DNA from: Serinicoccus kebangsaanensis
GTDB lineage: Bacteria; Actinomycetota; Actinomycetes; Actinomycetales; Dermatophilaceae
NCBI RefSeq assembly: GCF_008919445.1
Contig: NZ_VSLG01000005.1
Location: 1 to 64,000, forward strand
DNA length: 64,000 bases
Reading direction: 5' to 3'
This document shows, piece by piece, positions 1-64,000 of this stretch. Positions within the stretch are counted from its first letter, which is position 1; the number at the start of each line of letters is the position of its first letter. The notes below the pieces were generated by a model. It was not told where the DNA came from. It searched no databases and saw only the letters and a program-made list of their open reading frames with translations. Position numbers and translations under genes: made by a program.

Positions 1-22
1 AACCAGGAAGAGAACTGACATG

Positions 23-72
23 CAGGGGGTCAGCTTTCACCTGCCGTCAGGGGGTCAGATTTGGCCTGCCGT
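23..72. mobile_element. Tandem 25-bp repeats, probable IS21-like element end
   Basis: Two adjacent 25-bp units (23-47 and 48-72) match at 22 of 25 positions. Each begins CAGGGGGTCAG and ends CCTGCCGT, and the second is followed by TGACAGC. Short tandem GGGGTCA-type repeats of this kind are typical of IS21/IstAB element termini, which carry repeated transposase binding sites. No transposase lies in the window, so the body of the element would be upstream of position 1. The family assignment rests on the repeat style only. Confidence 0.45.
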
Positions 73-227
73 TGACAGCTCTGGCCCCAGCCTCGGAGAC
101 TCTTGAGTCGACTCGAAGGGACCGGATTGCTACTCAGCAGGTGTCGCCGCTTGGGCCAGGGCCGGCAGGAGTCTGACTGCTGGCATGGCCGTGGCCACAG
201 CGTTGTCACATACGCGCCATGCGCAGC

Positions 228-297
228 GTCGTCGCAGGTCAAGAGGCCGATGGTGAGGTTCCCGGCGCCTCCTCTCTGTGTCCCACGCTGTGCGGCT
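228..297. repeat. Dispersed ~70-bp repeat, copy A
   Basis: This stretch aligns with 6064-6135 in the same orientation. The best-conserved parts are TGGTGAGGTTCCC near the middle and CACGCTGTGCGGCT at the end, with roughly 75-80% identity overall by eye and one single-base gap. It lies between the element end at 72 and the terminator of the GntR gene. Apart from this repeat I see no gene in 73-417. The nature of the repeat is unknown. Confidence 0.5.
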
Positions 298-417
298 CGT
301 CGCCGCTCGGCCCTAGTTTCCGCAGAACGACGCGGATCTGGGGTCTTGTGTTGGTGGACCGGCTGAGAGAGCCTCTTTCGGCCCGTTGCGCGTCCGGCTG
401 GCGTCGTAGGAGCGCGA

Positions 418-437
418 GGAGCGTTCGCAAACGCTCC
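418..437 (-). terminator. Hairpin after GntR gene
   Basis: GGAGCGTT and AACGCTCC form a perfect 8-bp stem with a 4-nt loop, starting six bases beyond the stop codon of the minus-strand GntR gene. There is no clear U tract, which is common for terminators in high-GC actinobacteria. Confidence 0.55.
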
Positions 438-443
438 AGGTGT

Positions 444-1199
444 TTATCGTCCGACGTGGTATCCGTTGGGTCCGAAGGACATGGTGAGCGCGTAGCGGTC
501 GGCGCGCACTGTGGTGCGGCGGCATTCGACCGGCTGGCCTTCGAGGGTGCCGGTGCGTTCGATGAGTAGTGCTGCGGTGGGGGATCGCACGCCGAGTTGC
601 TGCGCTTGTTCGGGGCCGAGGAGAGTCGCGGTGATGCGTTCTCGGCCACCGTCGGGTCGGGACATTCCGTGCCTCTCGAGCTCGGTGTAGAGGGCGGTGC
701 GGGTGAAGTCGCTGCTGACCAGCGGCGCGGCCACGCTTGCCGGCATCCAGACGTCGTCGTGTGCCAGGGGCATACCGTCGGCGAGGCGGACGCGTTCCAG
801 GCCGAAGAGGTCGGTGTCGGTGGCCAGGCCCAGGGCGGTGGCGGCTTGTTCGTTCTTGGTGATGCCGCAGCGCAGCACGGTGCTGGTCTGGGCCAGTCCT
901 TGGGACTCGACCTCGGCGAACATCGAGTAGAGGGTCCCCAGCGGTTGCTCGATGGTGGTCGCCAGCACCTCGCTGCGGCGGCCCCGGCCGGAGCGCACCA
1001 GGCCGGCGGCGCGGATCCGGCGCAGCGCCTCGCGGACGGTATGCCGGGAGACGGCATACTCCTCCCGCAGCTCTCCCTCGGCCGGGAAACCCCGGGTGAA
1101 CTCGCCCGCCTCGAGGCGCCGCAGCAGATCCGCGTGCAGCTGTGCCCAGAGCGGCTGTGCGCTGGTCCGGTCGAGTCTCACCTCATCCAGGGTAGCCAC
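444..1199 (-). CDS. GntR/HutC-family transcriptional regulator
   Basis: This 251-residue protein has an N-terminal winged helix-turn-helix of the GntR type (about residues 10-75, with the recognition-helix text YAVSRHTVREALRRI) and a C-terminal UTRA ligand-binding domain (about residues 90-245). The start is a GTG. HutC-type regulators usually bind a small effector and repress neighbouring catabolic or transport genes. The gene lies 20 bp after a TauE-family exporter on the same strand, so it could be the last gene of the sulfur operon or an independent regulator. The effector cannot be read from the sequence. Confidence 0.85.
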   Translation of the reverse strand: MATLDEVRLDRTSAQPLWAQLHADLLRRLEAGEFTRGFPAEGELREEYAVSRHTVREALRRIRAAGLVRSGRGRRSEVLATTIEQPLGTLYSMFAEVESQGLAQTSTVLRCGITKNEQAATALGLATDTDLFGLERVRLADGMPLAHDDVWMPASVAAPLVSSDFTRTALYTELERHGMSRPDGGRERITATLLGPEQAQQLGVRSPTAALLIERTGTLEGQPVECRRTTVRADRYALTMSFGPNGYHVGR

Positions 1200-1219
1200 G
1201 GGAGGTTAGCGAGGAGAGG

Positions 1220-1981
1220 TCACCGTGCCAGGGCTGGGACGACGACCTCTTGGACGATGATGAACGCCGCCATGACCAGGACGAACCACCCGAACATGGT
1301 GCGCAGCAGATCGGGTCTGATGCGGTCGGCGAGCGGCCCGCCGAGCAGGGCGCCCACCACGGCCGCGGCGGTGACCGCCCCGGCCGTGGTCCAGTCGATG
1401 TGCACCGAGGCGAGGTACCCGCCCAGGCCGGCCGCGGACTTCAGGGCGATGACGACGAGCGAGGTCCCCACGGCCACCGGCATCGGCAGGCCGCCCAGGA
1501 GGGCCAGCGCCGGCACGACGAGGAAGCCGCCGCCCGCGCCGACCAGGCCGGTGACCAGACCGACGACCAGACCTTCCAGGACGACCTGGGGCACAGGGAG
1601 GCGGTCGTGCACCTTGCGCGGGTCAAGGTCGCGGCGTCCGCGCAGCATGGCGAAGGCCGTGGCGAGCATCATGGCCGCGAAGCCGACGAGCAGCCAGTGG
1701 CCCGGCACGTAGGCGGCGAGCCGGCCACCGGCATACGCCCCCGCCATCCCCGCCACGCCGAAGACGAGCCCGGTCCGCCACTGGACCCGCCCGGCCCTGG
1801 CGTGCGAGACCGCACCCACGGCGCTGGTCACGCCGACGACGAGCAGCGAGGTGGCGATCGCCTCCTTCGTCTCCATCCCGGCGACGTAGACGAGCAGTGG
1901 CACCATGAGGATCGAGCCGCCGCCGCCGAGCAGGCCGAGGGTGACCCCGACCAGCGCGGCGAGGAGGACGAGGACGAGCAC
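1220..1981 (-). CDS. TauE/SafE-family membrane exporter
   Basis: This is a 253-residue integral membrane protein with about eight hydrophobic segments and the duplicated glycine-rich signatures LGLLGGGGSILMVPLL and GLVGAGGGFLVVPALALLGG. These are diagnostic of the TauE/SafE (DUF81) family, which exports sulfite, sulfoacetate or related anions. The GTG start lies two bases beyond the stop of the rhodanese gene, so the two are translationally coupled. Together with the rhodanese and the divergent MBL/rhodanese enzyme, the likely job is export of sulfite made during persulfide or thiosulfate oxidation. The transported anion is inferred from context. Confidence 0.85.
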   Translation of the reverse strand: MLVLVLLAALVGVTLGLLGGGGSILMVPLLVYVAGMETKEAIATSLLVVGVTSAVGAVSHARAGRVQWRTGLVFGVAGMAGAYAGGRLAAYVPGHWLLVGFAAMMLATAFAMLRGRRDLDPRKVHDRLPVPQVVLEGLVVGLVTGLVGAGGGFLVVPALALLGGLPMPVAVGTSLVVIALKSAAGLGGYLASVHIDWTTAGAVTAAAVVGALLGGPLADRIRPDLLRTMFGWFVLVMAAFIIVQEVVVPALAR

Positions 1982-1983
1982 GG

Positions 1984-2568
1984 TCAGCGACCCGTCAGCT
2001 GGGCGACGAGCTGGGCCGGGTCGGTCCCCTTGACCTGGTTGTAGGGCAGCCTGGAGAGCAGCATCCCCATCGCGCAGGTGTTGCTCAGCGCGGCGAAGGT
2101 GAGGCCGGCGCCGATGCCGCCGGCGACCCACTTGGCGCCTGGCACGACGGTGCTGGTGAGGATGCTGGTGAGGACGATGCTGCCGGCGACGAGCCGGACC
2201 TGGCGCTCCAGCTCCCAGCGCTGGGCGCCGCGGACGACCCGCTGGCCCGAGCTCTGCCAGGCGCCCATCCCGCCACGCAGGACGTGGAGGTTGTCGCTGC
2301 CGGCGGCGCTGAGGGTGATGTCGGCCTGCTCGGCCCGCGCGCCGGACCGGCAGACGAGCACGACGTCGGTGTCCAGGTGCCGGGCGATGTCGGCGCGGTG
2401 CTCCTTGAGCGTGTCCAGCGGCACGTTGTAGGAGCCCTCGATGTGGGCCGACTCGAACTCGGCGGGGGTGCGGACGTCCAGGACGAGCAGGTCGGCTCCG
2501 GCGGCGCGGCGCTCGGCGAGCCACTGGGCGTCGACGGTCGTGCTCGTGCTGGCGGGGGTGTTGCTCAC
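1984..2568 (-). CDS. Rhodanese domain protein with DUF2892 membrane tail
   Basis: This 194-residue protein has a single rhodanese domain (about residues 8-105) with the sulfur-accepting cysteine in VLVCRSGARA. A C-terminal DUF2892-type segment has two hydrophobic stretches (about residues 125-170), placing the sulfurtransferase at the membrane. I chose the GTG at 2568 because GAGGAGCG precedes it at good spacing and the product then starts immediately before the rhodanese fold; an earlier in-frame ATG at 2640 lies inside the divergent promoter. It heads the operon rhodanese, TauE and perhaps GntR, divergent from a persulfide-dioxygenase-like gene. It probably moves sulfane sulfur between carriers. 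Confidence 0.87.
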   Translation of the reverse strand: MSNTPASTSTTVDAQWLAERRAAGADLLVLDVRTPAEFESAHIEGSYNVPLDTLKEHRADIARHLDTDVVLVCRSGARAEQADITLSAAGSDNLHVLRGGMGAWQSSGQRVVRGAQRWELERQVRLVAGSIVLTSILTSTVVPGAKWVAGGIGAGLTFAALSNTCAMGMLLSRLPYNQVKGTDPAQLVAQLTGR

Positions 2569-2630
2569 GTTCGCTCCTCGAGTGGTGGGGAAGATGTGCA
2601 GGGGTGGCGCTGTTGCACCGGGCAGCAATA

Positions 2631-2648
2631 GTACGTACATTTAGGTAC
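2631..2648. promoter_or_regulatory. Palindrome-rich divergent promoter of the sulfur genes
   Basis: GTACGTACATTTAGGTAC is an AT-rich island in a GC-rich region. It contains the palindrome GTACGTAC and an inverted GTAC/GTAC arrangement, and sits between the divergent rhodanese (start 2568) and MBL (start 2681) genes. It is a plausible operator for a sulfide- or persulfide-sensing repressor, but no ArsR- or CsoR-type gene is in the window. Confidence 0.4.
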
Positions 2649-2680
2649 GCCGCCAAACCGAAGGAGAGAGAGCACCCCTC

Positions 2681-4033
2681 ATGGACGTCACCGTCATCGA
2701 CACCTCCGCCCTGGGCGACCGGTCCTACCTTGTGCACGACGGCGAGGTGGCCCTGGTCGTGGACCCGCAGCGCGACATCGACCGCGTCACCGCCGCCGCC
2801 GACGAGGCGGGGGTGCGGATCACCCACGTCGCGGAGACGCACATCCACAACGACTACGTCACCGGTGGGCTCGAGCTCGCCCGGGCGACGGGAGCGGCAT
2901 ACCTCGTCAACGCCGCCGACCCGGTGCAGTTCGACCGCACCCCGATCAGCGACGGCGAGAGCGTGGCCGTCGGCGGTCTGCAGGTGCAGGCGGTCGCCAC
3001 GCCGGGTCACACCGAGACCCACCTGTCCTACGTCGTCACGCACGAGGGCGAGCAGGCCGTCTTCTCCGGCGGCAGCCTGCTCTTCGGCTCGGTCGGGCGC
3101 ACCGACCTCGTCGCGGCGGCCAAGACGACCGAGCTCACGCACGCGCAGTATGCCTCCGTGCGGCGGCTCGTGGGGGAGTCCCAGGACGACGCCGCGCTCT
3201 ACCCCACCCATGGCTTCGGGTCGTTCTGCTCCAGCGGGCCGGCGACGGGCGCCGAGAGCTCGACGATCGCCGAGCAGCGGGAGCACAACCACGCCCTGAC
3301 CGACCAGGACGAGGCCCACTTCGTCGAGCAGCTCATCGCCAACCTCACCGCCTACCCGACCTACTACGCCCACATGGGTCCGGCCAACCTCAAGGGCCCG
3401 CAGCCGGTCGACCTGGCCGTCCCCGAGCCGCTGGACGCCGAGGAGCTGACCCGGCGCCTGGAGCAGGGGGAGTGGGTCGTCGACCTGCGCGAGCGCGTGG
3501 CCTTCGCCGATGGCCACCTCTCGGGCGCGGTGAGCTTCGAGTACGGCAACGGGGCCAGCTTCACCACCTTCCTGGGCTGGGTGCTGCCGTGGAACGACCG
3601 CATCACGCTGGCCGGCAGCCGGGAGCAGGTCGAGGCCGCCATCCGCGACCTGTCCCGCATCGGCATCGATTCCCCGGACGCCGCGCTCGGCACCGACCCC
3701 GCGCAGCTCGCCCCGGACGCCGCCACCGCGTCCTACCCCCGCGTGGGCTGGGAGCAGATGCTCCAGGAGCGCGGCGCGGACGAGGCCGTGCTCGACGTGC
3801 GCCGGACCGACGAGTTCGCCGCCTCGCACGTCGAGGGCGCGGTCAACGTGCCGCTGCACGAGCTGCTGACCCGCATGGACGAGGTGCCGACCGGCACCGT
3901 CTGGGTGCACTGCGGCTCGGGCTACCGCGCCGGCGTGGCCGCCAGCCTCATCCAGCGTGCCGGTGGCTCCCCGGTCCACGTGGACGCGGGCTTCGCCAAT
4001 GCAGAGGCGGCCGGAGTCGTGCTCGACTCCTGA
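2681..4033 (+). CDS. MBL-fold hydrolase fused to two rhodanese domains (persulfide dioxygenase-like)
   Basis: The 450-residue protein begins with a metallo-beta-lactamase domain (residues 1-230). Metal ligands are visible at H54, H56, D58 (HIHND), H110, D142 and H177, the ETHE1/Blh arrangement of persulfide dioxygenases. Two rhodanese domains follow. The first (about 250-345) lacks a catalytic cysteine. The second (about 355-450) has it in HCGSGYRA. Enzymes of this layout oxidise glutathione or other persulfides to sulfite. GGAGAGAG precedes the ATG. The divergent rhodanese and TauE exporter fit a chain of sulfane-sulfur transfer, oxidation to sulfite, then sulfite export. The exact thiol carrier in this organism is not shown. 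Confidence 0.88.
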   Translation: MDVTVIDTSALGDRSYLVHDGEVALVVDPQRDIDRVTAAADEAGVRITHVAETHIHNDYVTGGLELARATGAAYLVNAADPVQFDRTPISDGESVAVGGLQVQAVATPGHTETHLSYVVTHEGEQAVFSGGSLLFGSVGRTDLVAAAKTTELTHAQYASVRRLVGESQDDAALYPTHGFGSFCSSGPATGAESSTIAEQREHNHALTDQDEAHFVEQLIANLTAYPTYYAHMGPANLKGPQPVDLAVPEPLDAEELTRRLEQGEWVVDLRERVAFADGHLSGAVSFEYGNGASFTTFLGWVLPWNDRITLAGSREQVEAAIRDLSRIGIDSPDAALGTDPAQLAPDAATASYPRVGWEQMLQERGADEAVLDVRRTDEFAASHVEGAVNVPLHELLTRMDEVPTGTVWVHCGSGYRAGVAASLIQRAGGSPVHVDAGFANAEAAGVVLDS

Positions 4034-4245
4034 GCAGGCCGGCGTCGTGCCGCATCCGCGGTTGCTTCGAGCGCGGTCATCGTCATGCCTCGCCGCGGAA
4101 CCCGGTCGTGAGGATTGAACCCGTGCGGGCAGCCCAAGACGGCTCGGCGCCACGGGCGCCACTGCTGCTCCAATGCGTGCTGGTCCATCGCGGGCCATAG
4201 CCACGGGAACGTCGTTGTCCGGTGTGCCGGTGACCCCTCCGCCTC

Positions 4246-4274
4246 TTGTGCGGTTCTCCGAAGAGGAGTACAAT
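4246..4274 (+). promoter_or_regulatory. Promoter of the cysteine-rich protein gene
   Basis: TTGTGC (4246-4251), a 17-bp spacer and TACAAT (4269-4274) make a good sigma-70-type promoter 26 bp before the start at 4300. The rest of 4034-4245 shows no gene that I can support. Confidence 0.5.
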
Positions 4275-4299
4275 TTCGCCGCCTAGGGAGGTGGTCTCA

Positions 4300-4833
4300 A
4301 TGGAGAGACCGCGCATCAATCAGGTGGCAGAGACGATTGCCAACAACCCGAACCCTGACCGCACCGAGGTCTTAGGTTTCGTTGCATCCGCTGATGACAC
4401 GTCTGTCCTCCTGTATCTGGACGCCGACGGCCGACTGGGACTGGAGATCAGGACGGAGGATGTGCTGGACTTCGTCGATCCCCCGGATGACGAATCGCCG
4501 TCCTCGTTCTATGTCGACCCTGACGCCGTCCTGACCACCCGCGTCTCTCGCCGTCTGCGTGCTGCCGAGCTCGAATTGCCCGTGACGCTCCCGCAGGCGC
4601 CGGGTGCAACGGGAGGGTGTGGATGCGAACAGGCTGAACTGGCCCCGAAGGACCCGGGCACGGGCGGAGGAAGCAGTCTGAATTGCTACGTGAGTTGCAA
4701 CAGCAAATACCGGGCCTGTCTGGGACTGTTCCCCTCCGAAGAGACCAGGAAGCGGTGCACGGTGCGCCTGCAGGCGTGCCGTCTGGCCTGCGCGCTGTGG
4801 GGAGACATCGGCGACTGGGTCACCACTCAGTAG
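4300..4833 (+). CDS. Hypothetical protein with C-terminal six-cysteine helical hairpin
   Basis: I do not recognise this 177-residue protein. Residues 1-110 look like an acidic, soluble domain (LLYLDADGRLGLEI, DFVDPPDDESPSS) and there is no signal peptide. A Gly/Pro-rich linker containing CGC follows. The last 45 residues hold six cysteines with mirror-symmetric spacing, C-x3-C-x6-C-x12-C-x6-C-x3-C. On two antiparallel helices these would line one face of each helix and could form three cross-links or a metal site. The arrangement recalls CX3C alpha-hairpin peptides, but no family is claimed. I chose ATG 4300 because GGGAGGTG precedes it. It stands alone behind its own promoter, in sequence of lower GC than the surroundings. 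Confidence 0.7.
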   Translation: MERPRINQVAETIANNPNPDRTEVLGFVASADDTSVLLYLDADGRLGLEIRTEDVLDFVDPPDDESPSSFYVDPDAVLTTRVSRRLRAAELELPVTLPQAPGATGGCGCEQAELAPKDPGTGGGSSLNCYVSCNSKYRACLGLFPSEETRKRCTVRLQACRLACALWGDIGDWVTTQ

Positions 4834-5179
4834 CCCATGCACCCCCCGGCCGACCGGCCGGCAAGCCCTCTTCCGCTTCCGCACAGGATTTGCTGCTCTG
4901 TCGGATCACCACAGTTCGCCGACCGGCCCCGGTTCACCGGGCAACTGGCCGTGCAGGCACCAGCCGATGGTTCGGGGTCATATGTCACCGGTCGCCCGGG
5001 GGCCTGATCGACGTGTGCGTGGTCCGGCGCTCTGTCGAGCCACCATCGGGCACACCCTCGATCTCGTCACACCGCCTGAGACGACCTGTCCGGCGCTGTT
5101 CACGAAGCCGTAATGATTGCGGTATCACGTGAGTTCTAGCCTCAGAGCATCCGCATCGTGTCGACCTCGGGAGCCCGCC
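4834..5179. other. Non-coding gap of ~345 bp
   Basis: I see no convincing gene here. The last 80 bases include TTCACG followed by TATCAC at promoter-like spacing (about 5100-5128), which may drive the secreted-protein gene at 5180. Confidence 0.4.
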
Positions 5180-5821
5180 ATGAAGACATCCTCAGCCCTT
5201 GGGCTGCGATCGGTGACGGTCGTCGCCGCCGTAGCTGCCCTTGTCGCGACGACGTTGCCTGCTGCGGCGGCGCAACGACCGGCCGCGGGGTTACAGGTCA
5301 GCTGTACGGTCACGGGCACCTCCGCCAACGGGGCGCGGATCCACACGACCGACCGCACCGAGCTGGTGCAGTTCTTCGGCGTCAATCCCCTCAATGGTGC
5401 GGGCATCCGCGACGAGGGCTTTCAGACCCTCGCCGGGCCGGCCAGCACGGGGGTGAACCGTCGCTCTCCGGTCGTGCAGGTGGGGCTGGATACGTCCTAT
5501 CGCAGCACCATCGTCGCGCCGGGCGTCAAGATGCCGGTCCTGGACACGCGCACTGATGGTGGCCCCCCGGTGGTCTTCCTCGGCATCGGTCCCTCACCTG
5601 CCACGCAGACGCGGCTCGACCGACTCAGGTCGACAGATCCGCAACGGGCGCGACAGCTCGAGGCGCAGTTGTGGGAGTTGGGTGGGCCGGTGCCGACGAT
5701 CTTCTACGGCAGCCTCGCCCAGGAACCTGTCAGCTTTTCGTTGGCTCTGCCCGAGATCTACCGCGGTCGAGCCGTCGCCACCCCCGATCAACGTGACCTG
5801 CCAGCGCTGAGCATGCCGTAG
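5180..5821 (+). CDS. Secreted hypothetical protein
   Basis: The 213-residue product starts with a clear Sec signal peptide: MKTSS, then a hydrophobic core AVAALVATTLPAAAA, with likely cleavage after AAA near residue 33. The mature part has no motif I recognise. It contains one cysteine early on (QVSCTVTG) and proline- and glycine-rich loops, with no membrane segment, so it is probably exported and free or wall-associated. I chose ATG 5180 because it directly begins the signal peptide; only a weak purine stretch (CGGGAG) precedes it. It follows the cysteine-rich gene on the same strand but with a 345-bp gap, so a shared operon is unlikely. Confidence 0.7.
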   Translation: MKTSSALGLRSVTVVAAVAALVATTLPAAAAQRPAAGLQVSCTVTGTSANGARIHTTDRTELVQFFGVNPLNGAGIRDEGFQTLAGPASTGVNRRSPVVQVGLDTSYRSTIVAPGVKMPVLDTRTDGGPPVVFLGIGPSPATQTRLDRLRSTDPQRARQLEAQLWELGGPVPTIFYGSLAQEPVSFSLALPEIYRGRAVATPDQRDLPALSMP

Positions 5822-6063
5822 AGGAACCGTTGCAGGGTGCTGGGGAAGTCAGGTCCGCCATCCGTTCGGTGCGATGCCGGCCGGGACAGCGTTCAGCACG
5901 AGTCAGGCTCACCCGTGCGCTGGGACCGCTGGCCGCATGCCTAGGAACGGGCACCATAGGGGAGGTGCTCGTACCCAGAGACCACTGCCACCGGCCACTC
6001 CCCAGTGCCTCGAGCACCCCGGGGGGCTGGGTCACAGGCCTGTCACAGGCGCGGTGCCTGAGG

Positions 6064-6135
6064 TGTCGGCGCAGTTCAGAGGGCTGGTGGTGAGGTTCCC
6101 GCCACCTCCGCGCACGTGTCTCACGCTGTGCGGCT
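6064..6135. repeat. Dispersed ~70-bp repeat, copy B
   Basis: This is the second copy of the sequence at 228-297, in the same orientation, with TGGTGAGGTTCCC (6088-6100) and CACGCTGTGCGGCT (6122-6135) conserved. It lies in the 440-bp gap 5822-6259, in which I see no gene; GTCACAGGC also occurs twice in this gap. Confidence 0.5.
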
Positions 6136-6259
6136 GTCGCGCTTCACGCCAAGCACTTCGCTGGGGGAGTCCGATGTCAGTCCTCATGCTGGCTCACAAG
6201 CCGTCCTTGTCGACGTCGGGCCTGCTCGGTGAATGTTACCGAGGTGTGCTCGGGGTCTG

Positions 6260-7246
6260 TCAGCGCAGGCTGAACCCGAGTGGGAGGGGATCTCCCTCAG
6301 TGGCGGTGAAGGTGGTGGTACCGACAGCGAATGCCGTTCCGGTGACCTCCGGGACTACTCCATCGGCAGAGTGATCGACGACGCGTGAGAGAAATTTGGT
6401 GCCGATGATCGAGTCGTGGGTGAGCCAGTCGCCTTGGCCCAGCTGTCCCGTCTCGGCCAACAGGGCCGTCCGCGCGGCCGTTCCCGATCCGCAGGGGGAG
6501 CGGTCGACCTGGCCGTCGGCGAAGATGGTGACGTTCCTCTGCCACGGACCGGTGTCCGTGCGACCGAGATCGTCGACCAGGATGGTGCCGTATACCCCGG
6601 AGAGTCGATGGTCGTTCAGTCTCGCGGCGGGATGATCGTTCAGCGCCCACTTGACCTCGCGCCCGAGGCGGATCAGTTCTGTCGTGTTCTCCGGTTGTAC
6701 CGTGAGGCCGACGTCATTCGCCCGGAGCGTGGCGTAGACGGCGCCGCCGTAGATGAGGTCGACCGTGACGTGCCCGCGAGTGGCTTCCACGGGGATGCCT
6801 GTTTCCAGCACGCGCGATGCCACGCTCCCGAAGATGACACCCACGGTTCGACCGTTCTCGCGCTGCACGCGCGCCTGCACACGGCCGCTCGGGACGTCGA
6901 TGGTCACGACCGCTTCTCCGTGGTCAGGAGCCGGGACGCGGCCGGTGGCGACGGCCCAAGCCCCGAGGGCCATCGTGCCGTGACCACACGCGGTGGAGAA
7001 GCCGTCCTTGTGCCAGAACAAGACGCCGAAGTCCGCTCCCTCATCGTCCGGCGGGGTGATGAATCCGCCGTACATGTCGTCGTGCCCCCGAGGTTCGAGG
7101 CACAGGAACCGGCGCACGGTGTCCGGCTCGCCCGACATCGCCTTGATGCGGCGCTCAGCGACGGTAGATCCTTGCGTCGTCACCGTCGTGGCGATGCGGA
7201 ACGGCTCTCCAGCGGTGTGCCAGTCTTCCGTCGTGATCGACTCCAT
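6260..7246 (-). CDS. Proline racemase / hydroxyproline epimerase family enzyme
   Basis: This 328-residue enzyme has both catalytic cysteines of the proline racemase superfamily: C87 in TACGHGT and C252 in SPCGSGT. Two cysteines point to racemase or 4-hydroxyproline 2-epimerase chemistry, whereas trans-3-hydroxyproline dehydratases have one of them replaced. I chose the ATG at 7246 because AGGAGGACTCAAGAC precedes it; the reading frame stays open for 32 further codons upstream without a better start. Hydroxyproline epimerases often cluster with DHDPS-family deaminases, and such a gene lies at 9616-10611, but the two are not in one operon here. The substrate (proline or a hydroxyproline) is not decided by sequence. 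Confidence 0.85.
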   Translation of the reverse strand: MESITTEDWHTAGEPFRIATTVTTQGSTVAERRIKAMSGEPDTVRRFLCLEPRGHDDMYGGFITPPDDEGADFGVLFWHKDGFSTACGHGTMALGAWAVATGRVPAPDHGEAVVTIDVPSGRVQARVQRENGRTVGVIFGSVASRVLETGIPVEATRGHVTVDLIYGGAVYATLRANDVGLTVQPENTTELIRLGREVKWALNDHPAARLNDHRLSGVYGTILVDDLGRTDTGPWQRNVTIFADGQVDRSPCGSGTAARTALLAETGQLGQGDWLTHDSIIGTKFLSRVVDHSADGVVPEVTGTAFAVGTTTFTATEGDPLPLGFSLR

Positions 7247-7390
7247 GTCTTGAGTCCTCCTGAGGACCGGATGCGGAAACGCTCGATCTGGGGGTCGGCG
7301 AACCCTCGCCCACGCTAACCTGCTGCGCTCGACAGGGACCAACGCTTGTCGAACCCAAGCTGGTTGAGATGTGCGCGGTCGTGTCCAGGT

Positions 7391-7537
7391 TCATGTGGTC
7401 TCGGTCTGGAGCGCGGGGCCGAGCAGCAGTCCGCCGTCGATGACGTACTCCGACGCGGTGATGAAGGATGCGTCGGAGGAGGTGAGGAACAGCAGCAACT
7501 GGGTGACGTCGGTCGGCTCCCCGAGTCGGGGGATCAT
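7391..7537 (-). pseudogene. 3' remnant of a short-chain dehydrogenase (SDR)
   Basis: The 48 codons before the TGA at 7391 read MIPRLGEPTDVTQL, then FLTSSDASFITASEYV and IDGGLLLGP. This is the classic C-terminal end of an SDR: RLGEPxDV, FLxSDxASxITG-like and vDGG. The Rossmann fold and the catalytic Ser/Tyr/Lys are absent upstream, where unrelated sequence begins. It is a truncated gene left by deletion or insertion, next to a frameshifted hydrolase. Confidence 0.75.
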
Positions 7538-7583
7538 TGAACTGTCACGTCCGGGTGCTTTGTTGATCCTGTATCAGCTGGAC

Positions 7584-7591
7584 GGTATACC
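7584..7591. promoter_or_regulatory. GGTATACC palindrome upstream of the hydrolase
   Basis: GGTATACC is a perfect 8-bp palindrome 24 bp before the hydrolase start. It shares its core with sites at 20452, 20936 and 26414, so it may be read by the same GntR-type regulator. Confidence 0.4.
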
Positions 7592-7614
7592 GGATGAGGA
7601 GCGAAGGAGCAGTC

Positions 7615-8357
7615 ATGCCGAAGGACGACCACACCGACCGACCCCCCACGTTCGTCCTGGTGCCGGGAGCGTGGATGGGCGGATGGATCTGGGAGGACAC
7701 CGTCGCGCGGCTGCGCAGCGAGGGGCACCGGGCCGAGACCCTGCCGCTGCGCGGGCTCGAGCAGGAAGCCGGCGAGGGGGTGTCGGCCGTCACCCTGGCC
7801 GACCACGTCGACGACGTGCTCGCCCTGCTCGATGGGCTGGGACCCTCACCGGTCGTGCTCGTGGGTCACTCCTACTCCGGCACGGTCGTGGGCCAGGTCG
7901 CAGACCGGCGACCAGACACGGTCGTGGCCTCGGTGCACGTCGGGTCCTTCCTGCCACGTGACGGGCGCTCGCTCCTCGACGACTGGGGGGACGACGCCGA
8001 GGGGCGAGCCGCGGAGAAGCAGCAGGTGCTCGACGACGGAATGATCTGGGCGGCACCGCCGCGGAACTGCTCGAAGGGGAGGTCGACCTCTCCGCCGACC
8101 AGCGCTCCTGGCTCGCCGAGCGGTTCGTCGCCCATCCCGGCCGGACCGTGCCGGACACGGTCGTCTTGGAGCGACCGGTCACCCAGCAGCGCGTCGTGTT
8201 CCTGTCCGACACCGACGCGGACCTGCCCCCGGAGCTGGACGACCGGCCTGAGCGGTGGCGCCATCAGGTGCTCGGTGGCGGTCACTGGCCCATGCTCACC
8301 CGCCCGGAGGCGCTGCACGCACTCTTGGTCTCCGTCGTCGGCGACGTACGCGGCTGA
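7615..8357 (+). pseudogene. Alpha/beta hydrolase, interrupted by a 1-base frameshift
   Basis: The product starts MPKDDHTDRPPTFVLVPGAW with a good ribosome site (GAAGGAGC). It has the oxyanion-region text VPGAWMGGWIWEDTV and the nucleophile elbow GHSYSG (Ser about residue 90). Near 8047-8051 the reading frame changes by one base: TGGGCGGCACC would restore W-G-G-T-A-A-E-L-L with one extra G. The downstream frame then continues LLEGEVDLSADQRSWLAERF to the catalytic His in GGGHWPML and a stop at 8355-8357. The intact protein would be about 247 residues, a normal size. Either this is a recent pseudogene or a G was missed in a short G run. The substrate is unknown. Confidence 0.8.
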
Positions 8358-8406
8358 GGCCCTGGCAAGCAGGGGAATGCGGCACCCGACGGAAGGAGAC
8401 GGACCG

Positions 8407-8487
8407 ATGCGGACGCTGGCAATCCGGTCCTTCGCCGAGGCAGTCGCCGGTGGTGCGCGGGCGCACGGTGTCAATCTTCAGGAGTGA
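8407..8487 (+). CDS. Possible 26-residue peptide
   Basis: A very good ribosome site (GGAAGGAGACGG) stands before ATG 8407. A short frame, MRTLAIRSFAEAVAGG followed by ten residues, ends at 8487, 13 bp before the next gene. It may be a leader-like small protein coupling translation to the cupin gene, or a stub of a lost gene. There is no homology that I recognise. Confidence 0.3.
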   Translation: MRTLAIRSFAEAVAGGARAHGVNLQE

Positions 8488-8500
8488 GGACTTTCAGGGG

Positions 8501-9199
8501 ATGGGTATGTCACGGCTGAACGAGTATCCCGATCTGACGTACACGATCAGTGACTTCGATGCCCTCTACCGGTACGGCTCGGCCGGTGGGAGCCGCCCGA
8601 TACGCACGCACATGCGCCGGGTGCGCGAGACGATCGCCGATGTTCTCGAGGACGACCCGGAGGTGGTCGACCGCGAGCCTGCTCACCTGCCGGTGGTGAA
8701 GCACCTCGGTCGAGCGCTGGACCTGGGGTCACGTGGCGACCTGAGCACGCTGAGCGACTCGCTGCGCCGGATCTCGGACCGGCTGACGTGGGAGCACGGG
8801 TACGAGAAGGTCCCGCGGGGCCTGTCGCGCAAGTACGGCTACTGCGAGGTGGTCGGTCCCCGAGGGCCGGTGGTGACCGATCGCATCGTGCTGGGACTGG
8901 TGCTCTTCGCCCCCGAGACCGTCTATCCCCAGCATCACCATGAGGGTATTCAGGAGTCCTACGTAGCGATCGCCGGAGAGTGGTCGGAGAACGACGTCGC
9001 CGTGCACGCCCCGGGTTCGCTGATCCTCAACGAGGCAGGGCACGAGCATCGGATCACGACCGGGCGTCAGTCTCCGTGCCTGCTGGCGTACTCGTGGATC
9101 GGACCAGCCGAGCGGTTGACCACGCCCGCGATGCGCTTCTCCTCACCCCGCCGTCGCACTTCGTACACCGAGGGCAAAGACCACACTTCTGGGCCTTGA
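8501..9199 (+). CDS. Cupin of the DMSP-lyase family
   Basis: This is a 232-residue protein whose C-terminal half is a single cupin. Motif 1 is HxH(x)4E(x)6G with H145, H147, E152 and G159 in YPQHHHEGIQESYVAIAGEW. Motif 2 carries PG and the metal ligand around H181/H183 in NEAGHEHRITTG, followed by LLAYSWIG. This matches the dimethylsulfoniopropionate lyase cupins (DddL/Q/W/K superfamily), which cleave DMSP to dimethylsulfide and acrylate using a bound metal and a nearby Tyr; Y154 is a candidate base. ATG 8507 is an alternative start. DMSP activity is not assured, because many relatives act on other substrates. Confidence 0.72.
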   Translation: MGMSRLNEYPDLTYTISDFDALYRYGSAGGSRPIRTHMRRVRETIADVLEDDPEVVDREPAHLPVVKHLGRALDLGSRGDLSTLSDSLRRISDRLTWEHGYEKVPRGLSRKYGYCEVVGPRGPVVTDRIVLGLVLFAPETVYPQHHHEGIQESYVAIAGEWSENDVAVHAPGSLILNEAGHEHRITTGRQSPCLLAYSWIGPAERLTTPAMRFSSPRRRTSYTEGKDHTSGP

Positions 9200-9615
9200 C
9201 GCCAACAGAGCGATGATCGGCCCCCACAGGGCGATGATTGCGCGCCAGAGACCGGCGACGGCAAGGCCAAGACTTGCGAGCAAGGCCTGGTGGCCACGTC
9301 CGTGCTGGGTTGGTGAGCATGGTGAAGGGAGCCAGCATCAGGAGCACATCAATCGCTGCCGCGAGGTTGCGACGAGTGCTCACGTGCACTGAGAACCGCC
9401 CTTCACCGAACCCCGTGTTGCCAGGTGAAGCGCAGACTGCCCCTGGGGCTCAGGGGTCTGGCCCCTCTGCGCAGGCGATCCACGCCTCAGCCTTCACTCA
9501 TGCGCGAGGCCTCGAGTCGGCGCTCAACGATGTGCCGGATGGGCTGACCCGGTTGAGGGACCCTTCCGTCCTACGGCCTGAGGATCATGGCGAGGTGCGC
9601 CGTGGGTCCCGGTGG
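9200..9615. other. Gap of ~415 bp with a possible decayed membrane ORF
   Basis: No intact gene is visible. On the minus strand a frame starting at GTG 9389 (MHVSTRRNLAAAIDVLLMLA) runs into low-complexity text. One base later in frame it becomes LLASLGLAVAGLWRAIIALW, ending at 9143. This may be a frameshifted two-helix membrane protein overlapping the cupin's 3' end, but support is weak. Confidence 0.3.
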
Positions 9616-10611
9616 TCACACGGGTCGGTCGAGGCCGGGGACGCCGTTCTCTCGCATCAAGATCATCGCCGCCGCGAGCTGTTGTCGGGCGTCGGTGTCC
9701 AGGGCGAGCACGGGGCGGGGCAGGTTGGGGTGCTTCACCAGACCAAGGTTCTCAGCGAGAGCGGAGACGACGCGGTAGCTGCCGTATCGGGAGAAGAGGT
9801 CCCACAGCGGCATGAGGCGGTTGGACAGCTCCTGGGCGTGTTGGTGGTCGCCTGCGGCTGCGGCGGTGACGATGGTCTGACAGGCCTGGGGCAGGGTGCC
9901 GGCCAGGACGCTGTACCAGGTGTCGCAGCCGGCACGCAGGGCATCCGCAGCGACGCCGTCGCCGCTGATGCCGATGGTCACGTCGGACGGCAGGCAGGCG
10001 CGGAGTGCGGCCACCCGCGTCCGGATCGAGTCAGGCCCGCCCACGATGGGTGGGATCTTGATGGAGGACACGCGAGCCAACTGGGCGACTCTCGCGTAGA
10101 GGTCGTCGGTGAAGGTGAAGTGTGTCGTACCAGGGTTGTCGTAGACCACCAACGGGACTGCTGCCTCCGCGGCGGCGTCGTGGAAGAGTTGGTAGACCTC
10201 CTCGGCCGACAGCGGCTGGTATGTCACCGGCGCCAGCAGCAGTCCCGCCGCGCCGGCTGCCTGGGCGTCCTGGGCGTGGTAGAGGACGTCGCGGGTTCGT
10301 GGGGCGCCGATACCGGCGAGCACTGGCACAGCACCTGCCGCGGCGACGGCCAGCTCGACGACGTGTCGCCGCTCGGCCCGTGTGAGGTAGGCGTAGCTGC
10401 CGGTGGACCCCAGGACGGTGATGGAGTCCACGTTCGCCGCAGCCAGGCGCTGGATGAGCCCGGTGAAGGCGTCGTCGTCGATGCCCGATGCGCGAGCCCC
10501 CGTGGCGCCACCGTCCTCACGCTCATCAGTGATGGGGGTGAGTGGGAAGGCGCTCAGCCCGGTCAGGAGAGAAGGGTGAGAGGGTTGATCGGTCGTTTCC
10601 TTCGCGGTCAA
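9616..10611 (-). CDS. DHDPS/N-acetylneuraminate lyase family aldolase or deaminase
   Basis: The 331-residue TIM-barrel protein has the family's catalytic residues: Y157 in VVYDNPGTT and the Schiff-base lysine K185 in SSIKIPP. The substrate-carboxylate loop is at GSTGSYAYLT (about residues 68-77). I chose the TTG at 10611 because CAGGAG precedes it with 7-nt spacing; the frame is open further upstream but without a good ribosome site. DHDPS-family proteins outside lysine synthesis include 4-hydroxyproline-pathway deaminases and 2-keto-3-deoxy sugar-acid aldolases or dehydratases. Given the racemase-family gene at 6260, a hydroxyproline role is possible, but the gene stands alone. It is not a clear DapA. 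Confidence 0.82.
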   Translation of the reverse strand: MTAKETTDQPSHPSLLTGLSAFPLTPITDEREDGGATGARASGIDDDAFTGLIQRLAAANVDSITVLGSTGSYAYLTRAERRHVVELAVAAAGAVPVLAGIGAPRTRDVLYHAQDAQAAGAAGLLLAPVTYQPLSAEEVYQLFHDAAAEAAVPLVVYDNPGTTHFTFTDDLYARVAQLARVSSIKIPPIVGGPDSIRTRVAALRACLPSDVTIGISGDGVAADALRAGCDTWYSVLAGTLPQACQTIVTAAAAGDHQHAQELSNRLMPLWDLFSRYGSYRVVSALAENLGLVKHPNLPRPVLALDTDARQQLAAAMILMRENGVPGLDRPV

Positions 10612-10759
10612 GGTGCAGCTCCTGTGTGTGGACTCTTGCGTCGCGGTCGGCGATGCTGGCCGACCGGCGCACGAGCGGTCTAGCATGGCGGTGTCGCGAC
10701 CTCGGTGGGGCCGGACCCATGCGGGCTGAAACGTCGACCTTCATCGAAAGGACGACGTC

Positions 10760-11626
10760 ATGTCGCGACAATTCTCTTCTTCTGGACCCGTTGGACCCTT
10801 CGAGGGTGCTCATCATGACGGGTCGCCAGCACGGGGCGTGAGCGGCCTGCACCCCACCCTGCTGCGGCTGGACGCTCTGGCCGCCCACCTAACCGCAGAC
10901 GAGCACGTCCAGGCAGTCCTGGGTCTGGGTTCGGCGGGGATCGAGACCCACCGCTTCGACGAGCACTCTGACATCGACTTCTTCGTCGTCGTCGACAACA
11001 CCGCCACGAAGGAGCAGTACCTCCGGGACGTCAGCTGGCTGGTCGGCTTCGGTGGCGAGGTCGCCCACAGCTTCGTCAACGACCCGAACGGCAGGAAGGC
11101 GCTGTTCGCCGACGGGCTGTTCGTGGAGTACGCGATCTTCACCCCGGACCAGCTTGCGGCCGTGCCCATCGCCGGCGCGCGCGTCGTCTGGTCACGCACC
11201 GAGAGCGAGCTCGCGCCGGGCAGCCCGGCCGTCCCGTCCGCCACCGCGATCGACACCGTCGACTTCCATCTCAACGAGGCCCTCACCAACCTCTTCGTCG
11301 GACTTCACCGCGAGAGCAGGGGGGAGCGGCTGACGGCGATGCGCTTCATCCAGGTGTATGCCGTGGACCGGGTGCTGGCGCTGGTGCGGCTCGACCCTGC
11401 TTCGCACCTGGACCACCCTGACCGTTTCGAGGCCACCCGCCGCATCGAGCACGCCCGCCTGCCCACCGACCTACCCCTGCACCGCATGGCCCCGGGCTAC
11501 GCCCACAACGTGGCTGCCGCAGGGGCCGTCCTGGACTGGCTCACGACCCACCACACCACCAACCCCTCCATCACCCGCGCCATCCACCACCTCATCGACG
11601 AGCAGCAGCGACCCAGCCCCTGGTAG
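10760..11626 (+). CDS. Nucleotidyltransferase-domain protein
   Basis: The 288-residue protein has an N-terminal polymerase-beta-like nucleotidyltransferase fold. The signature is GLGSAGIETHRFDEHSDIDF: the G-S pair, then D-x-D metal ligands at about residues 73-75. The C-terminal half is helical and resembles the substrate domains of kanamycin- or streptomycin-type nucleotidyltransferases. A weak GAAAGGA precedes the ATG. It is divergent from the DHDPS-family gene with a 148-bp shared upstream region. The acceptor (an antibiotic, tRNA or protein) cannot be told; there is no minimal-toxin layout and no partner HEPN gene beside it. Confidence 0.75.
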   Translation: MSRQFSSSGPVGPFEGAHHDGSPARGVSGLHPTLLRLDALAAHLTADEHVQAVLGLGSAGIETHRFDEHSDIDFFVVVDNTATKEQYLRDVSWLVGFGGEVAHSFVNDPNGRKALFADGLFVEYAIFTPDQLAAVPIAGARVVWSRTESELAPGSPAVPSATAIDTVDFHLNEALTNLFVGLHRESRGERLTAMRFIQVYAVDRVLALVRLDPASHLDHPDRFEATRRIEHARLPTDLPLHRMAPGYAHNVAAAGAVLDWLTTHHTTNPSITRAIHHLIDEQQRPSPW

Positions 11627-11663
11627 GGCCGCATGCTCTCCCTCCTCCCGCTATCGTGCGGGC

Positions 11664-12047
11664 ATGGGGCAGGCCGATCAGCAGTGGAGCGTCGAGGACC
11701 ACCTGCGTGACGCACCGCCCGAGCACGTCGCGCTGTACCGGATGATCGAGAAGCATCTGCTGAGCCTGGACGGCGTCACCGTCTCGGTGTCGAAGACGAC
11801 CATCACCTTCAAGGGACGCCGGCGGGGCTTCGCGGGTGCGCGACCGACCCGTCGCGGGTTCCAGGGCTACCGCGATCTCACCCGCGCGCTGCACGACGAT
11901 CCGCGCATCCGCAGGGTGGCCCCGTATACCCAGCGCCTCTACGTGCACCAGTACCTCGTCACCTCCGAGGCGGACATCGACGGCACGTTCCGGTCCTACC
12001 TGCACGAGGCGTGGCGCGTGGGAGAAGGCGATCACCTGAGGTCGTGA
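11664..12047 (+). CDS. DUF5655-domain protein
   Basis: This 127-residue soluble protein resembles the DUF5655 domain found alone in many actinobacteria: VEDHLRDAPPEHVALYRMIEKHLLSL, then VSVSKTTITFKGRRRGFAG, and a closing VRRVAPYTQRLYVHQYLV-like stretch. No function is established for the family. It follows the nucleotidyltransferase by 37 bp on the same strand and could be co-transcribed. The start lies just after GTGCGGGC with no clear Shine-Dalgarno. Confidence 0.7.
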   Translation: MGQADQQWSVEDHLRDAPPEHVALYRMIEKHLLSLDGVTVSVSKTTITFKGRRRGFAGARPTRRGFQGYRDLTRALHDDPRIRRVAPYTQRLYVHQYLVTSEADIDGTFRSYLHEAWRVGEGDHLRS

Positions 12048-12066
12048 GGTCAGCCGCCGTCGGGCC

Positions 12067-12855
12067 TCAGCGCTCGCCGGTCTGCGCCAGCTGGAGCCCG
12101 ATCGAGTCGGCGGCGGCGTGTGCGAGGCGGAGGAACTTGCTCGGCACGAAGCTCGGCGAGCGCTCCACGACACCGACGACCGCCACCGTGCGCGCGGACC
12201 TGCGGTCGACGACGGGGACGGCGAGGCAGGACCAGCCGAGCCGGAAGGCTTCGTGCTCCACGACCTGGTGCTCCTCGTGCGCGCGCACCAGGGCCTTCTG
12301 GACCCGTCCCGGGTTGGTCTCGGTGTAGGGGGTCAGGCGGGGGACACGATGGATGAGGGTCTGGGCGCGACCAGGCCTGTCGGCCATGCCCAGGATGCCG
12401 AGTGACGACGCCAGGACCGCTGGATCGCGCGGGCTGTGCTGCCAGGTCCCGACGTAACGCGTCTCGGCGGCGCGACGGTTGTAGATCGAGTTGACGATGA
12501 CCCATTCGTCGTCGTTGCGCACGTCGGCGACCCAGACCGCAGCGCCACCTGTCCGCAGATGCAGGTCGGTCAGCTCCGGGGTGACCACGGTCTGGAGTGA
12601 CAGACGGGTGGCCGCCTGGTTGCCGATCTCGACGAGGCGGAGCCCTGGCGTGTAGCGGCCCTCAGGCGTCCGGTCGAGGAGGCCCCGGCGTGTCAGCTCG
12701 CGCATGATCCGCCAGGCCGTGGTCTTGGGGAGACCCGTCTCCGCGACGACATGTGTCAGCGTCACCGGGGTCTGCGCGGCCAGGCACAGGTCGATCACAG
12801 CCAGCAGGCGACCGAGCGTCGACCGGTCATCGGCACCCACCGTGAGATGAGCCAT
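12067..12855 (-). CDS. IclR-family transcriptional regulator
   Basis: The protein is 262 residues long. An N-terminal winged helix (about residues 10-75, recognition text VVAETGLPKTTAWRIMRELTR) precedes an IclR effector domain (about 85-255, with AVPVVDRRSARTVAVVGVV). IclR proteins bind short palindromes upstream of their targets and respond to aromatic or small organic acids. A perfect 17-bp palindrome lies about 113 bp upstream (12968-12984). Neighbours are the DUF5655 gene (convergent) and a beta-propeller lectin-like gene (divergent), so the latter and the regulator itself are the obvious candidate targets. Confidence 0.88.
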   Translation of the reverse strand: MAHLTVGADDRSTLGRLLAVIDLCLAAQTPVTLTHVVAETGLPKTTAWRIMRELTRRGLLDRTPEGRYTPGLRLVEIGNQAATRLSLQTVVTPELTDLHLRTGGAAVWVADVRNDDEWVIVNSIYNRRAAETRYVGTWQHSPRDPAVLASSLGILGMADRPGRAQTLIHRVPRLTPYTETNPGRVQKALVRAHEEHQVVEHEAFRLGWSCLAVPVVDRRSARTVAVVGVVERSPSFVPSKFLRLAHAAADSIGLQLAQTGER

Positions 12856-12967
12856 GCCTGTCCCCTCGGGGTCTCAGGGCAGCCAGGTCGTCACGATCCC
12901 TCGACCGCCGACCGGCTCCACCTCAGACCATATCGGCTGCGGCCGCAGACGACGTGCGAGCTTTCCT

Positions 12968-12984
12968 GTTCCGGTGAGCGGAAC
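12968..12984. promoter_or_regulatory. Perfect palindrome, candidate IclR operator
   Basis: GTTCCGGTGAGCGGAAC is a perfect inverted repeat (6-bp arms, 5-bp spacer) between the divergent IclR and beta-propeller genes. IclR-family operators are commonly short inverted repeats of this size. Binding by this regulator is inferred from position. Confidence 0.55.
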
Positions 12985-13109
12985 GGTGGGCTTCCGAAGT
13001 GCCCCTGGGGTCCCTAGCGTCGCGTCGTGCAGCCGGGGGCAGCAGACGGCCGCGGGCGATCGGGTCGGCGGACGCGGTGCCCGGTGCGGACTCGAGGAGG
13101 TTGACACCG

Positions 13110-13976
13110 ATGGGCTGGTCACCGTGGGAGCAGGTCGGGGCGAGGTCGAGGTATGGCTGGCCGGTCGCGATCGCCGCGACCCTGCCCGAGGTCCTCTCCG
13201 TGTTCTACGTCCACGGCAAGGACGTCATGTGGGCCAACGACGGGTGGGACAGCGGGCCGCACTGGGACGGTCTGCGCTGGGCCAACCTGGGCCGACCCAA
13301 CCCGCTCTCCAACGCACCCGCCCGGTTCCCTGCCGTGGTCGGACTCCGCGCGGGTGTCAATCAACAACTCCTCGTCCGGCAAGGTGACACCTTCTTCACG
13401 CGCGGCTATCCGGTCGGAGGTAGCAACTGGGGAGAGTGGACGCCCATCCCCGACTTCTACACCCCGGGCCGACCCGCCATGGCACGCCCGGCCAGCAAGC
13501 GGTTCGAGCTGGTCTGGTGGACGGGGGAGGACTACTGGTACCGGACGTGGCTGGACGGGCGATGGCTGGGCGGGGTGAGCATCCACGGATTCTTCCTGTC
13601 CAGTCCCGCAGTGGCCTCCTCGGGGGAGGGGCGTATCGATGTCTTCGGCGTCGGCGGCGGGCGCGAGTTCTTCCACGCCTGGCATCAGGAAGGACACGAC
13701 TGGAGCGGGTGGCACTCGCTGGGCGGTGCTGCAAGATTCCGCGGAGCGCCCGGTGCGGTGTCGCCGCGGCCGGGGCAGCTGGCGACGTTCCACTCCGGCA
13801 ACGACGACTGGCTCTATATGAACTTCCATGACGGCAGCCGATGGAGTGGCTGGCAACGCCTTCCCGGACAGTCGCGCGACACGCCCGTGGCCGTCTCGTC
13901 GGTCCCCGGGACGATCGACCTGTTCGTCGTCGGCCTCGACGGGGAGACCATCTTCCGCTCGCGGCTGACGCTGTGA
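13110..13976 (+). CDS. PLL-like beta-propeller (lectin-like) protein
   Basis: The 288-residue protein is built of tryptophan-rich repeats such as SNWGEWTPIP, DWSGWHSLGG and SRWSGWQRLPG, each followed by a strand like GTIDLFVVGLDG. This is the pattern of PLL/tectonin-type beta-propeller lectins (DUF346), here about five to seven blades, with a repeat period of about 45-50 residues. Such proteins bind fucose or other sugars. I chose ATG 13110 because GAGGAGG stands 9 nt before it. There is no signal peptide or anchor, so the protein is predicted to be cytoplasmic or exported by an unseen route. It lies opposite the IclR gene and could be under its control. Confidence 0.78.
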   Translation: MGWSPWEQVGARSRYGWPVAIAATLPEVLSVFYVHGKDVMWANDGWDSGPHWDGLRWANLGRPNPLSNAPARFPAVVGLRAGVNQQLLVRQGDTFFTRGYPVGGSNWGEWTPIPDFYTPGRPAMARPASKRFELVWWTGEDYWYRTWLDGRWLGGVSIHGFFLSSPAVASSGEGRIDVFGVGGGREFFHAWHQEGHDWSGWHSLGGAARFRGAPGAVSPRPGQLATFHSGNDDWLYMNFHDGSRWSGWQRLPGQSRDTPVAVSSVPGTIDLFVVGLDGETIFRSRLTL

Positions 13977-14033
13977 CGGCGCGCGGGCCGGAGATCGGGC
14001 CAGCCTTGTCGCCCCGGCGTCGTGCGCCGAGCC

Positions 14034-15224
14034 CTAGGTGGCGAGCAGGTCGCGGGCGATGATGTTGCGCTGGATCTGGTTGGTGCCCTCGATGATCTGC
14101 AGGCCCTTCGCCTCCCGCATGAAGCGCTCCAGGGGGTAGTCCGTGCTGAAGCCGTTAGCCCCGAAGACCTGGAGCGCGTCGACGGTGATCCGCATGGTGG
14201 AGTCCGTCGCGAAGGCCTTGGCCATGGCGATGAGCGGGGCAGCCTCCCGTGGTGGTGTCCCGGCGTCGAGGACGGCAGCGGACTTGTACACCAGGTGGCG
14301 GGAGGCCTCCAGCGCGATCTTCATGTCGGCCAGCATCCAGGACAGCCCTTGGAAGTCGCCGATGGCCCGACCGAAGGCACGTCGCTCGCGGGCGTAGGCC
14401 ACGGCGTGGTCCAGGGCCGCACGGCCCAGACCCAGCGCGCGGGCGCCGACGAGCGGGCGCAGCATCGTGAAGGTGCTCGCCGCCGTGGCGAAACCGCGTC
14501 CCTCCTCGCCCAGGCGGTCGGTCTCAGGCACCATCACGTCCTCGAAGTCGACCCGGCAGGAGGGGATGGCGCGCCCACCGATCTTGTTCATCGCGTCCCC
14601 GAGGCGCACGCCCGGGGCGGTGGTCGGCACGACGAAGCTGCTCAGCCCCCTGTGCCCCGGCTCGCCGGTGCGGGCGAAGGTGACGAAGTAGTCGGAGACG
14701 GGGGCGTTGCCTGCCCAGACCTTGGTGCCGCTGAGCCGGTAGCCGCCGGGCACCCGCTCGGCCCGGGTCTGCAGGTTGGCCATGTCCGAGCCCACGTCGG
14801 GCTCGGTGTTGGCGGTGGAGAACCGCAGGTCACCCGACGCCAGCCCGGGCAGCAGGCGTGCCTGCTGCTCCTCGCTCCCGGCCATCGCGATGGCGAAGAG
14901 CGGCTGCCAGGTCATCATCAGCAGGTACGAGGTGTTGTAGCAGGCCCGGGTCAGCTCCTCGATCACCAGGGCGCAGGTGAGGATGCCGGCACCCTGTCCG
15001 CCGTGCTCCTCCGCGAAGGGCAGCGTCAGCAGGCCCTCCTCGCGCAGCAGCTCGAACATGTCCTGCGGGTAGTCGCCGGTGCGGTCGCGTTCGGCGGCGC
15101 CGGCGGCGACGGGGCCGTCCGCGAGCACCCGCACCCGGTCGACGAGCCGTCGCTGCTCGGGCGTGAGGACGTACTGCTCGTGGTCGTGGCGCTGGTGGTC
15201 GGCGCGCGCTGAGGGCGTGGTCAT
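14034..15224 (-). CDS. Acyl-CoA dehydrogenase
   Basis: The 396-residue flavoenzyme has the ACAD layout: an N-terminal helical domain, a beta-barrel with the FAD-binding text FSTANTEPDVGSDMANLQTRA, and a C-terminal helical domain ending GTNQIQRNIIARDLL. The usual catalytic-base position in EGTNQIQR is present. It oxidises an acyl-CoA to the 2,3-enoyl-CoA, passing electrons to ETF. It is the last of four genes in one minus-strand operon, and its ATG overlaps the stop of the CoA transferase (ATGA). The acyl chain is unknown. The upstream CoA transferases presumably supply the thioester. Confidence 0.9.
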   Translation of the reverse strand: MTTPSARADHQRHDHEQYVLTPEQRRLVDRVRVLADGPVAAGAAERDRTGDYPQDMFELLREEGLLTLPFAEEHGGQGAGILTCALVIEELTRACYNTSYLLMMTWQPLFAIAMAGSEEQQARLLPGLASGDLRFSTANTEPDVGSDMANLQTRAERVPGGYRLSGTKVWAGNAPVSDYFVTFARTGEPGHRGLSSFVVPTTAPGVRLGDAMNKIGGRAIPSCRVDFEDVMVPETDRLGEEGRGFATAASTFTMLRPLVGARALGLGRAALDHAVAYARERRAFGRAIGDFQGLSWMLADMKIALEASRHLVYKSAAVLDAGTPPREAAPLIAMAKAFATDSTMRITVDALQVFGANGFSTDYPLERFMREAKGLQIIEGTNQIQRNIIARDLLAT

Positions 15225-16258
15225 GGTGTCTCCTCCTCGTGGGGCGGTCCCGGGTCGTGCTGACCCAGCAGCGGTGGCGCTGCGTTTGCCGGGGGCCAGG
15301 GTGGCTGCGCGGCGAGCGGCGTGGGGAGCTGCGAGAGGCGCCCGAGGCGCGGATGCTCGACGTGCATGGTGCGTCCGGGTGGGCCGGGCAGGACCTCGTG
15401 GAGCTCGTGCACGGGAGCGGCGGCGATGCCCGCTGCGACGAGCTCGCGGACCGCGTCGGCGCGGGACGTGTGCTCCAGCACGGCCTCGACGTGCTCGGGC
15501 CCGGGGGCGTGCAGCGCGCGGGCCACGGCAGCGTGGTCGGCCGAGTCGATCCAGACCACCCCGTCCCGGCAGGAACATGCGCCGAGCTCGGCGCGCTTCC
15601 GGCCGGTGATGGACTCGTCGCACGGCGTGGTCATGAGGTCGTTCTGTGCGTAGAGCTGCGCGTCCAGTAGGCTGAGCTCGATCGAGCAGCCACGGCCGGT
15701 GGACGCGCGACGCAGGAGCGCGGCGAGGATGGAGCTCGCTGCCAGCGTGGCCGCAGCGAAGTCGGGCAGGCTGACCGCCATCCGCACCGGCACACCTCCA
15801 CCGGTCTCGTCCAGGGCGCCGCTCAGCGCCTGGATGACCGGGTCGTTGGCCGGCCGCCCTGCGGCCGGTCCGTCCGGGCCGAAGGCCGAGACCGCGCAGT
15901 GGACGAGGGTCGGATCGGTGCTGCGCAGGAGGGCCGCGCCCATGCCGAGCCGCTCCGCCGTGCCCGGCCGGAAGTTGTGGACCACCACGTCGCAGGTGGC
16001 TGCCAGTTCCTGGGCCCGGCGCTGATCCTCAGGGCGCTTCAGGTCCAGCGTGATGGACTGCTTGCCCCGGTTGAACCCGAGGAAGATGGCCGACTCGCCC
16101 TCGCGGTAGACCGCACCCATCGACCGGCCGATCTCGCCGCCGGGTGGCTCGACCTTGATCACGTCGGCGCCGAGGTCGGCCAGCATCTGCGTGCACCAGG
16201 GCCCGGCCACGAAGTGAGCGAGGTCCAGGACGCGCACGCCGGTCAGCGGAGAGGTCAT
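15221..16258 (-). CDS. Class III CoA transferase (CaiB/BaiF), operon copy 2
   Basis: The 345-residue protein starts MTSPLTGVRVLDLAHFVAGPWC and continues LADLGADVIKVEPPGGEIGR, the hallmark N-terminus of family III CoA transferases. The expected catalytic Asp lies near residue 165, in SLPDFAAATLAASS. It moves CoA from an acyl-CoA donor to a free carboxylate. At 345 residues it is shorter than the usual ~400 and lacks part of the C-terminal domain seen in the sister gene at 17472. Both ends overlap their neighbours as ATGA. Two different transferases in one operon suggest two carboxylates or an activation/recycling pair. Confidence 0.87.
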   Translation of the reverse strand: MTSPLTGVRVLDLAHFVAGPWCTQMLADLGADVIKVEPPGGEIGRSMGAVYREGESAIFLGFNRGKQSITLDLKRPEDQRRAQELAATCDVVVHNFRPGTAERLGMGAALLRSTDPTLVHCAVSAFGPDGPAAGRPANDPVIQALSGALDETGGGVPVRMAVSLPDFAAATLAASSILAALLRRASTGRGCSIELSLLDAQLYAQNDLMTTPCDESITGRKRAELGACSCRDGVVWIDSADHAAVARALHAPGPEHVEAVLEHTSRADAVRELVAAGIAAAPVHELHEVLPGPPGRTMHVEHPRLGRLSQLPTPLAAQPPWPPANAAPPLLGQHDPGPPHEEETP

Positions 16259-17475
16259 CGGTGGGGAGCCGGCGACGCGTGAGCGACCGATCCGGTGGTG
16301 CCGACGGTCGGGGCCAGGCTCAGCGCCGTCGAGCCGGGGTGGAGCAGCCGGTAGGCAGCCTCGACCACCCAGTAGTTGCCGTAGGGCATGACGTCCTCCA
16401 GGGGGAAGCGGGAGAAGCCGGCACCCGCCTTGTCGGCCGGGAGCCGCCCCCAGCTGCTGTGCAGCAGCACGCCCCCGGGGGAGAGGTGGTCGGTGAACAG
16501 CCGGCCGGCGATCCGGGCCCCCGCCGCCTCGGCCCACCCGACGGATGCGGGGTCGAGCCGGGCGAGGCGGAGCAGGGCGTTGGCGGCGATGGCCGCGCTG
16601 CAGGAGTCCCGAGGCACGGCCGGAGCGGCAGGGTCCTGGAAGTCGTAGAAGGGCACGTCGTCCTCCGGGAGGTGCTCGACGTACCACCGGCAGGTGCGGC
16701 GGGCCACGTCGAGGAAGCGGTCCTTCCCGGTGGCCTCGTAGGCGTTCGTGTAGTTGTGCATCGCCCAGGCCTGACCGCGCGCCCAGGTGGTCTCGTCGTC
16801 ATACCCCTGCAGGGAGTAGCGACGTGCGACGGCCCCGGTGCGCTGGTCGAACTCGATGGCCTGGTGGGCGGAGCCGTCCTCGCGGATGATCCCGTGGTCG
16901 AGCAGTTGGGCGTTGTGCGCCACGGCGACGTCGCGCAGCTCGGGAGCCTGGGGCGCGGCCCAGTAGAAGGGCAGCAGGTTCAGTCCGGTGTCGATCACCG
17001 CGCGGTTCACGCCGAGGACCTGGAAGAAGATCCGCAGCTCGGGGTCGAGGTTCTCGGCATACCGTGCCGTGGCTCGCAGCGCCGCGCCGGCGAGCTCCTC
17101 GTCACCGGTCAGCCTGGCCCCCAGGCAGGAGGCGTAGAAGAGGTCGCTGCCGGCGGCGGAGAACCGCGGCGGCGCGGCCGCGAGGGCACTCGCGACCGTG
17201 TCGGCGAGTCTGGTGGCGGCCGCGCGGACCCGCTCGTCACCGAGGTGCTCGGAGACCAGCCACAACCGGCCGGTGAGGAAGCCGACCCATTGGAAGGTCG
17301 CCCACCGGTGGGGGTCGTAGGGGGCGACCGGTAGGTACCCGCCGGTGCTGTAGCTGAAGCGCGGGACGTGTCCGGGGGGTGCGCCCTCGACCAGCGCCAG
17401 CACCGGATCCAGCCCGGCGCGCACGTCCAGCAGGGCCTGCTCGGCAGACGCGCGCAGCTGCTGACCCGTGGTCAT
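16255..17475 (-). CDS. GH88-family unsaturated uronyl hydrolase-like protein
   Basis: The 406-residue (alpha/alpha)6-barrel protein has the family 88 landmarks. D111 in GSDLFYASCLG and D162 in VIDTGLNLLPFYWA occupy the two catalytic Asp positions. ETTWARGQAWAMHNY (W231, R233) matches the substrate-binding DSSWARGQAWA block, and DSCSAAIAANALLRLA and PYGNYWVVEA close the barrel. Known members hydrate the C4=C5 vinyl ether of unsaturated glucuronyl oligosaccharides released by polysaccharide lyases. There is no signal peptide, so it acts in the cytoplasm. It sits between two CoA transferases, with ATGA overlaps on both sides, an unusual partnership for GH88. Confidence 0.82.
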   Translation of the reverse strand: MTTGQQLRASAEQALLDVRAGLDPVLALVEGAPPGHVPRFSYSTGGYLPVAPYDPHRWATFQWVGFLTGRLWLVSEHLGDERVRAAATRLADTVASALAAAPPRFSAAGSDLFYASCLGARLTGDEELAGAALRATARYAENLDPELRIFFQVLGVNRAVIDTGLNLLPFYWAAPQAPELRDVAVAHNAQLLDHGIIREDGSAHQAIEFDQRTGAVARRYSLQGYDDETTWARGQAWAMHNYTNAYEATGKDRFLDVARRTCRWYVEHLPEDDVPFYDFQDPAAPAVPRDSCSAAIAANALLRLARLDPASVGWAEAAGARIAGRLFTDHLSPGGVLLHSSWGRLPADKAGAGFSRFPLEDVMPYGNYWVVEAAYRLLHPGSTALSLAPTVGTTGSVAHASPAPHR

Positions 17476-18689
17476 CCGCGCTCGCCGTCCTCGGCGACGA
17501 CCCCGGCGGCGAGCAAGGCGTCGACCTCATCCACGGACAGACCGTGCTCCTGCAGGACCGACCGGGTGTCGGCGCCCAGGCGTGGGGGAGCGGTGTGCAC
17601 CGGAGGCCGGGCACCGTCGAAGCGCATCGGGGCGGCCAGGGTGCGGAGCCGCCCGACGGTGGGGTGGTCGACCTCGGCCACGATCTCGTTGTGGACGACC
17701 TGAGGGTCGGTCATCGCCGAGGAGAGGGTGTTGACGGGCGCGCAGGGCACCCCGGCCTCGTGCAGGACGGTGAGCCAGGCGTCGGCGTCGCGCTCGGCGA
17801 ACTGTGCGGCGAGGGTGGGCACGAGCTCGTCCCGGCGGGCCACACGGTCCCGGTTCGAGGCATACCGGACGTCCTCGAGCAGGTCGGACCGCCCCAGGGC
17901 GGCGCAGAGCAGCCGCCAGAATTTGTCGTTGATGACCGACAGGTAGAGGTACCTCCCGTCCTGGCACCGGAACGCCTGGTAGGGGCAGAACTGCGGGTGG
18001 CCGCTGCCGAGGCGCGGCTGGTCCTCACCGTTGATGAGGTATTCCTGTGCCCGCGGGCCGAGGGCGAAGATCTCGGCATCGAGGAGGTTGAGGTCCACCT
18101 GGGCACCACCGCCGTGCCGGGCTCGGCCCAGCAACCCCGCGAGGACGGCTTGCGCCGCGAGCATCCCCGCCGCGAAGTCGGGCACGCTCACCCCCTGGCG
18201 GGCCGGCGGCCCGTCCTCCTCCCCGGTGATGGACATCGCGCCGGACAGGGCCTGCACGATGGGGTCGTTGCCGGCGAGACCGGCATAGGGTCCGTCGGCG
18301 CCGAAGGCCGAGATCGAGACGTAGACCAGCGCGGGGGCGAGGTGCTCGAGCGAGGCCCGGTCGACGCCCAGGGCCGCTGCCTTCCCCGGCCGGAGGTTCT
18401 CCACGACGGCGTCGGCCCCGGCGACCAGGCGGCCGAAGACGTCCTGCCCCTCAGGGCGGGTCAGGTCCAGCACCACGCTGCGCTTGTTGCGGTTGAGGGC
18501 GAGGAAGACCGCGCTCTCGCCCTCGGCATACACACTGCCCGCGTGCCGGGCCATGTCGCCGGCGCCGGGCCGCTCGATCTTGATCACCTCGGCCCCGAGG
18601 TCGGCCAGCAGCATCGTGCACCAGGGGCCGGCGGCGAGATGACTCAGGTCCAGGACCGTCACGCCGGCGAGGGGGAGGTGTGCGGACAT
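17472..18689 (-). CDS. Class III CoA transferase (CaiB/BaiF), operon copy 1
   Basis: This 405-residue, full-length family III CoA transferase contains VTVLDLSHLAAGPWC, LADLGAEVIKIERPGAGD, NRNKRSVVLDL and a catalytic Asp in SVPDFAAGMLAA near residue 168, with a complete C-terminal domain (GVPCAPVNTLSSAMTDPQV). It is the first gene of the minus-strand operon CoA transferase, GH88, CoA transferase, ACAD. I chose ATG 18689 because GGAG precedes it and the family N-terminus begins directly after. It is divergent from an IclR gene 87 bp away, the likely regulator. The carboxylate substrate is not predicted. Confidence 0.88.
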   Translation of the reverse strand: MSAHLPLAGVTVLDLSHLAAGPWCTMLLADLGAEVIKIERPGAGDMARHAGSVYAEGESAVFLALNRNKRSVVLDLTRPEGQDVFGRLVAGADAVVENLRPGKAAALGVDRASLEHLAPALVYVSISAFGADGPYAGLAGNDPIVQALSGAMSITGEEDGPPARQGVSVPDFAAGMLAAQAVLAGLLGRARHGGGAQVDLNLLDAEIFALGPRAQEYLINGEDQPRLGSGHPQFCPYQAFRCQDGRYLYLSVINDKFWRLLCAALGRSDLLEDVRYASNRDRVARRDELVPTLAAQFAERDADAWLTVLHEAGVPCAPVNTLSSAMTDPQVVHNEIVAEVDHPTVGRLRTLAAPMRFDGARPPVHTAPPRLGADTRSVLQEHGLSVDEVDALLAAGVVAEDGERG

Positions 18690-18775
18690 ACGGCTCCGTT
18701 CGTAAATAGGAATGCCGTTCACACTAGTAGGGTGTGCTGGTCCTGGCAACCGGTCAGGCGTGGAGGAGGCGGAGC
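18690..18775. promoter_or_regulatory. Divergent control region, CoA transferase operon / IclR
   Basis: This 86-bp spacer is AT-rich for the region. It contains CCGTTC twice as a direct repeat (18695-18700 and 18715-18720) around GTAAATAGGAATG, and a GGAGGAGG ribosome site for the IclR gene (18762-18769). It must hold both promoters and probably the IclR operator. I see no perfect palindrome. Confidence 0.45.
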
Positions 18776-19543
18776 GTGGTCAGCGACAACGGTCTGGTGC
18801 GGTCGGTCGAACGGGTCACGGCGGTGCTCGAGCTCCTGTCGGCCAGGCGGCAACCCCTGCGCCTGGGCGAGATCGCGCAGGAGCTCGACATCCCGAAGAG
18901 CACCGTCCACGGGCTGCTGCACACCCTGGCGGCCCAGGACCTCGTGCGTCGTGACGAGGAGCAGCGCTACCGCATCTCGATCCGGCTCTTCTCGCTGGCT
19001 GCCACGGCCCTGGGCTTCGAGGACCTGCGCGACGTGGCCCGTCCGGCGATGCGGGAGCTGTCGGAGAGCACCCGCGGGACCGCGAGCCTGGCCGTCCTCG
19101 ACGGTCACGACGTCGTCTACCTGGAGAAGGTGGAGGACCGGAGCAGCCTGGTGCAGGTGGTGACCCAGGTCGGCACCAGGGTGCCGGCGCACATCAACGC
19201 CCTGGGCAAGGCGCTGGTGGGGGCTCTGCCCCCGGGGGAGCGCGAGCGCTGGGTCGACGCCCATACCTTCACCCAGGTCACCGGGAGCACCGTGGGGGAC
19301 CCGGAGGCCTTCCGGGCCCAGCTGGCCGCCCAGGACCGGCTCGGGTATGCGGTCAACGACCAGGAGCTGCACCCTGCCGTGACCGCGTGGGCGGCGCCGG
19401 TCCGGGGTCACGGCGGTCAGGTCGTGGCGGCCCTCAGCCTGGCTCACCTGGGCTCACCTCCGTCCGCCGACCAGATGCACGAGCTGGGGGTGCGGGTCCG
19501 TGACGCCGCTGCCCGGGTGTCCGAGGTCCTCCAGTCCGGGTGA
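18776..19543 (+). CDS. IclR-family transcriptional regulator
   Basis: The 255-residue regulator has an N-terminal winged helix (RLGEIAQELDIPKSTVHGLLHTL, about residues 22-45) and an IclR effector domain (about 80-250: STRGTASLAVLDGHDVVYLEKV, HINALGKALVGALPP). I chose GTG 18776 because GGAGGAGG lies six bases upstream; earlier in-frame starts lack a ribosome site. It is transcribed away from the four-gene CoA transferase/GH88 operon, the classic layout of an IclR regulator and its target. The effector is probably the pathway's carboxylic-acid substrate. Confidence 0.9.
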   Translation: MVSDNGLVRSVERVTAVLELLSARRQPLRLGEIAQELDIPKSTVHGLLHTLAAQDLVRRDEEQRYRISIRLFSLAATALGFEDLRDVARPAMRELSESTRGTASLAVLDGHDVVYLEKVEDRSSLVQVVTQVGTRVPAHINALGKALVGALPPGERERWVDAHTFTQVTGSTVGDPEAFRAQLAAQDRLGYAVNDQELHPAVTAWAAPVRGHGGQVVAALSLAHLGSPPSADQMHELGVRVRDAAARVSEVLQSG

Positions 19544-19576
19544 CCCGCACCCTCGCACGACCCCGTCATCGCGGAC

Positions 19577-20374
19577 CTACTCGTGCCGGAAGTCCGGCTC
19601 GCGTCGCTCCAGGAAGGCGGCTGCGCCCTCGGCGGCGTCGGCGGTGTCGAAGGCGCGGGCGAAGAGCTGGGACTCGTACTCCAGGCCGACCTCGAGCGGG
19701 GCCGTGGCCCCGGTGTCCACCAGCCGTTTGATGAGGCGGACCGCGACGGCAGGGCGCTCGGCCAGCGTGCCTCCCCACTTCTGTGCCTGTGTCGTGGCCG
19801 TGCCGTCGTCGACCACCAGGTCGACCAGCCCGATGCGCAGTGCCTCGTCGGCGTCGATGGGGTCGCCGAACATCATCAGCCGCTTGGCCTGGGCGGCACC
19901 GACGATGCGGGGCAGCAGCTGCGAGCCGCTGGTGCCGGGGAAGACCCCGCGCCGCACCTCCGGCAGGGCGAAGGTCGAGCGTCGGGCGGCGATCCGCAGG
20001 TCGGCGAAGAGGGCGAGCTCCAGCCCGCCCCCGAGCGCCAGACCGTCGACGGCTGCCACGACGGGGCACCGGCAGCGGCGGACCGCCTCGGAGACCCGGT
20101 GCCCCTGCTTGGACACCTCGTAGGCGTTGCCCAGCCGGATGCGCTCCGGGAACTCCTTGAGGTTCGCTCCCGCCGAGAACGCCCGGTCGCCGCCTCCCGT
20201 CAGCACCACGGCGCGCACCCCCTCGTCGGCGGACAGGTCGAGGAAGGTGGTGGTGATGAGGTCCTTCAGCTCGCTGGTGAGGATGTTCAGCGGGGGGTTG
20301 CGCAGCGTGACGGTCGCCACGGCCCCGGCATGCTCCACCGTGAGCAGGGGCGGCACGACGTGGTCGGTGTCCAT
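19577..20374 (-). CDS. Enoyl-CoA hydratase/isomerase family protein
   Basis: The 265-residue crotonase-fold protein keeps both hydratase glutamates: E119 in GLALGGGLELALFADLRIA and E139 in FALPEVRRGVFPG. It also has the oxyanion-hole text AFSAGANLKEF. Both glutamates present favours true hydration of an enoyl-CoA over isomerase or decarboxylase activity. GGAGAGGAAAGG precedes ATG 20374. It is convergent with the IclR gene and divergent from the universal stress protein gene, whose palindromic promoter is shared. It may act after the acyl-CoA dehydrogenase of the neighbouring operon, although it is transcribed separately. Confidence 0.88.
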   Translation of the reverse strand: MDTDHVVPPLLTVEHAGAVATVTLRNPPLNILTSELKDLITTTFLDLSADEGVRAVVLTGGGDRAFSAGANLKEFPERIRLGNAYEVSKQGHRVSEAVRRCRCPVVAAVDGLALGGGLELALFADLRIAARRSTFALPEVRRGVFPGTSGSQLLPRIVGAAQAKRLMMFGDPIDADEALRIGLVDLVVDDGTATTQAQKWGGTLAERPAVAVRLIKRLVDTGATAPLEVGLEYESQLFARAFDTADAAEGAAAFLERREPDFRHE

Positions 20375-20428
20375 GGCCTTTCCTCTCCTCGGTCCGTCCC
20401 GCGGGACGGTGCTGCGTCCACGGGACGC

Positions 20429-20463
20429 TTGACAGGTCTGCGGATGGCATAGTGGTATACCAC
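20429..20463 (+). promoter_or_regulatory. Leaderless promoter with GTGGTATACCAC operator
   Basis: TTGACA (20429-20434) is followed after 18 bp by TGGTAT, which lies inside the perfect 12-bp palindrome GTGGTATACCAC (20452-20463). The start ATG of the stress protein gene comes immediately after the palindrome, so the transcript would be leaderless and a bound repressor would cover the -10. The core matches FadR-type GntR operators (TGGTATACCA). Confidence 0.6.
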
Positions 20464-20874
20464 ATGCAGAATTTGATTCTCGTGGGTTATGTCCCCACCC
20501 CTCAGGGCGAAGCGGCACTCCGGCGGGCCATCCGACTGGCGCAGGAGCAGGACGGTGAGCTCGTGGTCCTGAACTTCTCGAGCGGGGACGCCGTGGTGGA
20601 GGACCGACGGCTCTACGACGACCAGCTCGCCGTGCTGACCGACGTGCTGGACAGCTCGGGAGCCACCTACTCCATCCGGCGCGAGAGCCATCCGGGCAAC
20701 CCCGCCGACGAGCTGCTGGCCACGGCGCGGCAGCTCGAGGTCGACGTGATCGTCATCGGCCTGCGCCGACGTTCGGCCACGGGCAAGTTCCTCTTCGGCA
20801 GCACCGCGCAGCGGGTCCTCCTCGAGGCGGACTGCGACGTGCTGGCGGTCAAACCGCCCCGTGGCCGGGCCTGA
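20464..20874 (+). CDS. Universal stress protein (UspA family)
   Basis: This 136-residue single-domain Usp has an N-terminal NLILVGYVPTPQGEAALRRA strand-helix. Near the C-terminus is the ATP-binding-type pattern G-x2-R-x9-G(S/T): VIGLRRRSATGKFLFGSTAQRVL. I chose ATG 20464 because no Shine-Dalgarno exists and a strong promoter ends right before it. It is transcribed towards the TctCBA transporter but is separated by a second promoter region. Usp proteins are often carried next to TTT or TRAP transporters and are thought to modulate uptake. Confidence 0.83.
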   Translation: MQNLILVGYVPTPQGEAALRRAIRLAQEQDGELVVLNFSSGDAVVEDRRLYDDQLAVLTDVLDSSGATYSIRRESHPGNPADELLATARQLEVDVIVIGLRRRSATGKFLFGSTAQRVLLEADCDVLAVKPPRGRA

Positions 20875-20907
20875 CGCGAGCGAGACCCCGAGCCGTGCCG
20901 CGAACCC

Positions 20908-20967
20908 TTGACAGCCATCGGGAGGATGGTGTTGCGTATACCACGTTCCGAACATTGAGTTCAGAAC
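20908..20967 (+). promoter_or_regulatory. Control region of the TctCBA operon
   Basis: TTGACA (20908-20913) begins a region that contains GTATACCAC (20936-20944), sharing nine bases with the palindrome at 20452. Two 9-bp palindromes follow, GTTCCGAAC (20945-20953) and GTTCAGAAC (20959-20967), spaced 14 bp centre to centre. Two different regulators could read these two site types. The gene starts at 21052, so an untranslated leader is expected. Confidence 0.5.
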
Positions 20968-21051
20968 ACTTCGGACCGGTGCGGCCATCCCGTCGTCGCA
21001 CCGGCGAGACACGCGCAGGCCACCCCGTGTGGCACGAGCAAAGGAGCCCTG

Positions 21052-22083
21052 ATGCGCACGATCCGAGCACTCGCAGTTTCCGTCCCCCTCCTCCTGTGCC
21101 TGGCCGCCTGTGGCGATGACGGCGGCAGCGGGAACGCCGACGGCGGGGGAGAGGCCGATGTCCCCGCCGAGGGCGAGTGGAACGGTGACCTGACCGTCTA
21201 CGTCCCCGCCGCTGCCGGTGGCGGCTTCGACATCATGGTCCGCGGCATGCAGGACCAGATGGCCGAGGCGCTGGGGTCGAGCGTGGTCGTCACCAACGTC
21301 ACCGGCGCCAGTGGCGCGATCGCGGCCGCCGAGATGCTCGACCAACCGACCGACGGCACGTCGATGATGGTGGTGTCGCGCTCGATCTCCTCGGTCCCCT
21401 ACAGCGGCTCGCCGGAGATCGACCCCGTCGTGGACTTCGCCCCGCTCGGGGTCACGGTGCAGGACGTGTCCTCGCTCACCGTCCGCTCGGACGCCCCCTA
21501 CCAGAGCGTCGAGGAGTTCATCGACTACGCGGAGCAGAACCCGGGCGAGATCCAGATCGGGCACTCCGGTGTGGGCAGCGTGTGGCACGCCGCAGGGCTG
21601 CTCCTCGAGGACGCCGCAGGCGTGGAGTTCTCCTTCGTCCCCTACGACGGTGGGGCCGCGTCCAACGCGGCGCTGCTGGCCGGGGAGATCGATGCCGTCC
21701 TCAACGGTCCCTCCGAGACCCGCCCGATCACCGACGGCGGCGACGCCGTCACCCTCGGCGTCCTGGGCGACGAGCGGTCGGCGACGCTGCCGGACGTGCC
21801 GACGCTGCAGGAGGAGGGCATCGACGTCACCTACTACGTCTGGCGCGGCTACGTCGTCAGCGCCGAGACGCCCGAGGCCATCCAGGAGGAGCTCGCCGCC
21901 CGCCTGGAGCAGGCCGCGACCTCCGACGAGTACGTCTCCGCGATGGAGGAGGTCGGGTTCGAGACCACGTGGATCCCCGCCGGCGAGTTCGGTGACCTGA
22001 TCGCCGAGGAGGACGAGCTGGTCCGCGAGCTCTTCGAGGGTGAGGACTTCATGACGACGATGCCGGAGCGGCTGAGCGAGTGA
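21052..22083 (+). CDS. tctC: Tripartite tricarboxylate transporter, substrate-binding lipoprotein
   Basis: The 343-residue TctC/Bug-family binding protein carries a lipoprotein signal with lipobox LAAC (Cys20) and a Gly/Asp-rich linker. The TctC domain follows: VYVPAAAGGGFDIMVRGMQDQM, VTGASGAIAAAEM, IGHSGVGSVWHAAG and VPYDGGAASNAALLAGEIDA. It captures a carboxylate outside the membrane and delivers it to TctA/TctB. AAAGGAG precedes ATG 21052, and its stop overlaps tctB by four bases. The downstream sugar-acid enzymes suggest the ligand is a hexarate, uronate or related acid. Confidence 0.92.
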   Translation: MRTIRALAVSVPLLLCLAACGDDGGSGNADGGGEADVPAEGEWNGDLTVYVPAAAGGGFDIMVRGMQDQMAEALGSSVVVTNVTGASGAIAAAEMLDQPTDGTSMMVVSRSISSVPYSGSPEIDPVVDFAPLGVTVQDVSSLTVRSDAPYQSVEEFIDYAEQNPGEIQIGHSGVGSVWHAAGLLLEDAAGVEFSFVPYDGGAASNAALLAGEIDAVLNGPSETRPITDGGDAVTLGVLGDERSATLPDVPTLQEEGIDVTYYVWRGYVVSAETPEAIQEELAARLEQAATSDEYVSAMEEVGFETTWIPAGEFGDLIAEEDELVRELFEGEDFMTTMPERLSE

Positions 22084-22634
22084 CGTGGTTGGCCCGGTCG
22101 ACGGATCTCGTCTCGGGTGCCGCGACGGTGGCTCTCGGGGCCGCGGTCCTGTGGGCGGTCTCGGACTTCCCGGTCAGTGCGCCGGTGGCGTCCGACCCGG
22201 CGCTGCTCCCGCGCCTGCTCGGAGCCGGGCTGATCGGGTGCGGCGCCCTCCTCGTAGTGGTGCACCTGGTGCGCCGCCGCCTGGGGCTGGTCACGGCTGA
22301 CGACGTCGACAGCGTTCCGCTGGATCTCCCCGAGGAGGCCGAGCAGGCCCGGGAGGCCGGACGCACCGCCCAGGCTCAGGCACCCGCCGTGGACTGGGGG
22401 GTCGTGGGCGGGCTGTCCGTCGCGGTGACCGTCTATGCGGTCGCGGCCTTCCAGCTCGGCTTCATCGTGTCCACCTTCGCCTTCGTGTCGGCCGCGAGCC
22501 TGATCCTCGGGCGTGACCGGAGCAGACGCTCCCTGCTCACCCTCGGCATCTTCGCCGCCGCGGTGGCGACGGTCGCCCACCTCGGGTTCTTCGAGCTGCT
22601 CAGCGTCCGCGCTCCCGACACACCGCTGCCGTGA
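22080..22634 (+). CDS. tctB: Tripartite tricarboxylate transporter, small membrane subunit
   Basis: This 184-residue TctB protein has four hydrophobic segments: residues 10-35 and 40-65, then after a charged loop (DLPEEAEQAREAGRTAQAQ) about 103-125 and 135-180. The GTG start overlaps the tctC stop as GTGA, so translation is coupled. TctB is poorly conserved in sequence but is recognised by size, topology and its place between tctC and tctA. Confidence 0.9.
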   Translation: MTWLARSTDLVSGAATVALGAAVLWAVSDFPVSAPVASDPALLPRLLGAGLIGCGALLVVVHLVRRRLGLVTADDVDSVPLDLPEEAEQAREAGRTAQAQAPAVDWGVVGGLSVAVTVYAVAAFQLGFIVSTFAFVSAASLILGRDRSRRSLLTLGIFAAAVATVAHLGFFELLSVRAPDTPLP

Positions 22635-22644
22635 GGGAGGGGTC

Positions 22645-24219
22645 ATGACCGTTCTCGCCGCCTCGGGCGGATCCCTCTACACCGAGGGATGGTCGCTGGT
22701 CGCCACGCCGACCACCCTGCTGCTCATCCTCGTCTCCGTCCTGGTGGGCATGGTGGTCGGGGCGATCCCCGGCCTCACCGCCAACATGAGCGTGGCGGTG
22801 CTGGTGCCGCTGACCTTCACCATGTCGCCGACCGAGGCCATCGCCGTGCTCACGGGCGTCTGGCTCGGCGCGATGTACGGCGGCACCCTCCCGGCGATCC
22901 TCATCAACATGCCGGGCACCCCGGCAGACCTCATGTCGACCATCGACGGATACCCGATGAGCCGTCGCGGCGAGGGCGGCCGCGCGATCGGCATCGGCGT
23001 GCTCTCCTCGTTCCTCGGGGGTGTCTTCAGCGTCCTGGTGCTCGGCAGCGCCGGGCCGGTCCTGGCGTCGTTCGCCAGCAACTTCGGCTCCGCCGAGTAC
23101 TTCGCGGTGGCGCTGCTCGGCCTGTCGGTGATCGCCTTCGTCTCCGGGTCCTCGATGCTCAAGGGCATCATCTCCGCCCTGCTCGGGCTCCTGGTCGGGA
23201 GCATCGGCCGGGACGTCATGACGGGGCAGTCACGCCTCACGCTCGACCAGCAGGAGCTCTACGGCGGCGTCGACTTCATCGCCGTCGTGGTCGGCATCTT
23301 CGGCCTCTCGGAGGTCATCGAGCAGGTGTATGCCCGACAGCACCGGCTCTCCGAGCGCCCGCAGGAGGTCCGGCGGGTCTGGTCCGCCGTCAAGGACGTC
23401 CTGCCCCTGAGGTGGGTGATCGCCCGGTCCTCGGTGATCGGGACGCTGGTGGGTGCGATCCCCGGGGCCGGCCCGACCATCGCCTCGGTCATCTCCTACG
23501 GCACCCAGAAGCAGCTGTCCAAGCATCCCGAGAAGATGGGCAAGGGGGCCCCGGAGGGGCTCTCCGCCTCCGACACCGCCAACAACGCAGCCACCGGCGG
23601 CTCGTTGCTGACGACGCTGTCCCTGGGCATACCGGGTGACGCGTTGACCGCGATCCTGCTGGGCGCCCTGATCATCCAAGGTGTCCAACCCGGCCCGTTG
23701 CTCTTCGAGAACGAGAGTGCGCTGGTCTCCTCCATCTTCATCAGCCTGCTGCTGGCCAACGTCTGCCTGCTCCTGATCGGCATGCTCGGCGCCAGGCACT
23801 TCGCCAAGGTGCTGAACGTCCCGCGCACCCTGCTCTACCCGCTCATCGTCGTGGCCTGCATCGCCGGGGCGTACGCGCTCAACGGCAGTGCCTTCGACGT
23901 CGGGGTGACCCTGGTGGCGGCGCTGGTCGGCTTCCTCTTCTCGCGGGCGGGCATCCCCAAGGCGCCCCTGGTGCTGGCGCTCATCCTCGGCCCCATCCTC
24001 GAGAGCAACCTGCGGCGTCTGCTCTCGCTGAACGACGGCGACGTGCTGGCCTCGGCGGGGACGCTGGCCACCAGCCCGGTCGGGCTGCCCGTGCTCGTCG
24101 TCACCGCAGCACTCTTCATCCTGCCCATGGTCAACGCCGCTCGCGAGCGGCGTCGGGCCCGCGCCGAGACCGACGACGAGTCCCGGCGGACACGCACACG
24201 AGCTCGTGAGGAGCACTGA
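22645..24219 (+). CDS. tctA: Tripartite tricarboxylate transporter, large permease subunit
   Basis: The 524-residue protein has about twelve membrane segments and the TctA signatures GAIPGLTANMSVAVLVPLTF, GGTLPAILINMPGTPADLMSTIDGYP and, in the second half, GAIPGAGPTIASVISYG and GIPGDALTAILLGALIIQG. It forms the sodium- or proton-coupled channel through which the TctC-bound acid is imported. GGGAGGGG precedes ATG 22645. The stop overlaps the start of the aldo/keto reductase (TGATG), which ties transport to metabolism in a single transcript. Confidence 0.94.
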   Translation: MTVLAASGGSLYTEGWSLVATPTTLLLILVSVLVGMVVGAIPGLTANMSVAVLVPLTFTMSPTEAIAVLTGVWLGAMYGGTLPAILINMPGTPADLMSTIDGYPMSRRGEGGRAIGIGVLSSFLGGVFSVLVLGSAGPVLASFASNFGSAEYFAVALLGLSVIAFVSGSSMLKGIISALLGLLVGSIGRDVMTGQSRLTLDQQELYGGVDFIAVVVGIFGLSEVIEQVYARQHRLSERPQEVRRVWSAVKDVLPLRWVIARSSVIGTLVGAIPGAGPTIASVISYGTQKQLSKHPEKMGKGAPEGLSASDTANNAATGGSLLTTLSLGIPGDALTAILLGALIIQGVQPGPLLFENESALVSSIFISLLLANVCLLLIGMLGARHFAKVLNVPRTLLYPLIVVACIAGAYALNGSAFDVGVTLVAALVGFLFSRAGIPKAPLVLALILGPILESNLRRLLSLNDGDVLASAGTLATSPVGLPVLVVTAALFILPMVNAARERRRARAETDDESRRTRTRAREEH

Positions 24220-25190
24220 TGGAACAGATCCAGCTGGCCGGCACCGACCTCACGGTCGGAAGGGTCGTCTTCGGCACCATGACCTTCGGCGCGCAGGTCG
24301 ACGAGGCCGGGGCCACCCGGATGGTCCAGACCTGCCGGGACGCCGGCATCACCATGTTCGACACGTCCAACAACTATGCGGGTGGCGCCTCGGAGGAGAT
24401 CCTGGGCCGGATCGTGCGTCCGTTCCGGGACGAGGTCGTCATCTCGACCAAGGGAGGCAGTCACGTCGACCAGGCCGACCCGTCCCTGGCCGGCCTGAGC
24501 CGGAAGGCCCTGCTGCATGCGGTCGACGGCAGCCTGCGGCGGCTCGGGGTGGACCACATCGACGTCTACTACCTGCACCGGCCGGACTGGAACACGCCGA
24601 TCGAGGAGACGCTGGCCGCCCTGGAGGAGATCGTGGCCTCCGGCAAGGTGCGGTATGTCGGGCAGTCCAACTTCGCCGCGTGGCAGATCACCCAGATGCT
24701 CTACCTCGCCGAGCTCAACGGGTGGCCGGAGATCCGCGTCTCCCAGCCGATGTACAACCTGCTCGGGCGGCGGGTGGAGGCGGAGTATGCCGCCTGTGCG
24801 CAGCGGCTCGGGCTGACCAGCATCACCTACAACCCGCTGGCCGGTGGTCTGCTGACCGGGAAGCACCGCCCGGATCAGGCGCCGGAGCAGGGGACGCGCT
24901 TCAGCAAGCCGATCTACCGGGACCGGTACTGGAACGACGCCCAGTTCGCGGCGGTGGAGCGACTGCGCGAGGTCGCCGACGGGGCAGGCCTCTCGCTCGT
25001 CGAGCTCGCCCTGCGGTGGGTCGGGGAGCGGCCGCTGTCCGACGGCATGCTGCTGGGGGCCTCCCGGCAGGAGCAGCTGGAGGCGAACCTGCAGGCCCTG
25101 GACGGGCCACCGCTCGGCGACGACGTCATGACCGCCTGCGACGAGGTCTGGGAGGACCTCCGCGGCAGCGCGCCGGACTACAACCGCTGA
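24219..25190 (+). CDS. Aldo/keto reductase
   Basis: The 323-residue AKR barrel has a complete catalytic tetrad: D48 and Y53 ([11 protein letters not shown]), K78 (VISTKGG) and H120 (YYLHRPDW). It uses NAD(P)H to interconvert an aldehyde or ketone and an alcohol, or a lactol and a lactone. The sequence resembles YajO/Tas-type or sugar-dehydrogenase AKRs ([34 protein letters not shown]). It is translationally coupled to tctA and seven bases upstream of the enolase-superfamily enzyme. In this setting it may oxidise the imported sugar to its acid, or reduce the semialdehyde formed by the downstream aldolase. Confidence 0.9.
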
Positions 25191-25197
25191 GGCCACG

Positions 25198-26412
25198 ATG
25201 AGGATCACCGACATCCGGGCGACCACGGTCGCCATACCGCTGGAGGCGCCGCTCCGGCACGCCAACGGCGGCCACTGGGGCCGGTTCGTGCGCACCATCG
25301 TGGAGGTCGACACCGACGAGGGGCTGGTCGGCCTCGGCGAGCTGCGGGGCAACGGGGCCGTCACCGAGGACGCCCTGCGGGCGCTCACGTCCTACCTGGT
25401 CGGGCACGACCCGTTCGACCTGGAGGCGATGCGGTTCAAGCTCCTCAACCCGACCGCTGCCCTCTACGGCAACCGGACGAGCCTGCACTCGGCGCTCGAG
25501 TTCGCGTGCATCGACCTCATGGGCAAGTACCTCGACCTGCCCGCCTCGCAGCTCTTCGGGGGCAGGGTGCGGGACCGGGTGGCCTTCGGGTCCTACCTCT
25601 TCTTCCGCTACCCGGACGAGGACGGGCACGGTGAGGTGCGCACCCCGGAGCAGCTGGTCGCCCAGGCCGCGGAGCTGAAGCAGCAGCACGGCTTCACCTC
25701 GCACAAGCTCAAGGGTGGGGTGTTCCACCCCGACTACGAACGTTCCTGCTACGAGGCGCTGGCCGAGGCCTTCCCCGAGGACGGGCTGCGCTACGACCCG
25801 AACGCCGTGCTGAGCGTGGAGGAGTCGATCCGTTTCGGTCGCGCGATCGAGCACCTGCGCAACGACTACTTCGAGGACCCCACCTGGGGGTTGAACGGGA
25901 TGCGACGCGTGCGCGAGAACGTGCGGATCCCCATGGCGACCAACACCGTCGTGGTGAACTTCGAGCAGCTGGCGGCCAACGTGCTGAACCCGGCCGTGGA
26001 CGTGATCCTGCTGGACACCACCTTCTGGGGCGGCATCCGGCCCTGCATCAAGGCGGCCGCCGTCTGCGAGACCTTCCAGCTGTCGGTCGCCATGCACTCC
26101 TCGGGTGAGCTGGGCATACAGCTCGCCACCATGCTCCACCTGGGGGCGGTGCTCCCCGCCCTGCCCTTCGCGGTGGACACCCACTACCACCACCTCATGG
26201 ACGACGTGGTCGTCGGCGGGAAGCTCGAGTACCAGGACGGGACCATCGCCGTGCCCACCGGGCCGGGCCTGGGTGTCGAGCTGGACCGGGACCGGATGGA
26301 GAAGTATGCGGAGTACTTCCGCGAGGTGGGCAACTACACCTACGACCGGGATCCTCGCCGCCCCGGCTGGTATCCGCTCGTCCCCAACGAGAGGTGGGCC
26401 GATCCGTCATGA
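25198..26412 (+). CDS. Enolase-superfamily sugar-acid dehydratase (glucarate dehydratase-like)
   Basis: The 404-residue protein has the N-terminal capping domain and the C-terminal barrel of the mandelate racemase/glucarate dehydratase subgroup. K170-x-K172 in HKLKGGV is the base motif. Metal ligands are expected at D200 (YDPN), E226 (FEDP) and about N249 (MATNTVVVN), and the general acid/base is H300 in [11 protein letters not shown]. This matches glucarate dehydratase-type active sites, which remove water from an acid sugar to give a 2-keto-3-deoxy (5-keto-4-deoxy) product. The HpcH/HpaI aldolase at 28328 would cleave such a product. The sugar-acid specificity is unresolved. Confidence 0.85.
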
Positions 26413-26413
26413 C

Positions 26414-26428
26414 GGTATGCTGCATACC
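26414..26428. promoter_or_regulatory. GGTATGC-T-GCATACC palindrome before the GntR gene
   Basis: A perfect 7-1-7 palindrome, followed by AC, begins two bases beyond the stop of the dehydratase gene and ends 29 bp before the GntR start. It resembles the GTATACCAC sites at 20452 and 20936 and is a likely autoregulatory operator. Confidence 0.55.
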
Positions 26429-26457
26429 ACATCCAAACAGGGTGAAGGAGAGGGACG

Positions 26458-27129
26458 ATGACGTCATCGTTGGGACGGATCGAGACGGTTCCCCTGGGGG
26501 ACCGCACCATGGCTGCTATCCGGGCTGCGATCATCACCGGCGAGCTCGCCGGAGGGACGCCGCTGAGCGACCGCGAGCTGTCCGAGTCCTTGGGGGTGAG
26601 CCGCACCCCCGTCCGGGAGGCGTTGCACCGGCTCAAGGAAGCCGGGCTGGTGGAGCCGCGCGGACGGACCGGGTGGGCCGTCGCCCACTTCACCGAGAAG
26701 GACGTGAGGGAGATCTTTCAGCTCAGGGTGGTCCTGGAGCCGGTGGGGCTGGAGGAGCTGGAGCGCACCGGCGACCCAGCTCGGATCCGGGCGCTGAGCC
26801 GCTTCTTCGAGGACTACGCCCACCCCATCGACGTGGACCGCTACGGCGACTACTTCGCCGAGGACCAGCGCTTCCACCGAGCGATCGTGGCGTGCAGCGG
26901 CAACAGCCGGCTCCAGCACTTCTACGACGTCATCGAGGGGCACATCAACCGGGGCCGACACTTCCTGCTGGGAGCTGCCGCGGGACGCGTGGAGGAGACG
27001 CTGGACGAGCACCTCGGCGTCGCCCGGGCCATCGGCGAGGGCGACTTCGCCCGGGCCCGCAGCGAGCTGCTCCTCCACCTGCGGACCGGGGAGGAACTCA
27101 TGATCAAGCAGCTGCGACAGCGCGGCTGA
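26458..27129 (+). CDS. GntR/FadR-family regulator with FCD domain
   Basis: The 223-residue regulator has an N-terminal winged helix (residues 8-75: LSDRELSESLGVSRTPVREALHRLKEAGLV) and an all-helical FCD effector domain (about 85-215). The metal-binding Asp/His positions are typical of sugar-acid sensors (DYFAEDQRFHRAIV). FCD regulators of uronate and hexarate pathways repress until the acid or its product binds. GAAGGAGAGG precedes ATG 26458. The GTATACC-type palindromes upstream of its own gene, of the Usp gene and of tctC form a coherent proposed regulon. Confidence 0.9.
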   Translation: MTSSLGRIETVPLGDRTMAAIRAAIITGELAGGTPLSDRELSESLGVSRTPVREALHRLKEAGLVEPRGRTGWAVAHFTEKDVREIFQLRVVLEPVGLEELERTGDPARIRALSRFFEDYAHPIDVDRYGDYFAEDQRFHRAIVACSGNSRLQHFYDVIEGHINRGRHFLLGAAAGRVEETLDEHLGVARAIGEGDFARARSELLLHLRTGEELMIKQLRQRG

Positions 27130-27169
27130 CGCCGCTGGACGTCCCGACAGCCCCGACCCGGAGGACCAC

Positions 27170-28285
27170 ATGAGCACGAAGACCGCCTACGTGCGCGGTG
27201 CAGGCGACACGGCCCCCGCCCGGCGGGTGGCGATCGAGGAGCTGCGAGGGCACTGCTCCGCGGTCCTGCGTGCCTCGGGGTTGGCCCAGGCACCGGCAGA
27301 CCTGGTCGCGGACTCGATGACCGACGCGGAGGCCCGAGGGATCTCCTCGCACGGGGTGACGCGGACCAGGATCTACGCCGAGCGGCTGCGCGGAGGGATG
27401 CTCGACGCCCAGGCGGAGCCCGTCGTCATCCGGGAGGACGCGGCCAGCGCGTACCTCGATGCCCGGAACGCGATCGGGCACGTGGGCGCGGACGTCGGGA
27501 TGGACCTGGCCGTGGAACGGGCGAAGGCCGGTGCCGTCGGCGCGGTCGGCGTCGCCAACTCCAACCACTGCGGCACCCTGGCGTACTACACCCGCCGCGC
27601 CGCCCTGGCAGGGGTCGCGGCCATCGCGATCTCCACCGCCCCCACGACGATGGTCTACTTCGGGGGGCGCAGCCGCGCCGTCGGCACCAACCCGCTGAGC
27701 ATCGCGCTGCCCCGTCCCGACGGCCCACCCATCACCGTGGACATGGCCACCAGCGCCACCGCACGGGGCAAGATCATCCTGGCCAACCAGCTCGGCAAGG
27801 ACATCCCCGAGGGGTGGGCGGTCGACGCGGAGGGCCGCCCGACGACGGACGCCGCGGCGGCGCTCGCGGGCTCGGTCACACCGTTCGGCGGTCCCAAGGG
27901 CTCCGGCCTGGCGATGATGATCGACCTGCTCGCCGGAGGCATGGTGGCCGGGGTCAGCGGCGAGGGCATCGGCGACATGTACGAGGACTGGACCCGACCG
28001 CAACGTGTCGGTCACGTCTTCATCACCCTCAACCCGGACGGCTGGGTCGGCAGCGCCGCCTTCCTCGAGCACATCGAGGAGTTCGCCCACCGGGTCCACG
28101 GCCTGCCCCCGGCCGATGGCTTCGACCAGGTGCTGCTGCCCGGGGAGGTCGAGGAGCGCGCGCTGGAGCGTGCGACCCGTGACGGTGTCGTCGTCTCGGG
28201 CACCGTCTTCGCAGACCTGCAGAACCTCGCCGACGAGGTCGGCGCCGAGCGTCAGCTCGCGGGCGCGGTCGTCGAGCCGTCCTGA
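27170..28285 (+). CDS. LDH2-family malate/L-lactate/sulfolactate-type dehydrogenase
   Basis: The 371-residue Ldh2-family NAD(P)-dependent oxidoreductase is recognised by ISSHGVTRTRIYAERLRGG, VANSNHCGTLAYYTRRAA, RAVGTNPLSIALP and GGPKGSGLAMMIDLLAGG. The family is unrelated to ordinary lactate dehydrogenases and acts on 2-hydroxy or 2-keto acids such as malate, ureidoglycolate, 2,3-diketogulonate or sulfolactate. GGAGGACC precedes ATG 27170. It lies between the GntR gene and the aldolase, so a likely role is reduction or oxidation of a keto-acid intermediate, for example tartronate semialdehyde or a diketo acid. Confidence 0.88.
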   Translation: MSTKTAYVRGAGDTAPARRVAIEELRGHCSAVLRASGLAQAPADLVADSMTDAEARGISSHGVTRTRIYAERLRGGMLDAQAEPVVIREDAASAYLDARNAIGHVGADVGMDLAVERAKAGAVGAVGVANSNHCGTLAYYTRRAALAGVAAIAISTAPTTMVYFGGRSRAVGTNPLSIALPRPDGPPITVDMATSATARGKIILANQLGKDIPEGWAVDAEGRPTTDAAAALAGSVTPFGGPKGSGLAMMIDLLAGGMVAGVSGEGIGDMYEDWTRPQRVGHVFITLNPDGWVGSAAFLEHIEEFAHRVHGLPPADGFDQVLLPGEVEERALERATRDGVVVSGTVFADLQNLADEVGAERQLAGAVVEPS

Positions 28286-28327
28286 CCCCTCACCGAAGCA
28301 CCCCTCTCGAACAGGAGCCTGATCACC

Positions 28328-29089
28328 ATGACCTTCACCAACCCCCTGCGCGCGATCTGGGAGCGCGGCGAGATCGCGAAGGGCGCCTGGTGCGCCTCGC
28401 CCAGCGCCGTCGTCGCCGAGGCCCTGGCCTCGGTGGGCTTCGACTACGTGTGCGCGGACATGCAGCACGGCGTGGCCGACTACTCCGACGTGGTGCCGAT
28501 GATGCAGGCCATCAGCGGCCAGGGTGCGACCCCGGTCGTGCGCGTCCCGGCGAACGACCCGGCGATGATCGGCCGGGTGCTCGACGCGGGTGCCCTCGGC
28601 GTGGTCGTCCCGCTGGTCAGCACCCCGGAGGACGCGGCGCGAGCCGTGGCCGCCTGCCGTTACCCCCCGCTCGGCGGCCGCTCGTACGGGCCCGTGCGGG
28701 CGAGCACGGTCACCGGGTCGAAGGACCCGGCGGATCTGGACCAGGTCGTCTGCGCCGTCATGGTGGAGACGCAGGAGGGTCTGGACCGGGTGGACGAGAT
28801 CGCAGCCACCCCCGGGGTGGACGTCATCTACGTCGGCCCGGCTGACCTGTCCCTGGCGCTCGGACTTCCCCCTGCCTACGAGCACGAGGACCCCGTGCAC
28901 GCCGAGGCTGTCGCCAAGATCCAGAGTGCCTGCGACCGCCACGGGGTGGTGGCCGGGGTGCACTGCACCGGCGGTGAGATGGGAGCACGACGGGTCTCCC
29001 AGGGGTTCCGGATGACCACGCTCGTCAACGACCTGGCGCTGGTGCGCAGCGGTGGGTCGTACGAGTTGGGCGCTGCAGCTCAGTCGTAG
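28328..29089 (+). CDS. HpcH/HpaI-family 2-keto-3-deoxy acid aldolase
   Basis: The 253-residue class II aldolase contains FDYVCADMQHGVADYS (catalytic His), PVVRVPAND, LGVVVPLVSTPEDAARAVAACRYPP, METQEGLDRVDEI (metal Glu) and YVGPADLSLALG (metal Asp). Relatives cleave 2-keto-3-deoxy-glucarate, -rhamnonate or 4-hydroxy-2-oxo acids to pyruvate plus an aldehyde. Following a glucarate-dehydratase-like enzyme, cleavage to pyruvate and tartronate semialdehyde or a similar aldehyde is the simplest reading. A terminator hairpin stands 34 bp after the stop, so this is the last gene of the island. Confidence 0.9.
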   Translation: MTFTNPLRAIWERGEIAKGAWCASPSAVVAEALASVGFDYVCADMQHGVADYSDVVPMMQAISGQGATPVVRVPANDPAMIGRVLDAGALGVVVPLVSTPEDAARAVAACRYPPLGGRSYGPVRASTVTGSKDPADLDQVVCAVMVETQEGLDRVDEIAATPGVDVIYVGPADLSLALGLPPAYEHEDPVHAEAVAKIQSACDRHGVVAGVHCTGGEMGARRVSQGFRMTTLVNDLALVRSGGSYELGAAAQS

Positions 29090-29122
29090 CGCCCGCCCGG
29101 CCCCGTCGGGCGTCCGGTGGTG

Positions 29123-29144
29123 CCCACCGAGCTGAGTCGGTGGG
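29123..29144 (+). terminator. Terminator of the sugar-acid operon
   Basis: CCCACCGA and TCGGTGGG form a perfect 8-bp stem with a 6-nt loop, 34 bp after the aldolase stop and 20 bp before the next gene. Confidence 0.65.
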
Positions 29145-29163
29145 TCGTCCAGGAGGGTGGAGC

Positions 29164-29755
29164 ATGGGTCGGATCGTGGTGGTGAACTTCGTCAGCCTCG
29201 ACGGGGTCGTCCAGTCGCCTCTCTCGCCGGACGAGGATCGTGAGGGCGGCTTCGAGCACGGCGGATGGGTCCCGCCCCACAGCGACGGGACCGTCGACGA
29301 CGTCATTGCAGGCCGCCACGGTCGGCGCGGAAGGGATGCTGCTCGGGCGGCGGTCCTACGACATCCTGCGCCAGGCGTGGTCGACGGCCGACGACTCCGA
29401 ACCGGCCGTAGCGGCGATGAACCGGATGCCGAAGTATGTCGTCTCCTCCTCAGCGGGCGAGCTCGCCTGGTCGAACTCGCACCTGCTCGGTGGCGAGCTG
29501 TCGCTCGCCGTCGCCGAGCTGACGGACCGCGCCGAGGGTGACCTGGTCATCTTCGGATCCGCCACCCTGGTCCGAGGGCTGGCGAGGCATGACCTGGTCG
29601 ACGAGTACCGCCTGCTGCTCTTCCCCGTGGTGCTCGGCGCCGGCAAGCGCATTTTCGACGAGAACGCCCACCGTGCCGAGTTCACCCTGACCGACAGCCT
29701 GGTCACCTCCGGCGGCGTGGCCGTCCTGACGTACACGCGCGATCCTTCCGGCTGA
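29164..29755 (+). pseudogene. RibD/dihydrofolate-reductase-like protein with a 1-base frameshift
   Basis: The first 50 codons read MGRIVVVNFVSLDGVVQSPL and continue to HSDGTVDDVIA. Near 29308-29316 (GCAGGCCGCC) the frame shifts by one base, consistent with one extra base, and continues ATVGAEGMLLGRRSYDIL, YVVSSSAGELAWSNS and LVIFGSATLVRGLARHDLVD to VAVLTYTRDPSG. Together this is a standard ~196-residue RibD C-terminal-domain (YyaP-like) reductase. AGGAGGG precedes the ATG. Because both halves are otherwise perfectly conserved, a sequencing error is as likely as a true pseudogene. Confidence 0.82.
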
Positions 29756-29775
29756 GGATTTGCCAGGATCGGGGC

Positions 29776-31032
29776 ATGGCACGCGACATCGACATCGTCC
29801 TCTTCGGCGCCACCGGCTTCGTCGGCCGGCTGGTCGCCGAGCACCTCGCCGAGGCTGCTCCCGACGGCGTGGTGATCGGCCTGGCCGGCCGGTCGGAGCG
29901 GCGGTTGCGGGAGGTGCGCGACGGGCTCGGCGGCCGGGTCAGGGACTGGCCCCTGGTCGTCGCCGACTCCGGCGACCCTGCGGCCCTGGGGGCGCTCGCC
30001 GCGCGCTCGCGCGTGGTCATCAGCACCGTCGGGCCCTACCAGCGGCACGGCATACCCCTCGTCGAGGCGTGCGCGAGGGAGGGGACGGACTACTGCGACC
30101 TCACCGGCGAGGTGCTCTTCGTCCGCGAGGTGATCGACCGCTTCCACGAGCAGGCCCGGGAGAGCGGGGCCAGGATCGTCGTCTCCTGCGGGTTCGACTC
30201 GGTCCCCTCCGACCTCGGTGTCCACCTGCTGCACCGCGCGGCCGAGGCGGACGGCGCCGGCGCGCTCACCGACACCACGATGTGGGTGCGCGAGGCGTCG
30301 GGCGGGGTCAGCGGCGGCACCGTCGACTCGATGCGCGTCCAGCTGCAGCGTGTGCGTGAGGACCCGGCGCTGCGCCGGGTGGCGGGCGACCCCTTCGCGC
30401 TCAGCGGCGGGCGGCGGGGAGCATCCGGCCAGCGCGAGCACTGGCGTCCCTTCGTCGAGGAGCGCAGCGGCCGGTGGGCGGTGCCGTTCTTCATGGCCTC
30501 CTACAACACCCGGGTGGTCCGGCGCTCCGACGCCCTGCGCGGCGGCGCCTACGGCCCGCGCTTCCGCTATCGCGAGCTCGTGGGCACCGGCCGTGGTGCG
30601 CGGGGTGCGCTCCAGGCGCACGCGATGGTCGCGGCGCTGGGTGGCCTGATGGGCGCGCTGGCGGTGCCCGGGCTGCGCGCGCTGGTCGACCGTGCCCTGC
30701 CCGCACCGGGGGAGGGACCGAGCCGGGAGCGCCGGGAGGCCGGGTCCTTCCGCACCGAGACGATCACCACGACCGAGGCCGGGTGGAGGTATGCCGCGAC
30801 CGTGGCCGGGCAGGGTGACCCGGGGTATGCCGCCACCTCCGTCGAGCTCGGGCAGGCGGGTCTGGTGCTGCTCGCGACGCGGGGGACCCCGGGTCGAGGC
30901 GGTGGGGTGCTGACGCCGGCGGTGGCGCTCGGTGACGACCTGGTGGAGGCGCTGCGCGCACAGGGCTTCACGCTCGAGGTGCGACGGGATGAGCCTGCGC
31001 CCGCTGCCCGGGGTCGGGTCACGACCGGGTGA
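29776..31032 (+). CDS. Saccharopine-dehydrogenase-like / trans-acting enoyl reductase family protein
   Basis: The 418-residue protein has an N-terminal Rossmann fold (DIVLFGATGFVGRLVAEHLAE) and then STVGPYQRHGIPLVEACAREGTDYCDLTGE and SCGFDSVPSDLGVHLL. This is the pattern of the actinobacterial family related to mycobacterial trans-acting enoyl reductases and saccharopine dehydrogenases. In mycobacteria the relatives reduce polyketide-lipid intermediates; here the substrate is unknown. Its 3' end overlaps the convergent DUF202 gene by 14 bp. No ribosome site is clear. Confidence 0.83.
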   Translation: MARDIDIVLFGATGFVGRLVAEHLAEAAPDGVVIGLAGRSERRLREVRDGLGGRVRDWPLVVADSGDPAALGALAARSRVVISTVGPYQRHGIPLVEACAREGTDYCDLTGEVLFVREVIDRFHEQARESGARIVVSCGFDSVPSDLGVHLLHRAAEADGAGALTDTTMWVREASGGVSGGTVDSMRVQLQRVREDPALRRVAGDPFALSGGRRGASGQREHWRPFVEERSGRWAVPFFMASYNTRVVRRSDALRGGAYGPRFRYRELVGTGRGARGALQAHAMVAALGGLMGALAVPGLRALVDRALPAPGEGPSRERREAGSFRTETITTTEAGWRYAATVAGQGDPGYAATSVELGQAGLVLLATRGTPGRGGGVLTPAVALGDDLVEALRAQGFTLEVRRDEPAPAARGRVTTG

Positions 31033-31375
31033 TGAGCCAGATGAGGACGAGGCCGAGGCAGGTGACGAGGGCGACGAGGGAGGCCTTGCCGGACCATCGG
31101 GTGATGCCGGTCTCCTCGTGGATGGCCCGGACCCGTCTGGCGGTGGCGCGGCGCTGGGTCGCGCCGATGACCAGTGCCCCGAGCAGCGCGCCGCCGGGCA
31201 CGAGCAGGATGGCGGCGCCGTAAAGCGGGGTCCAGCGCAGGGAGATGGCGCTGACGGTGACCAGGGCGAGCAGGGTGCGGCTCCAGCTGAGGGTGGTGCG
31301 CTCGGGCTGCAGGCCGGCGTCGACGGCTGCGGCGGTGCCGTGGCGTGGCGCGAACCGGCCGGGGCCGGTGCTCAT
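31019..31375 (-). CDS. DUF202 small membrane protein (second of pair)
   Basis: The 118-residue protein has a short polar N-terminus and three hydrophobic segments. The DUF202 core is LQPERTTLSWSRTLLALVTVSAISLRW. Function is unknown for the family, often called YidH-like. The ATG overlaps the stop of the preceding DUF202 gene (ATGA), so the two are made together and probably form a heteromeric membrane complex. It overlaps the convergent upstream gene by 14 bp. Confidence 0.8.
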   Translation of the reverse strand: MSTGPGRFAPRHGTAAAVDAGLQPERTTLSWSRTLLALVTVSAISLRWTPLYGAAILLVPGGALLGALVIGATQRRATARRVRAIHEETGITRWSGKASLVALVTCLGLVLIWLITRS

Positions 31376-31764
31376 CGGGTGAGGATGACGGCGGCGACGA
31401 TGGCGGCCGAGACCGCGCCGCCCCCGGCGAGCAGGGGCGCGATGAGGGGGATGGGCAGGGGTGCCTGGTGGCGCATGGCGCGTTCGACACCGACCCACCG
31501 GACGAAGGCGCCACCGCTGAGCAGCATGCCCAGGGCCAGCAGCAGGATCGCGACGCCCTCGCGCACCGCGGGCTCGAAGATCTCGATGGCGAAGGCCTCG
31601 ACCGCGATCCCGCCGGCCATGAGGGCCAGGCTGGTGCGGATCCAGGCGAGGAAGGTGCGCTCGTTGGCCAGGGTGAGACGCGGGTCCGGCTCGGCACCGC
31701 CAGGCAGCAGCGCCCGCGCGGCCAGACCACGCGGATCGTTCGGGTTCTTCTGCCACGCCGGCAT
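31372..31764 (-). CDS. DUF202/YidH-family membrane protein (first of pair)
   Basis: The 130-residue DUF202 protein has the conserved stretch DPRLTLANERTFLAWIRTSLALMAGG near residue 28 and two further hydrophobic helices. YidH-type proteins occur in tandem in many bacteria; their role is not established. The gene lies 121 bp after the thioredoxin stop on the same strand, separated from it by a strong terminator, so it needs its own promoter. Confidence 0.83.
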   Translation of the reverse strand: MPAWQKNPNDPRGLAARALLPGGAEPDPRLTLANERTFLAWIRTSLALMAGGIAVEAFAIEIFEPAVREGVAILLLALGMLLSGGAFVRWVGVERAMRHQAPLPIPLIAPLLAGGGAVSAAIVAAVILTR

Positions 31765-31834
31765 CAGCGGCCTTCCTTCAGGGGGCGGGAGCTCAGGTCG
31801 ATCGTCGCACCTTCACCGGCGTGCGTCAGCAGAA

Positions 31835-31867
31835 CGCCCCGGCACCGGGTCGACCGGTGCCGGGGCG
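31835..31867 (-). terminator. Strong terminator after thioredoxin
   Basis: A perfect 14-bp GC-rich stem (31835-31848 with 31854-31867) and a 5-nt loop begin 18 bases after the thioredoxin stop. The hairpin is symmetric and would act on both strands. Confidence 0.75.
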
Positions 31868-31885
31868 TCCTGGAGCTGAATCGCG

Positions 31886-32263
31886 TCAGGCCTGGGCGTT
31901 CTCCTGCTCGGCCTCGGCGAGCTTGGCGCGGACGTCGTCCATGTCCAGGGCCCGCACCTGGTCGACGACGGACTCCAGGTCGCGCGCCGGCAGGGCGCCG
32001 GACTGGCGGAAGACGAGCACGCCCTCCTTGAAGGCCATGATCGTCGGGATCGAGCTGATCCCGGCGCCGCTGGCCAGCGCCTGCTGGTCCTCGGTGTCGA
32101 CCTTGCCGAAGACGACGTCGTCGTACTTGTCCGACGCCTGCTCGTAGTGCGGCGCGAACATCTTGCAGGGGCCGCACCACTCGGCCCACCAGTCCACCAG
32201 CACGATGTCGTTGCCGGTGACGGTCTGCTCGAAGGTGTCGGCGGTCAGGTCTACGGTGCTCAT
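31886..32263 (-). CDS. trxA: Thioredoxin
   Basis: The 125-residue protein is a thioredoxin with the active site WCGPC (C30, C33) in VLVDWWAEWCGPCKMFAPHY and the cis-Pro loop SIPTIMAF. An acidic tail of about 20 residues (MDDVRAKLAEAEQENAQA) extends beyond the usual ~108-residue length. It reduces protein disulfides using thioredoxin reductase. I chose ATG 32263 because the fold starts directly after. It is divergent from the peptide-binding lipoprotein gene with only 71 bp between the starts. Confidence 0.93.
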   Translation of the reverse strand: MSTVDLTADTFEQTVTGNDIVLVDWWAEWCGPCKMFAPHYEQASDKYDDVVFGKVDTEDQQALASGAGISSIPTIMAFKEGVLVFRQSGALPARDLESVVDQVRALDMDDVRAKLAEAEQENAQA

Positions 32264-32320
32264 ACCGGGTCCAACAACACCTCCCGCCACCTGATTCCTG
32301 GGTGCGACGTCGCCGCCTGC

Positions 32321-32326
32321 TAGCGT
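32321..32326 (+). promoter_or_regulatory. TAGCGT -10 element, leaderless start at 32335
   Basis: The hexamer ends 8 nt before the ATG and no Shine-Dalgarno is present, so transcription should begin at or next to the start codon. Confidence 0.5.
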
Positions 32327-32334
32327 CCAGTGAC

Positions 32335-33978
32335 ATGCGAATCACTCGCGACAAGCGCCTGCGTCACCTCACCCTCGGACTCGGCGTGGTCCTCGCCGCC
32401 ACCGCGTGCACCGATCCGACCCAGCCGGGTTCCGGCGGCTCCACCGAGGGGGGCTCCGCGACCCAGGGTGGACCGTCGGGCAGCGAGGCCGGGAGCGAGG
32501 TCGTCATCGCCACCGGCGGCGAGCCGGACAGCTTCAACCCCGTGCTCGGGTATGCCCGGTGGGGCGACGGCAAGCTGGTCGAGGGACTGGTGCGGCTCAC
32601 CGCCGACCTCGAGCCGGAGCCGCTGCTCGCGACCGGGATGCCGGAGGTGTCCGCGGACGGGCTCACGTATACCTTCTCGCTGCGCGACGGCGTCACCTTC
32701 CACGACGGCAGCAGCCTGGACGCGCAGGACGTCGTCGCGACCTACGAGGCCGCGATCGACCCCGAGCTCGCCTCGCCCGTCGCCGCGGACCTCACCGCGC
32801 TCGAGGACGTGGAGGCGGTCGACGAGAGCACGGTGGAGTTCACCCTCAGCGAGCCGCAGTCCTCCTTCGTCACCGCCACGGTCCTGGGGATCGTGCCGTC
32901 GGAGTCGCTCGACCCCGAGCCCGCCGCGTCGGGTGACGTGGTGGGGACCGGGCCCTACGCCCTGGCCGACTACCGGTCGGGGGACCGGGTCGTGCTCGAG
33001 GGTTACGACGACTACTGGGGCGAGCAGCCGCAGGTGCAGCGCGCCACGTTCGTCTTCGTGGAGGACGACGCCGCCCGCGCCGCCCGCGTCGCCTCGGGGG
33101 AGGTCGACGGCGCCCTGCTCCCCGCGCAGGCCCTCGGCCGCGTGGAGGAGGGCGGCGACTACGAGGTCGTCCGCCGCGACAGCGCCGACTTCCGGGCGCT
33201 CGTCCTGCCCGAGTCGCACCCCGTCGCCGGCGACGCCGCGATCCGGGAGGCGCTCAACCGGGGGCTGGACCGTCAGGCGCTCGTCGACGGTGCCCTCGCC
33301 GGCGCGGGCCGCCCCGCCTTCGGCCCGATCCCGCCCGAGGCGACTGAATACTCCGAGGCCGTCGAGGTCGAGACCGACGCCGGCGCCGCCGCCCAGGTCC
33401 TGGACGAGGCCGGCTGGGCGGAGCAGGCGGACGGGACCCGCGCCAGGGACGGGCAGGCAGCCAGGTTCACCCTCATGTATCCCGCCGGTGACACGCTGCG
33501 GCAGAACATCGCGCTCGCCGTGCAGTCCCAGGCGGCCGAGCTCGGCATCGAGGTCGAGCCGGAAGCGCTGAGCTGGGAGGCCATCGAGCCCCGCATGCGC
33601 GAGGATGCCCTGGTCTACGGCAGCGGCAACCCCTACAACGCTGACCTGTCGACCTACCCCCTCTTCCACTCCTCCCGCGCCTTCCAGGGCTTCGACAACC
33701 CGGGAGGGTATGCCTCGGACGCCATGGACGCCGCGCTCGAGCAGGGGCGCTCCGCCATGGACGAGGGGGAGCGGGTGCAGGCATACCGGCAGGTGCAGGA
33801 GGAGCTGGCCGACGACCTGCCGTGGGTCTTCCTCGCCTACGTCGGGCACGACTACGTCATCCGGGCCGACGCCTGGTCCGGCTACGATGTGCCCCTCGTC
33901 GAGCCGCACGAGCACGGGCTGCAGGGCGGCCCGTGGTGGAACCTCCCGGCGTGGACCACGACGGCGCCCTCGGACTGA
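32335..33978 (+). CDS. ABC transporter substrate-binding lipoprotein (peptide/opine/nickel type)
   Basis: The 547-residue SBP_bac_5 protein has a lipoprotein signal with the lipobox Cys25 in AATACTD and a Ser/Gly-rich linker. The family core follows: GGEPDSFNPVLGYARWGDGKLVEGLVRL, YTFSLRDGVTFHDGSSLDAQDVVATYEAAID, DVVGTGPYALADYRSGDRVVL and IREALNRGLDRQALVDGALAG. It heads a four-gene importer operon with two permeases and a fused double ATPase. Ligands of the family are oligopeptides, nickel chelates or opines; nothing here picks one. Confidence 0.92.
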   Translation: MRITRDKRLRHLTLGLGVVLAATACTDPTQPGSGGSTEGGSATQGGPSGSEAGSEVVIATGGEPDSFNPVLGYARWGDGKLVEGLVRLTADLEPEPLLATGMPEVSADGLTYTFSLRDGVTFHDGSSLDAQDVVATYEAAIDPELASPVAADLTALEDVEAVDESTVEFTLSEPQSSFVTATVLGIVPSESLDPEPAASGDVVGTGPYALADYRSGDRVVLEGYDDYWGEQPQVQRATFVFVEDDAARAARVASGEVDGALLPAQALGRVEEGGDYEVVRRDSADFRALVLPESHPVAGDAAIREALNRGLDRQALVDGALAGAGRPAFGPIPPEATEYSEAVEVETDAGAAAQVLDEAGWAEQADGTRARDGQAARFTLMYPAGDTLRQNIALAVQSQAAELGIEVEPEALSWEAIEPRMREDALVYGSGNPYNADLSTYPLFHSSRAFQGFDNPGGYASDAMDAALEQGRSAMDEGERVQAYRQVQEELADDLPWVFLAYVGHDYVIRADAWSGYDVPLVEPHEHGLQGGPWWNLPAWTTTAPSD

Positions 33979-34982
33979 CCCGGCGGCGCCGGAGCGTCCC
34001 CATCCGCACGGGCGGGCCGGGGGCGCTGGTGGCCCGTCGGCTGGTGCTGCTCCCGGTGCTCGCCGGCGTCGTCACGCTGGTGATGTTCCTCCTCGCCCAG
34101 CGCTCGCCCTTCGACCCGGTGCTCGCGGTGCTGGGGGAGCGGGCGCTCACCCTGGACGGCCCGACGCTGGAGGCGATGCGTGCCCGGCTGGAGGACACCT
34201 CCGCCGTGCAGCAGTGGCTCACCTGGTGGGGCAACGCGCTCACCGGGGATCTGGGCTACTCGACCAGCCAGCGCACCTCCGTGGGGACCGTCCTGGCGCA
34301 ACGGCTGCCCTGGACGATCGGGCTCGTGAGCGCTTCGCTGCTGGTCTCGATCCCGCTCGGCGTGGCGCTCGGCGGGTGGGCAGGGACGCACCCCGGGTCA
34401 CTGGTCGACCGGGTCATCGGCCCGGGGATGCTGTCCGTGCAGGCGGCGCCGCCGTTCTGGCTGGGGCTGGTGGCCGTGTGGGTCTTCGCCGTGACGCTCG
34501 GGTGGCTGCCCACGGGGGGCGCGACCTCGCCGCAGGCCAGCGGGGTGGAGCTGCTCGACGTGCTGCGTCATGCCGTCCTGCCGGTCCTCGTGCTCGCCCT
34601 GGCCCACCTGCCGTGGTTCGTGCTCGTCGTGCGTGACGCCACCCGGGACGCGCTCGCGGGAGCCCCGGTGCACGCGGCCTGGGCACGGGGCATACCCCGG
34701 CGGCGGCTGCTGCGCTCGCACGCCGTCCGCCCGGCGCTGCTGCCGCTGGTCACCGTGCTCGGGGTGCGGGTGCCCGAGCTGATCACCGGGGCGGTGCTGG
34801 TCGAGACCGTCTTCTCCTGGCCGGGGATCGCGAGCGCCACCGTCGACTCGGCGCTCCGGCTGGACTTCGCGCTGCTCGCCGCGCTGACCGTGCTCACCAC
34901 CGTGCTCGTGGTGCTCGGCAACCTGGCCGCCGACCTCGCCTACCGCCTGGTCGACCCGCGGGTGGGGCAGCGCGATGGCTGA
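33951..34982 (+). CDS. ABC transporter permease (DppB/NikB type)
   Basis: The permease has six membrane segments and the inner-membrane signature region VRDATRDALAGAPVHAAWARGIPRRRLLRSHAVRPALLPLV (EAA-like loop). The N-terminal helix LVARRLVLLPVLAGVVTLVMFLLA and GYSTSQRTSVGTVLAQRLPWTIGLV match the DppB family. The start is uncertain. I give GTG 33951, which overlaps the lipoprotein gene by 28 bp and yields 343 residues; GTG 34029 is an alternative that starts right before the first helix. The stop overlaps the next permease. Confidence 0.87.
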   Translation: MDHDGALGLTRRRRSVPIRTGGPGALVARRLVLLPVLAGVVTLVMFLLAQRSPFDPVLAVLGERALTLDGPTLEAMRARLEDTSAVQQWLTWWGNALTGDLGYSTSQRTSVGTVLAQRLPWTIGLVSASLLVSIPLGVALGGWAGTHPGSLVDRVIGPGMLSVQAAPPFWLGLVAVWVFAVTLGWLPTGGATSPQASGVELLDVLRHAVLPVLVLALAHLPWFVLVVRDATRDALAGAPVHAAWARGIPRRRLLRSHAVRPALLPLVTVLGVRVPELITGAVLVETVFSWPGIASATVDSALRLDFALLAALTVLTTVLVVLGNLAADLAYRLVDPRVGQRDG

Positions 34983-35859
34983 GGCCTGGCGGACGGTCGG
35001 CGCGGGTCGGGGCGAGCTGCGCTCCCGACCCTGGCTCGGGCGCGGCCCCTCCACCCGGCGAGGGGCGTGGAGATGGGTGCTGGCGGTATGCCTGCTCGTG
35101 CTGCTCGTCCTCGTGCTCGACCTGGGCCAGGCGGGCGAGCGCGCCGACTTCGGGCGGGCATACCTCCCGCCGTCGCTGGACCACCCGTTCGGCACCGACC
35201 ACGCCGGCCGCGACCTGCTGGGCCGCTCGCTGTCCGGCGCGCGCGTGTCGCTGCTCGTCGGCCTCGTCGCGGCCGCGGTGTCCAGCATCGTGGGTGTCGT
35301 CGTCGGTGCAGTGGCTGGCATGGCGGCCGGTCGCGGCGGGGGCTGGCTGGACGCCGCTCTGATGCGGCTGGTCGATGCCGTCAACGCGCTGCCCCACCTG
35401 GTGCTCGGCATCGTCATCGTCGCGCTGCTCGGCCCGTCCCTGTCCAGCGTCGTCATCAGCGTTGCGCTCACGCACTGGACCACGACGGCGCGGCTGGTGC
35501 GTGCCGAGCTGCTGGCGCTGGAGCGGGCCGGCTTCGTCGAGGCGGCCGTCGGGGCCGGCGCGAACCGGTGGTGGGTGCTGCGGCAGCACCTGCTCGCGCA
35601 CGTCCTCGGCCGGGTGCTGCTCGCCAGCGTGCTGATGGTCCCGCACGCGATCATGCACGAGTCGGCGCTGAGCTTCCTCGGCCTGGGGCTGCCGGACGAC
35701 CGGGCCTCGCTCGGCACCATCATCGAGCAGTCGCGCTCCGCCGTGCTGGCCGGCCACTGGTGGCCGGCGGTGCTGCCCGGGCTGCTGCTGGTGGCGCTCA
35801 GCCTGCTCGTCTTCACGGTGGCCGAGCGGCTGCGTCCCGAGTCCCGGGGGCGGGCATGA
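34975..35859 (+). CDS. ABC transporter permease (DppC/NikC type)
   Basis: The 294-residue second permease has an N-terminal membrane helix (WVLAVCLLVLLVLVLDLG), then the periplasmic DppC motif HPFGTDHAGRDLLGRSLSGARVSLLVG. The EAA loop is RAELLALERAGFVEAAVGAGANRWWVLRQHLLAHVLG and the C-terminal signature is ESALSFLGLGLPDDRASLGTII. It pairs with the DppB-like subunit, whose stop it overlaps, and its own stop overlaps the ATPase start as ATGA. Confidence 0.92.
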   Translation: MAEAWRTVGAGRGELRSRPWLGRGPSTRRGAWRWVLAVCLLVLLVLVLDLGQAGERADFGRAYLPPSLDHPFGTDHAGRDLLGRSLSGARVSLLVGLVAAAVSSIVGVVVGAVAGMAAGRGGGWLDAALMRLVDAVNALPHLVLGIVIVALLGPSLSSVVISVALTHWTTTARLVRAELLALERAGFVEAAVGAGANRWWVLRQHLLAHVLGRVLLASVLMVPHAIMHESALSFLGLGLPDDRASLGTIIEQSRSAVLAGHWWPAVLPGLLLVALSLLVFTVAERLRPESRGRA

Positions 35860-37376
35860 GCACGGCCGACAGGACGGGGAGCCGGCACCCGGTCGACGGA
35901 CCCGGGCCGGGCGCCGGACTTCGGGTCGCGGGCCTGGGCGTGGCGCTGCCCGACGGCTCCGGTGGTGAGCAGGTGATCCTCGACGAGGTGGACCTCGAGG
36001 TCGAGGCCGGCGAGGTTGTGGTGCTGCTCGGGCCCAGCGGGGCGGGGAAGTCCACCCTGGTGGCGGCGCTGCTCGGGCTGCTGCCCCCGGGGGCGCTGGT
36101 GCGGGGTCAGGCCTGCTGGGACGGACCGCTGCCGACGGGACGGCGCGGAGGTCGCGCCGGGGCAGGGGCGGTGGACCTGCTCGACCCCGGCCCCGCGGTG
36201 CGGGAGCGGGTCCGGGGCCGTCTGGTCGCCTGGCTGCCGCAGGCACCGGTCGGCTCGATGACGCCGGTGCTCACCGTGCGCCACCACCTCGTCGAGAAGG
36301 CCCAGGTGCACGCGTCCGCCCACCGGGCGCGTGACGTCGTCGCTGCCGCGATGGCGCGGCACGACGTCGAGCCGCAGTGGGCCCCGCGGCTGCCCTCGCA
36401 GCTCTCCGGAGGGCAGGCGCAACGCGTGTCCAACGCGCTGGCCCTCATGGGTGACCCGAGCCTGGTGCTGGCGGACGAGCCCAGCACCGGGCTGGACCGG
36501 CCGCGCGCACGGGCCGTCGGAGACGGCCTCGTCCGGCTCGCGCGGGAGGAGGGCCGGGCGGTGCTCGTCGTGACCCACGACCTGGAGCTGGCCGAGCAGG
36601 TGGCCGACCGGGTCGTCGAGATCGACGCCGGCCGCACCGGCCCGCCCGGGCCGCCGGAGGATGTCGTGGCCCGGGTGCGCCAGGCCCGGCACCACGACGC
36701 GGGCCGCCGGGCGACGTCGCCGAGGGCGGAGGGCCACGCCCTCACGGGGGTCGGCCTCACCCTGCGGCGAGGCAGGGGCACCCTGGTCAAGGAGGGCGTG
36801 ACCCTGGAGGTCCGGGCGGACCAGGTCACCGGCCTGATGGCGCCCTCCGGGGCGGGCAAGACCACCCTGCTGCGCACCCTGGCCCTCCTGCACCCGCCGT
36901 CGGCCGGGCACGTGCTGCTCGACGGCACGGTCGTCCACGGTGTCGGCCACGAGGTCCCCGCGCCGGTGCGCCGCCGCATCGCCTACCTGCCCCAGGACCC
37001 GCGGCAGTCCGTCGACCCACGCTGGGCGCTGGGCCGCGTGGTCGTCGAGCCGCTCGCGCTCGCCGGTCTCCCGCACGACCGGTCGGTCGTCGCCGGCCTG
37101 CTGGAGCGGGTGGGACTCGACCCCTCGCTGGCCGGGCGGAGGGCCGACCAGGTCTCCGGCGGGCAGCTGCAGCGCGTGGTGCTCGCGCGGGCGCTGGCCC
37201 TGGACGCGGACTACCTGCTGCTGGACGAGCCCACCTCGATGGTCGACGGTGCCACCGCCGCCGACCTGGTGCGGGTGGTCCACGAGCACCAGCACCGCTC
37301 CGGCTGCGGCGTCCTGGTCGCCTCGCACGACGAGGAACTGCTCCGCAGGTGGTCCGACACGGTGGTCACCTGGTAG
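35856..37376 (+). CDS. ABC transporter ATPase, two ATP-binding domains fused
   Basis: The 506-residue protein joins the usually separate DppD and DppF ATPases. Domain 1 (about 20-260) has Walker A GPSGAGKST, signature LSGGQ and Walker B VLADEPS. Domain 2 (about 285-506) has APSGAGKTT, VSGGQLQR and LLLDEPTS. The H-loop histidines are in VTHD and ASHD. It energises the importer formed with the lipoprotein and two permeases. It starts with ATG 35856 in an ATGA overlap and ends 14 bp before malic enzyme, so the latter may be partly co-transcribed. Confidence 0.93.
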   Translation: MSTADRTGSRHPVDGPGPGAGLRVAGLGVALPDGSGGEQVILDEVDLEVEAGEVVVLLGPSGAGKSTLVAALLGLLPPGALVRGQACWDGPLPTGRRGGRAGAGAVDLLDPGPAVRERVRGRLVAWLPQAPVGSMTPVLTVRHHLVEKAQVHASAHRARDVVAAAMARHDVEPQWAPRLPSQLSGGQAQRVSNALALMGDPSLVLADEPSTGLDRPRARAVGDGLVRLAREEGRAVLVVTHDLELAEQVADRVVEIDAGRTGPPGPPEDVVARVRQARHHDAGRRATSPRAEGHALTGVGLTLRRGRGTLVKEGVTLEVRADQVTGLMAPSGAGKTTLLRTLALLHPPSAGHVLLDGTVVHGVGHEVPAPVRRRIAYLPQDPRQSVDPRWALGRVVVEPLALAGLPHDRSVVAGLLERVGLDPSLAGRRADQVSGGQLQRVVLARALALDADYLLLDEPTSMVDGATAADLVRVVHEHQHRSGCGVLVASHDEELLRRWSDTVVTW

Positions 37377-37390
37377 GCAACAATGGGGCC

Positions 37391-38806
37391 ATGAGCCCCG
37401 TTCCGTCCGTGTCCAACTCCATCACCGTCCGGCTGGAGCTGCCGGCCCGGGTCACCGCCGTCTCGGAGATCACGACCGCCGTCGCGGACGTGGGCGGGAT
37501 GGTCACCGCGGTCGACATCAGCGACTCCGGCACCGAGCGGCTCCAGGCCGACCTGACGATCGCCACCTACGGCACCGACCACGCCGCCGAGGTCGTCGAG
37601 GCCGTCAGCGCCGTCGACGGCGTCGAGATCGGGCGGGTCAGCGACCGCACCTTCCTGGCGCACCTGGGCGGCAAGCTCGAGGTCAACTCCAAGCTGCCGA
37701 TCCGCAACCGCGACGACCTGTCCCTCGTCTACACCCCCGGGGTCGCCAAGATCTGCCAGGCGATCGCCGAGAAGCCGGAGGACGCGCGCAGCCTGACCAT
37801 CAAGCGCAACACGGTCGCGGTGGTCACCGACGGCTCCGCCGTGCTGGGCCTGGGCGACATCGGGCCGCTGGCCGCGATGCCGGTGATGGAGGGCAAGGCG
37901 GCGCTGTTCAAGCGGTTCGCCGACATCGACGCCTTCCCGATCTGCCTGGACGCGAGCGACGCGGACGAGATCGTCCGCATCGTCAAGGCGCTGGCGCCGG
38001 GCTTCGCCGGCATCAACCTGGAGGACATCTCGGCGCCGCGCTGCTTCGCCATCGAGGCGCGGCTGCGCAAGGAGCTGGACATCCCCGTCTTCCACGACGA
38101 CCAGCACGGGACCGCCATCGTGGCCCTGGCCGCGCTGACCAACGCGCTCCGCGTCGTCAACAAGGAGATGAAGGACGTCAAGATCGTCATGTCCGGCGCC
38201 GGCGCGGCCGGGTCGGCGATCATGCGGCTCCTGCTCCGGGCCGGTGCCACGGACCTGCTGGTCACCGATGTCGACGGGGTCATCCACCCGCGCCGGGCCG
38301 ACGTCATGCGCGGCGACAACGGCAACCTCGCCTGGATCGCCAGCCAGACCAACCAGGCCAACGAGACCGGGACCCTCAAGGACGCGCTCGTCGGCGCGGA
38401 CGTCTTCATCGGCGTCTCGGCCGGCGGCATCCTCACCGGGGACGACATCGCGCAGATGAACGACGACGCCGTCGTCTTCGCCATGGCCAACCCGGTCCCC
38501 GAGGTGGACCCGGTCGAGGCCGGCCGGCACGCGACCGTGGTCGCGACGGGGCGCAGCGACTTCGCCAACCAGATCAACAACGTCCTCGTCTTCCCCGGCG
38601 TCTTCCGCGGTCTGCTGGACGCGCAGAGCGACCACATCGACGACGAGATGCTGCTCGCGGCCGCCACCGCCCTCGCGGACGTCGTCTCGCCCGACGAGCT
38701 CAACCCCACCTACATCATCCCCAGCGTGTTCAACCCCAAGGCGACCAAGGCCGTCGCCCAGGCGGTGCAGGAGGCGGCCGAGGCACGTCTGAAGGGGTCG
38801 AGCTGA
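37391..38806 (+). CDS. NAD-dependent malic enzyme with N-terminal ACT domain
   Basis: The 471-residue enzyme begins with an ACT domain (about residues 10-85: LELPARVTAVSEITTAVADVGG), which usually senses an amino acid or metabolite. The malic enzyme proper follows: SLVYTPGVAKICQAIAEKP, GSAVLGLGDIGPLAAMPVMEGKA, VFHDDQHGTAIVALAAL and the dinucleotide loop SGAGAAGSAI. It converts malate to pyruvate and CO2 with reduction of NAD(P). The short gap to the ABC ATPase gene may include a weak promoter (AACAAT 6 nt before the ATG). Confidence 0.93.
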   Translation: MSPVPSVSNSITVRLELPARVTAVSEITTAVADVGGMVTAVDISDSGTERLQADLTIATYGTDHAAEVVEAVSAVDGVEIGRVSDRTFLAHLGGKLEVNSKLPIRNRDDLSLVYTPGVAKICQAIAEKPEDARSLTIKRNTVAVVTDGSAVLGLGDIGPLAAMPVMEGKAALFKRFADIDAFPICLDASDADEIVRIVKALAPGFAGINLEDISAPRCFAIEARLRKELDIPVFHDDQHGTAIVALAALTNALRVVNKEMKDVKIVMSGAGAAGSAIMRLLLRAGATDLLVTDVDGVIHPRRADVMRGDNGNLAWIASQTNQANETGTLKDALVGADVFIGVSAGGILTGDDIAQMNDDAVVFAMANPVPEVDPVEAGRHATVVATGRSDFANQINNVLVFPGVFRGLLDAQSDHIDDEMLLAAATALADVVSPDELNPTYIIPSVFNPKATKAVAQAVQEAAEARLKGSS

Positions 38807-39222
38807 CACCTGCGCCGCCGCGTCGCCCCTCCGGGCTCGAGCCCGTCGTCCTCTTCGGATGGGTGGGTCTGGTCGTCTCGTTGCTCATCCAGGGGTTCGG
38901 GCTGTATGCCGCGCAGGCGCCCGGCCCCGAGGGCATACCCGGGCTGGACAAGCTGGGCCACCTGCTGATGTTCGGGGTCCCCGCCCTGCTCGCCTGGCTG
39001 CTGGGTGCGCGTTGGCTGGTGCCGGTGCTCATCCTGCACGCGCTGGTCAGCGAGCCGGTCCAGCACCTGCTCGTCGGCACCCGCGAGGCGGACCCGCTGG
39101 ACGCGGCCGCCGACCTGGTGGGGATCGCGCTCGGGGTCTGGATCGCCGCGACGTGCCGGCGTCGGTGGGGCCATGATGAAGGCATGGGCAGCACGGCAGG
39201 CCAGTCGCAGAGGTCACCATGA
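38803..39222 (+). CDS. VanZ-like membrane protein
   Basis: A VanZ-family protein with four hydrophobic helices and the family motif LDKLGHLLMFGVPALLAWLLGA, followed by SEPVQHLL and ADLVGIALGVW. The start is the question. No ATG, GTG or TTG lies before the first helix between the malic enzyme stop and the fold, but CTG at 38803 overlaps that stop (CTGA) and AAGGGG lies at suitable spacing. It would give 139 residues with a complete first helix. GTG 38863 is the conventional alternative and truncates that helix. The stop overlaps the yqgE start (ATGA). Confidence 0.7.
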   Translation: MTPAPPRRPSGLEPVVLFGWVGLVVSLLIQGFGLYAAQAPGPEGIPGLDKLGHLLMFGVPALLAWLLGARWLVPVLILHALVSEPVQHLLVGTREADPLDAAADLVGIALGVWIAATCRRRWGHDEGMGSTAGQSQRSP

Positions 39223-39791
39223 GCGCGGGCAGCGCAGCGCTCGCCGTCGGTCAGCTGCTCGTCGCGACGCCGCTGACCGGGGAGCCGTTCGCCGAGTCGG
39301 TGGTGCTCGTGCTGCACCACGACGAGGACGGCGCGCACGGGCTCGTGCTGAACCAGCCGATGGAGGCCGCGGTCGACGCGGTGCTGCCCGAGTGGCAACC
39401 GTTCGTCACCCAGCCCAGCGTCCTCTTCCGCGGGGGACCGGTCGGGCGCGACACCGCGATGGGGCTGGTGAGCGTGCCGGGGCACGAGCCGGGCGACGCG
39501 CCGCTGGGGACGCAGCTGCTCTTCGGCGGGATCGGCCTGGTGGACCTGGACGCGCCCGCGCCGCTCGTCGTGCCCGAGCTGGGCGCGTTCCGGATCTTCG
39601 TCGGCTACAGCGGCTGGGGCGCCGGCCAGCTGGACTCCGAGATCCGGCAGGGGGCCTGGCACGTCGTGCCCCGCGAGCCGCGGGACCCCTTCCGGGAGCA
39701 GACCGAGGGCCTCTGGCGCGAGGTGCTGCTCCGGCAGCGCAACCCGGCGTCGTTCCTCGTGACCTTCACCGAGCACCCCGAGCACAACTGA
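39219..39791 (+). CDS. YqgE/AlgH family protein (DUF179)
   Basis: The 190-residue protein contains GQLLVATPLTGEPFAESVVLVLHHDEDGAHGLVLNQP, GGPVGRDTAMGLV and FVGYSGWGAGQLDSEIRQGAWHV, the complete signature of the YqgE/AlgH fold. A role is unproven; AlgH affects alginate regulation in pseudomonads. It is translationally coupled to the VanZ-like gene and is followed by a tandem repeat and the convergent DUF3039 gene. Confidence 0.9.
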   Translation: MSAGSAALAVGQLLVATPLTGEPFAESVVLVLHHDEDGAHGLVLNQPMEAAVDAVLPEWQPFVTQPSVLFRGGPVGRDTAMGLVSVPGHEPGDAPLGTQLLFGGIGLVDLDAPAPLVVPELGAFRIFVGYSGWGAGQLDSEIRQGAWHVVPREPRDPFREQTEGLWREVLLRQRNPASFLVTFTEHPEHN

Positions 39792-39804
39792 CCGAGCGTC
39801 GCCC

Positions 39805-39880
39805 GTGGTTGCCTCACGGGCCACCGGGCGTCGCGTGTGGTTGCCTCACGGGCCACCGGGCGTCGCGTGTGGTTGCCTCA
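39805..39880. repeat. Tandem 32-bp repeat, ~2.4 copies
   Basis: The unit starts GTGGTTGCCTCACGGGCCAC. Two full identical copies (39805-39836 and 39837-39868) are followed by a partial third (39869-39880). The array fills the space between the convergent yqgE and DUF3039 genes. It is too short and lacks spacers, so it is not CRISPR. It could work as a terminator or be a chromosomal intergenic repeat. Confidence 0.8.
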
Positions 39881-40213
39881 GCCCTCGTCGCCGCCGGGAC
39901 CTGTGCCGCCGCCGTCCTGCGGCTCGCGGAGCCCTTCGTAGATCTCTTTGCACTGCGGGCATACCGGAAACCGCTGCGGGTCCCGGCCCGGCACCCACAC
40001 CTTCCCGCACAGGGCGATCACGGGATTGCCGCTCAGCGCGGACTCCATGATCTTCTCCTTGCGGACGTAGTGGGAGAAGCGCTCGTGGTCGCCCGGCTCG
40101 GACAGGTCTGGGTCGACGCGGGTGTCCTCCCGCTCCAGCACGGCCGTCTGCGTGGACGGGGCGCTCGGGGCCTCCGGCGCGTCGAGGGGCTGGTCGGACA
40201 TGCGGGCGTTCAT
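39878..40213 (-). CDS. DUF3039-domain protein
   Basis: The 111-residue protein contains the DUF3039 core: DPDLSEPGDHERFSHYVRKEKIMESALSGNPVIALCGKVWVPGRDP, then RFPVCPQCKEIYEGL. The three cysteines (ALCGK and CPQC) suggest a zinc site. The family is restricted to actinobacteria and has no known function. The start is ATG 40213 or, 12 bases later, ATG 40201. Its stop overlaps the last bases of the tandem repeat. Confidence 0.85.
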   Translation of the reverse strand: MNARMSDQPLDAPEAPSAPSTQTAVLEREDTRVDPDLSEPGDHERFSHYVRKEKIMESALSGNPVIALCGKVWVPGRDPQRFPVCPQCKEIYEGLREPQDGGGTGPGGDEG

Positions 40214-40329
40214 GGCCTCAGTCTAGAGGCGCGCAGGTGCGGCCGTTCTCGCGCGGGAGCCGCCGCATACCACGTCGGGGTCCGCGGAACCGGCACCGGA
40301 GCGACGGTGAGTCGGATCCGGGAACGACC

Positions 40330-40335
40330 TATCCT
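40330..40335 (+). promoter_or_regulatory. TATCCT -10 element, leaderless start at 40345
   Basis: The hexamer ends 9 nt before the ATG of the helicase gene, which has no Shine-Dalgarno. Confidence 0.45.
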
Positions 40336-40344
40336 GGGTCGCCG

Positions 40345-42090
40345 ATGTCCACGTCAGCCGCCTCCCACCTCCCACCCGCCTACCCCGAGCGCGCCGCCTG
40401 GGGAACCGCGGGCAAGCTGCGCGCCTGGCAGGCGGGTGCCCTCGAGACCTACCTCACCGACCGCCCGCGCGACTTCCTCGCGGTCGCCACGCCGGGCGCC
40501 GGCAAGACGACCTTCGCGCTGCGGGTCGCCACCGAGCTCCTGGACCGCGGCGAGGTGCAGCGGATCACCGTCGTCGCGCCGACCGAGCACCTCAAGACGC
40601 AGTGGGCGGAGGCGGCCGCCAAGGTCGGGATCCGGATCGACCCGCGCTTCGCCAACGCGCACGGGCGGCACAGCCGTGACTTCGACGGCGTGGCGGTGAC
40701 CTATGCCGGGGTGGCGAGCAAGCCGCTGCTGCACCGGGCGCGCACCGAGGCGGCGCGCACCCTGGTCATCCTCGACGAGATCCACCACGGTGGCGACGCG
40801 CTGTCCTGGGGCGAGGCGGTCCGGGAGGCGTTCGAGCCGGCGACCCGTCGGCTGGCGCTGACCGGCACGCCGTTCCGCTCGGACACCGCGGCGATCCCGT
40901 TCGTCCGCTACGAGATGGATGCCGAGGGCATCCTGCGCTCGTCCGCCGACTACACCTACGGGTATGCCGATGCGCTGCGGGACGGCGTCGTGCGGCCCGT
41001 CCTCTTCCTGTCCTACGGCGGCACGATGCGGTGGCGCACGAAGGTCGGGGACGAGCTCGAGGCGCGGCTGGGGGAGCCGCTGACCCAGGACGTCACGAAG
41101 CAGGCGTGGCGGACGGCGCTCGACCCGGCCGGCGACTGGATCCCGTCCGTCCTGCGGGCGGCGGACAAGCGGCTCACCGAGGTGCGCCGCCACGTCGAGG
41201 ACGCGGGCGGCCTGGTCATCGCCTCCGACCAGCGCTCGGCCCGCGCCTACGCCAAGCAGCTGCGCGAGCTCACCGGTGAGCCGGCCACGGTGGTGCTGTC
41301 CGACGACGCCGGGTCCTCCGCCCGGATCGAGGAGTTCGCCGCGGGCGACTCCCGCTGGATGGTCGCGGTGCGGATGGTGTCCGAGGGGGTCGACGTGCCG
41401 CGGCTGGCCGTCGGGGTGTATGCCACGTCCACCTCGACCCCGCTCTTCTTCGCCCAGGCGGTCGGTCGCTTCGTCCGCGCGCGGCGGCGGGGGGAGACCG
41501 CCTCGGTCTTCCTGCCGAACGTCCCGCTGCTGCTGACCCACGCGGGCACGATGGAGGTGGAGCGGGACCACGCGCTGAACCGCAGGGAGAGCGAGGAGGA
41601 GCAGCTGTGGTCCGAGGAGGACGGGCTGGTCGCCGCCGCCCAGGCCGAGGGTGCCTCTGACGAGCTGGAGGGCAGCTACGAGGCGATCGGGTCGGACGCG
41701 GAGTTCGACCACGTCCTCTTCGATGCGGAGCAGTACGGGCTCGGGGGGATGCCGGGGTCCGAGGACGAGGACGAGTTCCTCGGGCTGCCGGGCCTGCTGG
41801 AGCCGGACCAGGTGGCCACCCTGCTGCGCGAGCGGCAGAAGCAGCAGGTCGGTCGGGACGGCGGTCGCGAGCGGGCCGAGGCCGTGTCGGCGCACCGCGC
41901 CCTGGCCGAGCACCGCAAGGAGCTCAACAAGCTGGTGTCGGCCTACGCCCAGAAGAAGGGTCAGCCGCACGCGGTGGTGCACGCGGAGCTGCGCCGCGCC
42001 TCCGGCGGGCCGGAGCTGGCCACGGCCACCTCGGAGCAGGTGCGCACCCGGATCGACACCCTCCGCCGCTGGTTCGTCGGGCGTCGCTGA
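40345..42090 (+). CDS. DEAD/DEAH-box superfamily 2 helicase
   Basis: The 581-residue SF2 helicase has Walker A ATPGAGKTTFALR, motif Ia VVAPTEHLKTQW, a DEIH Walker B (LVILDEIHHGG), motif III LTGTPFR, then VIASDQRSARAYA, MVSEGVDVPRLAVGVYAT and motif VI FAQAVGRFVRARRRGE. The C-terminal 150 residues are acidic and then basic, with no known domain. Close relatives are widespread in actinobacteria next to DUF3039 and are annotated as ATP-dependent helicases of unknown pathway. It is not a restriction subunit, since no partner genes are nearby. Confidence 0.9.
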   Translation: MSTSAASHLPPAYPERAAWGTAGKLRAWQAGALETYLTDRPRDFLAVATPGAGKTTFALRVATELLDRGEVQRITVVAPTEHLKTQWAEAAAKVGIRIDPRFANAHGRHSRDFDGVAVTYAGVASKPLLHRARTEAARTLVILDEIHHGGDALSWGEAVREAFEPATRRLALTGTPFRSDTAAIPFVRYEMDAEGILRSSADYTYGYADALRDGVVRPVLFLSYGGTMRWRTKVGDELEARLGEPLTQDVTKQAWRTALDPAGDWIPSVLRAADKRLTEVRRHVEDAGGLVIASDQRSARAYAKQLRELTGEPATVVLSDDAGSSARIEEFAAGDSRWMVAVRMVSEGVDVPRLAVGVYATSTSTPLFFAQAVGRFVRARRRGETASVFLPNVPLLLTHAGTMEVERDHALNRRESEEEQLWSEEDGLVAAAQAEGASDELEGSYEAIGSDAEFDHVLFDAEQYGLGGMPGSEDEDEFLGLPGLLEPDQVATLLRERQKQQVGRDGGRERAEAVSAHRALAEHRKELNKLVSAYAQKKGQPHAVVHAELRRASGGPELATATSEQVRTRIDTLRRWFVGRR

Positions 42091-42125
42091 GCGCCACAAC
42101 GCTCCCGGGGAGCGGGGTTGACCCA

Positions 42126-42192
42126 CCTGGGCAAGGTTGCGCACCGGATGCAGCGCCGAGAAGGGCGCTTCGGGTGCACAACCTTGCCCAGG
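42126..42192. repeat. Large inverted repeat with nested hairpin
   Basis: Twenty-base arms (42126-42145 and 42173-42192) pair at 19 of 20 positions. Inside them AGCGCC (42152-42157) pairs with GGCGCT (42164-42169). The structure begins 36 bp after the helicase stop and ends 60 bp before the P450 gene. It may be the helicase terminator or a mobile intergenic palindrome. Confidence 0.75.
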
Positions 42193-42237
42193 GGCGGGAG
42201 GGGTGGCTGGTGCGTGCGCGGGTATGCCGTCGGCCGG

Positions 42238-42243
42238 TAGCGT
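42238..42243 (+). promoter_or_regulatory. TAGCGT -10 element, leaderless start at 42252
   Basis: The hexamer ends 8 nt before the P450 start codon; no Shine-Dalgarno is visible. Confidence 0.45.
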
Positions 42244-42251
42244 GCGGGCGC

Positions 42252-43571
42252 ATGCGCACCCGACAGCCGGCGCGCGGGGGACTGCCGCCCGGCCCGCGGA
42301 CGCCCGCGGCCCTCCAGACGATCCAGGCCTTCACCGACCGTCGGAGCACCTTCGAGCGCCACCGTGCCCGCTACGGCGACCCCTTCACGGTGCGGATGCT
42401 GCCCGGCCCGCAGCACCTGGTCCTCTTCAGCGACCCGGACGCGATCAAGGAGATCTTCGCCGGGGACCCGGTCGAGCTGAGCGGGGCGCAGGGCAACGAG
42501 ATGCTGCGGGCGGCGATGGGGGACCGCTCGGTCATGCTCAACGACGGCGAGGCCCACCGGGCCATCCGGCGCTACCTCATGCCGGCCTTCTCGCCGGCCG
42601 CGGTGCGGGCATACCGCCCCGTCGTCGAGCGCGCCGCCGCGGCCGAGATCGACACCTGGACCCCGGGCCTCCCGGTCGTGGCGCTGGAGCGGATGAGCCG
42701 GGTCACGCTCGAGGTGATGATGCAGGTGGTGCTCGGCGCGAGCGACCCCGAGCGGTTGGCCGCGCTGCGTCCCCGCGTGCTGCGTCTGGTCGAGGTCGAC
42801 CCCGTGGTGGTCGGGGGCTGGCTCTACCCCCGGCTGCGCGCCCTGCCGCCCTGGCGCGGCCACGCCCGCAACCTGCGGGCGATCGACGACCTCATCCACG
42901 CCGAGGTGACGGACCGCAGACGCGGCAGCACCGCCGGTTCGTCGGACCTGCTCACCCAGCTGCTCGCCGTCGGCAGCGAGGCCGACGACCGGGAGCCCCT
43001 CACCGCCGACGAGATCCGCGACCAGGTCGTGACCCTGCTGCTCGCCGGCTACGAGACCACGGCCTCCACCCTGGCGTGGACGCTGCACGAGCTCGGCCGC
43101 GACGAGCAGGTGCGCGCCCACGCCCGCCGCGCCGCGCACGCCGGTGACGAGGAGCACCTGGAGGCCTGCGTGAAGGAGGCGACGCGGCTGCACCCGATCA
43201 TCGACTACGTCGCCCGCACCCTGCGCAGCGACCAGCGGATCGGCGGCGTCGACCTGCCGGCCGGGGCGACCGCAGCCCCGGCGATCCTGCTCGCGCACCA
43301 CGACCCCGACGCCTTCCCGGAGCCGGACAGGTTCCGGCCGGAGCGGTTCCTCGGCGAGGGGCCGGAGCCGCACACGTTCATCCCGTTCGGCGGGGGAGTG
43401 CGCCGGTGCATCGGCGCCGCGTTCGCGCTCATGGAGGGCGTGGTCGTGCTGCGCGAGGTGCTCACCCGCGTCGATGTCGTCGCCGACTCCCCGGCCCCCA
43501 CCCGGCTGCGCAACATCACCAACGTCCCCGGCGACGGTGCCCCGCTGCGGGTCTGCCCGCCCCCCGGCTGA
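42252..43571 (+). CDS. Cytochrome P450
   Basis: The 439-residue bacterial class P450 has an I-helix oxygen-activation motif AGYETT (265-270), a K-helix ExxR at E309/R312 (EATRLHP) and the heme-binding loop FIPFGGGVRRCIG with the thiolate Cys386. It needs electrons from ferredoxin partners, and none is encoded nearby. The substrate is unknown. The frame is open upstream into the inverted repeat, but ATG 42252 after a -10 element at leaderless distance is the better start. It lies alone between a helicase and a HIT-like protein. Confidence 0.92.
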   Translation: MRTRQPARGGLPPGPRTPAALQTIQAFTDRRSTFERHRARYGDPFTVRMLPGPQHLVLFSDPDAIKEIFAGDPVELSGAQGNEMLRAAMGDRSVMLNDGEAHRAIRRYLMPAFSPAAVRAYRPVVERAAAAEIDTWTPGLPVVALERMSRVTLEVMMQVVLGASDPERLAALRPRVLRLVEVDPVVVGGWLYPRLRALPPWRGHARNLRAIDDLIHAEVTDRRRGSTAGSSDLLTQLLAVGSEADDREPLTADEIRDQVVTLLLAGYETTASTLAWTLHELGRDEQVRAHARRAAHAGDEEHLEACVKEATRLHPIIDYVARTLRSDQRIGGVDLPAGATAAPAILLAHHDPDAFPEPDRFRPERFLGEGPEPHTFIPFGGGVRRCIGAAFALMEGVVVLREVLTRVDVVADSPAPTRLRNITNVPGDGAPLRVCPPPG

Positions 43572-43611
43572 CCCCCTCCGCACCGCCCGGGCGCTCCGGA
43601 CCCGGTCGCTC

Positions 43612-43617
43612 TAGGGT
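43612..43617 (+). promoter_or_regulatory. TAGGGT -10 element, leaderless start at 43624
   Basis: The hexamer ends 6 nt before the ATG and no Shine-Dalgarno is present. Confidence 0.5.
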
Positions 43618-43623
43618 CGGGGT

Positions 43624-44244
43624 ATGCCGGAGACGCCGCAGGAGTGGTATGCACGGGTCAGCGAGGCGATCGAGCGCGACGGGTACCGCGAGAGCGACCT
43701 GCAGCAGTGGAGCTCCTGGCCCTGGACCGGTGCGCTCGCGCCGAAACCGCTCGATCCGCCCGCAGACGTCGAGCCGCCGCGCAGGGGAGCCGGGGGCGTC
43801 GACTGCTTCGTCTGCGCGAACGCGGCCTCCCTCGACCCCAGCTCCGTCGTGTGGCACGACGACCTCTTCCTGCTCGGCCTGCCGCACGAGCGGCGCGGGC
43901 TGCCGTTCGCGCTGTTCCTCATGCCGCGGCGGCACGCCGAGCTGGGCAACCTGACGACCGAGGAGGCGACCCGCCAGGGCGAGCTGCTCACGGCCGTGGA
44001 CGTCGCCGCACGGCAGGTGCTCGCCGTCCCGCGGATCCAGGTGGCGATGTGGGGTGACGGGACCGAGCACCTGCACTGGTGGCTGTATGCCCGGCCCACC
44101 GGGATGCTCCAGCTGCGGGGCACCTTCCTGTCGCACTGGGACGACCTGCTGCCTCCGGTGCCGCCCGCGCAGTTCCGCGCCGACCAGGTGCTCGTGACCC
44201 AGGAGCTGGCGCGCCGGGTCGGCGGCGAAGCCGTGCCGGACTGA
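43624..44244 (+). CDS. HIT-like protein with CxxC motif
   Basis: The 206-residue soluble protein has a CFVC pair near residue 60. Following it are VVWHDDLFLLGLPHERRGLPFALFLMPRRHAELGNLT and DGTEHLHWWLYARPTGM. The fold order and the HLHWW motif resemble histidine-triad (HIT) or GalT-like nucleotide hydrolases, with a shortened histidine triad (HxHxx). HIT proteins hydrolyse or transfer nucleotidyl groups. The incomplete triad makes the activity uncertain; it may be a binding protein. Confidence 0.65.
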   Translation: MPETPQEWYARVSEAIERDGYRESDLQQWSSWPWTGALAPKPLDPPADVEPPRRGAGGVDCFVCANAASLDPSSVVWHDDLFLLGLPHERRGLPFALFLMPRRHAELGNLTTEEATRQGELLTAVDVAARQVLAVPRIQVAMWGDGTEHLHWWLYARPTGMLQLRGTFLSHWDDLLPPVPPAQFRADQVLVTQELARRVGGEAVPD

Positions 44245-44258
44245 GGGTCGTCCGCCGT

Positions 44259-44264
44259 TACGCT
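44259..44264 (+). promoter_or_regulatory. TACGCT -10 element, leaderless start at 44271
   Basis: The hexamer ends 6 nt before the ATG of the RDD gene. Confidence 0.4.
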
Positions 44265-44270
44265 GGCGCC

Positions 44271-45071
44271 ATGAGTCAGCAGGCAGGGTGGTACGACGAC
44301 CCTCAGGACGAGCACCAGCTGCGCTACTGGGACGGCGTCCAGTGGAGCGACCACACGGCCCCCAAGCAGAAGCCGAACCTCGCCCAGGCGGGCCAGCAGC
44401 CCCAGGACTCCCCGGGTGCGCAGGCCTCCGGCCAGGGGCAGTCGCCGTGGGGGCGCCCGGGCGGGGGTCAGCAGGGTCTCCAGCAGGACAACCCCTATGC
44501 CGCGCAGCAGCAGTGGCAGGGAGGGCCGGGCGGCTACCAGCCGCGGCCCGTCCCGACCACGCCCGACGGCCAACCGCTGGCCGGCTGGTGGCACCGGGTC
44601 GGTGCCCGGCTGATCGACGGCCTGCTCGCCCTCGTGCTCTCGACCGTGCTGGTGGTGGTCACGGCCACCCCCGAGCTGACCGCCGCGCTGGAGGACTACG
44701 CCCTCAACCCCGACCCGACCTCGGCCGTCCCGGTGGTGCTCGAGGACTGGTTGTTGCAGCTCGGGCTGATCTCAGGGCTGGTCGGGGTGGCCTACGAGGT
44801 GCTCATGGTGAAGTTCTTCGGCGGCACGGTCGGCAAGCTCATCACCGGCCTGCGGGTCCGCCTCAGGGACCAGCCGGGACTGCCGTCGTGGAACGCGGTG
44901 CTGCTGCGGTCGGCTGTCTACCAGGGCCCCAACCTGGTCTCCTACCTCCTGCCCGCCCTGTCGCTGCTCGGCCTGTTCACCCTGGTCGACGTGCTCTGGC
45001 CGCTGTGGGACCCCCAGCGGCAGGCCCTGCACGACAAGGCCGCGCGCACCAACGTCGTGCGGACCCGCTAG
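44271..45071 (+). CDS. RDD-family membrane protein with N-terminal DUF2510 domain
   Basis: The 266-residue protein starts with a DUF2510 module (AGWYDDPQDEHQLRYWDGVQWSDHT). A Gln/Gly/Pro-rich linker of ~65 residues is followed by an RDD domain with three membrane helices: AGWWHRVGARLIDGLLALVLS, FFGGTVGKLITGLRVRLRD and LLSYL-like helices near the end. RDD proteins may be ion or small-molecule transporters. DUF2510 is a short domain found at termini of actinobacterial membrane proteins. Confidence 0.88.
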   Translation: MSQQAGWYDDPQDEHQLRYWDGVQWSDHTAPKQKPNLAQAGQQPQDSPGAQASGQGQSPWGRPGGGQQGLQQDNPYAAQQQWQGGPGGYQPRPVPTTPDGQPLAGWWHRVGARLIDGLLALVLSTVLVVVTATPELTAALEDYALNPDPTSAVPVVLEDWLLQLGLISGLVGVAYEVLMVKFFGGTVGKLITGLRVRLRDQPGLPSWNAVLLRSAVYQGPNLVSYLLPALSLLGLFTLVDVLWPLWDPQRQALHDKAARTNVVRTR

Positions 45072-45138
45072 CCGCCCACGGGCATACCCCTCCGTGCCGG
45101 CGGGCGCCGGCGACCCCGCTCCTGGCACCATCGTGGCC

Positions 45139-45729
45139 ATGAGCCGCGCGCTGATCATCGTCGACGTCCAGCACGACTTCTGCGAGGGCGGGTCCCTCCC
45201 CGTGACGGGTGGGATCGCCGTCGCCACCGGGATCGGTGAGTTCGTGACCCGGCACCGGGACCGGTATGCCGCCGTCGTCGCCACGGCCGACTGGCACGTC
45301 GACCCCGGTGACCACTGGGCCACCGACGGCGAGCCCGACTTCCGGCACTCCTGGCCGGTGCACTGCGAGGTCGGCACCCAGGGTGCCGAATTCCGCCCCG
45401 AGCTGGCCCCGGCGCTGGAGCTCGTGGACGCGGTCTTCCGCAAGGGCGAGCACGAGGCCGCCTACTCCGGCTTCGAGGGCAGCGCCGACGTCGACGGTCG
45501 GTCGGTGCCGCTCGCGGACTGGCTGCGGGAGCGCGGGGTCACCGCCGTCGACGTCTGCGGCCTCGCGACCGACTACTGCGTGCGCGCCACCGCCCTGGAC
45601 GCCCGGCGCGAGGGCCTGGAGACGACCCTGCTCAGGGACCTGTGCGCCGGCGTCGCGCCGGAGAGCACCGAGGCGGCGCTGGAGGAGATGCGAGACGCCG
45701 GGGTCGCTCAGCTCCAGTCGTCGAGGTAG
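45139..45729 (+). CDS. pncA: Nicotinamidase (isochorismatase family)
   Basis: The 196-residue enzyme has the cysteine-hydrolase triad D9 (IVDVQHDF), K102 (FRKGEH) and C147 (LATDYCVRAT). The metal-binding region is DWHVDPGDHW (Asp51, His53, His59). It converts nicotinamide to nicotinate, the first step of NAD salvage. The next enzyme, nicotinate phosphoribosyltransferase, is encoded convergently and the two coding regions share 22 bp at their 3' ends. No clear ribosome site is seen. Confidence 0.92.
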   Translation: MSRALIIVDVQHDFCEGGSLPVTGGIAVATGIGEFVTRHRDRYAAVVATADWHVDPGDHWATDGEPDFRHSWPVHCEVGTQGAEFRPELAPALELVDAVFRKGEHEAAYSGFEGSADVDGRSVPLADWLRERGVTAVDVCGLATDYCVRATALDARREGLETTLLRDLCAGVAPESTEAALEEMRDAGVAQLQSSR

Positions 45730-47009
45730 GTCGTCGGCAGGGCCGGCTCGCCGTGGGACAGGCGCAGCGCCGGGAGCGGCAGCTCGGCCCGGGCCTGCTC
45801 GTGGTGCGCCCGGGCGGTCTGCACGTCGGTCGGGGCGACCACCTCGCCCGAGGCGACGAGCGGGACCAATAGGCTCCGGTCGTCGCCGTCGTCGTCCGGG
45901 TGCTCGTTGATGCCCACGATCTCCGCGCTCGCCACGCCGAGGGCGGACCGGCGACGCAGCGCATACTTGCGCCCGCCGACGCTGGTCTTGTCCTTGCTCG
46001 CCTTGGCGACGCCCTCCAGCTGACCCGCGCCGTTCTCCCGGCTGACGAGCTTGTAGACCATCCCCGCCGCGGGGTGACCCGACCCGGTGACGACCTGGGT
46101 GCCGACACCGTAGGCATCGACCGGGGCCGCCTGGAGCGCGGCGATGGCGTACTCGTCCAGGTCCGAGGTCACCACGATCCGGGTGTCCGTCGCGCCGAGC
46201 CGGTCCAGCTGGGCGCGGACCTCGAACGCCTGGCTGACCAGGTCACCGGAGTCCAGGCGCACGCCTCCCAGCTCGGCGCCGGCGAGCTCGACCGCCAGCT
46301 CCACCGCCCCGGTGACGTCGTAGGTGTCGACCAGCAGCGTGGTGGACAGCCCGAGGCTGGCGAGCTGGGTCGCGAACGCCGAGCGCTCGTCGTCGTGCAG
46401 CAGGGTGTAGGAGTGGGCGGCGGTGCCCATGGTCGGGAGCCCGTGGCGGCGACCCGCCTCCAGGTTGGAGGTCGAGGCGAAGCCGGCGAGGTATGCCGCC
46501 CGCGCCGCCCCGACGGCGGCCGCCTCGTGGGTGCGGCGCGATCCCATCTCGATGCACGGGCGGCCGTGCGCGACCGCGGTCATCCGGGACGCGGCCGAGG
46601 CCACGGCCGAGTCGTGGTTGAGGATCGACAGGAAGAGCGTCTCCAGGATCACCCCCTCGGCGAAGGAGGACTCGACCACGAGCAGCGGCGAGCCGGGGAA
46701 GTAGATCTCGCCCTCGGCATACCCCCAGATGTCGCCGGTGAAGCGGTAGTCGGCCAGCCAGTCCAGGGTGCGCCCGTCCACGACCTGCCGGTCGGCGAGG
46801 AAGGTGAGCTCCTCCTCCCCGAAGCGGAAGTCGCGCAGCGCCTCGAGGGCCCGCCCGGTGCCGGCCACGACGCCGTAGCGCCGCCCGTCGGGCAGCCGGC
46901 GGGCGAACGCCTCGAAGACGCAGCGGCGGTCCGCGTGACCGCTGGCCAGAGCGGCCTGGATCATCGTCAGCTCGTAGTGGTCGGTCAGCAGGGCGGTGCT
47001 CGGGCTCAC
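45708..47009 (-). CDS. pncB: Nicotinate phosphoribosyltransferase
   Basis: The 433-residue enzyme of NAD salvage joins nicotinate and PRPP to give nicotinate mononucleotide. Recognisable parts are [16 protein letters not shown] at the N-terminus, [27 protein letters not shown], the catalytic-histidine block [24 protein letters not shown] and [12 protein letters not shown]. It lies opposite pncA, overlapping it by 22 bp, and its promoter faces clpS with 22 bp between the start codons. Confidence 0.94.
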
Positions 47010-47019
47010 CCCGGCACCC

Positions 47020-47025
47020 TATGGT
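47020..47025 (+). promoter_or_regulatory. TATGGT -10 element, leaderless start at 47032
   Basis: The hexamer ends 6 nt before the clpS GTG start; it lies in the 22-bp gap between the divergent pncB and clpS starts. Confidence 0.5.
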
Positions 47026-47031
47026 GGGGGA

Positions 47032-47364
47032 GTGCCGATCGACACCCCCAGCCCGCCCGCCCCGCCCGCCGATCCGCAGACGAGTCCGCAGGAGCAGGGT
47101 GGCGTGGCGGTCCTGGACCGGCCCGAGGCGGACGTCCCGTGGATCACCCTCGTGTGGAACGACCCCGTCAACCTGATGAACTACGTCACCTGGGTCTTCC
47201 AGACGCACTTCGGCTACAGCCGGGCCAAGGCGGAGAAGCTCATGATGGACGTCCACACCGAGGGCCGCGCGGTGGTCTCGACCGGCACCAGGGAGAAGAT
47301 GGAGGCCGACACCGAGGCGATGCACGGCTACGGCCTCTGGGCGACCTTCCAGAAGGACGACTAG
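47032..47364 (+). CDS. clpS: ATP-dependent Clp protease adaptor ClpS
   Basis: The 110-residue adaptor has a disordered Pro-rich N-terminus of ~35 residues. The ClpS core is [21 protein letters not shown], including the N-degron-binding pocket residues (ND, M), followed by [33 protein letters not shown]. It delivers N-end-rule substrates to ClpA/ClpC. The GTG start has no Shine-Dalgarno but has a -10 element at leaderless distance. It is followed 4 bp later by the DUF2017 gene, a conserved actinobacterial pair. Confidence 0.93.
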
Positions 47365-47368
47365 GGGT

Positions 47369-47953
47369 ATGGCGCGCGCGTTCCGTCGCAAGGGCGGCCG
47401 GCTGGTCGGCTCCTTCGACGCCGAGGAGATCTCCGTGGTCACCCACGTGCTGCGGCTGACGCGGGACTTCGTGGCGCCGGAGCGGCCCGACTCCGGCGAC
47501 CCGTTCCTGGACCTGGTCGCCGGCCTGGGGGACGAGGTGGACCCCACAGAGCCCAGCGACCCCGCGCTGGCCCGGCTGCTCCCTCCGGCCTCCCGCGACG
47601 ACGACGAGCAGGCGGTCGAGTTCCGCCGGTTGACCGAGCACGGTCTGCGCCAGCGCAAGGCCGCGACCCTGGCCACCGCCATCGCCGCGCTGGAGGCCGC
47701 GGAGGCGCCCCGCGTCGAGCTGGACCTGGACCAGGCGCGGGCGCTCGCGGTCGCCCTCACCGACGCCCGTCTCATCCTGGGGGAGCGGCTGGGGCTGCGC
47801 ACCGACGAGGACTCCGAACGCCTGCACGAGGAGCTGGAGCAGGCGCTCGCCGGCGAGGTCGAGCTGGACCCGGCGCTCGCGCAGAAGATGGCCTACTACG
47901 ACTTCCTGTCCTGGATGCAGGAGTCGGTGACGCTCGGCCTGATGGCGCGCTGA
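47369..47953 (+). CDS. DUF2017-domain protein
   Basis: The 194-residue helical protein, with DAEEISVVTHVLRLTRDFV, LLPPASRDDDEQAVEFRRLTEHGLRQRK and LDLDQARALAVALTDARLILGERLGL, fits the actinobacterial DUF2017 family that regularly follows clpS. Function is unknown. Conserved pairing with clpS suggests a link to regulated proteolysis. Confidence 0.88.
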   Translation: MARAFRRKGGRLVGSFDAEEISVVTHVLRLTRDFVAPERPDSGDPFLDLVAGLGDEVDPTEPSDPALARLLPPASRDDDEQAVEFRRLTEHGLRQRKAATLATAIAALEAAEAPRVELDLDQARALAVALTDARLILGERLGLRTDEDSERLHEELEQALAGEVELDPALAQKMAYYDFLSWMQESVTLGLMAR

Positions 47954-47975
47954 GGCATACCCTCCGCTGCCGGAA

Positions 47976-48021
47976 TTCGACCTTCCGAAGGTGTGCCATG
48001 GCAGCAGAAAGCACGGTCGAA
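47976..48021. repeat. Intergenic inverted repeat before gltX
   Basis: TTCGACC (47976-47982) pairs with GGTCGAA (48015-48021), enclosing the palindromes CCTTCCGAAGG (47981-47991) and GCCATGGC. It lies between DUF2017 and gltX and may be the DUF2017 terminator. Confidence 0.45.
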
Positions 48022-48042
48022 ATCGGGCAGGACCGCGGGAAG

Positions 48043-48048
48043 TAGGCT
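48043..48048 (+). promoter_or_regulatory. TAGGCT -10 element upstream of gltX
   Basis: The hexamer ends 10 nt before ATG 48059, giving a leaderless or near-leaderless transcript. Confidence 0.45.
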
Positions 48049-48058
48049 GGCGCCCATC

Positions 48059-49618
48059 ATGACGACGCACCCGACCCCGCACCCCGCCGCCGCCCCGACG
48101 CAGGAGGAGGCCACCGGCACCGACGTCCGGGTCCGCTTCTGCCCCAGCCCGACCGGGACCCCGCACGTGGGGCTCGCCCGGACGGCGCTGTTCAACTGGG
48201 CCTACGCCCGGCACCACGGCGGCACCCTCGTCTTCCGCGTCGAGGACACCGACGCCGCGCGCGACTCCGAGGAGTCGGTGGCGCAGCTGGTCGACGCGCT
48301 TGACTGGCTCGGGCTGGACTACGACGAGGGTCCGGGTGTCGGCGGGCCGTACGGCCCCTACCGACAGAGCGAGCGGGCCGACCTGCACGCCGACGCGGCC
48401 CGCCGCCTGCTCGAGGCGGGCCTGGCCTACGAGTCCTTCAGCACGCCGGAGGAGGTCGAGGCGCGGCACAAGGCCGCAGGGCGGGACCCCAAGCTCGGCT
48501 ACGACAACCACGACCGTGAGCTCACCCAGGAGCAGAAGGACGCCTTCCGCGCCGAGGGGCGCGAGCCGGTGCTCCGGCTGCGCATGCCGGACGAGGACAT
48601 CACCTTCACCGACCTGGTCCGCGGCGAGGTGACCTTCGGTGCCGGGTCGGTCCCCGACTTCGTCATCGTGCGGGGCAACGGGCAGCCGCTCTACACCCTC
48701 GTCAACCCGGTCGACGACGCGCTGATGCGCATCACGCACGTCATCCGGGGGGAAGACCTGCTCAGCTCGACGCCGCGGCAGATCGCGCTCTACCGCGCCC
48801 TGATCGAGATCGGGGTGGCCGAGCGGGTGCCGACCTTCGCCCACCTGCCGCTGGTGCTGGGGGAGGGCAACAAGAAGCTGTCCAAGCGCGACCCGCAGTC
48901 CGACCTCTTCCTGCACCGCGAGCGCGGCTTCGTCCGCGAGGGGATGATCAACTACCTGGCCCTGCTGGGCTGGTCGATCGGCCCGGACCGCGACATCTTC
49001 GACCCGGAGCACCTCGTCGAGGCCTTCGACGTGCGCGACGTCAACCCCAACCCGGCACGGTGGGACCAGAAGAAGGCGGAGTCGCTGAACGGTGACCACC
49101 TGCGGCGGCTGCCGCTCGCGGAGTTCACCTCGCGGCTGCTGCCGGTCCTGCGCGGGGCCGGCGTGCTCGGCGAGCAGTCCGGGATGGGGGAGCTGGCCCG
49201 GCTGGAGGTGATCGCCGACCTCATCCAGACCAGGATCCAGGTGCTGTCGGAGGCGGTCCCCATGGTGGCGCCGTTCTTCCAGCGCGGCGAGGAGCTGGAG
49301 ATCGCCGACGACGCGCGCGGGCAGCTCAAGGAGGACGCCGGTGCCGTGCTGGACGCGGCGGTCGCCGCCCTCGAGCCGATCTCCGGCGCGGCGCCGCAGC
49401 CGCTCGGCGGCGGCGTCGAGTGGACGCACGACCGCATCGAGGCGGCCCTGCGCGAGGCCCTGGTGGACGGGATGGGGCTCAAGCCCCGGTTCGCCTTCGG
49501 GCCGCTGCGGACGGCCGTCTCGGGCCAGCGGATCAGCCCGCCGCTGTTCGAGTCGATGCAGATCCTGGGCAAGCACGAGACCCTCGACCGGCTCGGTCGG
49601 CTGCGTCGCAGCGTGTGA
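48059..49618 (+). CDS. gltX: Glutamyl-tRNA synthetase
   Basis: The 519-residue class I synthetase has the HIGH-type motif in [22 protein letters not shown] and the KMSKS-type motif in [10 protein letters not shown]. The GluRS-specific central part is [41 protein letters not shown], followed by the helical anticodon domain. It charges tRNA-Glu, and a tRNA-Glu(CTC) gene lies about 250 bp downstream, followed by no glutaminyl-tRNA synthetase here. In most actinobacteria this enzyme also mischarges tRNA-Gln for the GatCAB route, which fits the tRNA-Gln/tRNA-Glu pair beside it. Confidence 0.96.
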
Positions 49619-49638
49619 CCCGCGGGCGGCCCGGCAAT

Positions 49639-49668
49639 TTGGGTCGAGGTCGCCGGGCACGGTAGAGT
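49639..49668 (+). promoter_or_regulatory. Promoter of the tRNA-Gln/tRNA-Glu genes
   Basis: TTGGGT (49639-49644), an 18-bp spacer and TAGAGT (49663-49668) lie 44 bp before tRNA-Gln. Confidence 0.55.
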
Positions 49669-49712
49669 GGTGCCTCGGTTCTCCGCCCTGAGAAGGGATC
49701 GGGGATGCCCTT

Positions 49713-49784
49713 TGGGGTATGGTGTAATTGGCAACACGGCTGATTCTGGTTCAGTTGTTCTAGGTTCGAGTCCTGGTACCCCAG
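49713..49784 (+). tRNA. tRNA-Gln (anticodon CTG)
   Basis: A 72-nt cloverleaf can be drawn. The acceptor TGGGGTA pairs with TACCCCA, the anticodon stem CTGA/TCAG holds a TTCTGGT loop with anticodon CTG, and the T arm contains GGTTCGAGTCC. The 3' CCA is not encoded. Confidence 0.95.
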
Positions 49785-49871
49785 CGCGACGTCGGAGCAC
49801 CGATTCCGATTTCGTGGAGGTCTGCCTCATCAGGTAATGTCTCCCGTCGGCGCCGAGCGCGCCGAACACAC

Positions 49872-49944
49872 GGCCCCGTTGTGTAGCGGCCTAGCACGCC
49901 GCCCTCTCAAGGCGGTAGCGCGGGTTCGAATCCCGTCGGGGCTA
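49872..49944 (+). tRNA. tRNA-Glu (anticodon CTC)
   Basis: A 73-nt cloverleaf can be drawn. The acceptor GGCCCCG pairs with CGGGGCT, the anticodon stem CCGCC/GGCGG holds a CTCTCAA loop with anticodon CTC, and the T arm has GGGTTCGAATCCC. The 3' CCA is not encoded. It is 87 bp after tRNA-Gln, so a single transcript is likely. Confidence 0.95.
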
Positions 49945-49955
49945 CCCGTGTCGAC

Positions 49956-49987
49956 ACGGCCCTCATCGCAGCAGCGATGAGGGCCGT
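49956..49987 (+). terminator. Terminator of the tRNA transcript
   Basis: ACGGCCCTCATCGC and its exact complement form a 14-bp stem with a 4-nt AGCA loop, 12 bases after tRNA-Glu. Confidence 0.85.
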
Positions 49988-50085
49988 TCGCGTTCCCCGC
50001 CCGCACGTCCGGCGTCGGGCCGTCGAGACCGCCCGCCCCTGCGCGCGCTAGCGTGCTGGTCCAGACGCGCGCGAGGAGTTGGCTG

Positions 50086-50802
50086 ATGAACAAGACGGAC
50101 CTGATCGAGGCGCTGGCGCCGAGGGTGGGTGGTCGGGCCGCCGCTGGAGCGGCGGTCGAGGCGCTGGTCGACGTGGTGCTCCGCGAGGTGGCCGCGGGCG
50201 GCAGCGTGGGGATCTCCGGCTTCGGCACCTTCGAGCGCGTGGACCGGGCACCGCGGACCGGCCGCAACCCCCGCACCGGCGAGGCCGTGCCCATCGACGG
50301 CACCAGCACCCCACGCTTCCGGCCCGGCAGCTACTTCAAGGACGTGGTGGCGGACCCGACGACGCTGCCGAGCCAGGGGATGGCCGGGGTGCGCGGTGGG
50401 GCCTCGCCCGCCGCCCGCGAGCAGGAGTCCGCCGGCACGCCCAGCACCGTGCGCCGCGACGGCGCCGCCCCACCCCGCGACGCCGCCTCGGCGCGACGTC
50501 AGGCGGCCCGGGACGCCAGCCGCGAGCGGCGCCAGGAAGTCACCACCGGCACGCCGGCGACCGTGCGCAAGCCGAAGGTCGAGCGCCCGGAGCCGGTGGC
50601 CGAGCGCGAGGGCCAGCAGCCGAGCAGCGGCGGGCCGCCCTTCTCCGGCGGGGAGGAGATCACCGCCGGGATGATCACGGCGAAGAAGGCGCAGCTGGCC
50701 AGGGTGAAGAACGACGAGACCACCAAGGGCGCCAAGAAGTCGAAGAAGAAGTCCGGGAAGAAGAAGTCGGGCAAGAAGCGGAAGGGCCAGCCGAGCGCCT
50801 GA
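50086..50802 (+). CDS. HU-family DNA-binding protein with lysine-rich tail
   Basis: The 238-residue protein starts with a complete HU/IHF domain (residues 1-95: MNKTDLIEALAPRVGG, SVGISGFGTFERVDRAPRTGRNPRTGE, TPRFRPGSYFKDVV). About 140 residues follow that are low in hydrophobics and end in alternating KKSKKKSGKKKSGKKRKG. This is the layout of actinobacterial HupB-type nucleoid proteins, though the middle linker (RRQAARDASRERRQ) is longer than the common Ala/Pro/Lys repeats. GAGGAG precedes ATG 50086. It organises the chromosome in the cytoplasm. Confidence 0.85.
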   Translation: MNKTDLIEALAPRVGGRAAAGAAVEALVDVVLREVAAGGSVGISGFGTFERVDRAPRTGRNPRTGEAVPIDGTSTPRFRPGSYFKDVVADPTTLPSQGMAGVRGGASPAAREQESAGTPSTVRRDGAAPPRDAASARRQAARDASRERRQEVTTGTPATVRKPKVERPEPVAEREGQQPSSGGPPFSGGEEITAGMITAKKAQLARVKNDETTKGAKKSKKKSGKKKSGKKRKGQPSA

Positions 50803-50804
50803 CC

Positions 50805-51035
50805 TCAGCGGATCACCTCGTCGGCGCCGATGCCGACGATCCACAGCCGTCCCAGCCGCGTGCCCGTCGCCTCCGGGTCGCCGTCGACCTCGATGCTGAC
50901 GCGCTGCCCGACGCGCAGGTGGCGCAGCCCGCTCGCCTCCATGACCGGCGCGGAGAAGGGCAGGACGCGACCCGTGTCCAGCAGCACCTCGCCGGTGCGG
51001 GACTCGAGGTCGTAGGTGTGCACGCTGGCCTGCAT
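50805..51035 (-). CDS. Small hypothetical protein, cold-shock/OB-like
   Basis: The 76-residue protein, MQASVHTYDLESRTGEVLLD followed by LRHLRVGQRVSIEVDGD and LGRLWIVGIG, has the strand order and the RVGQRVSIEV segment of small OB-fold or cold-shock-like domains, but lacks the aromatic RNP motifs of CspA. It lies nine bases after cofC on the same strand and is convergent with the HU gene (2-bp gap). Function is unknown. Confidence 0.6.
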   Translation of the reverse strand: MQASVHTYDLESRTGEVLLDTGRVLPFSAPVMEASGLRHLRVGQRVSIEVDGDPEATGTRLGRLWIVGIGADEVIR

Positions 51036-51044
51036 GTGGCCACT

Positions 51045-51704
51045 CTAGGGCGGTATCGCCCCAGCCTCGCGCAGGACGGCGGTGGTGCGGGGACCGACCC
51101 TCAGGCGCAGCGCGAGCGCGAGGTCGTCGGCCGTGTCCACGTCGCGACGCAGCCGGGGCAGGTCCAGGTCGAGGACGGTGGCGTCCACGCCGTGCCTGGC
51201 CGCCGAGCCTGCTCCGAACCGCGGCTCGGGTATGCCCGCGGTCGAGGTGAGCAGCACCGTCCCGCTGCCGTCGGCGTCCGGCACGACGGCACGCTCGTGC
51301 GCCCCGGCCCGCGCCAGCGCACGACCCAGGTCCTCGGGACGCAGGCACGGCAGGTCGCCCAGCAGCACCGCCCAGCCCGAGGCGGGCGGCCCTTGCTCGG
51401 CGGCGTCCTCGAGGCCCGCGCGGATGGCGGCGTTCAGCCCCGATCCGGGGTCGGGCACCGCGCGGGCGCCCAGCTGCCCGGCCCACGCGGCAGCCCCCGG
51501 GTCACTCGTCACGACGGTGACCGACGCCGGCGGAAGGGCCGCGCAGACCGCCGCCACGGTGTCCATGCCGATCGCCCGGGCCAGGTCGGCGCGGTGGACA
51601 CCGTGCGGCGCGACCAGACGCGACTTGGCCCGGTCCGCGTCCTGGATCGGCACCACCAGACGCCATCGCGGTCCGGCGTCCTGGGCTTGCGGGTTCGGCG
51701 GCAC
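51045..51704 (-). CDS. cofC: 2-phospho-L-lactate / phosphoenolpyruvate guanylyltransferase
   Basis: The 219-residue nucleotidyltransferase of coenzyme F420 synthesis contains WRLVVPIQDADRAKSRLVAP, DTVAAVCAALPPASVTVVTSD, DPGSGLNAAIRAGL and VLLGDLPCLRPEDLGRAL (metal Asp). Its presence implies F420 production in this organism; in actinobacteria the natural substrate is reported to be phosphoenolpyruvate (FbiD). It is divergent from the acyltransferase gene with 37 bp between starts. Confidence 0.9.
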   Translation of the reverse strand: MPPNPQAQDAGPRWRLVVPIQDADRAKSRLVAPHGVHRADLARAIGMDTVAAVCAALPPASVTVVTSDPGAAAWAGQLGARAVPDPGSGLNAAIRAGLEDAAEQGPPASGWAVLLGDLPCLRPEDLGRALARAGAHERAVVPDADGSGTVLLTSTAGIPEPRFGAGSAARHGVDATVLDLDLPRLRRDVDTADDLALALRLRVGPRTTAVLREAGAIPP

Positions 51705-51741
51705 GGCTGCATCTTCGCCAGCAGTGCCGCCAGATGCAAAG

Positions 51742-52485
51742 ATGACCGGCGTGAGACGCCAGCCCCTGCGCCAGGCCGTGCCCTGGTCCTACCACGCCGT
51801 CATCGCGTCGCTCCGCCCCGTGCTCATGGGTGTGACCCGCCGCGACTGGGCCGGTGCCGAGCACCTGCCGAGGGACCGCGGCTTCATCGTGGCCGGCAAC
51901 CACTACTCCGAGGTCGACCCCGTCATGCTGGCGCACTTCCTGGTCGACCACGGGTGCGCACCCTTCTTCCTCGCCAAGTCCTCGCTCTTCGAGATCCCGC
52001 TGCTGGGCGCCGCGCTGCGGCACCTGGAGCAGGTGCCGGTCTACCGCTCGAGCTCGCGCGCCGGCGACGCCCTGGTGGCCGCTCGCGAGGCCCTGGCGGC
52101 CGGGCGGTGCATCGCGATCATGCCAGAGGGCACGCTGACCCGGGACCCGGACCTGTGGCCGATGAAGGCCAAGTCGGGCGTGGGCCGGCTCGCCCTGACC
52201 AGCCGGGCACCGGTCGTCCCGGTCGCGCAGTGGGGCGCCCAGGAGGTGCTGGGGCACTACGCACGCCGCCCCGGCAACCTGCTGAAACGCCCCGTGCAGC
52301 ACGTGAGCGCCGGTCCGGCGGTGGACCTCGAGGACCTCTACGACCGGCCCGACGACCCCCGCGCGCACGCCGAGGCGAGCCGCCGCGTGATGGCCGCCAT
52401 CACCGCGCAGCTGGCGATCATCCGCGGGGAGGAGCCCCCGACCGAGCCCTTCGACCCGGCTCGCCGACGTGAGGACGACGCATGA
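51742..52485 (+). CDS. 1-acyl-sn-glycerol-3-phosphate acyltransferase family protein
   Basis: The 247-residue PlsC-family acyltransferase has HX4D in AGNHYSEVDPVML, the glycerol-phosphate-binding MPEGTLTRDP, and VPVAQWGAQEVLG. It adds a fatty acid to lysophosphatidate or a similar acceptor in phospholipid synthesis. The next gene is gpsA, which makes glycerol-3-phosphate, and its ATG overlaps this stop; the pairing supports a phospholipid role. Confidence 0.9.
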   Translation: MTGVRRQPLRQAVPWSYHAVIASLRPVLMGVTRRDWAGAEHLPRDRGFIVAGNHYSEVDPVMLAHFLVDHGCAPFFLAKSSLFEIPLLGAALRHLEQVPVYRSSSRAGDALVAAREALAAGRCIAIMPEGTLTRDPDLWPMKAKSGVGRLALTSRAPVVPVAQWGAQEVLGHYARRPGNLLKRPVQHVSAGPAVDLEDLYDRPDDPRAHAEASRRVMAAITAQLAIIRGEEPPTEPFDPARRREDDA

Positions 52486-53483
52486 CGAGGGCGGCGATCT
52501 TCGGCGCCGGCAGCTGGGGCACCGCCTTCGCCCAGATCCTGGCGGACGCCGGGGCCGAGCGCGTGGTGCTCTGGGCGCGGCGCCCGGAGGTCGCCGAGGG
52601 CATCCGGGTCCAGCACCGCAACCCCGACTACCTCCCCGAGATCGAGCTGCCCCCGGTGGTCACCGCCACCACCGACCCCGCGGAGGCGGCGGCCGACGCC
52701 GAGATCACCGTCCTGGCCGTGCCGTCCCAGACCCTGCGCGACAACCTCACCGACTGGGGCTCCGAGCTGCCTCCGGACACGCCCGTGGTGTCCCTCATGA
52801 AGGGCATCGAGCTCGGCACCGGCAGGCGGATGAGCCAGGTGATCGAGGACAGCGGAGTCGACGTCGCGCGCATCGTCGTCGTCACCGGACCGAACCTCAG
52901 CCGGGAGATCGCGGCCCGGCAGCCCGCCGCCAGCGTGGTCGCCGGGGTCGACCACGGTGCTGCGGACCGCGTCGCCGCGGCGGCGATGACGGCATACTTC
53001 CGCCCCTACACCCAGACCGACGTGGTGGGCGCGGAGATCGGGGGAGCGGTGAAGAACGTCATCGCCCTCGCGGTCGGGATGGCCGAGGGGCTGGGCTACG
53101 GCGACAACACCAAGTCCAGCCTGATCACCCGCGGGCTCGCCGAGACCGCCCGGCTCGGGCAGGAGCTGGGTGCCGACCCGGCGACCCTCATGGGTCTCGC
53201 GGGTGTCGGTGACCTCATCGCCACCTGCATGTCCCCGCTGTCGCGCAACCACCGGGTGGGTGTGGCGCTGGGTCAGGGCCGCAGCGTCGAGGAGGTGCTG
53301 GCCGTGCCGCACCAGACGGCCGAGGGGGTCAAGTCGTGCCGCAGCGTGGTCGAGCTCGGGGCGCGGCACGGGGTCGACCTGCCGATCTGCCAAGGGGTCA
53401 GCGCGGTCGTCGAGGGGGCGGCCACACCGGCGGAGCTGACCGGCGCGCTGATGAGCCGTGCGCGCAAGCACGAACGGCACTGA
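52482..53483 (+). CDS. gpsA: Glycerol-3-phosphate dehydrogenase [NAD(P)+]
   Basis: The 333-residue enzyme reduces dihydroxyacetone phosphate to sn-glycerol-3-phosphate. It has the dinucleotide motif IFGAGSWGTAFA, SLMKGIELGTGRRMSQV, VVTGPNLSREIA, the catalytic-lysine region GGAVKNVIALAVGMAEGLGYGDNTKSSLITRG and GLAGVGDLIATCMSPLSRNHRVG. It is coupled to the acyltransferase by an ATGA overlap. Confidence 0.96.
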   Translation: MTRAAIFGAGSWGTAFAQILADAGAERVVLWARRPEVAEGIRVQHRNPDYLPEIELPPVVTATTDPAEAAADAEITVLAVPSQTLRDNLTDWGSELPPDTPVVSLMKGIELGTGRRMSQVIEDSGVDVARIVVVTGPNLSREIAARQPAASVVAGVDHGAADRVAAAAMTAYFRPYTQTDVVGAEIGGAVKNVIALAVGMAEGLGYGDNTKSSLITRGLAETARLGQELGADPATLMGLAGVGDLIATCMSPLSRNHRVGVALGQGRSVEEVLAVPHQTAEGVKSCRSVVELGARHGVDLPICQGVSAVVEGAATPAELTGALMSRARKHERH

Positions 53484-53504
53484 GCAGCACCCGGCACCAC
53501 TGGT

Positions 53505-53510
53505 TAGGCT
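53505..53510 (+). promoter_or_regulatory. TAGGCT -10 element, leaderless start at 53520
   Basis: The hexamer ends 9 nt before the ddl ATG and no Shine-Dalgarno is present. Confidence 0.5.
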
Positions 53511-53519
53511 CGTCCCGAT

Positions 53520-54668
<1,149 letters not shown>

Positions 54669-54671
<3 letters not shown>

Positions 54672-54692
54672 GCGACCGGCCGGGTCGGCTCA
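54669..54692. terminator. Bidirectional terminator between ddl and DUF3515
   Basis: TGAGCGACC and GGGTCGGCTCA pair with one bulged base; the ends of the hairpin are the ddl stop codon and the complement of the DUF3515 stop codon. Confidence 0.5.
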
Positions 54693-55172
54693 CCCCTCCG
54701 GCGAGGAGCACTCGCCGGACGTCTGCGGCACCACCCTCGCGGCGTCGTCGAAGGGCGGCAGCAGCAGCGGGTGGCTGTCGTAGTCGGCAGGGACCAGCAC
54801 CTCCAGCGCGGGCTCGCGACCGTAGGTGGTGAACATCGTGCCCCCGTCGTCCAGCACCGTCGCCACCCAGTCGACCCCGGCCACGTCGATGCACGGGTCC
54901 GTCGTCGGGCCCGGGGCTGCCTTGCCGCAGCGGGCCACGATGGGCGGGTCGCCCCAGGCCGCCACGCCGTCCGACTGCACCGCGGTCACACGGGGCTCGT
55001 AGGGGCCCACCGACTCCGGCCAGACCTGCGCGACCTCCTGGCAGACCAGGGAGTCCGAGGCGTCGAAGGGCACCGCCCGCACCGGTCGCTCGCCGCACCC
55101 GGCCAGCGCCAGCAGCGCGACCGCGGTCGCGGCGGCGCCCCGGCGGCCGCTCAGAGCTCGACCACGGTGCAT
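54690..55172 (-). CDS. DUF3515 lipoprotein
   Basis: The 160-residue predicted lipoprotein has the signal AVALLALAGCGERP (lipobox Cys about residue 26). The DUF3515 domain follows, with paired cysteines in LVCQEV, VARCGKA, DPCIDV and GECSSPEG, probably two disulfides. The family often lies next to ddl or thiL in actinobacteria; its role is unknown, probably in the envelope. The start overlaps the Lrp-like gene by 22 bp. Confidence 0.85.
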   Translation of the reverse strand: MHRGRALSGRRGAAATAVALLALAGCGERPVRAVPFDASDSLVCQEVAQVWPESVGPYEPRVTAVQSDGVAAWGDPPIVARCGKAAPGPTTDPCIDVAGVDWVATVLDDGGTMFTTYGREPALEVLVPADYDSHPLLLPPFDDAARVVPQTSGECSSPEG

Positions 55173-55384
55173 GTGGTGGTCCGGGTGATCCCGGGCACCT
55201 CCAGGACGTGCGCGATGACGCCGCGCCCCAGGTCCGCCACGCTGGGTGCCTCGACGCAGGCGATGACGTCGTAGGGGCCGGCGACGTCCTCGGCGCTGAC
55301 GACCCCCGGCAGCGCCCGGATCGCCCTGGTCACCCGGGCGGAGACGCCGACCTCGGTCTGGACGAGCATGTATGCCTTGACCAC
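55151..55384 (-). CDS. Lrp/AsnC ligand-binding-domain protein (no DNA-binding domain)
   Basis: The 77-residue protein, VKAYMLVQTEVGVSARVTRAIRAL then VSAEDVAGPYDVIACVEA and a closing ITRTTTCTVVEL, is a stand-alone RAM/AsnC effector domain of the Lrp family, without the helix-turn-helix. Such proteins form ring-like dimers or octamers and bind amino acids; they may partner full-length Lrp regulators. It is divergent from thiL (50 bp). Confidence 0.88.
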   Translation of the reverse strand: MVKAYMLVQTEVGVSARVTRAIRALPGVVSAEDVAGPYDVIACVEAPSVADLGRGVIAHVLEVPGITRTTTCTVVEL

Positions 55385-55422
55385 CGTGCTTCCTCCTGCT
55401 CGGGACCGGTTGGTGGGGAGGC

Positions 55423-55428
55423 TACCGT
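55423..55428 (+). promoter_or_regulatory. TACCGT -10 element, leaderless start at 55435
   Basis: The hexamer ends 6 nt before the thiL GTG start. Confidence 0.45.
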
Positions 55429-55434
55429 GCGGGG

Positions 55435-56430
55435 GTGGGCAGCACGGGTGACGGTGACGCGCGGACGGTCGGCGAGGTCGGGGAGCGCGGCATCCTGCGC
55501 GAGGTCTTCGCGGTGCTCGGGGAGCGCGGCGGGGCCGGGGTGCTGGTGGGGCCGGGTGACGACACCGCGCTGCTGCGGGTGGACGGTGCTGGCGTGCTGG
55601 CGACGACCGACACCATGGTGCGCGGGCAGGACTGGCTGGACGAGTGGTCGGGCGCGCACGACGTGGGGGTCAAGGTGATCACCCAGAACCTGGCCGACCT
55701 GGCCGCGATGGGCGGCCACGGCACCGGGGTGCTGGTGACGCTGCTCTGCGATCCCGACCTGCCGCTGTCCTGGGCGCGCGAGCTGACCGAGGGAGTGGCC
55801 GAGGCCTGCGCGCGGGCCGGGGTGCCGGTGCTCGGCGGGGATCTCAGCGCGGCCGGTGCCGGGGTCGTGGCCGTCTCGGTGACCGCGCTCGGGGAGCTGG
55901 GCGAGCGCATACCGCACCCGGTGCTGCGGGACGGCGCGAGCCCGGGAGAGGTGCTGGCCGTCTCCGGGCCGCTGGGGCGCTCCGCCGCGGGCCTGGAGCT
56001 GCTGCGGGAGGGACGGCGGACCGGGCGGTGGGTCGACTACCACCGGCGTCCCTGGGTCGACCTCGGGCAGGGCCCGGCGGCGGCGCGGGCGGGGGCGACG
56101 GCGATGATCGACGTCTCCGACGGGCTGGGCCGGGACGGGGACAGGCTGGCCCGCGCCAGCGGGGTGGACCTCGTCCTGGACGAGGCGGTGATCCGCGAGC
56201 TGGCCGACCGGCTGGCCCCCGATCTGGACGAGGGCTCGGACGCGGCGCTGCGGGCGGTGCTCGGCGGCGGCGAGGAGCACGAGCTGCTCGCCACCTTCCC
56301 CACCGGAAGCGTCCCGGCCGGCTGGATCAGGCTCGGGCACGTGGCGCCGGCCGGTGCCGGACCGACGGTGCGGCTGGGGGAGCGGATCCTGGACCGCGCG
56401 GAGGTCGGCTGGGACCACTTCGGCGGCTGA
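55435..56430 (+). CDS. thiL: Thiamine-monophosphate kinase
   Basis: The 331-residue ThiL phosphorylates thiamine monophosphate to the active diphosphate. Family marks are VGPGDDTALLRVDG, ATTDTMVRGQDW, VKVITQNLADLAAMGG, PVLGGDLSAAGAGVVAVSVTALG, DVSDGLGRDGDRLARAS and GGEEHELLATFP. It starts at a GTG with a leaderless-type promoter and ends at a hairpin shared with the convergent rpmB. Confidence 0.95.
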   Translation: MGSTGDGDARTVGEVGERGILREVFAVLGERGGAGVLVGPGDDTALLRVDGAGVLATTDTMVRGQDWLDEWSGAHDVGVKVITQNLADLAAMGGHGTGVLVTLLCDPDLPLSWARELTEGVAEACARAGVPVLGGDLSAAGAGVVAVSVTALGELGERIPHPVLRDGASPGEVLAVSGPLGRSAAGLELLREGRRTGRWVDYHRRPWVDLGQGPAAARAGATAMIDVSDGLGRDGDRLARASGVDLVLDEAVIRELADRLAPDLDEGSDAALRAVLGGGEEHELLATFPTGSVPAGWIRLGHVAPAGAGPTVRLGERILDRAEVGWDHFGG

Positions 56431-56465
56431 GCACCCGTGCTGCGCTACTCACCGGGGACACAGCA

Positions 56466-56501
56466 GAGCCGGCGCGACCCGGGGTGGGTCGGCGCCGGCT
56501 C
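56466..56501. terminator. Bidirectional terminator between thiL and rpmB
   Basis: GAGCCGGCGC-GACCC pairs with GGGTCGGCGCCGGCTC over 15 bp with one bulge, between the convergent genes. Confidence 0.65.
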
Positions 56502-56522
56502 AGGCCTGCGAGGGGGACGCGG

Positions 56523-56708
56523 TCAGCGGGTGACCTTGCCCGCCTTGAGGCAGGAGGTGCAGACGTTGAGTCGCTTCGAGGTCCCGCCCGCGGTGGTGCG
56601 CACGCGCTGGATGTTCGGGTTCCAGCGGCGCTTGGTGCGGCGGTGCGAGTGCGAGATGCTGTGACCGAAGCTCGGTCCCTTGCCGCAGACATCGCAAGTG
56701 GCAGCCAC
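56523..56708 (-). CDS. rpmB: 50S ribosomal protein L28
   Basis: The 61-residue protein has [31 protein letters not shown] and [17 protein letters not shown]. Four cysteines (CDVC and CTSC) mark the zinc-binding (C+) form. AGGAG lies at good spacing before the GTG at 56708. It is divergent from the DAK2-domain gene, the conserved actinobacterial order. Confidence 0.96.
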
Positions 56709-56855
56709 GGTGTTCTCCTGAAGGTCGTCCGGTGAAAGGTCTCGGGCCCGCGGCGTCGGGGCGCAGGCAACCGGTCCAGAGTACCGGACACGGTCGGTGG
56801 CACCCAAATCCCGGACCCGGCCGCGGCCCGACGCGGGCGCGGGGGTGGCGGGCAC

Positions 56856-56861
56856 TAGGTT
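56856..56861 (+). promoter_or_regulatory. TAGGTT -10 element, leaderless start at 56868
   Basis: The hexamer ends 6 nt before the GTG start of the DAK2 gene. Confidence 0.5.
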
Positions 56862-56867
56862 GGTGGC

Positions 56868-58520
56868 GTGCCACGACCCGTGTTCGACCTCGTGACCGCC
56901 CGTCGTTGGGCGATCACGGCACGTATGTCGCTGGCCGCGGCGCGGGACCAGGTCGACGCCCTCAACGTCTTCCCCGTCGCCGACGGCGACACGGGCACCA
57001 ACATGTATCTCACGCTGGACGGCGCGCTGGAGCACGTCCGCGTGCAGTTCGAGAGCGGCCGCGGCACCGACCGGCTCCGCGAGGGCCTGGCGCTCATCGC
57101 CCGCGGCATGCTGCTGGCCGCCCGCGGCAACTCCGGGGTGATCCTCGCCCAGCTCACCCGTGGCCTGGCCGACGCGGTGGGGCCCGAGGTCGAGGAGGCA
57201 GGGCCGCAGGACGTGGCCGCGGCGTTCGAGTCCGCGGCACGCAGCGCCTGGGACGCGCTCGCCGCACCGGTCGAGGGCACCATCCTCACGGTGGCCCGGG
57301 CGGCCGCCCAGGGTGCCCGGTCGGCGGTCGACGTGGGAGCGGACGGCGTGGCGGCCGTGGTGGACGCGGCCCTGCACGAGGCGAGGGAGGCGCTGGCCCG
57401 CACCCCCGCGCAGCTGCCGGAGCTGCGCGACGCGGGCGTGGTCGACGCGGGGGGTGCCGGCCTGGTGCTGGTCATCGAGGCGCTGGAGGCGGTCCTGGCC
57501 GAACGCCCGGTCGGCGCCGACGGCGAGGTCCCGGACTGGTGGTCCACCCAGCCGCTGCCCGCCGGGACGGACGCCGGGGACGAGGACGCCGTCGAGGTGA
57601 TGTTCCTGCTGACGGGCAGCGACCCGGACCGGGCCGAGCGGCTGCGCGCCCACCTCTCGCACGTCGGCGACTCCGTCGTCGTGGCGGGCGGCCCCGAGGA
57701 GTTCCAGGTGCACGTCCACCTGGAGGATCCGGCGGCCGCCATCGAGGCCGGCAGCCTCGCGGGGGTCGTGAGCGACGTGCGGCAGACCTCCCTGGCCGGT
57801 GGCACCGACCACGCGGACGCCCACGACCGCTCCGCGCCCTCGTCGCTGCCGACCGGTCTCGGGGTGGTCGCCTGCGCCCTGGGTGAGGGCGTCTGCGAGC
57901 TGATGGCCTCGGCAGGTGCGGTCCTGGTGCCGAGCGGCCCGCGCCGACGGGCGGCCGCGGGCCAGCTGCTCGCGGCGGTCCGGGCCTGCGAGGCGGCCGC
58001 CGTCGTGGTGCTGCCGAACGACGAGGACATGGTGATGGTCGCCCGCGCGGCGGCGCTCGAGGCCCGGCGCGAGGGGCTGGCGGTGGCGGTGGTCCCCACC
58101 CGCACCCTCGTGGAGGGCCTGGCCGCCCTGTCCGTCCTCGACCCGCAGGGCCGGTTGGAGCAGGTCGTCGACGCGATGACGGCGGCGGCGGGCGCCGTGC
58201 ACGGCGGCGCGCTGACCCGGGCCGAGCGGGCGGCCGACACCCCGGTCGGGCCCTGCCGGGCCGGCCAGTGGCTCGGGATCGTGGACCACGGCATCACCGC
58301 CGTGGCGGACGAGCTGGATCCGGTCGCGCGCAGCGTGCTGGACACCATCTGGCACCCCGGCGTCGAGCTGCTGACCGTGCTGCTGGGCGGTGACGCCGAT
58401 CCCGACGTCCGCGGCCTGCTGGCGCGGGCGGTCGAGGAGCAGTGCGCCGGCACCGATGTCGAGGTGACGTCACTGGACGGGGGCCAGCCGACCTATACCG
58501 TGCTGCTCGGGGTCGAGTGA
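56868..58520 (+). CDS. DAK2-domain protein (fatty-acid kinase FakA-like)
   Basis: The 550-residue protein has an N-terminal DAK2/DhaL-type ATP-binding domain ([48 protein letters not shown]). The middle domain carries [19 protein letters not shown] and the C-terminal FakA-like domain has [25 protein letters not shown] and [15 protein letters not shown]. In Firmicutes FakA phosphorylates fatty acids bound by FakB (DegV). No degV gene is in the window. It is coupled to recG by a TGATG overlap. Confidence 0.9.
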
Positions 58521-60826
58521 TGGCGCGCCGCCACCTCCACGCCGTCGGTGGGTCCGAAGGGAACCCGCTCGACCTCGGCCTGCGCGACCTGATCGGGTCG
58601 AGTGCCCAGACGCTGCAGCGCACCCGAGGGATCCGGACCGTGGGCCAGCTGCTCGACTGGGTCCCGAGGACCTACCTCGACCCGTCCCGGCCGACCGCCT
58701 TCCGCGACCTGCCGCACGGGGAGGACGTCGTCGTGGTGGGCACCGTCCGGGCCGCCACCACCCACCAGATGCGCAACCGCCGGGGCCGCCGCCTGGTGGT
58801 CGACGTCGCGGACGAGTCCGGCGGCACCATCCAGCTGACCTTCTTCAAGCCCTACGGGCACCAGGACCGGCTCCGGCCCGGCGTGCGCGTGGTGTGCTCC
58901 GGTCAGGTCGGCGTCTTCCGCGACACCCTTCAGCTCACCCATCCCGACTACGCCACGGTCGGGGAGGACGGGGCGGGCGCGGCCGACTGGCTGCTCGACG
59001 GCCTCGTGCCGGTCTACACCGCGACCAAGGGACTGTCCCCGATCGTCCACGGCCAGTGCCTGGAGCTGGTCTTCCACCAGCTGGAGGAGCTGCCCGACCC
59101 CGTCCCCGCCCCGGTCCGGGCCGAGGTGGGTCTCCCGGGCCTGCTGGAGGCCTACCGGCTCGTGCACCGCCCGCGCACCGAGGCCGACCACCGCCGGGGC
59201 AGGTGGCGGCTCAAGTTCGGCGAGGCCTTCACCGTGCAGGCGCAGCTTGCGCGCGTGCGGCGCTCCAGCGACGCGGTCCCGGCCCGCGCCCGCGCCCCGC
59301 GACCGGAGGGCCTGGGCGACCAGCTGCGTGCCCGGCTGCCGTTCGCGCTGACCGACGGGCAGGAGCAGGTGCTGGCCGAGCTGCTCGGCGACCTCGACCG
59401 GGAGGTGCCCATGCACCGCCTGCTCCAGGGCGAGGTGGGGTCGGGCAAGACCGTCCTGGCGGTGCTCGCGATGCTGGCCGTCGTCGACTCCGGTGGTCAG
59501 GCCGCACTGCTGGCACCGACCGAGGTGCTCGCCGCGCAGCACCACCGGTCGATGAGCCACCTGCTCGGTCCGATCGCCGAGGCCGGGATGCTGGGTGGCC
59601 TGGCCGAGGGCACCCGGCTGGCCCTGCTGACGGGGAGCCAGTCCACCGCCGAGCGCAGGCAGGCGCTGCTCGCGGCGGCGTCGGGAGAGGCCGGCATCGT
59701 CGTCGGCACGCACGCCCTGATCCAGGAGCACGTGCAGTTCGCCGACCTCGGGATGGTCGTGGTCGACGAGCAGCACCGCTTCGGCGTCGAGCAGCGGGAC
59801 GCGCTCCGGGCGAAGGCCCAGGGCGGCACGGCGCCCCACGTGCTGGTCATGACCGCCACCCCGATCCCGCGCACCGTCGCGATGACCGTCTACGGCGACA
59901 TGGAGATCTCGACGCTGCGCGAGCTCCCTGGCGGTCGCCGCCCGATCAGCAGCTTCGTCGTCGACGGGCAGCGTCCCGACTGGGTGCGGCGCACCTGGCA
60001 GCGGGTGGCCGAGGAGGTCCGGGGCGGAGGTCAGGTCTACGTCGTCTGTCCCCGGATCGGGGACCCTGACGACCCGGACCTGCCGGGCAGTGACGGCGAC
60101 GGACCGGGGGTGCCGATCGGCACCGGGGCGGGCACCGGGGGCGGGGAGGACGGCGCGGACCTGCTCACCGGCCCCGCGGCCGCGGACGGGTCGGAGGCAG
60201 CGGCCCTGCCCGGGCTGCACGGCGTCCACCAGGTGGCGCGGTGTCTGCGCGGGCTGCCGGCGACCCGCGACCTGCGGATCGAGGTGCTGCACGGGCGCAT
60301 GCCCGCCGACGCCAAGGACGCCGTCATGCAGGCCTTCGCCGCCGGCAGGGTCGACGTCCTGGTCTCCACCACCGTCATCGAGGTGGGCGTCGACGTGCCG
60401 GACGCCACCACCATGGTGCTGCTGGACGCGGACCGCTTCGGCATCTCCCAGCTGCACCAGCTGCGCGGCCGGGTCGGTCGCGGCGGCAGGCCCGGGCTGG
60501 CCCTGCTGGTGACCCAGGGCGAGGGCGTCGACCCCTCGGCGATCGAGCGGCTGGAGCAGGTCGCCGCCACGACCGACGGCTTCGAGCTGGCCCGGCTGGA
60601 CCTGGAGGGTCGCCGCGAGGGCGACGTGCTCGGTGCCAGCCAGAGCGGTGGGCGCAGCGGCCTGCGGTTCCTCCGCCTGGCCCGGGACGAGGAGCTCATC
60701 GTGCAGGCGCACGAGGCGGCCTGGCGCACCGTCGAGGGCGACCCCGACCTGGAGTCGCATCCCGAGCTCGCCGACGCCCTGACCCGCCTGGACGCCACCA
60801 GCGCGGCCTTCCTGGAGCGGGGCTGA
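58520..60826 (+). CDS. recG: ATP-dependent DNA helicase RecG
   Basis: The 768-residue SF2 helicase remodels stalled forks and recombination intermediates. An N-terminal wedge/OB domain (about 50-160) precedes Walker A GEVGSGKTVLA, DEQH in VVVDEQHRFGVEQR, VMTATPIPRT, VSTTVIEVGVDVPDATTMV and QLRGRVGRGG. An unusual Gly/Asp/Pro-rich insertion of ~50 residues (near residues 515-565, at 60068-60220) interrupts the second RecA-like domain. Starting at ATG 58520 it overlaps the previous stop. Confidence 0.95.
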   Translation: MARRHLHAVGGSEGNPLDLGLRDLIGSSAQTLQRTRGIRTVGQLLDWVPRTYLDPSRPTAFRDLPHGEDVVVVGTVRAATTHQMRNRRGRRLVVDVADESGGTIQLTFFKPYGHQDRLRPGVRVVCSGQVGVFRDTLQLTHPDYATVGEDGAGAADWLLDGLVPVYTATKGLSPIVHGQCLELVFHQLEELPDPVPAPVRAEVGLPGLLEAYRLVHRPRTEADHRRGRWRLKFGEAFTVQAQLARVRRSSDAVPARARAPRPEGLGDQLRARLPFALTDGQEQVLAELLGDLDREVPMHRLLQGEVGSGKTVLAVLAMLAVVDSGGQAALLAPTEVLAAQHHRSMSHLLGPIAEAGMLGGLAEGTRLALLTGSQSTAERRQALLAAASGEAGIVVGTHALIQEHVQFADLGMVVVDEQHRFGVEQRDALRAKAQGGTAPHVLVMTATPIPRTVAMTVYGDMEISTLRELPGGRRPISSFVVDGQRPDWVRRTWQRVAEEVRGGGQVYVVCPRIGDPDDPDLPGSDGDGPGVPIGTGAGTGGGEDGADLLTGPAAADGSEAAALPGLHGVHQVARCLRGLPATRDLRIEVLHGRMPADAKDAVMQAFAAGRVDVLVSTTVIEVGVDVPDATTMVLLDADRFGISQLHQLRGRVGRGGRPGLALLVTQGEGVDPSAIERLEQVAATTDGFELARLDLEGRREGDVLGASQSGGRSGLRFLRLARDEELIVQAHEAAWRTVEGDPDLESHPELADALTRLDATSAAFLERG

Positions 60827-60830
60827 GCCG

Positions 60831-61406
60831 ATGCCGCGGATCATCGCCGGCCGCGCGGGCGGACGCACCCTGCACTCTCCTCGCGGGGCCGACACCCGCC
60901 CCACCACCGACCGGGTGCGGGAGGCGTTGTTCTCCCGCGTGGAGTCGTTGCTCGACCTCGAGGGGTGCTCCGTGCTGGACCTGTATGCCGGGTCCGGCGC
61001 GCTCGGGCTGGAGGCGGTGTCCAGGGGTGCGGCGCGGGCGCTCGCCGTGGAGCGGCACCGCGCGACCGCACGGCTGATCGAGCGCAACGCGGCCCAGCTA
61101 GGCCTGGAAGGGGTCGAGGTGGTGGCGGCGTCGGTCGCCTCGGCGCTCGCCGCCGGGCCGGGGCAGCACACCTACCAGCTCGTGCTGCTCGACCCGCCCT
61201 ACCCGCTCCCCGAGGCCGAGCTGGCGCAGGTGCTCGAGGCCCTGACCACGCATGGGTGGCTGGACCCCGACGCCCTGGTGGTCGTCGAGCGCGGTGCGCG
61301 CTCGCCCCGGCCGGCCTGGCCACCGGCCCTGACCCACCTGGACACCCGTCGCTACGGCGAGACCGCGCTGCACCTCGCCGAGCCCGCAGTAGGCTCGCAG
61401 CCATGA
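60831..61406 (+). CDS. rsmD: 16S rRNA (guanine(966)-N2)-methyltransferase
   Basis: The 191-residue SAM-dependent methyltransferase has RIIAGRAGGRTLHSPRG, TTDRVREALFSRVES, the SAM site VLDLYAGSGALGLEAVSRGA and the catalytic VLLDPPYPL (DPPY). It methylates G966 of 16S rRNA. It lies four bases after recG and overlaps coaD (ATGA), the typical actinobacterial cluster. Confidence 0.95.
   Translation: MPRIIAGRAGGRTLHSPRGADTRPTTDRVREALFSRVESLLDLEGCSVLDLYAGSGALGLEAVSRGAARALAVERHRATARLIERNAAQLGLEGVEVVAASVASALAAGPGQHTYQLVLLDPPYPLPEAELAQVLEALTTHGWLDPDALVVVERGARSPRPAWPPALTHLDTRRYGETALHLAEPAVGSQP
61390..61395 (+). promoter_or_regulatory. TAGGCT -10 element within rsmD, upstream of coaD
   Basis: The hexamer ends 7 nt before the coaD ATG, so coaD may have a leaderless internal promoter in addition to read-through from rsmD. 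Confidence 0.35.
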
Positions 61407-61885
61407 CGACCCGCCGCTGCGTCTGCCCCGGCTCCTTCGACCCGGTGACCCTGGGCCACGTCGACATCGTCAGCCGCGCGGCCGCCCTCTACGACGAGGT
61501 CGTCGTCGCCGTGCTGCACAACCCCGCCAAGCAGGGCACCTTCGAGGTCTCCCGGCGGATGGACCTGGTGCGCGCGTCCCTGCCGGCCGAGGTCAGCGAG
61601 CGGGTCCGCGTGGAGGCGTTCGCCGAGCGGCTGCTGGTCGACGTCTGCCGGGACGTCGGTGCCGAGGCCGTCGTCAAGGGCCTGCGTGGTGGCACCGACT
61701 TCGCCTACGAGCTGCCGATGGCGCTGATGAACAGGCACCTCACCGGGGTCGAGACCGTCTTCCTGCCCGGCGACCCGGCCCTGGAGCACGTCTCGAGCTC
61801 GCTGGTCAAGGAGGTGCACCGGCTCGGCGGAGACGTCTCCGACCTGGTGCCCGGGGCGGTGCTGGAGGCGCTGGCCCAGATTTGA
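61403..61885 (+). CDS. coaD: Phosphopantetheine adenylyltransferase
   Basis: The 160-residue enzyme of CoA synthesis has the nucleotidyltransferase motif CPGSFDPVTLGHVDIVSRAA (T/HxGH), KGLRGGTDFAYELPMALMNRHL and VSSSLVKEV. It makes dephospho-CoA from phosphopantetheine and ATP. ATG 61403 overlaps the rsmD stop. Confidence 0.96.
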   Translation: MTTRRCVCPGSFDPVTLGHVDIVSRAAALYDEVVVAVLHNPAKQGTFEVSRRMDLVRASLPAEVSERVRVEAFAERLLVDVCRDVGAEAVVKGLRGGTDFAYELPMALMNRHLTGVETVFLPGDPALEHVSSSLVKEVHRLGGDVSDLVPGAVLEALAQI

Positions 61886-62002
61886 GCGGGACCGCCCGGC
61901 TCCGGTAGTCTGGTGCGTCGGTTTGTGTCCCTCTCCGTGCTCGCCGTGGACGAGGACCCGAACCCGATCAGCAGGTCAGACCAAACGTGAGGGACTTTCG
62001 AC

Positions 62003-62599
62003 ATGGCTGCCCAGCAGACGGAGCGCGACTGGGTGTTCGACACCCGGGAGCTGGTCCGCCGGCCCGGGACCATGCGAGAGGTGTCGCGCGAGGTGACCAC
62101 GACGGAGCCGATGGGCACCGACGTCATCGCGATCCCGGCCGGTCACCCGGTGCAGGTGGGCTTGCGGATGGAGTCGGTGGTCGAGGGCATCCTGGCGACG
62201 GGTTCGGCCCAGGCCGCGGCGACGGGGGAGTGCGTGCGCTGCCTGGACGAGGTCCTCGAGGATGTCGAGGTCACCTTCCAGGAGCTGTATGCCTATCCCG
62301 ACCGCGCGGCGCACCACCAGCAGGTGGGGAGCCGGTCGGGCGCCGAGAAGGACACGAGCGACGAGGACGAGCAGCGCACGCTCGACGGAGACCTGATGGA
62401 CCTCGAAGAGGTCGTCCGGGACGCCGTGGTGACCGCGCTGCCCTTCCAACCGGTGTGCCGGGACGACTGTCCGGGCCTGTGCTCCGAGTGCGGGGCACGC
62501 CTGGCGGACGACCCGGAGCACCAGCACGACGTGATCGACCCCCGGTGGTCGGCGCTGGCCGCGATGGCCACGCCGACCGACGACGACGAGAGGACCTGA
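62003..62599 (+). CDS. DUF177/YceD-family protein
   Basis: The 198-residue protein has ECVRCLDEVLEDVEVTFQELY and CRDDCPGLCSECGARLADDP, the cysteine clusters of the DUF177 (YceD) family. In bacteria and plastids, members take part in 23S rRNA maturation, and the gene is nearly always beside rpmF, as here (1-bp gap). The 117-bp leader after coaD contains TAGTCT (61905-61910), a possible -10. Confidence 0.9.
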   Translation: MAAQQTERDWVFDTRELVRRPGTMREVSREVTTTEPMGTDVIAIPAGHPVQVGLRMESVVEGILATGSAQAAATGECVRCLDEVLEDVEVTFQELYAYPDRAAHHQQVGSRSGAEKDTSDEDEQRTLDGDLMDLEEVVRDAVVTALPFQPVCRDDCPGLCSECGARLADDPEHQHDVIDPRWSALAAMATPTDDDERT

Positions 62600-62600
62600 C

Positions 62601-62795
62601 GTGGCCGTTCCCAAGCGGAAGATGTCCCGTTCCAACACCCGGCACCGCCGCTCCCAGTGGAAGGCCGCGCCGATCGCGCTGACCACCTGCCCGCAGTGCC
62701 AGGCCGTGGCCACGCCGCACCAGGCGTGCCCGAGCTGCGGCACCTACGGTGGCCGTCACTACGCCGCCGCCGAGCGCACCGAGCACCAGGGCTGA
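62601..62795 (+). CDS. rpmF: 50S ribosomal protein L32
   Basis: The 64-residue protein, [20 protein letters not shown] then [25 protein letters not shown], has the four zinc cysteines of L32. The GTG start is one base after the DUF177 stop. It is followed by rnc 16 bp downstream. Confidence 0.96.
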
Positions 62796-62811
62796 TCCCG
62801 GGGCCCGCGGC

Positions 62812-63564
62812 GTGCGTCCCGTCTCCGAGTTCAACGACTACCTGCTCGAGGTGGTCGGGGAGTCGTGCGACGAGGCGCTGCTGCTGCGTGCCCTGACGCA
62901 TCGCTCGTACTCCTACGAGCACGACGGCCAGCCGCACAACGAGCGGCTGGAGTTCCTCGGTGACTCCGTGCTGGGGGTCGTGGTCACCGACACGCTCTAC
63001 CGCACCCATCCCGACCTGACCGAGGGGCAGCTGGCCAAGCTGCGCGCCGCGGTGGTCAACTCGCGCGCCCTGGCGGAGGTGGGCAGGGTGGTCGACCTGG
63101 GCTCCTTCGTGCTGCTCGGCAAGGGAGAGGAAGCCACGGGGGGCCGCGACAAGGACTCGATCCTCGCGGACACGACGGAGGCGGTCATCGGGTGCCTCTA
63201 CCTCTCGGCGGGGCTGCCCGCGGCCGATGCCTTCGTGCACCACCTGCTGGACCCACTGCTGCGCCGCAGTGCCGACCTGGGTGCTGCCCTGGACTGGAAG
63301 ACCAGCCTGCAGGAGGTGGCCTCCGCGGCCGAGCTGGGACAGCCGCAGTACCTCGTGGACGCCGAGGGGCCGGACCACAGCAAGACCTTCACCGCGCGCG
63401 CGGTCGTGGCGGAGGAGGTCGTGGGCACCGGCGTGGGCAGGTCCAAGAAGCTGGCCGAGCAGCAGGCCGCCGAGCAGGGCTGGCAGCTGCTGACCGAGCG
63501 AGCGGCGCAGGTCGTGGCGACCGAGCCCACGGCCGGCACCTCGGCCCGCCCCTCCACCGGCTGA
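62812..63564 (+). CDS. rnc: Ribonuclease III
   Basis: The 250-residue double-strand-specific RNase has the signature [17 protein letters not shown] (metal Glu and Asp). The second acidic cluster is [22 protein letters not shown], and the C-terminal dsRBD is [22 protein letters not shown] and [21 protein letters not shown]. It processes rRNA precursors. I chose GTG 62812, after the rpmF stop; the family fold starts a few residues later. Confidence 0.95.
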
Positions 63565-63571
63565 CCTCCTC

Positions 63572-64000
63572 GTGCCGGAGCTTCCCGAGGTCGAGGTCGT
63601 GCGACGGGGGCTGGCGACCCACGTGGTCGGCCGCCGCATCTCCCACGCCGTCCTCACGGGTGCGCGGGTGGCGCGCAGGCACGCGGCCGGACCCGCCGAC
63701 CTGGCTGCGAGGGTGGAGGACGCGCTGGTGCTCGACGCCGACCGCCGGGGGAAGTATCTCTGGCTCGTGCTGCAGCCACCTGGCGACGACCCGCAGGCCC
63801 TGGTCGTGCACCTCGGCATGAGCGGGCAGCTGCTGGTCTCGGGGGCGGGAGCCGCACCGCAGAAGCACCTGCACGCCACCGTGGACTTCGACGACGCCGG
63901 CCCGCAGCTGCGCTTCGTCGACCAGCGCACCTTCGGCGGTCTGGCCCTGGCCCCCCTCCACCCCGACCCGAGCGCCGGCGCGCCCGGGCCGGGCGAGCAC
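63572..64000 (+). CDS. mutM: Formamidopyrimidine-DNA glycosylase, 5' part (runs off window)
   Basis: The first 143 codons encode PELPEVEVVRRGL (catalytic Pro and Glu after Met removal), GRRISHAVLTGARVARRH, RRGKYLWLVL, VVHLGMSGQLLV and LRFVDQRTFGGL, all standard for Fpg/MutM. The C-terminal helix-two-turn-helix and zinc finger lie beyond the window. The GTG start is seven bases after the rnc stop. It excises 8-oxoguanine. Confidence 0.93.
   Translation, partial: MPELPEVEVVRRGLATHVVGRRISHAVLTGARVARRHAAGPADLAARVEDALVLDADRRGKYLWLVLQPPGDDPQALVVHLGMSGQLLVSGAGAAPQKHLHATVDFDDAGPQLRFVDQRTFGGLALAPLHPDPSAGAPGPGEH

What the first reader, a model, noticed from the sequence alone, without database searches (positions are those of the whole stretch)
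1..64000. GTATGC/GCATAC is strongly over-represented and seems to replace GTACGC/GCGTAC
By eye I count about 50 copies of GTATGC or its complement, on both strands, in a sequence with roughly 14% A and 14% T each. A composition-based estimate is about 16. GTACGC/GCGTAC, which should be commoner (about 40), appears only about nine times. The word forces rare codons in several frames: Tyr as TAT when followed by GCC, Ala as GCA before TAC, and Ile as ATA in GGC-ATA-CCC. Examples are near 3148, 23327, 23626, 33781, 34690, 38934, 42608, 52992, 55906 and 60984. Frame independence argues for DNA-level pressure: restriction-site avoidance or a methyl-C to T change at GTACGC, or a selected word such as an uptake or chromosome-organising signal.
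Basis: partly seen in the sequence, partly recalled or inferred. Interest (0 to 1): 0.75.

Follow-up and report, generated by a model that had tools for sequence, protein, structure and literature searches.

The report
Actinobacterial DNA word resembling uptake signals
A short DNA word, repeated thousands of times in this bacterium and swapped for a different word in some of its relatives, looks like a self-recognition tag for taking up DNA, a kind of tag that, as far as I found, is described only in two families of other bacteria.

Summary
In detail: 51 GTATGC/GCATAC (Markov order 2: 10.2) and 9 GTACGC/GCGTAC. The fuller word is GTATGCC, with G favoured on both sides. This genome, a Serinicoccus/Ornithinimicrobium relative, holds 2643 copies against 124 of the reversed word. 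A codon-shuffle null gives 28 coding copies where 232 are seen.

C-to-T conversion is not the main cause: one-mismatch orthologues are GTAGGCC in 41 and GTACGCC in 20 of 95 pairs, and the word creates otherwise rare ATA codons.

In the GTDB family, 107 of 186 genomes are rich in GTATGCC. Thirty others are rich instead in GTACGGCG (9), GTAGCGGC (1), CGTAGASC (1) or CGAAGGGG (19); none is rich in two (my threshold). Another family has CGGATGCC.

GTATGCC lies about 1 per kb without replication-strand bias. Same-strand neighbours avoid each other below 400 bp; opposite-strand pairs do not. RecC does not track the word. ComEA, ComEC and TadE genes are present.

Best reading: an uptake-signal-like sequence with dialects, in a phylum where I found none reported. 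Uptake itself is untested.

The parts
769..775 (-). GTATGCC site
1039..1045 (+). GTATGCC site
1053..1059 (-). GTATGCC site
1730..1736 (-). GTATGCC site
2896..2902 (-). GTATGCC site
3148..3154 (+).
11356..11362 (+). GTATGCC site, the only one between 3155 and 17055
17056..17062 (-). GTATGCC site
17859..17865 (-). GTATGCC site
18525..18531 (-). GTATGCC site
23328..23334 (+).
23626..23632 (-).
24785..24791 (+). GTATGCC site
26113..26119 (-). GTATGCC site
30049..30055 (-). GTATGCC site
30789..30795 (+). GTATGCC site
30825..30831 (+). GTATGCC site
32550..32556 (+). GTATGCC site
33708..33714 (+). GTATGCC site
33780..33786 (-).
34689..34695 (-).
35086..35092 (+). GTATGCC site
35157..35163 (-). GTATGCC site
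38904..38910 (+). GTATGCC site
38932..38938 (-).
39958..39964 (-). GTATGCC site
40962..40968 (+). GTATGCC site
41418..41424 (+). GTATGCC site
42222..42228 (+). GTATGCC site
42608..42614 (-).
43622..43628 (+). GTATGCC site
44085..44091 (+). GTATGCC site
45081..45087 (-). GTATGCC site
45264..45270 (+). GTATGCC site
46491..46497 (+). GTATGCC site; GTAGGCC or GTAGGCG in 4 of 7 aligned relatives
46716..46722 (-). GTATGCC site, identical in 7 of 8 aligned Ornithinimicrobium/Serinicoccus loci
47954..47960 (-). GTATGCC site
51230..51236 (+). GTATGCC site
52991..52997 (-).
53672..53678 (+). GTATGCC site in ddl-like gene
55370..55376 (+). GTATGCC site
60983..60989 (+).
62287..62293 (+). GTATGCC site

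Best explanation
GTATGCC (extended consensus GGTATGCC[G/C] here) is most likely an uptake-signal-like sequence of a naturally transformable actinobacterial family. A receptor on the DNA-uptake apparatus, probably on a Tad/Flp-type pilus feeding ComEA and ComEC, prefers DNA carrying the word. Repeated uptake and recombination of word-bearing DNA then spreads the word through the genome to about one copy per kb, overriding codon choice. Related genomes carry other words (GTACGGCG, GTAGCGGC, CGTAGASC, CGAAGGGG), as expected if the receptor changes specificity, like the DUS dialects of Neisseriaceae. Same-strand GTATGCC sites exclude each other over about 400 bp and opposite-strand sites do not, so each site seems to act in one orientation, and one per fragment and strand to suffice. 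Shown: the word, its enrichment, frames, spacing, strand behaviour, the map of words, and competence genes. Inferred: that the word acts in DNA uptake, which pilus is used, the receptor, and the drive mechanism.
For: Abundance: 2643 copies against 124 for the reversed word, and the top word under a codon-shuffle null (232 against 28.1 coding here; 291 against 30.9 in congener G007). Found in all six frames and between genes. No link to replication strand: 183 and 197 on the two strands in 20 stretches of G007, correlation with GC skew -0.05. More even than random: gaps below 100 bp 11 against 24.5 (G000) and 15 against 36.3 (G007). Same-strand exclusion below 400 bp: 14 against 48.4 and 25 against 72.4, opposite strand 56 against 50.5 and 80 against 76.5; 0 of 150 control 7-mers per genome were as low. 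Other GTATGCCG loci show it more weakly, 39 against 60.9 (sum of four bins). Other words: 107 of 186 genomes at 200 or more per Mb for GTATGCC, 9 for GTACGGCG, 1 for GTAGCGGC, 1 for CGTAGASC, 19 for CGAAGGGG, none for two (my tally; genome sizes are rounded in the tables). Words switch within a genus: G140 has 3117 GTACGGCG and 40 GTATGCC, its congener G141 193 and 3866; G023 is alone among 31 genomes of its genus. Competence genes: ComEC in 55 of 58 relatives, TadE in 181 of 186, comEA beside comEC in this genome. Published DUS/USS show similar density, even spacing, no orientation bias and dialects (PMC1939737, PMC7811141, PMC3630211; passages read).
Against: I found no uptake or transformation data for this family (searches, listings only). 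No receptor was found. The T4aP marker PilM gave no match in 179 of 186 genomes, so a T4P minor-pilin receptor as in DUS/USS probably does not apply. ComEC and TadE are also present in genomes with no word found, so the machinery does not predict the word. Unlike DUS/USS, the word is not denser between genes: 0.56 per kb against 0.79 in genes (crude gene finder). Depletion in foreign DNA is weak: 0.63 per kb in genes of GC3 below 0.86 against 0.78 at 0.95 and above here, and no trend in G007. Even spacing was seen for GTATGCC only. GTACGGCG in G140 and CGAAGGGG in Janibacter loci have an excess of pairs below 100 bp (23 against 8.9; 23 against 9.3), mostly inverted, and GTAGCGGC and CGTAGASC show neither evenness nor strand alternation. 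One-step variants are mixed: GTATGTC and GTATACC are raised at order 2 (29 against 8.1; 12 against 4.6) but hardly at order 3 (25.4; 8.3), and others are lowered. CGAAGGGG does not share GTA with the other words.
Confidence: 0.6

Rival explanations
1. The word is a Chi-like recombination hotspot read directionally by a helicase-nuclease (RecBCD, or AdnAB-type where RecBCD is absent), and the variant words follow changes in that enzyme.
For: Chi is also short, abundant, orientation-dependent and species-specific (recalled). Same-strand exclusion fits any directional reader. RecC matched in this genome and in 28 of its 30 congeners; the other two (G009, G020, 74-75% complete) are not among the rows shown.
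Against: RecC was found in 88 of 184 genomes and does not track the word: 12 of the 20 RecC-negative genomes listed (76 more are not listed) are rich in GTATGCC, for example G033, G034 and G155, 98-99% complete, while RecC-positive G076, G077, G150-G153 and G205-G207 are rich in none of the five words. There is no replication-strand bias, unlike E. coli Chi (recalled). Words differ between congeners (G140 and G141; G023 and 30 others). AdnAB was not tested.
Confidence: 0.15
2. The word is a binding site or methylation target of a chromosome-structure, replication or modification protein, comparable to HIP1 of cyanobacteria, with specificity changing between lineages.
For: Genome-wide abundance and lineage-specific words; HIP1 is a precedent for abundant words of debated role (recalled).
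Against: The word is not a palindrome, has no replication-strand bias, and shows strand-specific exclusion that a symmetric binder or methyltransferase would not be expected to cause. Methylation data were not available.
Confidence: 0.15
3. Mutational conversion: methylated C in GTACGCC deaminates to T, or GTACGC is avoided as a restriction site.
For: GTACGCC is rare, 16 against 54.8 at order 2 (21.1 at order 3). Against outgroup loci GTACGCC is 9 of 17 one-mismatch states, GTAGGCC 8.
Against: Within Ornithinimicrobium/Serinicoccus and allied loci GTAGGCC is the commonest one-mismatch state, 41 against 20 of 95 pairs. GGC-GTA-C is 0 of 112 here, 3 of 114 in G007 and 5 of 170 in word-poor genomes, too rare to supply 30 and 38 GGC-ATA-C sites. 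Sister genomes enrich GTACGGCG. Spacing is not random.
Confidence: 0.04
4. Ordinary codon or amino-acid usage (Tyr-Ala pairs) makes the word common.
For: 128 of 251 coding copies lie in frame xxG-TAT-GCC.
Against: Codon shuffling inside each gene gives 28.1 instead of 232; 123 of 251 coding copies lie in five other frames and 47 of 304 are intergenic; word-poor relatives use TAC in 32 of 35 such contexts.
Confidence: 0.01

Closest known systems
DNA uptake sequence (DUS) of Neisseriaceae
   Same: Short non-palindromic word, about 1 per kb, both strands, thousands of copies, several dialects in one family with a shared inner core (CTG there, PMC3630211; GTA in four of five words here)
   Different: Unrelated sequence and phylum; type IVa pilus marker PilM mostly missing here; not denser between genes and few close inverted pairs for GTATGCC; no uptake assay; strand-specific exclusion seen here; words switch inside genera
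Uptake signal sequence (USS) of Pasteurellaceae
   Same: 9 bp core, spacing about 1,000 bp (PMC7811141), even spacing and no orientation bias (PMC1939737), lies in coding sequence
   Different: Extended USS is AT-rich beyond the core (PMC12616744); here only one base on each side is favoured; two USS types there, five words found here
Chi sites (RecBCD/AddAB)
   Same: Short, abundant, orientation-dependent, lineage-specific (recalled)
   Different: No replication-strand bias and no tracking of RecC here
HIP1 of cyanobacteria
   Same: Abundant word across a clade (recalled)
   Different: HIP1 is a palindrome linked to a Dam-type methylase (recalled); this word is asymmetric with strand-specific spacing

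Membership tests
Uptake signal sequences (DUS/USS) | Short non-palindromic word in thousands of copies, about 1 per kb | tested here: met
   2643 copies in 3.5 Mb, 124 reversed control
Uptake signal sequences (DUS/USS) | Both orientations without chromosome-wide orientation bias | tested here: met
   G007: 183/197, correlation with GC skew -0.05 over 20 stretches
Uptake signal sequences (DUS/USS) | Spacing more even than random | tested here: met
   GTATGCC: gaps below 100 bp 11 against 24.5 (G000) and 15 against 36.3 (G007). Not met for the other words: GTACGGCG 23 against 8.9, GTAGCGGC 4 against 2.6, CGTAGASC 3 against 5.8, CGAAGGGG 23 against 9.3 and 11 against 6.8
Uptake signal sequences (DUS/USS) | Family-wide dialects around a conserved inner core | tested here: inconclusive
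   Five mutually exclusive words in 137 of 186 genomes; GTA shared by four, CGAAGGGG differs
Uptake signal sequences (DUS/USS) | Denser in non-coding DNA than expected | tested here: not met
   0.56 per kb between genes, 0.79 in genes; gene finder crude
Uptake signal sequences (DUS/USS) | Under-represented in newly acquired DNA | tested here: inconclusive
   Window 3155-17055 has 1 site; GC3 test weak in G000 and absent in G007
Uptake signal sequences (DUS/USS) | Competence machinery encoded | tested here: met
   ComEC, ComEA and ComEC in this genome, TadE; also present in genomes with no word found
Uptake signal sequences (DUS/USS) | Type IV pilus minor pilin as receptor | tested here: not met
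   PilM (T4aP marker) without a match in 179 of 186 genomes, this one included; minor pilins themselves were not searched, so a different receptor would be needed
Uptake signal sequences (DUS/USS) | Word raises DNA uptake or transformation | not testable with these tools
   Needs a bench assay
Chi | Cognate RecBCD-type enzyme present where the word is present | tested here: not met
   12 of 20 listed RecC-negative genomes are GTATGCC-rich; AdnAB not tested
Chi | Leading-strand bias | tested here: not met
   (G007 only)
KOPS (FtsK-orienting) | Strong replichore strand bias | tested here: not met
   (G007 only)
HIP1-like palindromic words | Palindromic word | tested here: not met
   GTATGCC is asymmetric; GTACGGCG in G140 often lies in the palindrome CGCCGTACGGCG (19 pairs under 15 bp)

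The most novel reading that the evidence does not exclude
An order-wide uptake-signal system exists in Actinobacteria. Fast-switching dialects (GTATGCC, GTACGGCG, GTAGCGGC, CGTAGASC, CGAAGGGG in one family; CGGATGCC in another) act as barriers to gene exchange. The system reads each DNA strand independently, so that every kilobase or two of each strand carries its own tag, through a Tad-type pilus rather than the type IVa pilus of Neisseria.
Probability: 0.38. Interest if true: 0.92.

Novelty: new variant of a known kind. Interest (0 to 1): 0.82.

Why it matters
Frye 2013 calls the need for short uptake sequences unique to Neisseria species and Pasteurellaceae (PMC3630211, introduction passage). 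A dialect system in Actinobacteria would be an independent origin. It would give natural dialect switches, some between congeners, in which to find the receptor. It would make testable whether such words arise by molecular drive or by selection, and it predicts natural transformability, hence a genetic handle, in Serinicoccus, Ornithinimicrobium, Janibacter and relatives. The strand-autonomous spacing is a constraint on uptake models that I did not see described in the passages I read.

Tried and rejected
Rejected: C-to-T conversion or GTACGC avoidance as main cause; codon-pair explanation; KOPS and replication-linked words; RecBCD-Chi as the general explanation. The type IVa pilus was tested through PilM and is mostly absent. 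ComEC and TadE presence did not separate word-bearing from word-free genomes. The foreign-gene test by GC3 was weak. A phage-record search with the tRNA region gave only short tRNA-sized matches. Paper searches for the word and for uptake sequences in Actinobacteria gave nothing relevant in what was listed, in an open-licence PMC library only. Samples of G031, G076, G151 and G205, and outside the family of G036, G046, G037 and G038, gave no clear word in 40-80 kb each; a weak word could be missed.

Full report
What was checked. All ten quoted places hold the hexamer within 2 bp. The word continues: base 7 is C in 43 of 51, and the base before is G in 34 of 51. In the whole genome (3.50 Mb, 37 contigs) the hexamer occurs 3077 times against 473 for the reversed word, and GTATGCC 2643 times against 124. 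In a 403 kb sample (window plus 20 stretches) GGCATACC/GGTATGCC is the most over-represented 8-mer, 212 against 8.8 at order 2. Shuffling synonymous codons inside each predicted gene leaves 28.1 of 232 coding copies. The gene finder is my own, based on third-position G+C, and is approximate.

Where it sits. Of 304 copies in the sample, 251 lie in coding frames: 128 as xxG-TAT-GCC, 51 as xxG-GCA-TAC, 33 as GGC-ATA-C, 13 each in the other three. A further 47 are intergenic and 6 ambiguous; density is 0.79 per kb in genes and 0.56 between them. Codon choice is overridden: TAT in 127 of 133 xxG-Tyr-GCC contexts against 120 of 1575 elsewhere; ATA in 30 of 72 GGC-Ile-C contexts against 24 of 2950; GCA in 48 of 106 xxG-Ala-TAC contexts against 625 of 12936. 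G007 gives 129 of 150, 38 of 76 and 59 of 152. Pooled word-poor samples (G031, G023, Janibacter loci) give 3 of 35, 2 of 45 and 0 of 86.

Not mainly a C-to-T scar. In alignments of this region among the window and 12 Ornithinimicrobium, Serinicoccus and allied loci, 501 aligned site pairs (not independent) gave 178 identical and 95 with one mismatch, of which GTAGGCC 41 and GTACGCC 20. Against 11 outgroup loci (Janibacter and others), 222 pairs gave 2 identical and 17 with one mismatch, GTACGCC 9 and GTAGGCC 8. In pairs with more mismatches C at the fourth base is common (for example CTACGCC 17 and CTACGAC 16 of the 501). So GTACGCC is one source among several. The rarity of GTACGC follows general GTAC depletion. 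Relatives enrich the GTAC-containing word GTACGGCG.

Organism and range. The nearest named relatives returned are Serinicoccus, 84-86% identity in Ddl (records very near the window may be left out there). Of 186 genomes of the GTDB family (G000 included), 107 hold at least 200 GTATGCC per Mb; this threshold and the tally are mine, from the table, whose genome sizes are rounded (G075 sits at the threshold). They include 30 of 31 genomes of the window's genus. Of the 22 genomes from other families of the order none reaches 200 per Mb; the highest, G054, has 425 copies (157 per Mb) but 463 of the reversed control. In a class-wide sample of 394 genomes, the 386 outside the family have at most about 52 GTATGCCG per Mb by my arithmetic, against 464 here. 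Only this one word was tested outside the family.

Dialects. Genomes without GTATGCC often have another word. Codon-shuffle nulls on samples suggested them and whole-genome counts confirmed them. GTACGGCG reaches 200 per Mb in 9 of 186 (G059, G060, G068, G069, G071, G140, G144, G145, G168; G146 has 191). GTAGCGGC does so only in G023, 1070 copies or 324 per Mb, the next genome having about 75. CGTAGASC, a two-word pattern with a high background, does so only in G065, 1924 copies or 534 per Mb, the next about 190. CGAAGGGG is high in all 16 genomes of g52 and all 3 of g61, 428-975 per Mb, the next below 100. No genome passes 200 per Mb for two words; 137 of 186 pass it for one. Mixed cases exist: G168 has 241 GTACGGCG and 172 GTATGCC per Mb, G061 145 and 122. 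Switches occur inside genera: G140 against G141, G023 against 30 congeners, G065 against four congeners. Four words share GTA; CGAAGGGG does not. Flanks also vary among GTATGCC genomes: in the G155 sample 56 of 86 are CGTATGCC and 84 of 86 GTATGCCG; in G190 all 91 are GTATGCCG.

Spacing and strand. In G007 (single contig, 20 stretches over the chromosome) 183 sites are on one strand and 197 on the other, and the imbalance does not follow GC skew. Gaps under 100 bp are rare, 15 against 36.3 simulated in G007 and 11 against 24.5 in G000. The exclusion is strand-specific: same-strand pairs 10-400 bp apart number 14 against 48.4 and 25 against 72.4, opposite-strand pairs 56 against 50.5 and 80 against 76.5. 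Of 150 control 7-mers of similar abundance tested per genome (from pools of 330 and 227), none is as low. A mixed set of other GTATGCCG loci shows it more weakly, 39 against 60.9. Neighbouring sites alternate strands: same strand in 115 of 301 (G000), 117 of 360 (G007) and 101 of 264 (the mixed set). The other words differ. GTACGGCG in G140 (47 of 126) and CGAAGGGG (42 of 110 and 25 of 72) alternate, largely through palindromes and close inverted pairs, and have more, not fewer, gaps under 100 bp than random. GTAGCGGC (36 of 61) and CGTAGASC (50 of 95) do not alternate.

Machinery. ComEC (PF03772) was found in 55 of 58 relatives, 34 of the 36 in the family. In this genome comEA lies beside comEC (L214 10422-11813 and 8080-10698, minus strand). 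The ComEA hit TIGR01259 is below its curated cut-off and the domain model TIGR00426 just above its own; ComEC_Rec2 TIGR00361 is slightly below its cut-off. TadE (PF07811) is in 181 of 186 genomes; PilM (PF11104) matches in 7 of 186, 6 over the cut-off. Micrococcus luteus, another actinobacterium, transforms through Flp/Tad pili and has comEA and comEC (PMC6370729, passages). RecC (PF04257) is in 88 of 184 genomes and does not track the word.

Explanation. Density, evenness, lack of orientation bias, intrusion into codons and dialects together match published uptake sequences (PMC3630211, PMC1939737, PMC7811141, PMC2397512; passages read). Not matching are the lower density between genes and the word switches inside genera, since DUS and USS dialects are said to follow genome phylogeny (PMC12616744, passage). 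The chain from word to uptake is inferred. A directional recombination signal read by AdnAB, or a modification or binding site, is not excluded.

Beyond the family. In one genome of another family of the order (G055, f19) the shuffle test singles out CGGATGCC followed by K, C and G (51 against 9.2 coding; GGATGCCT 25 against 1.8). Its GGATGCC sites also alternate strands, same strand in 38 of 100. Three further f19 genomes, 20 kb each, have 18, 13 and 16 CGGATGCC; there it is the second-ranked 8-mer of the shuffle test. It shares ATGCC with the window's word. This is a small sample, and four genomes of four other families gave no clear word.

Limits. Taxon labels of G genomes are codes. Trees were not built, so word switches are by genus label only. 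Strand bias was tested in one genome. The paper library holds open-licence PMC papers only; eight searches showed no report of an uptake sequence in Actinobacteria among the titles and abstract openings listed, which for searches are part of the hits.

Noticed in passing
window 26414-26428: GGTATGCTGCATACC, an inverted repeat about 30 bp upstream of a GntR/FCD regulator gene (26458-27129), accounts for two of the 51 hexamers; it is probably that regulator's operator and lacks the C of the genome-wide word.
   Followed up: partly
window 3155-17055: Only one GTATGCC in about 14 kb; genes here include a proline racemase, a DHDPS-family protein and an acyl-CoA dehydrogenase, several with lower third-position G+C, so the stretch may be a recently acquired catabolic island.
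   Followed up: partly
L230-L233 (G055, family f19) and L242-L244: A different family of the order carries its own abundant word CGGATGCC(K)CG, with strand alternation in G055 like the window's word.
   Followed up: partly
L125, L176-L183, L216 (G140): GTACGGCG often occurs as the 12-bp palindrome CGCCGTACGGCG (19 divergent pairs under 15 bp), giving both orientations in one place.
   Followed up: no
L044-L056 (Janibacter loci): CGAAGGGG is denser between genes than inside them (56 in 32 kb against 61 in 106 kb) and forms close inverted pairs, as neisserial uptake sequences do in terminators.
   Followed up: no
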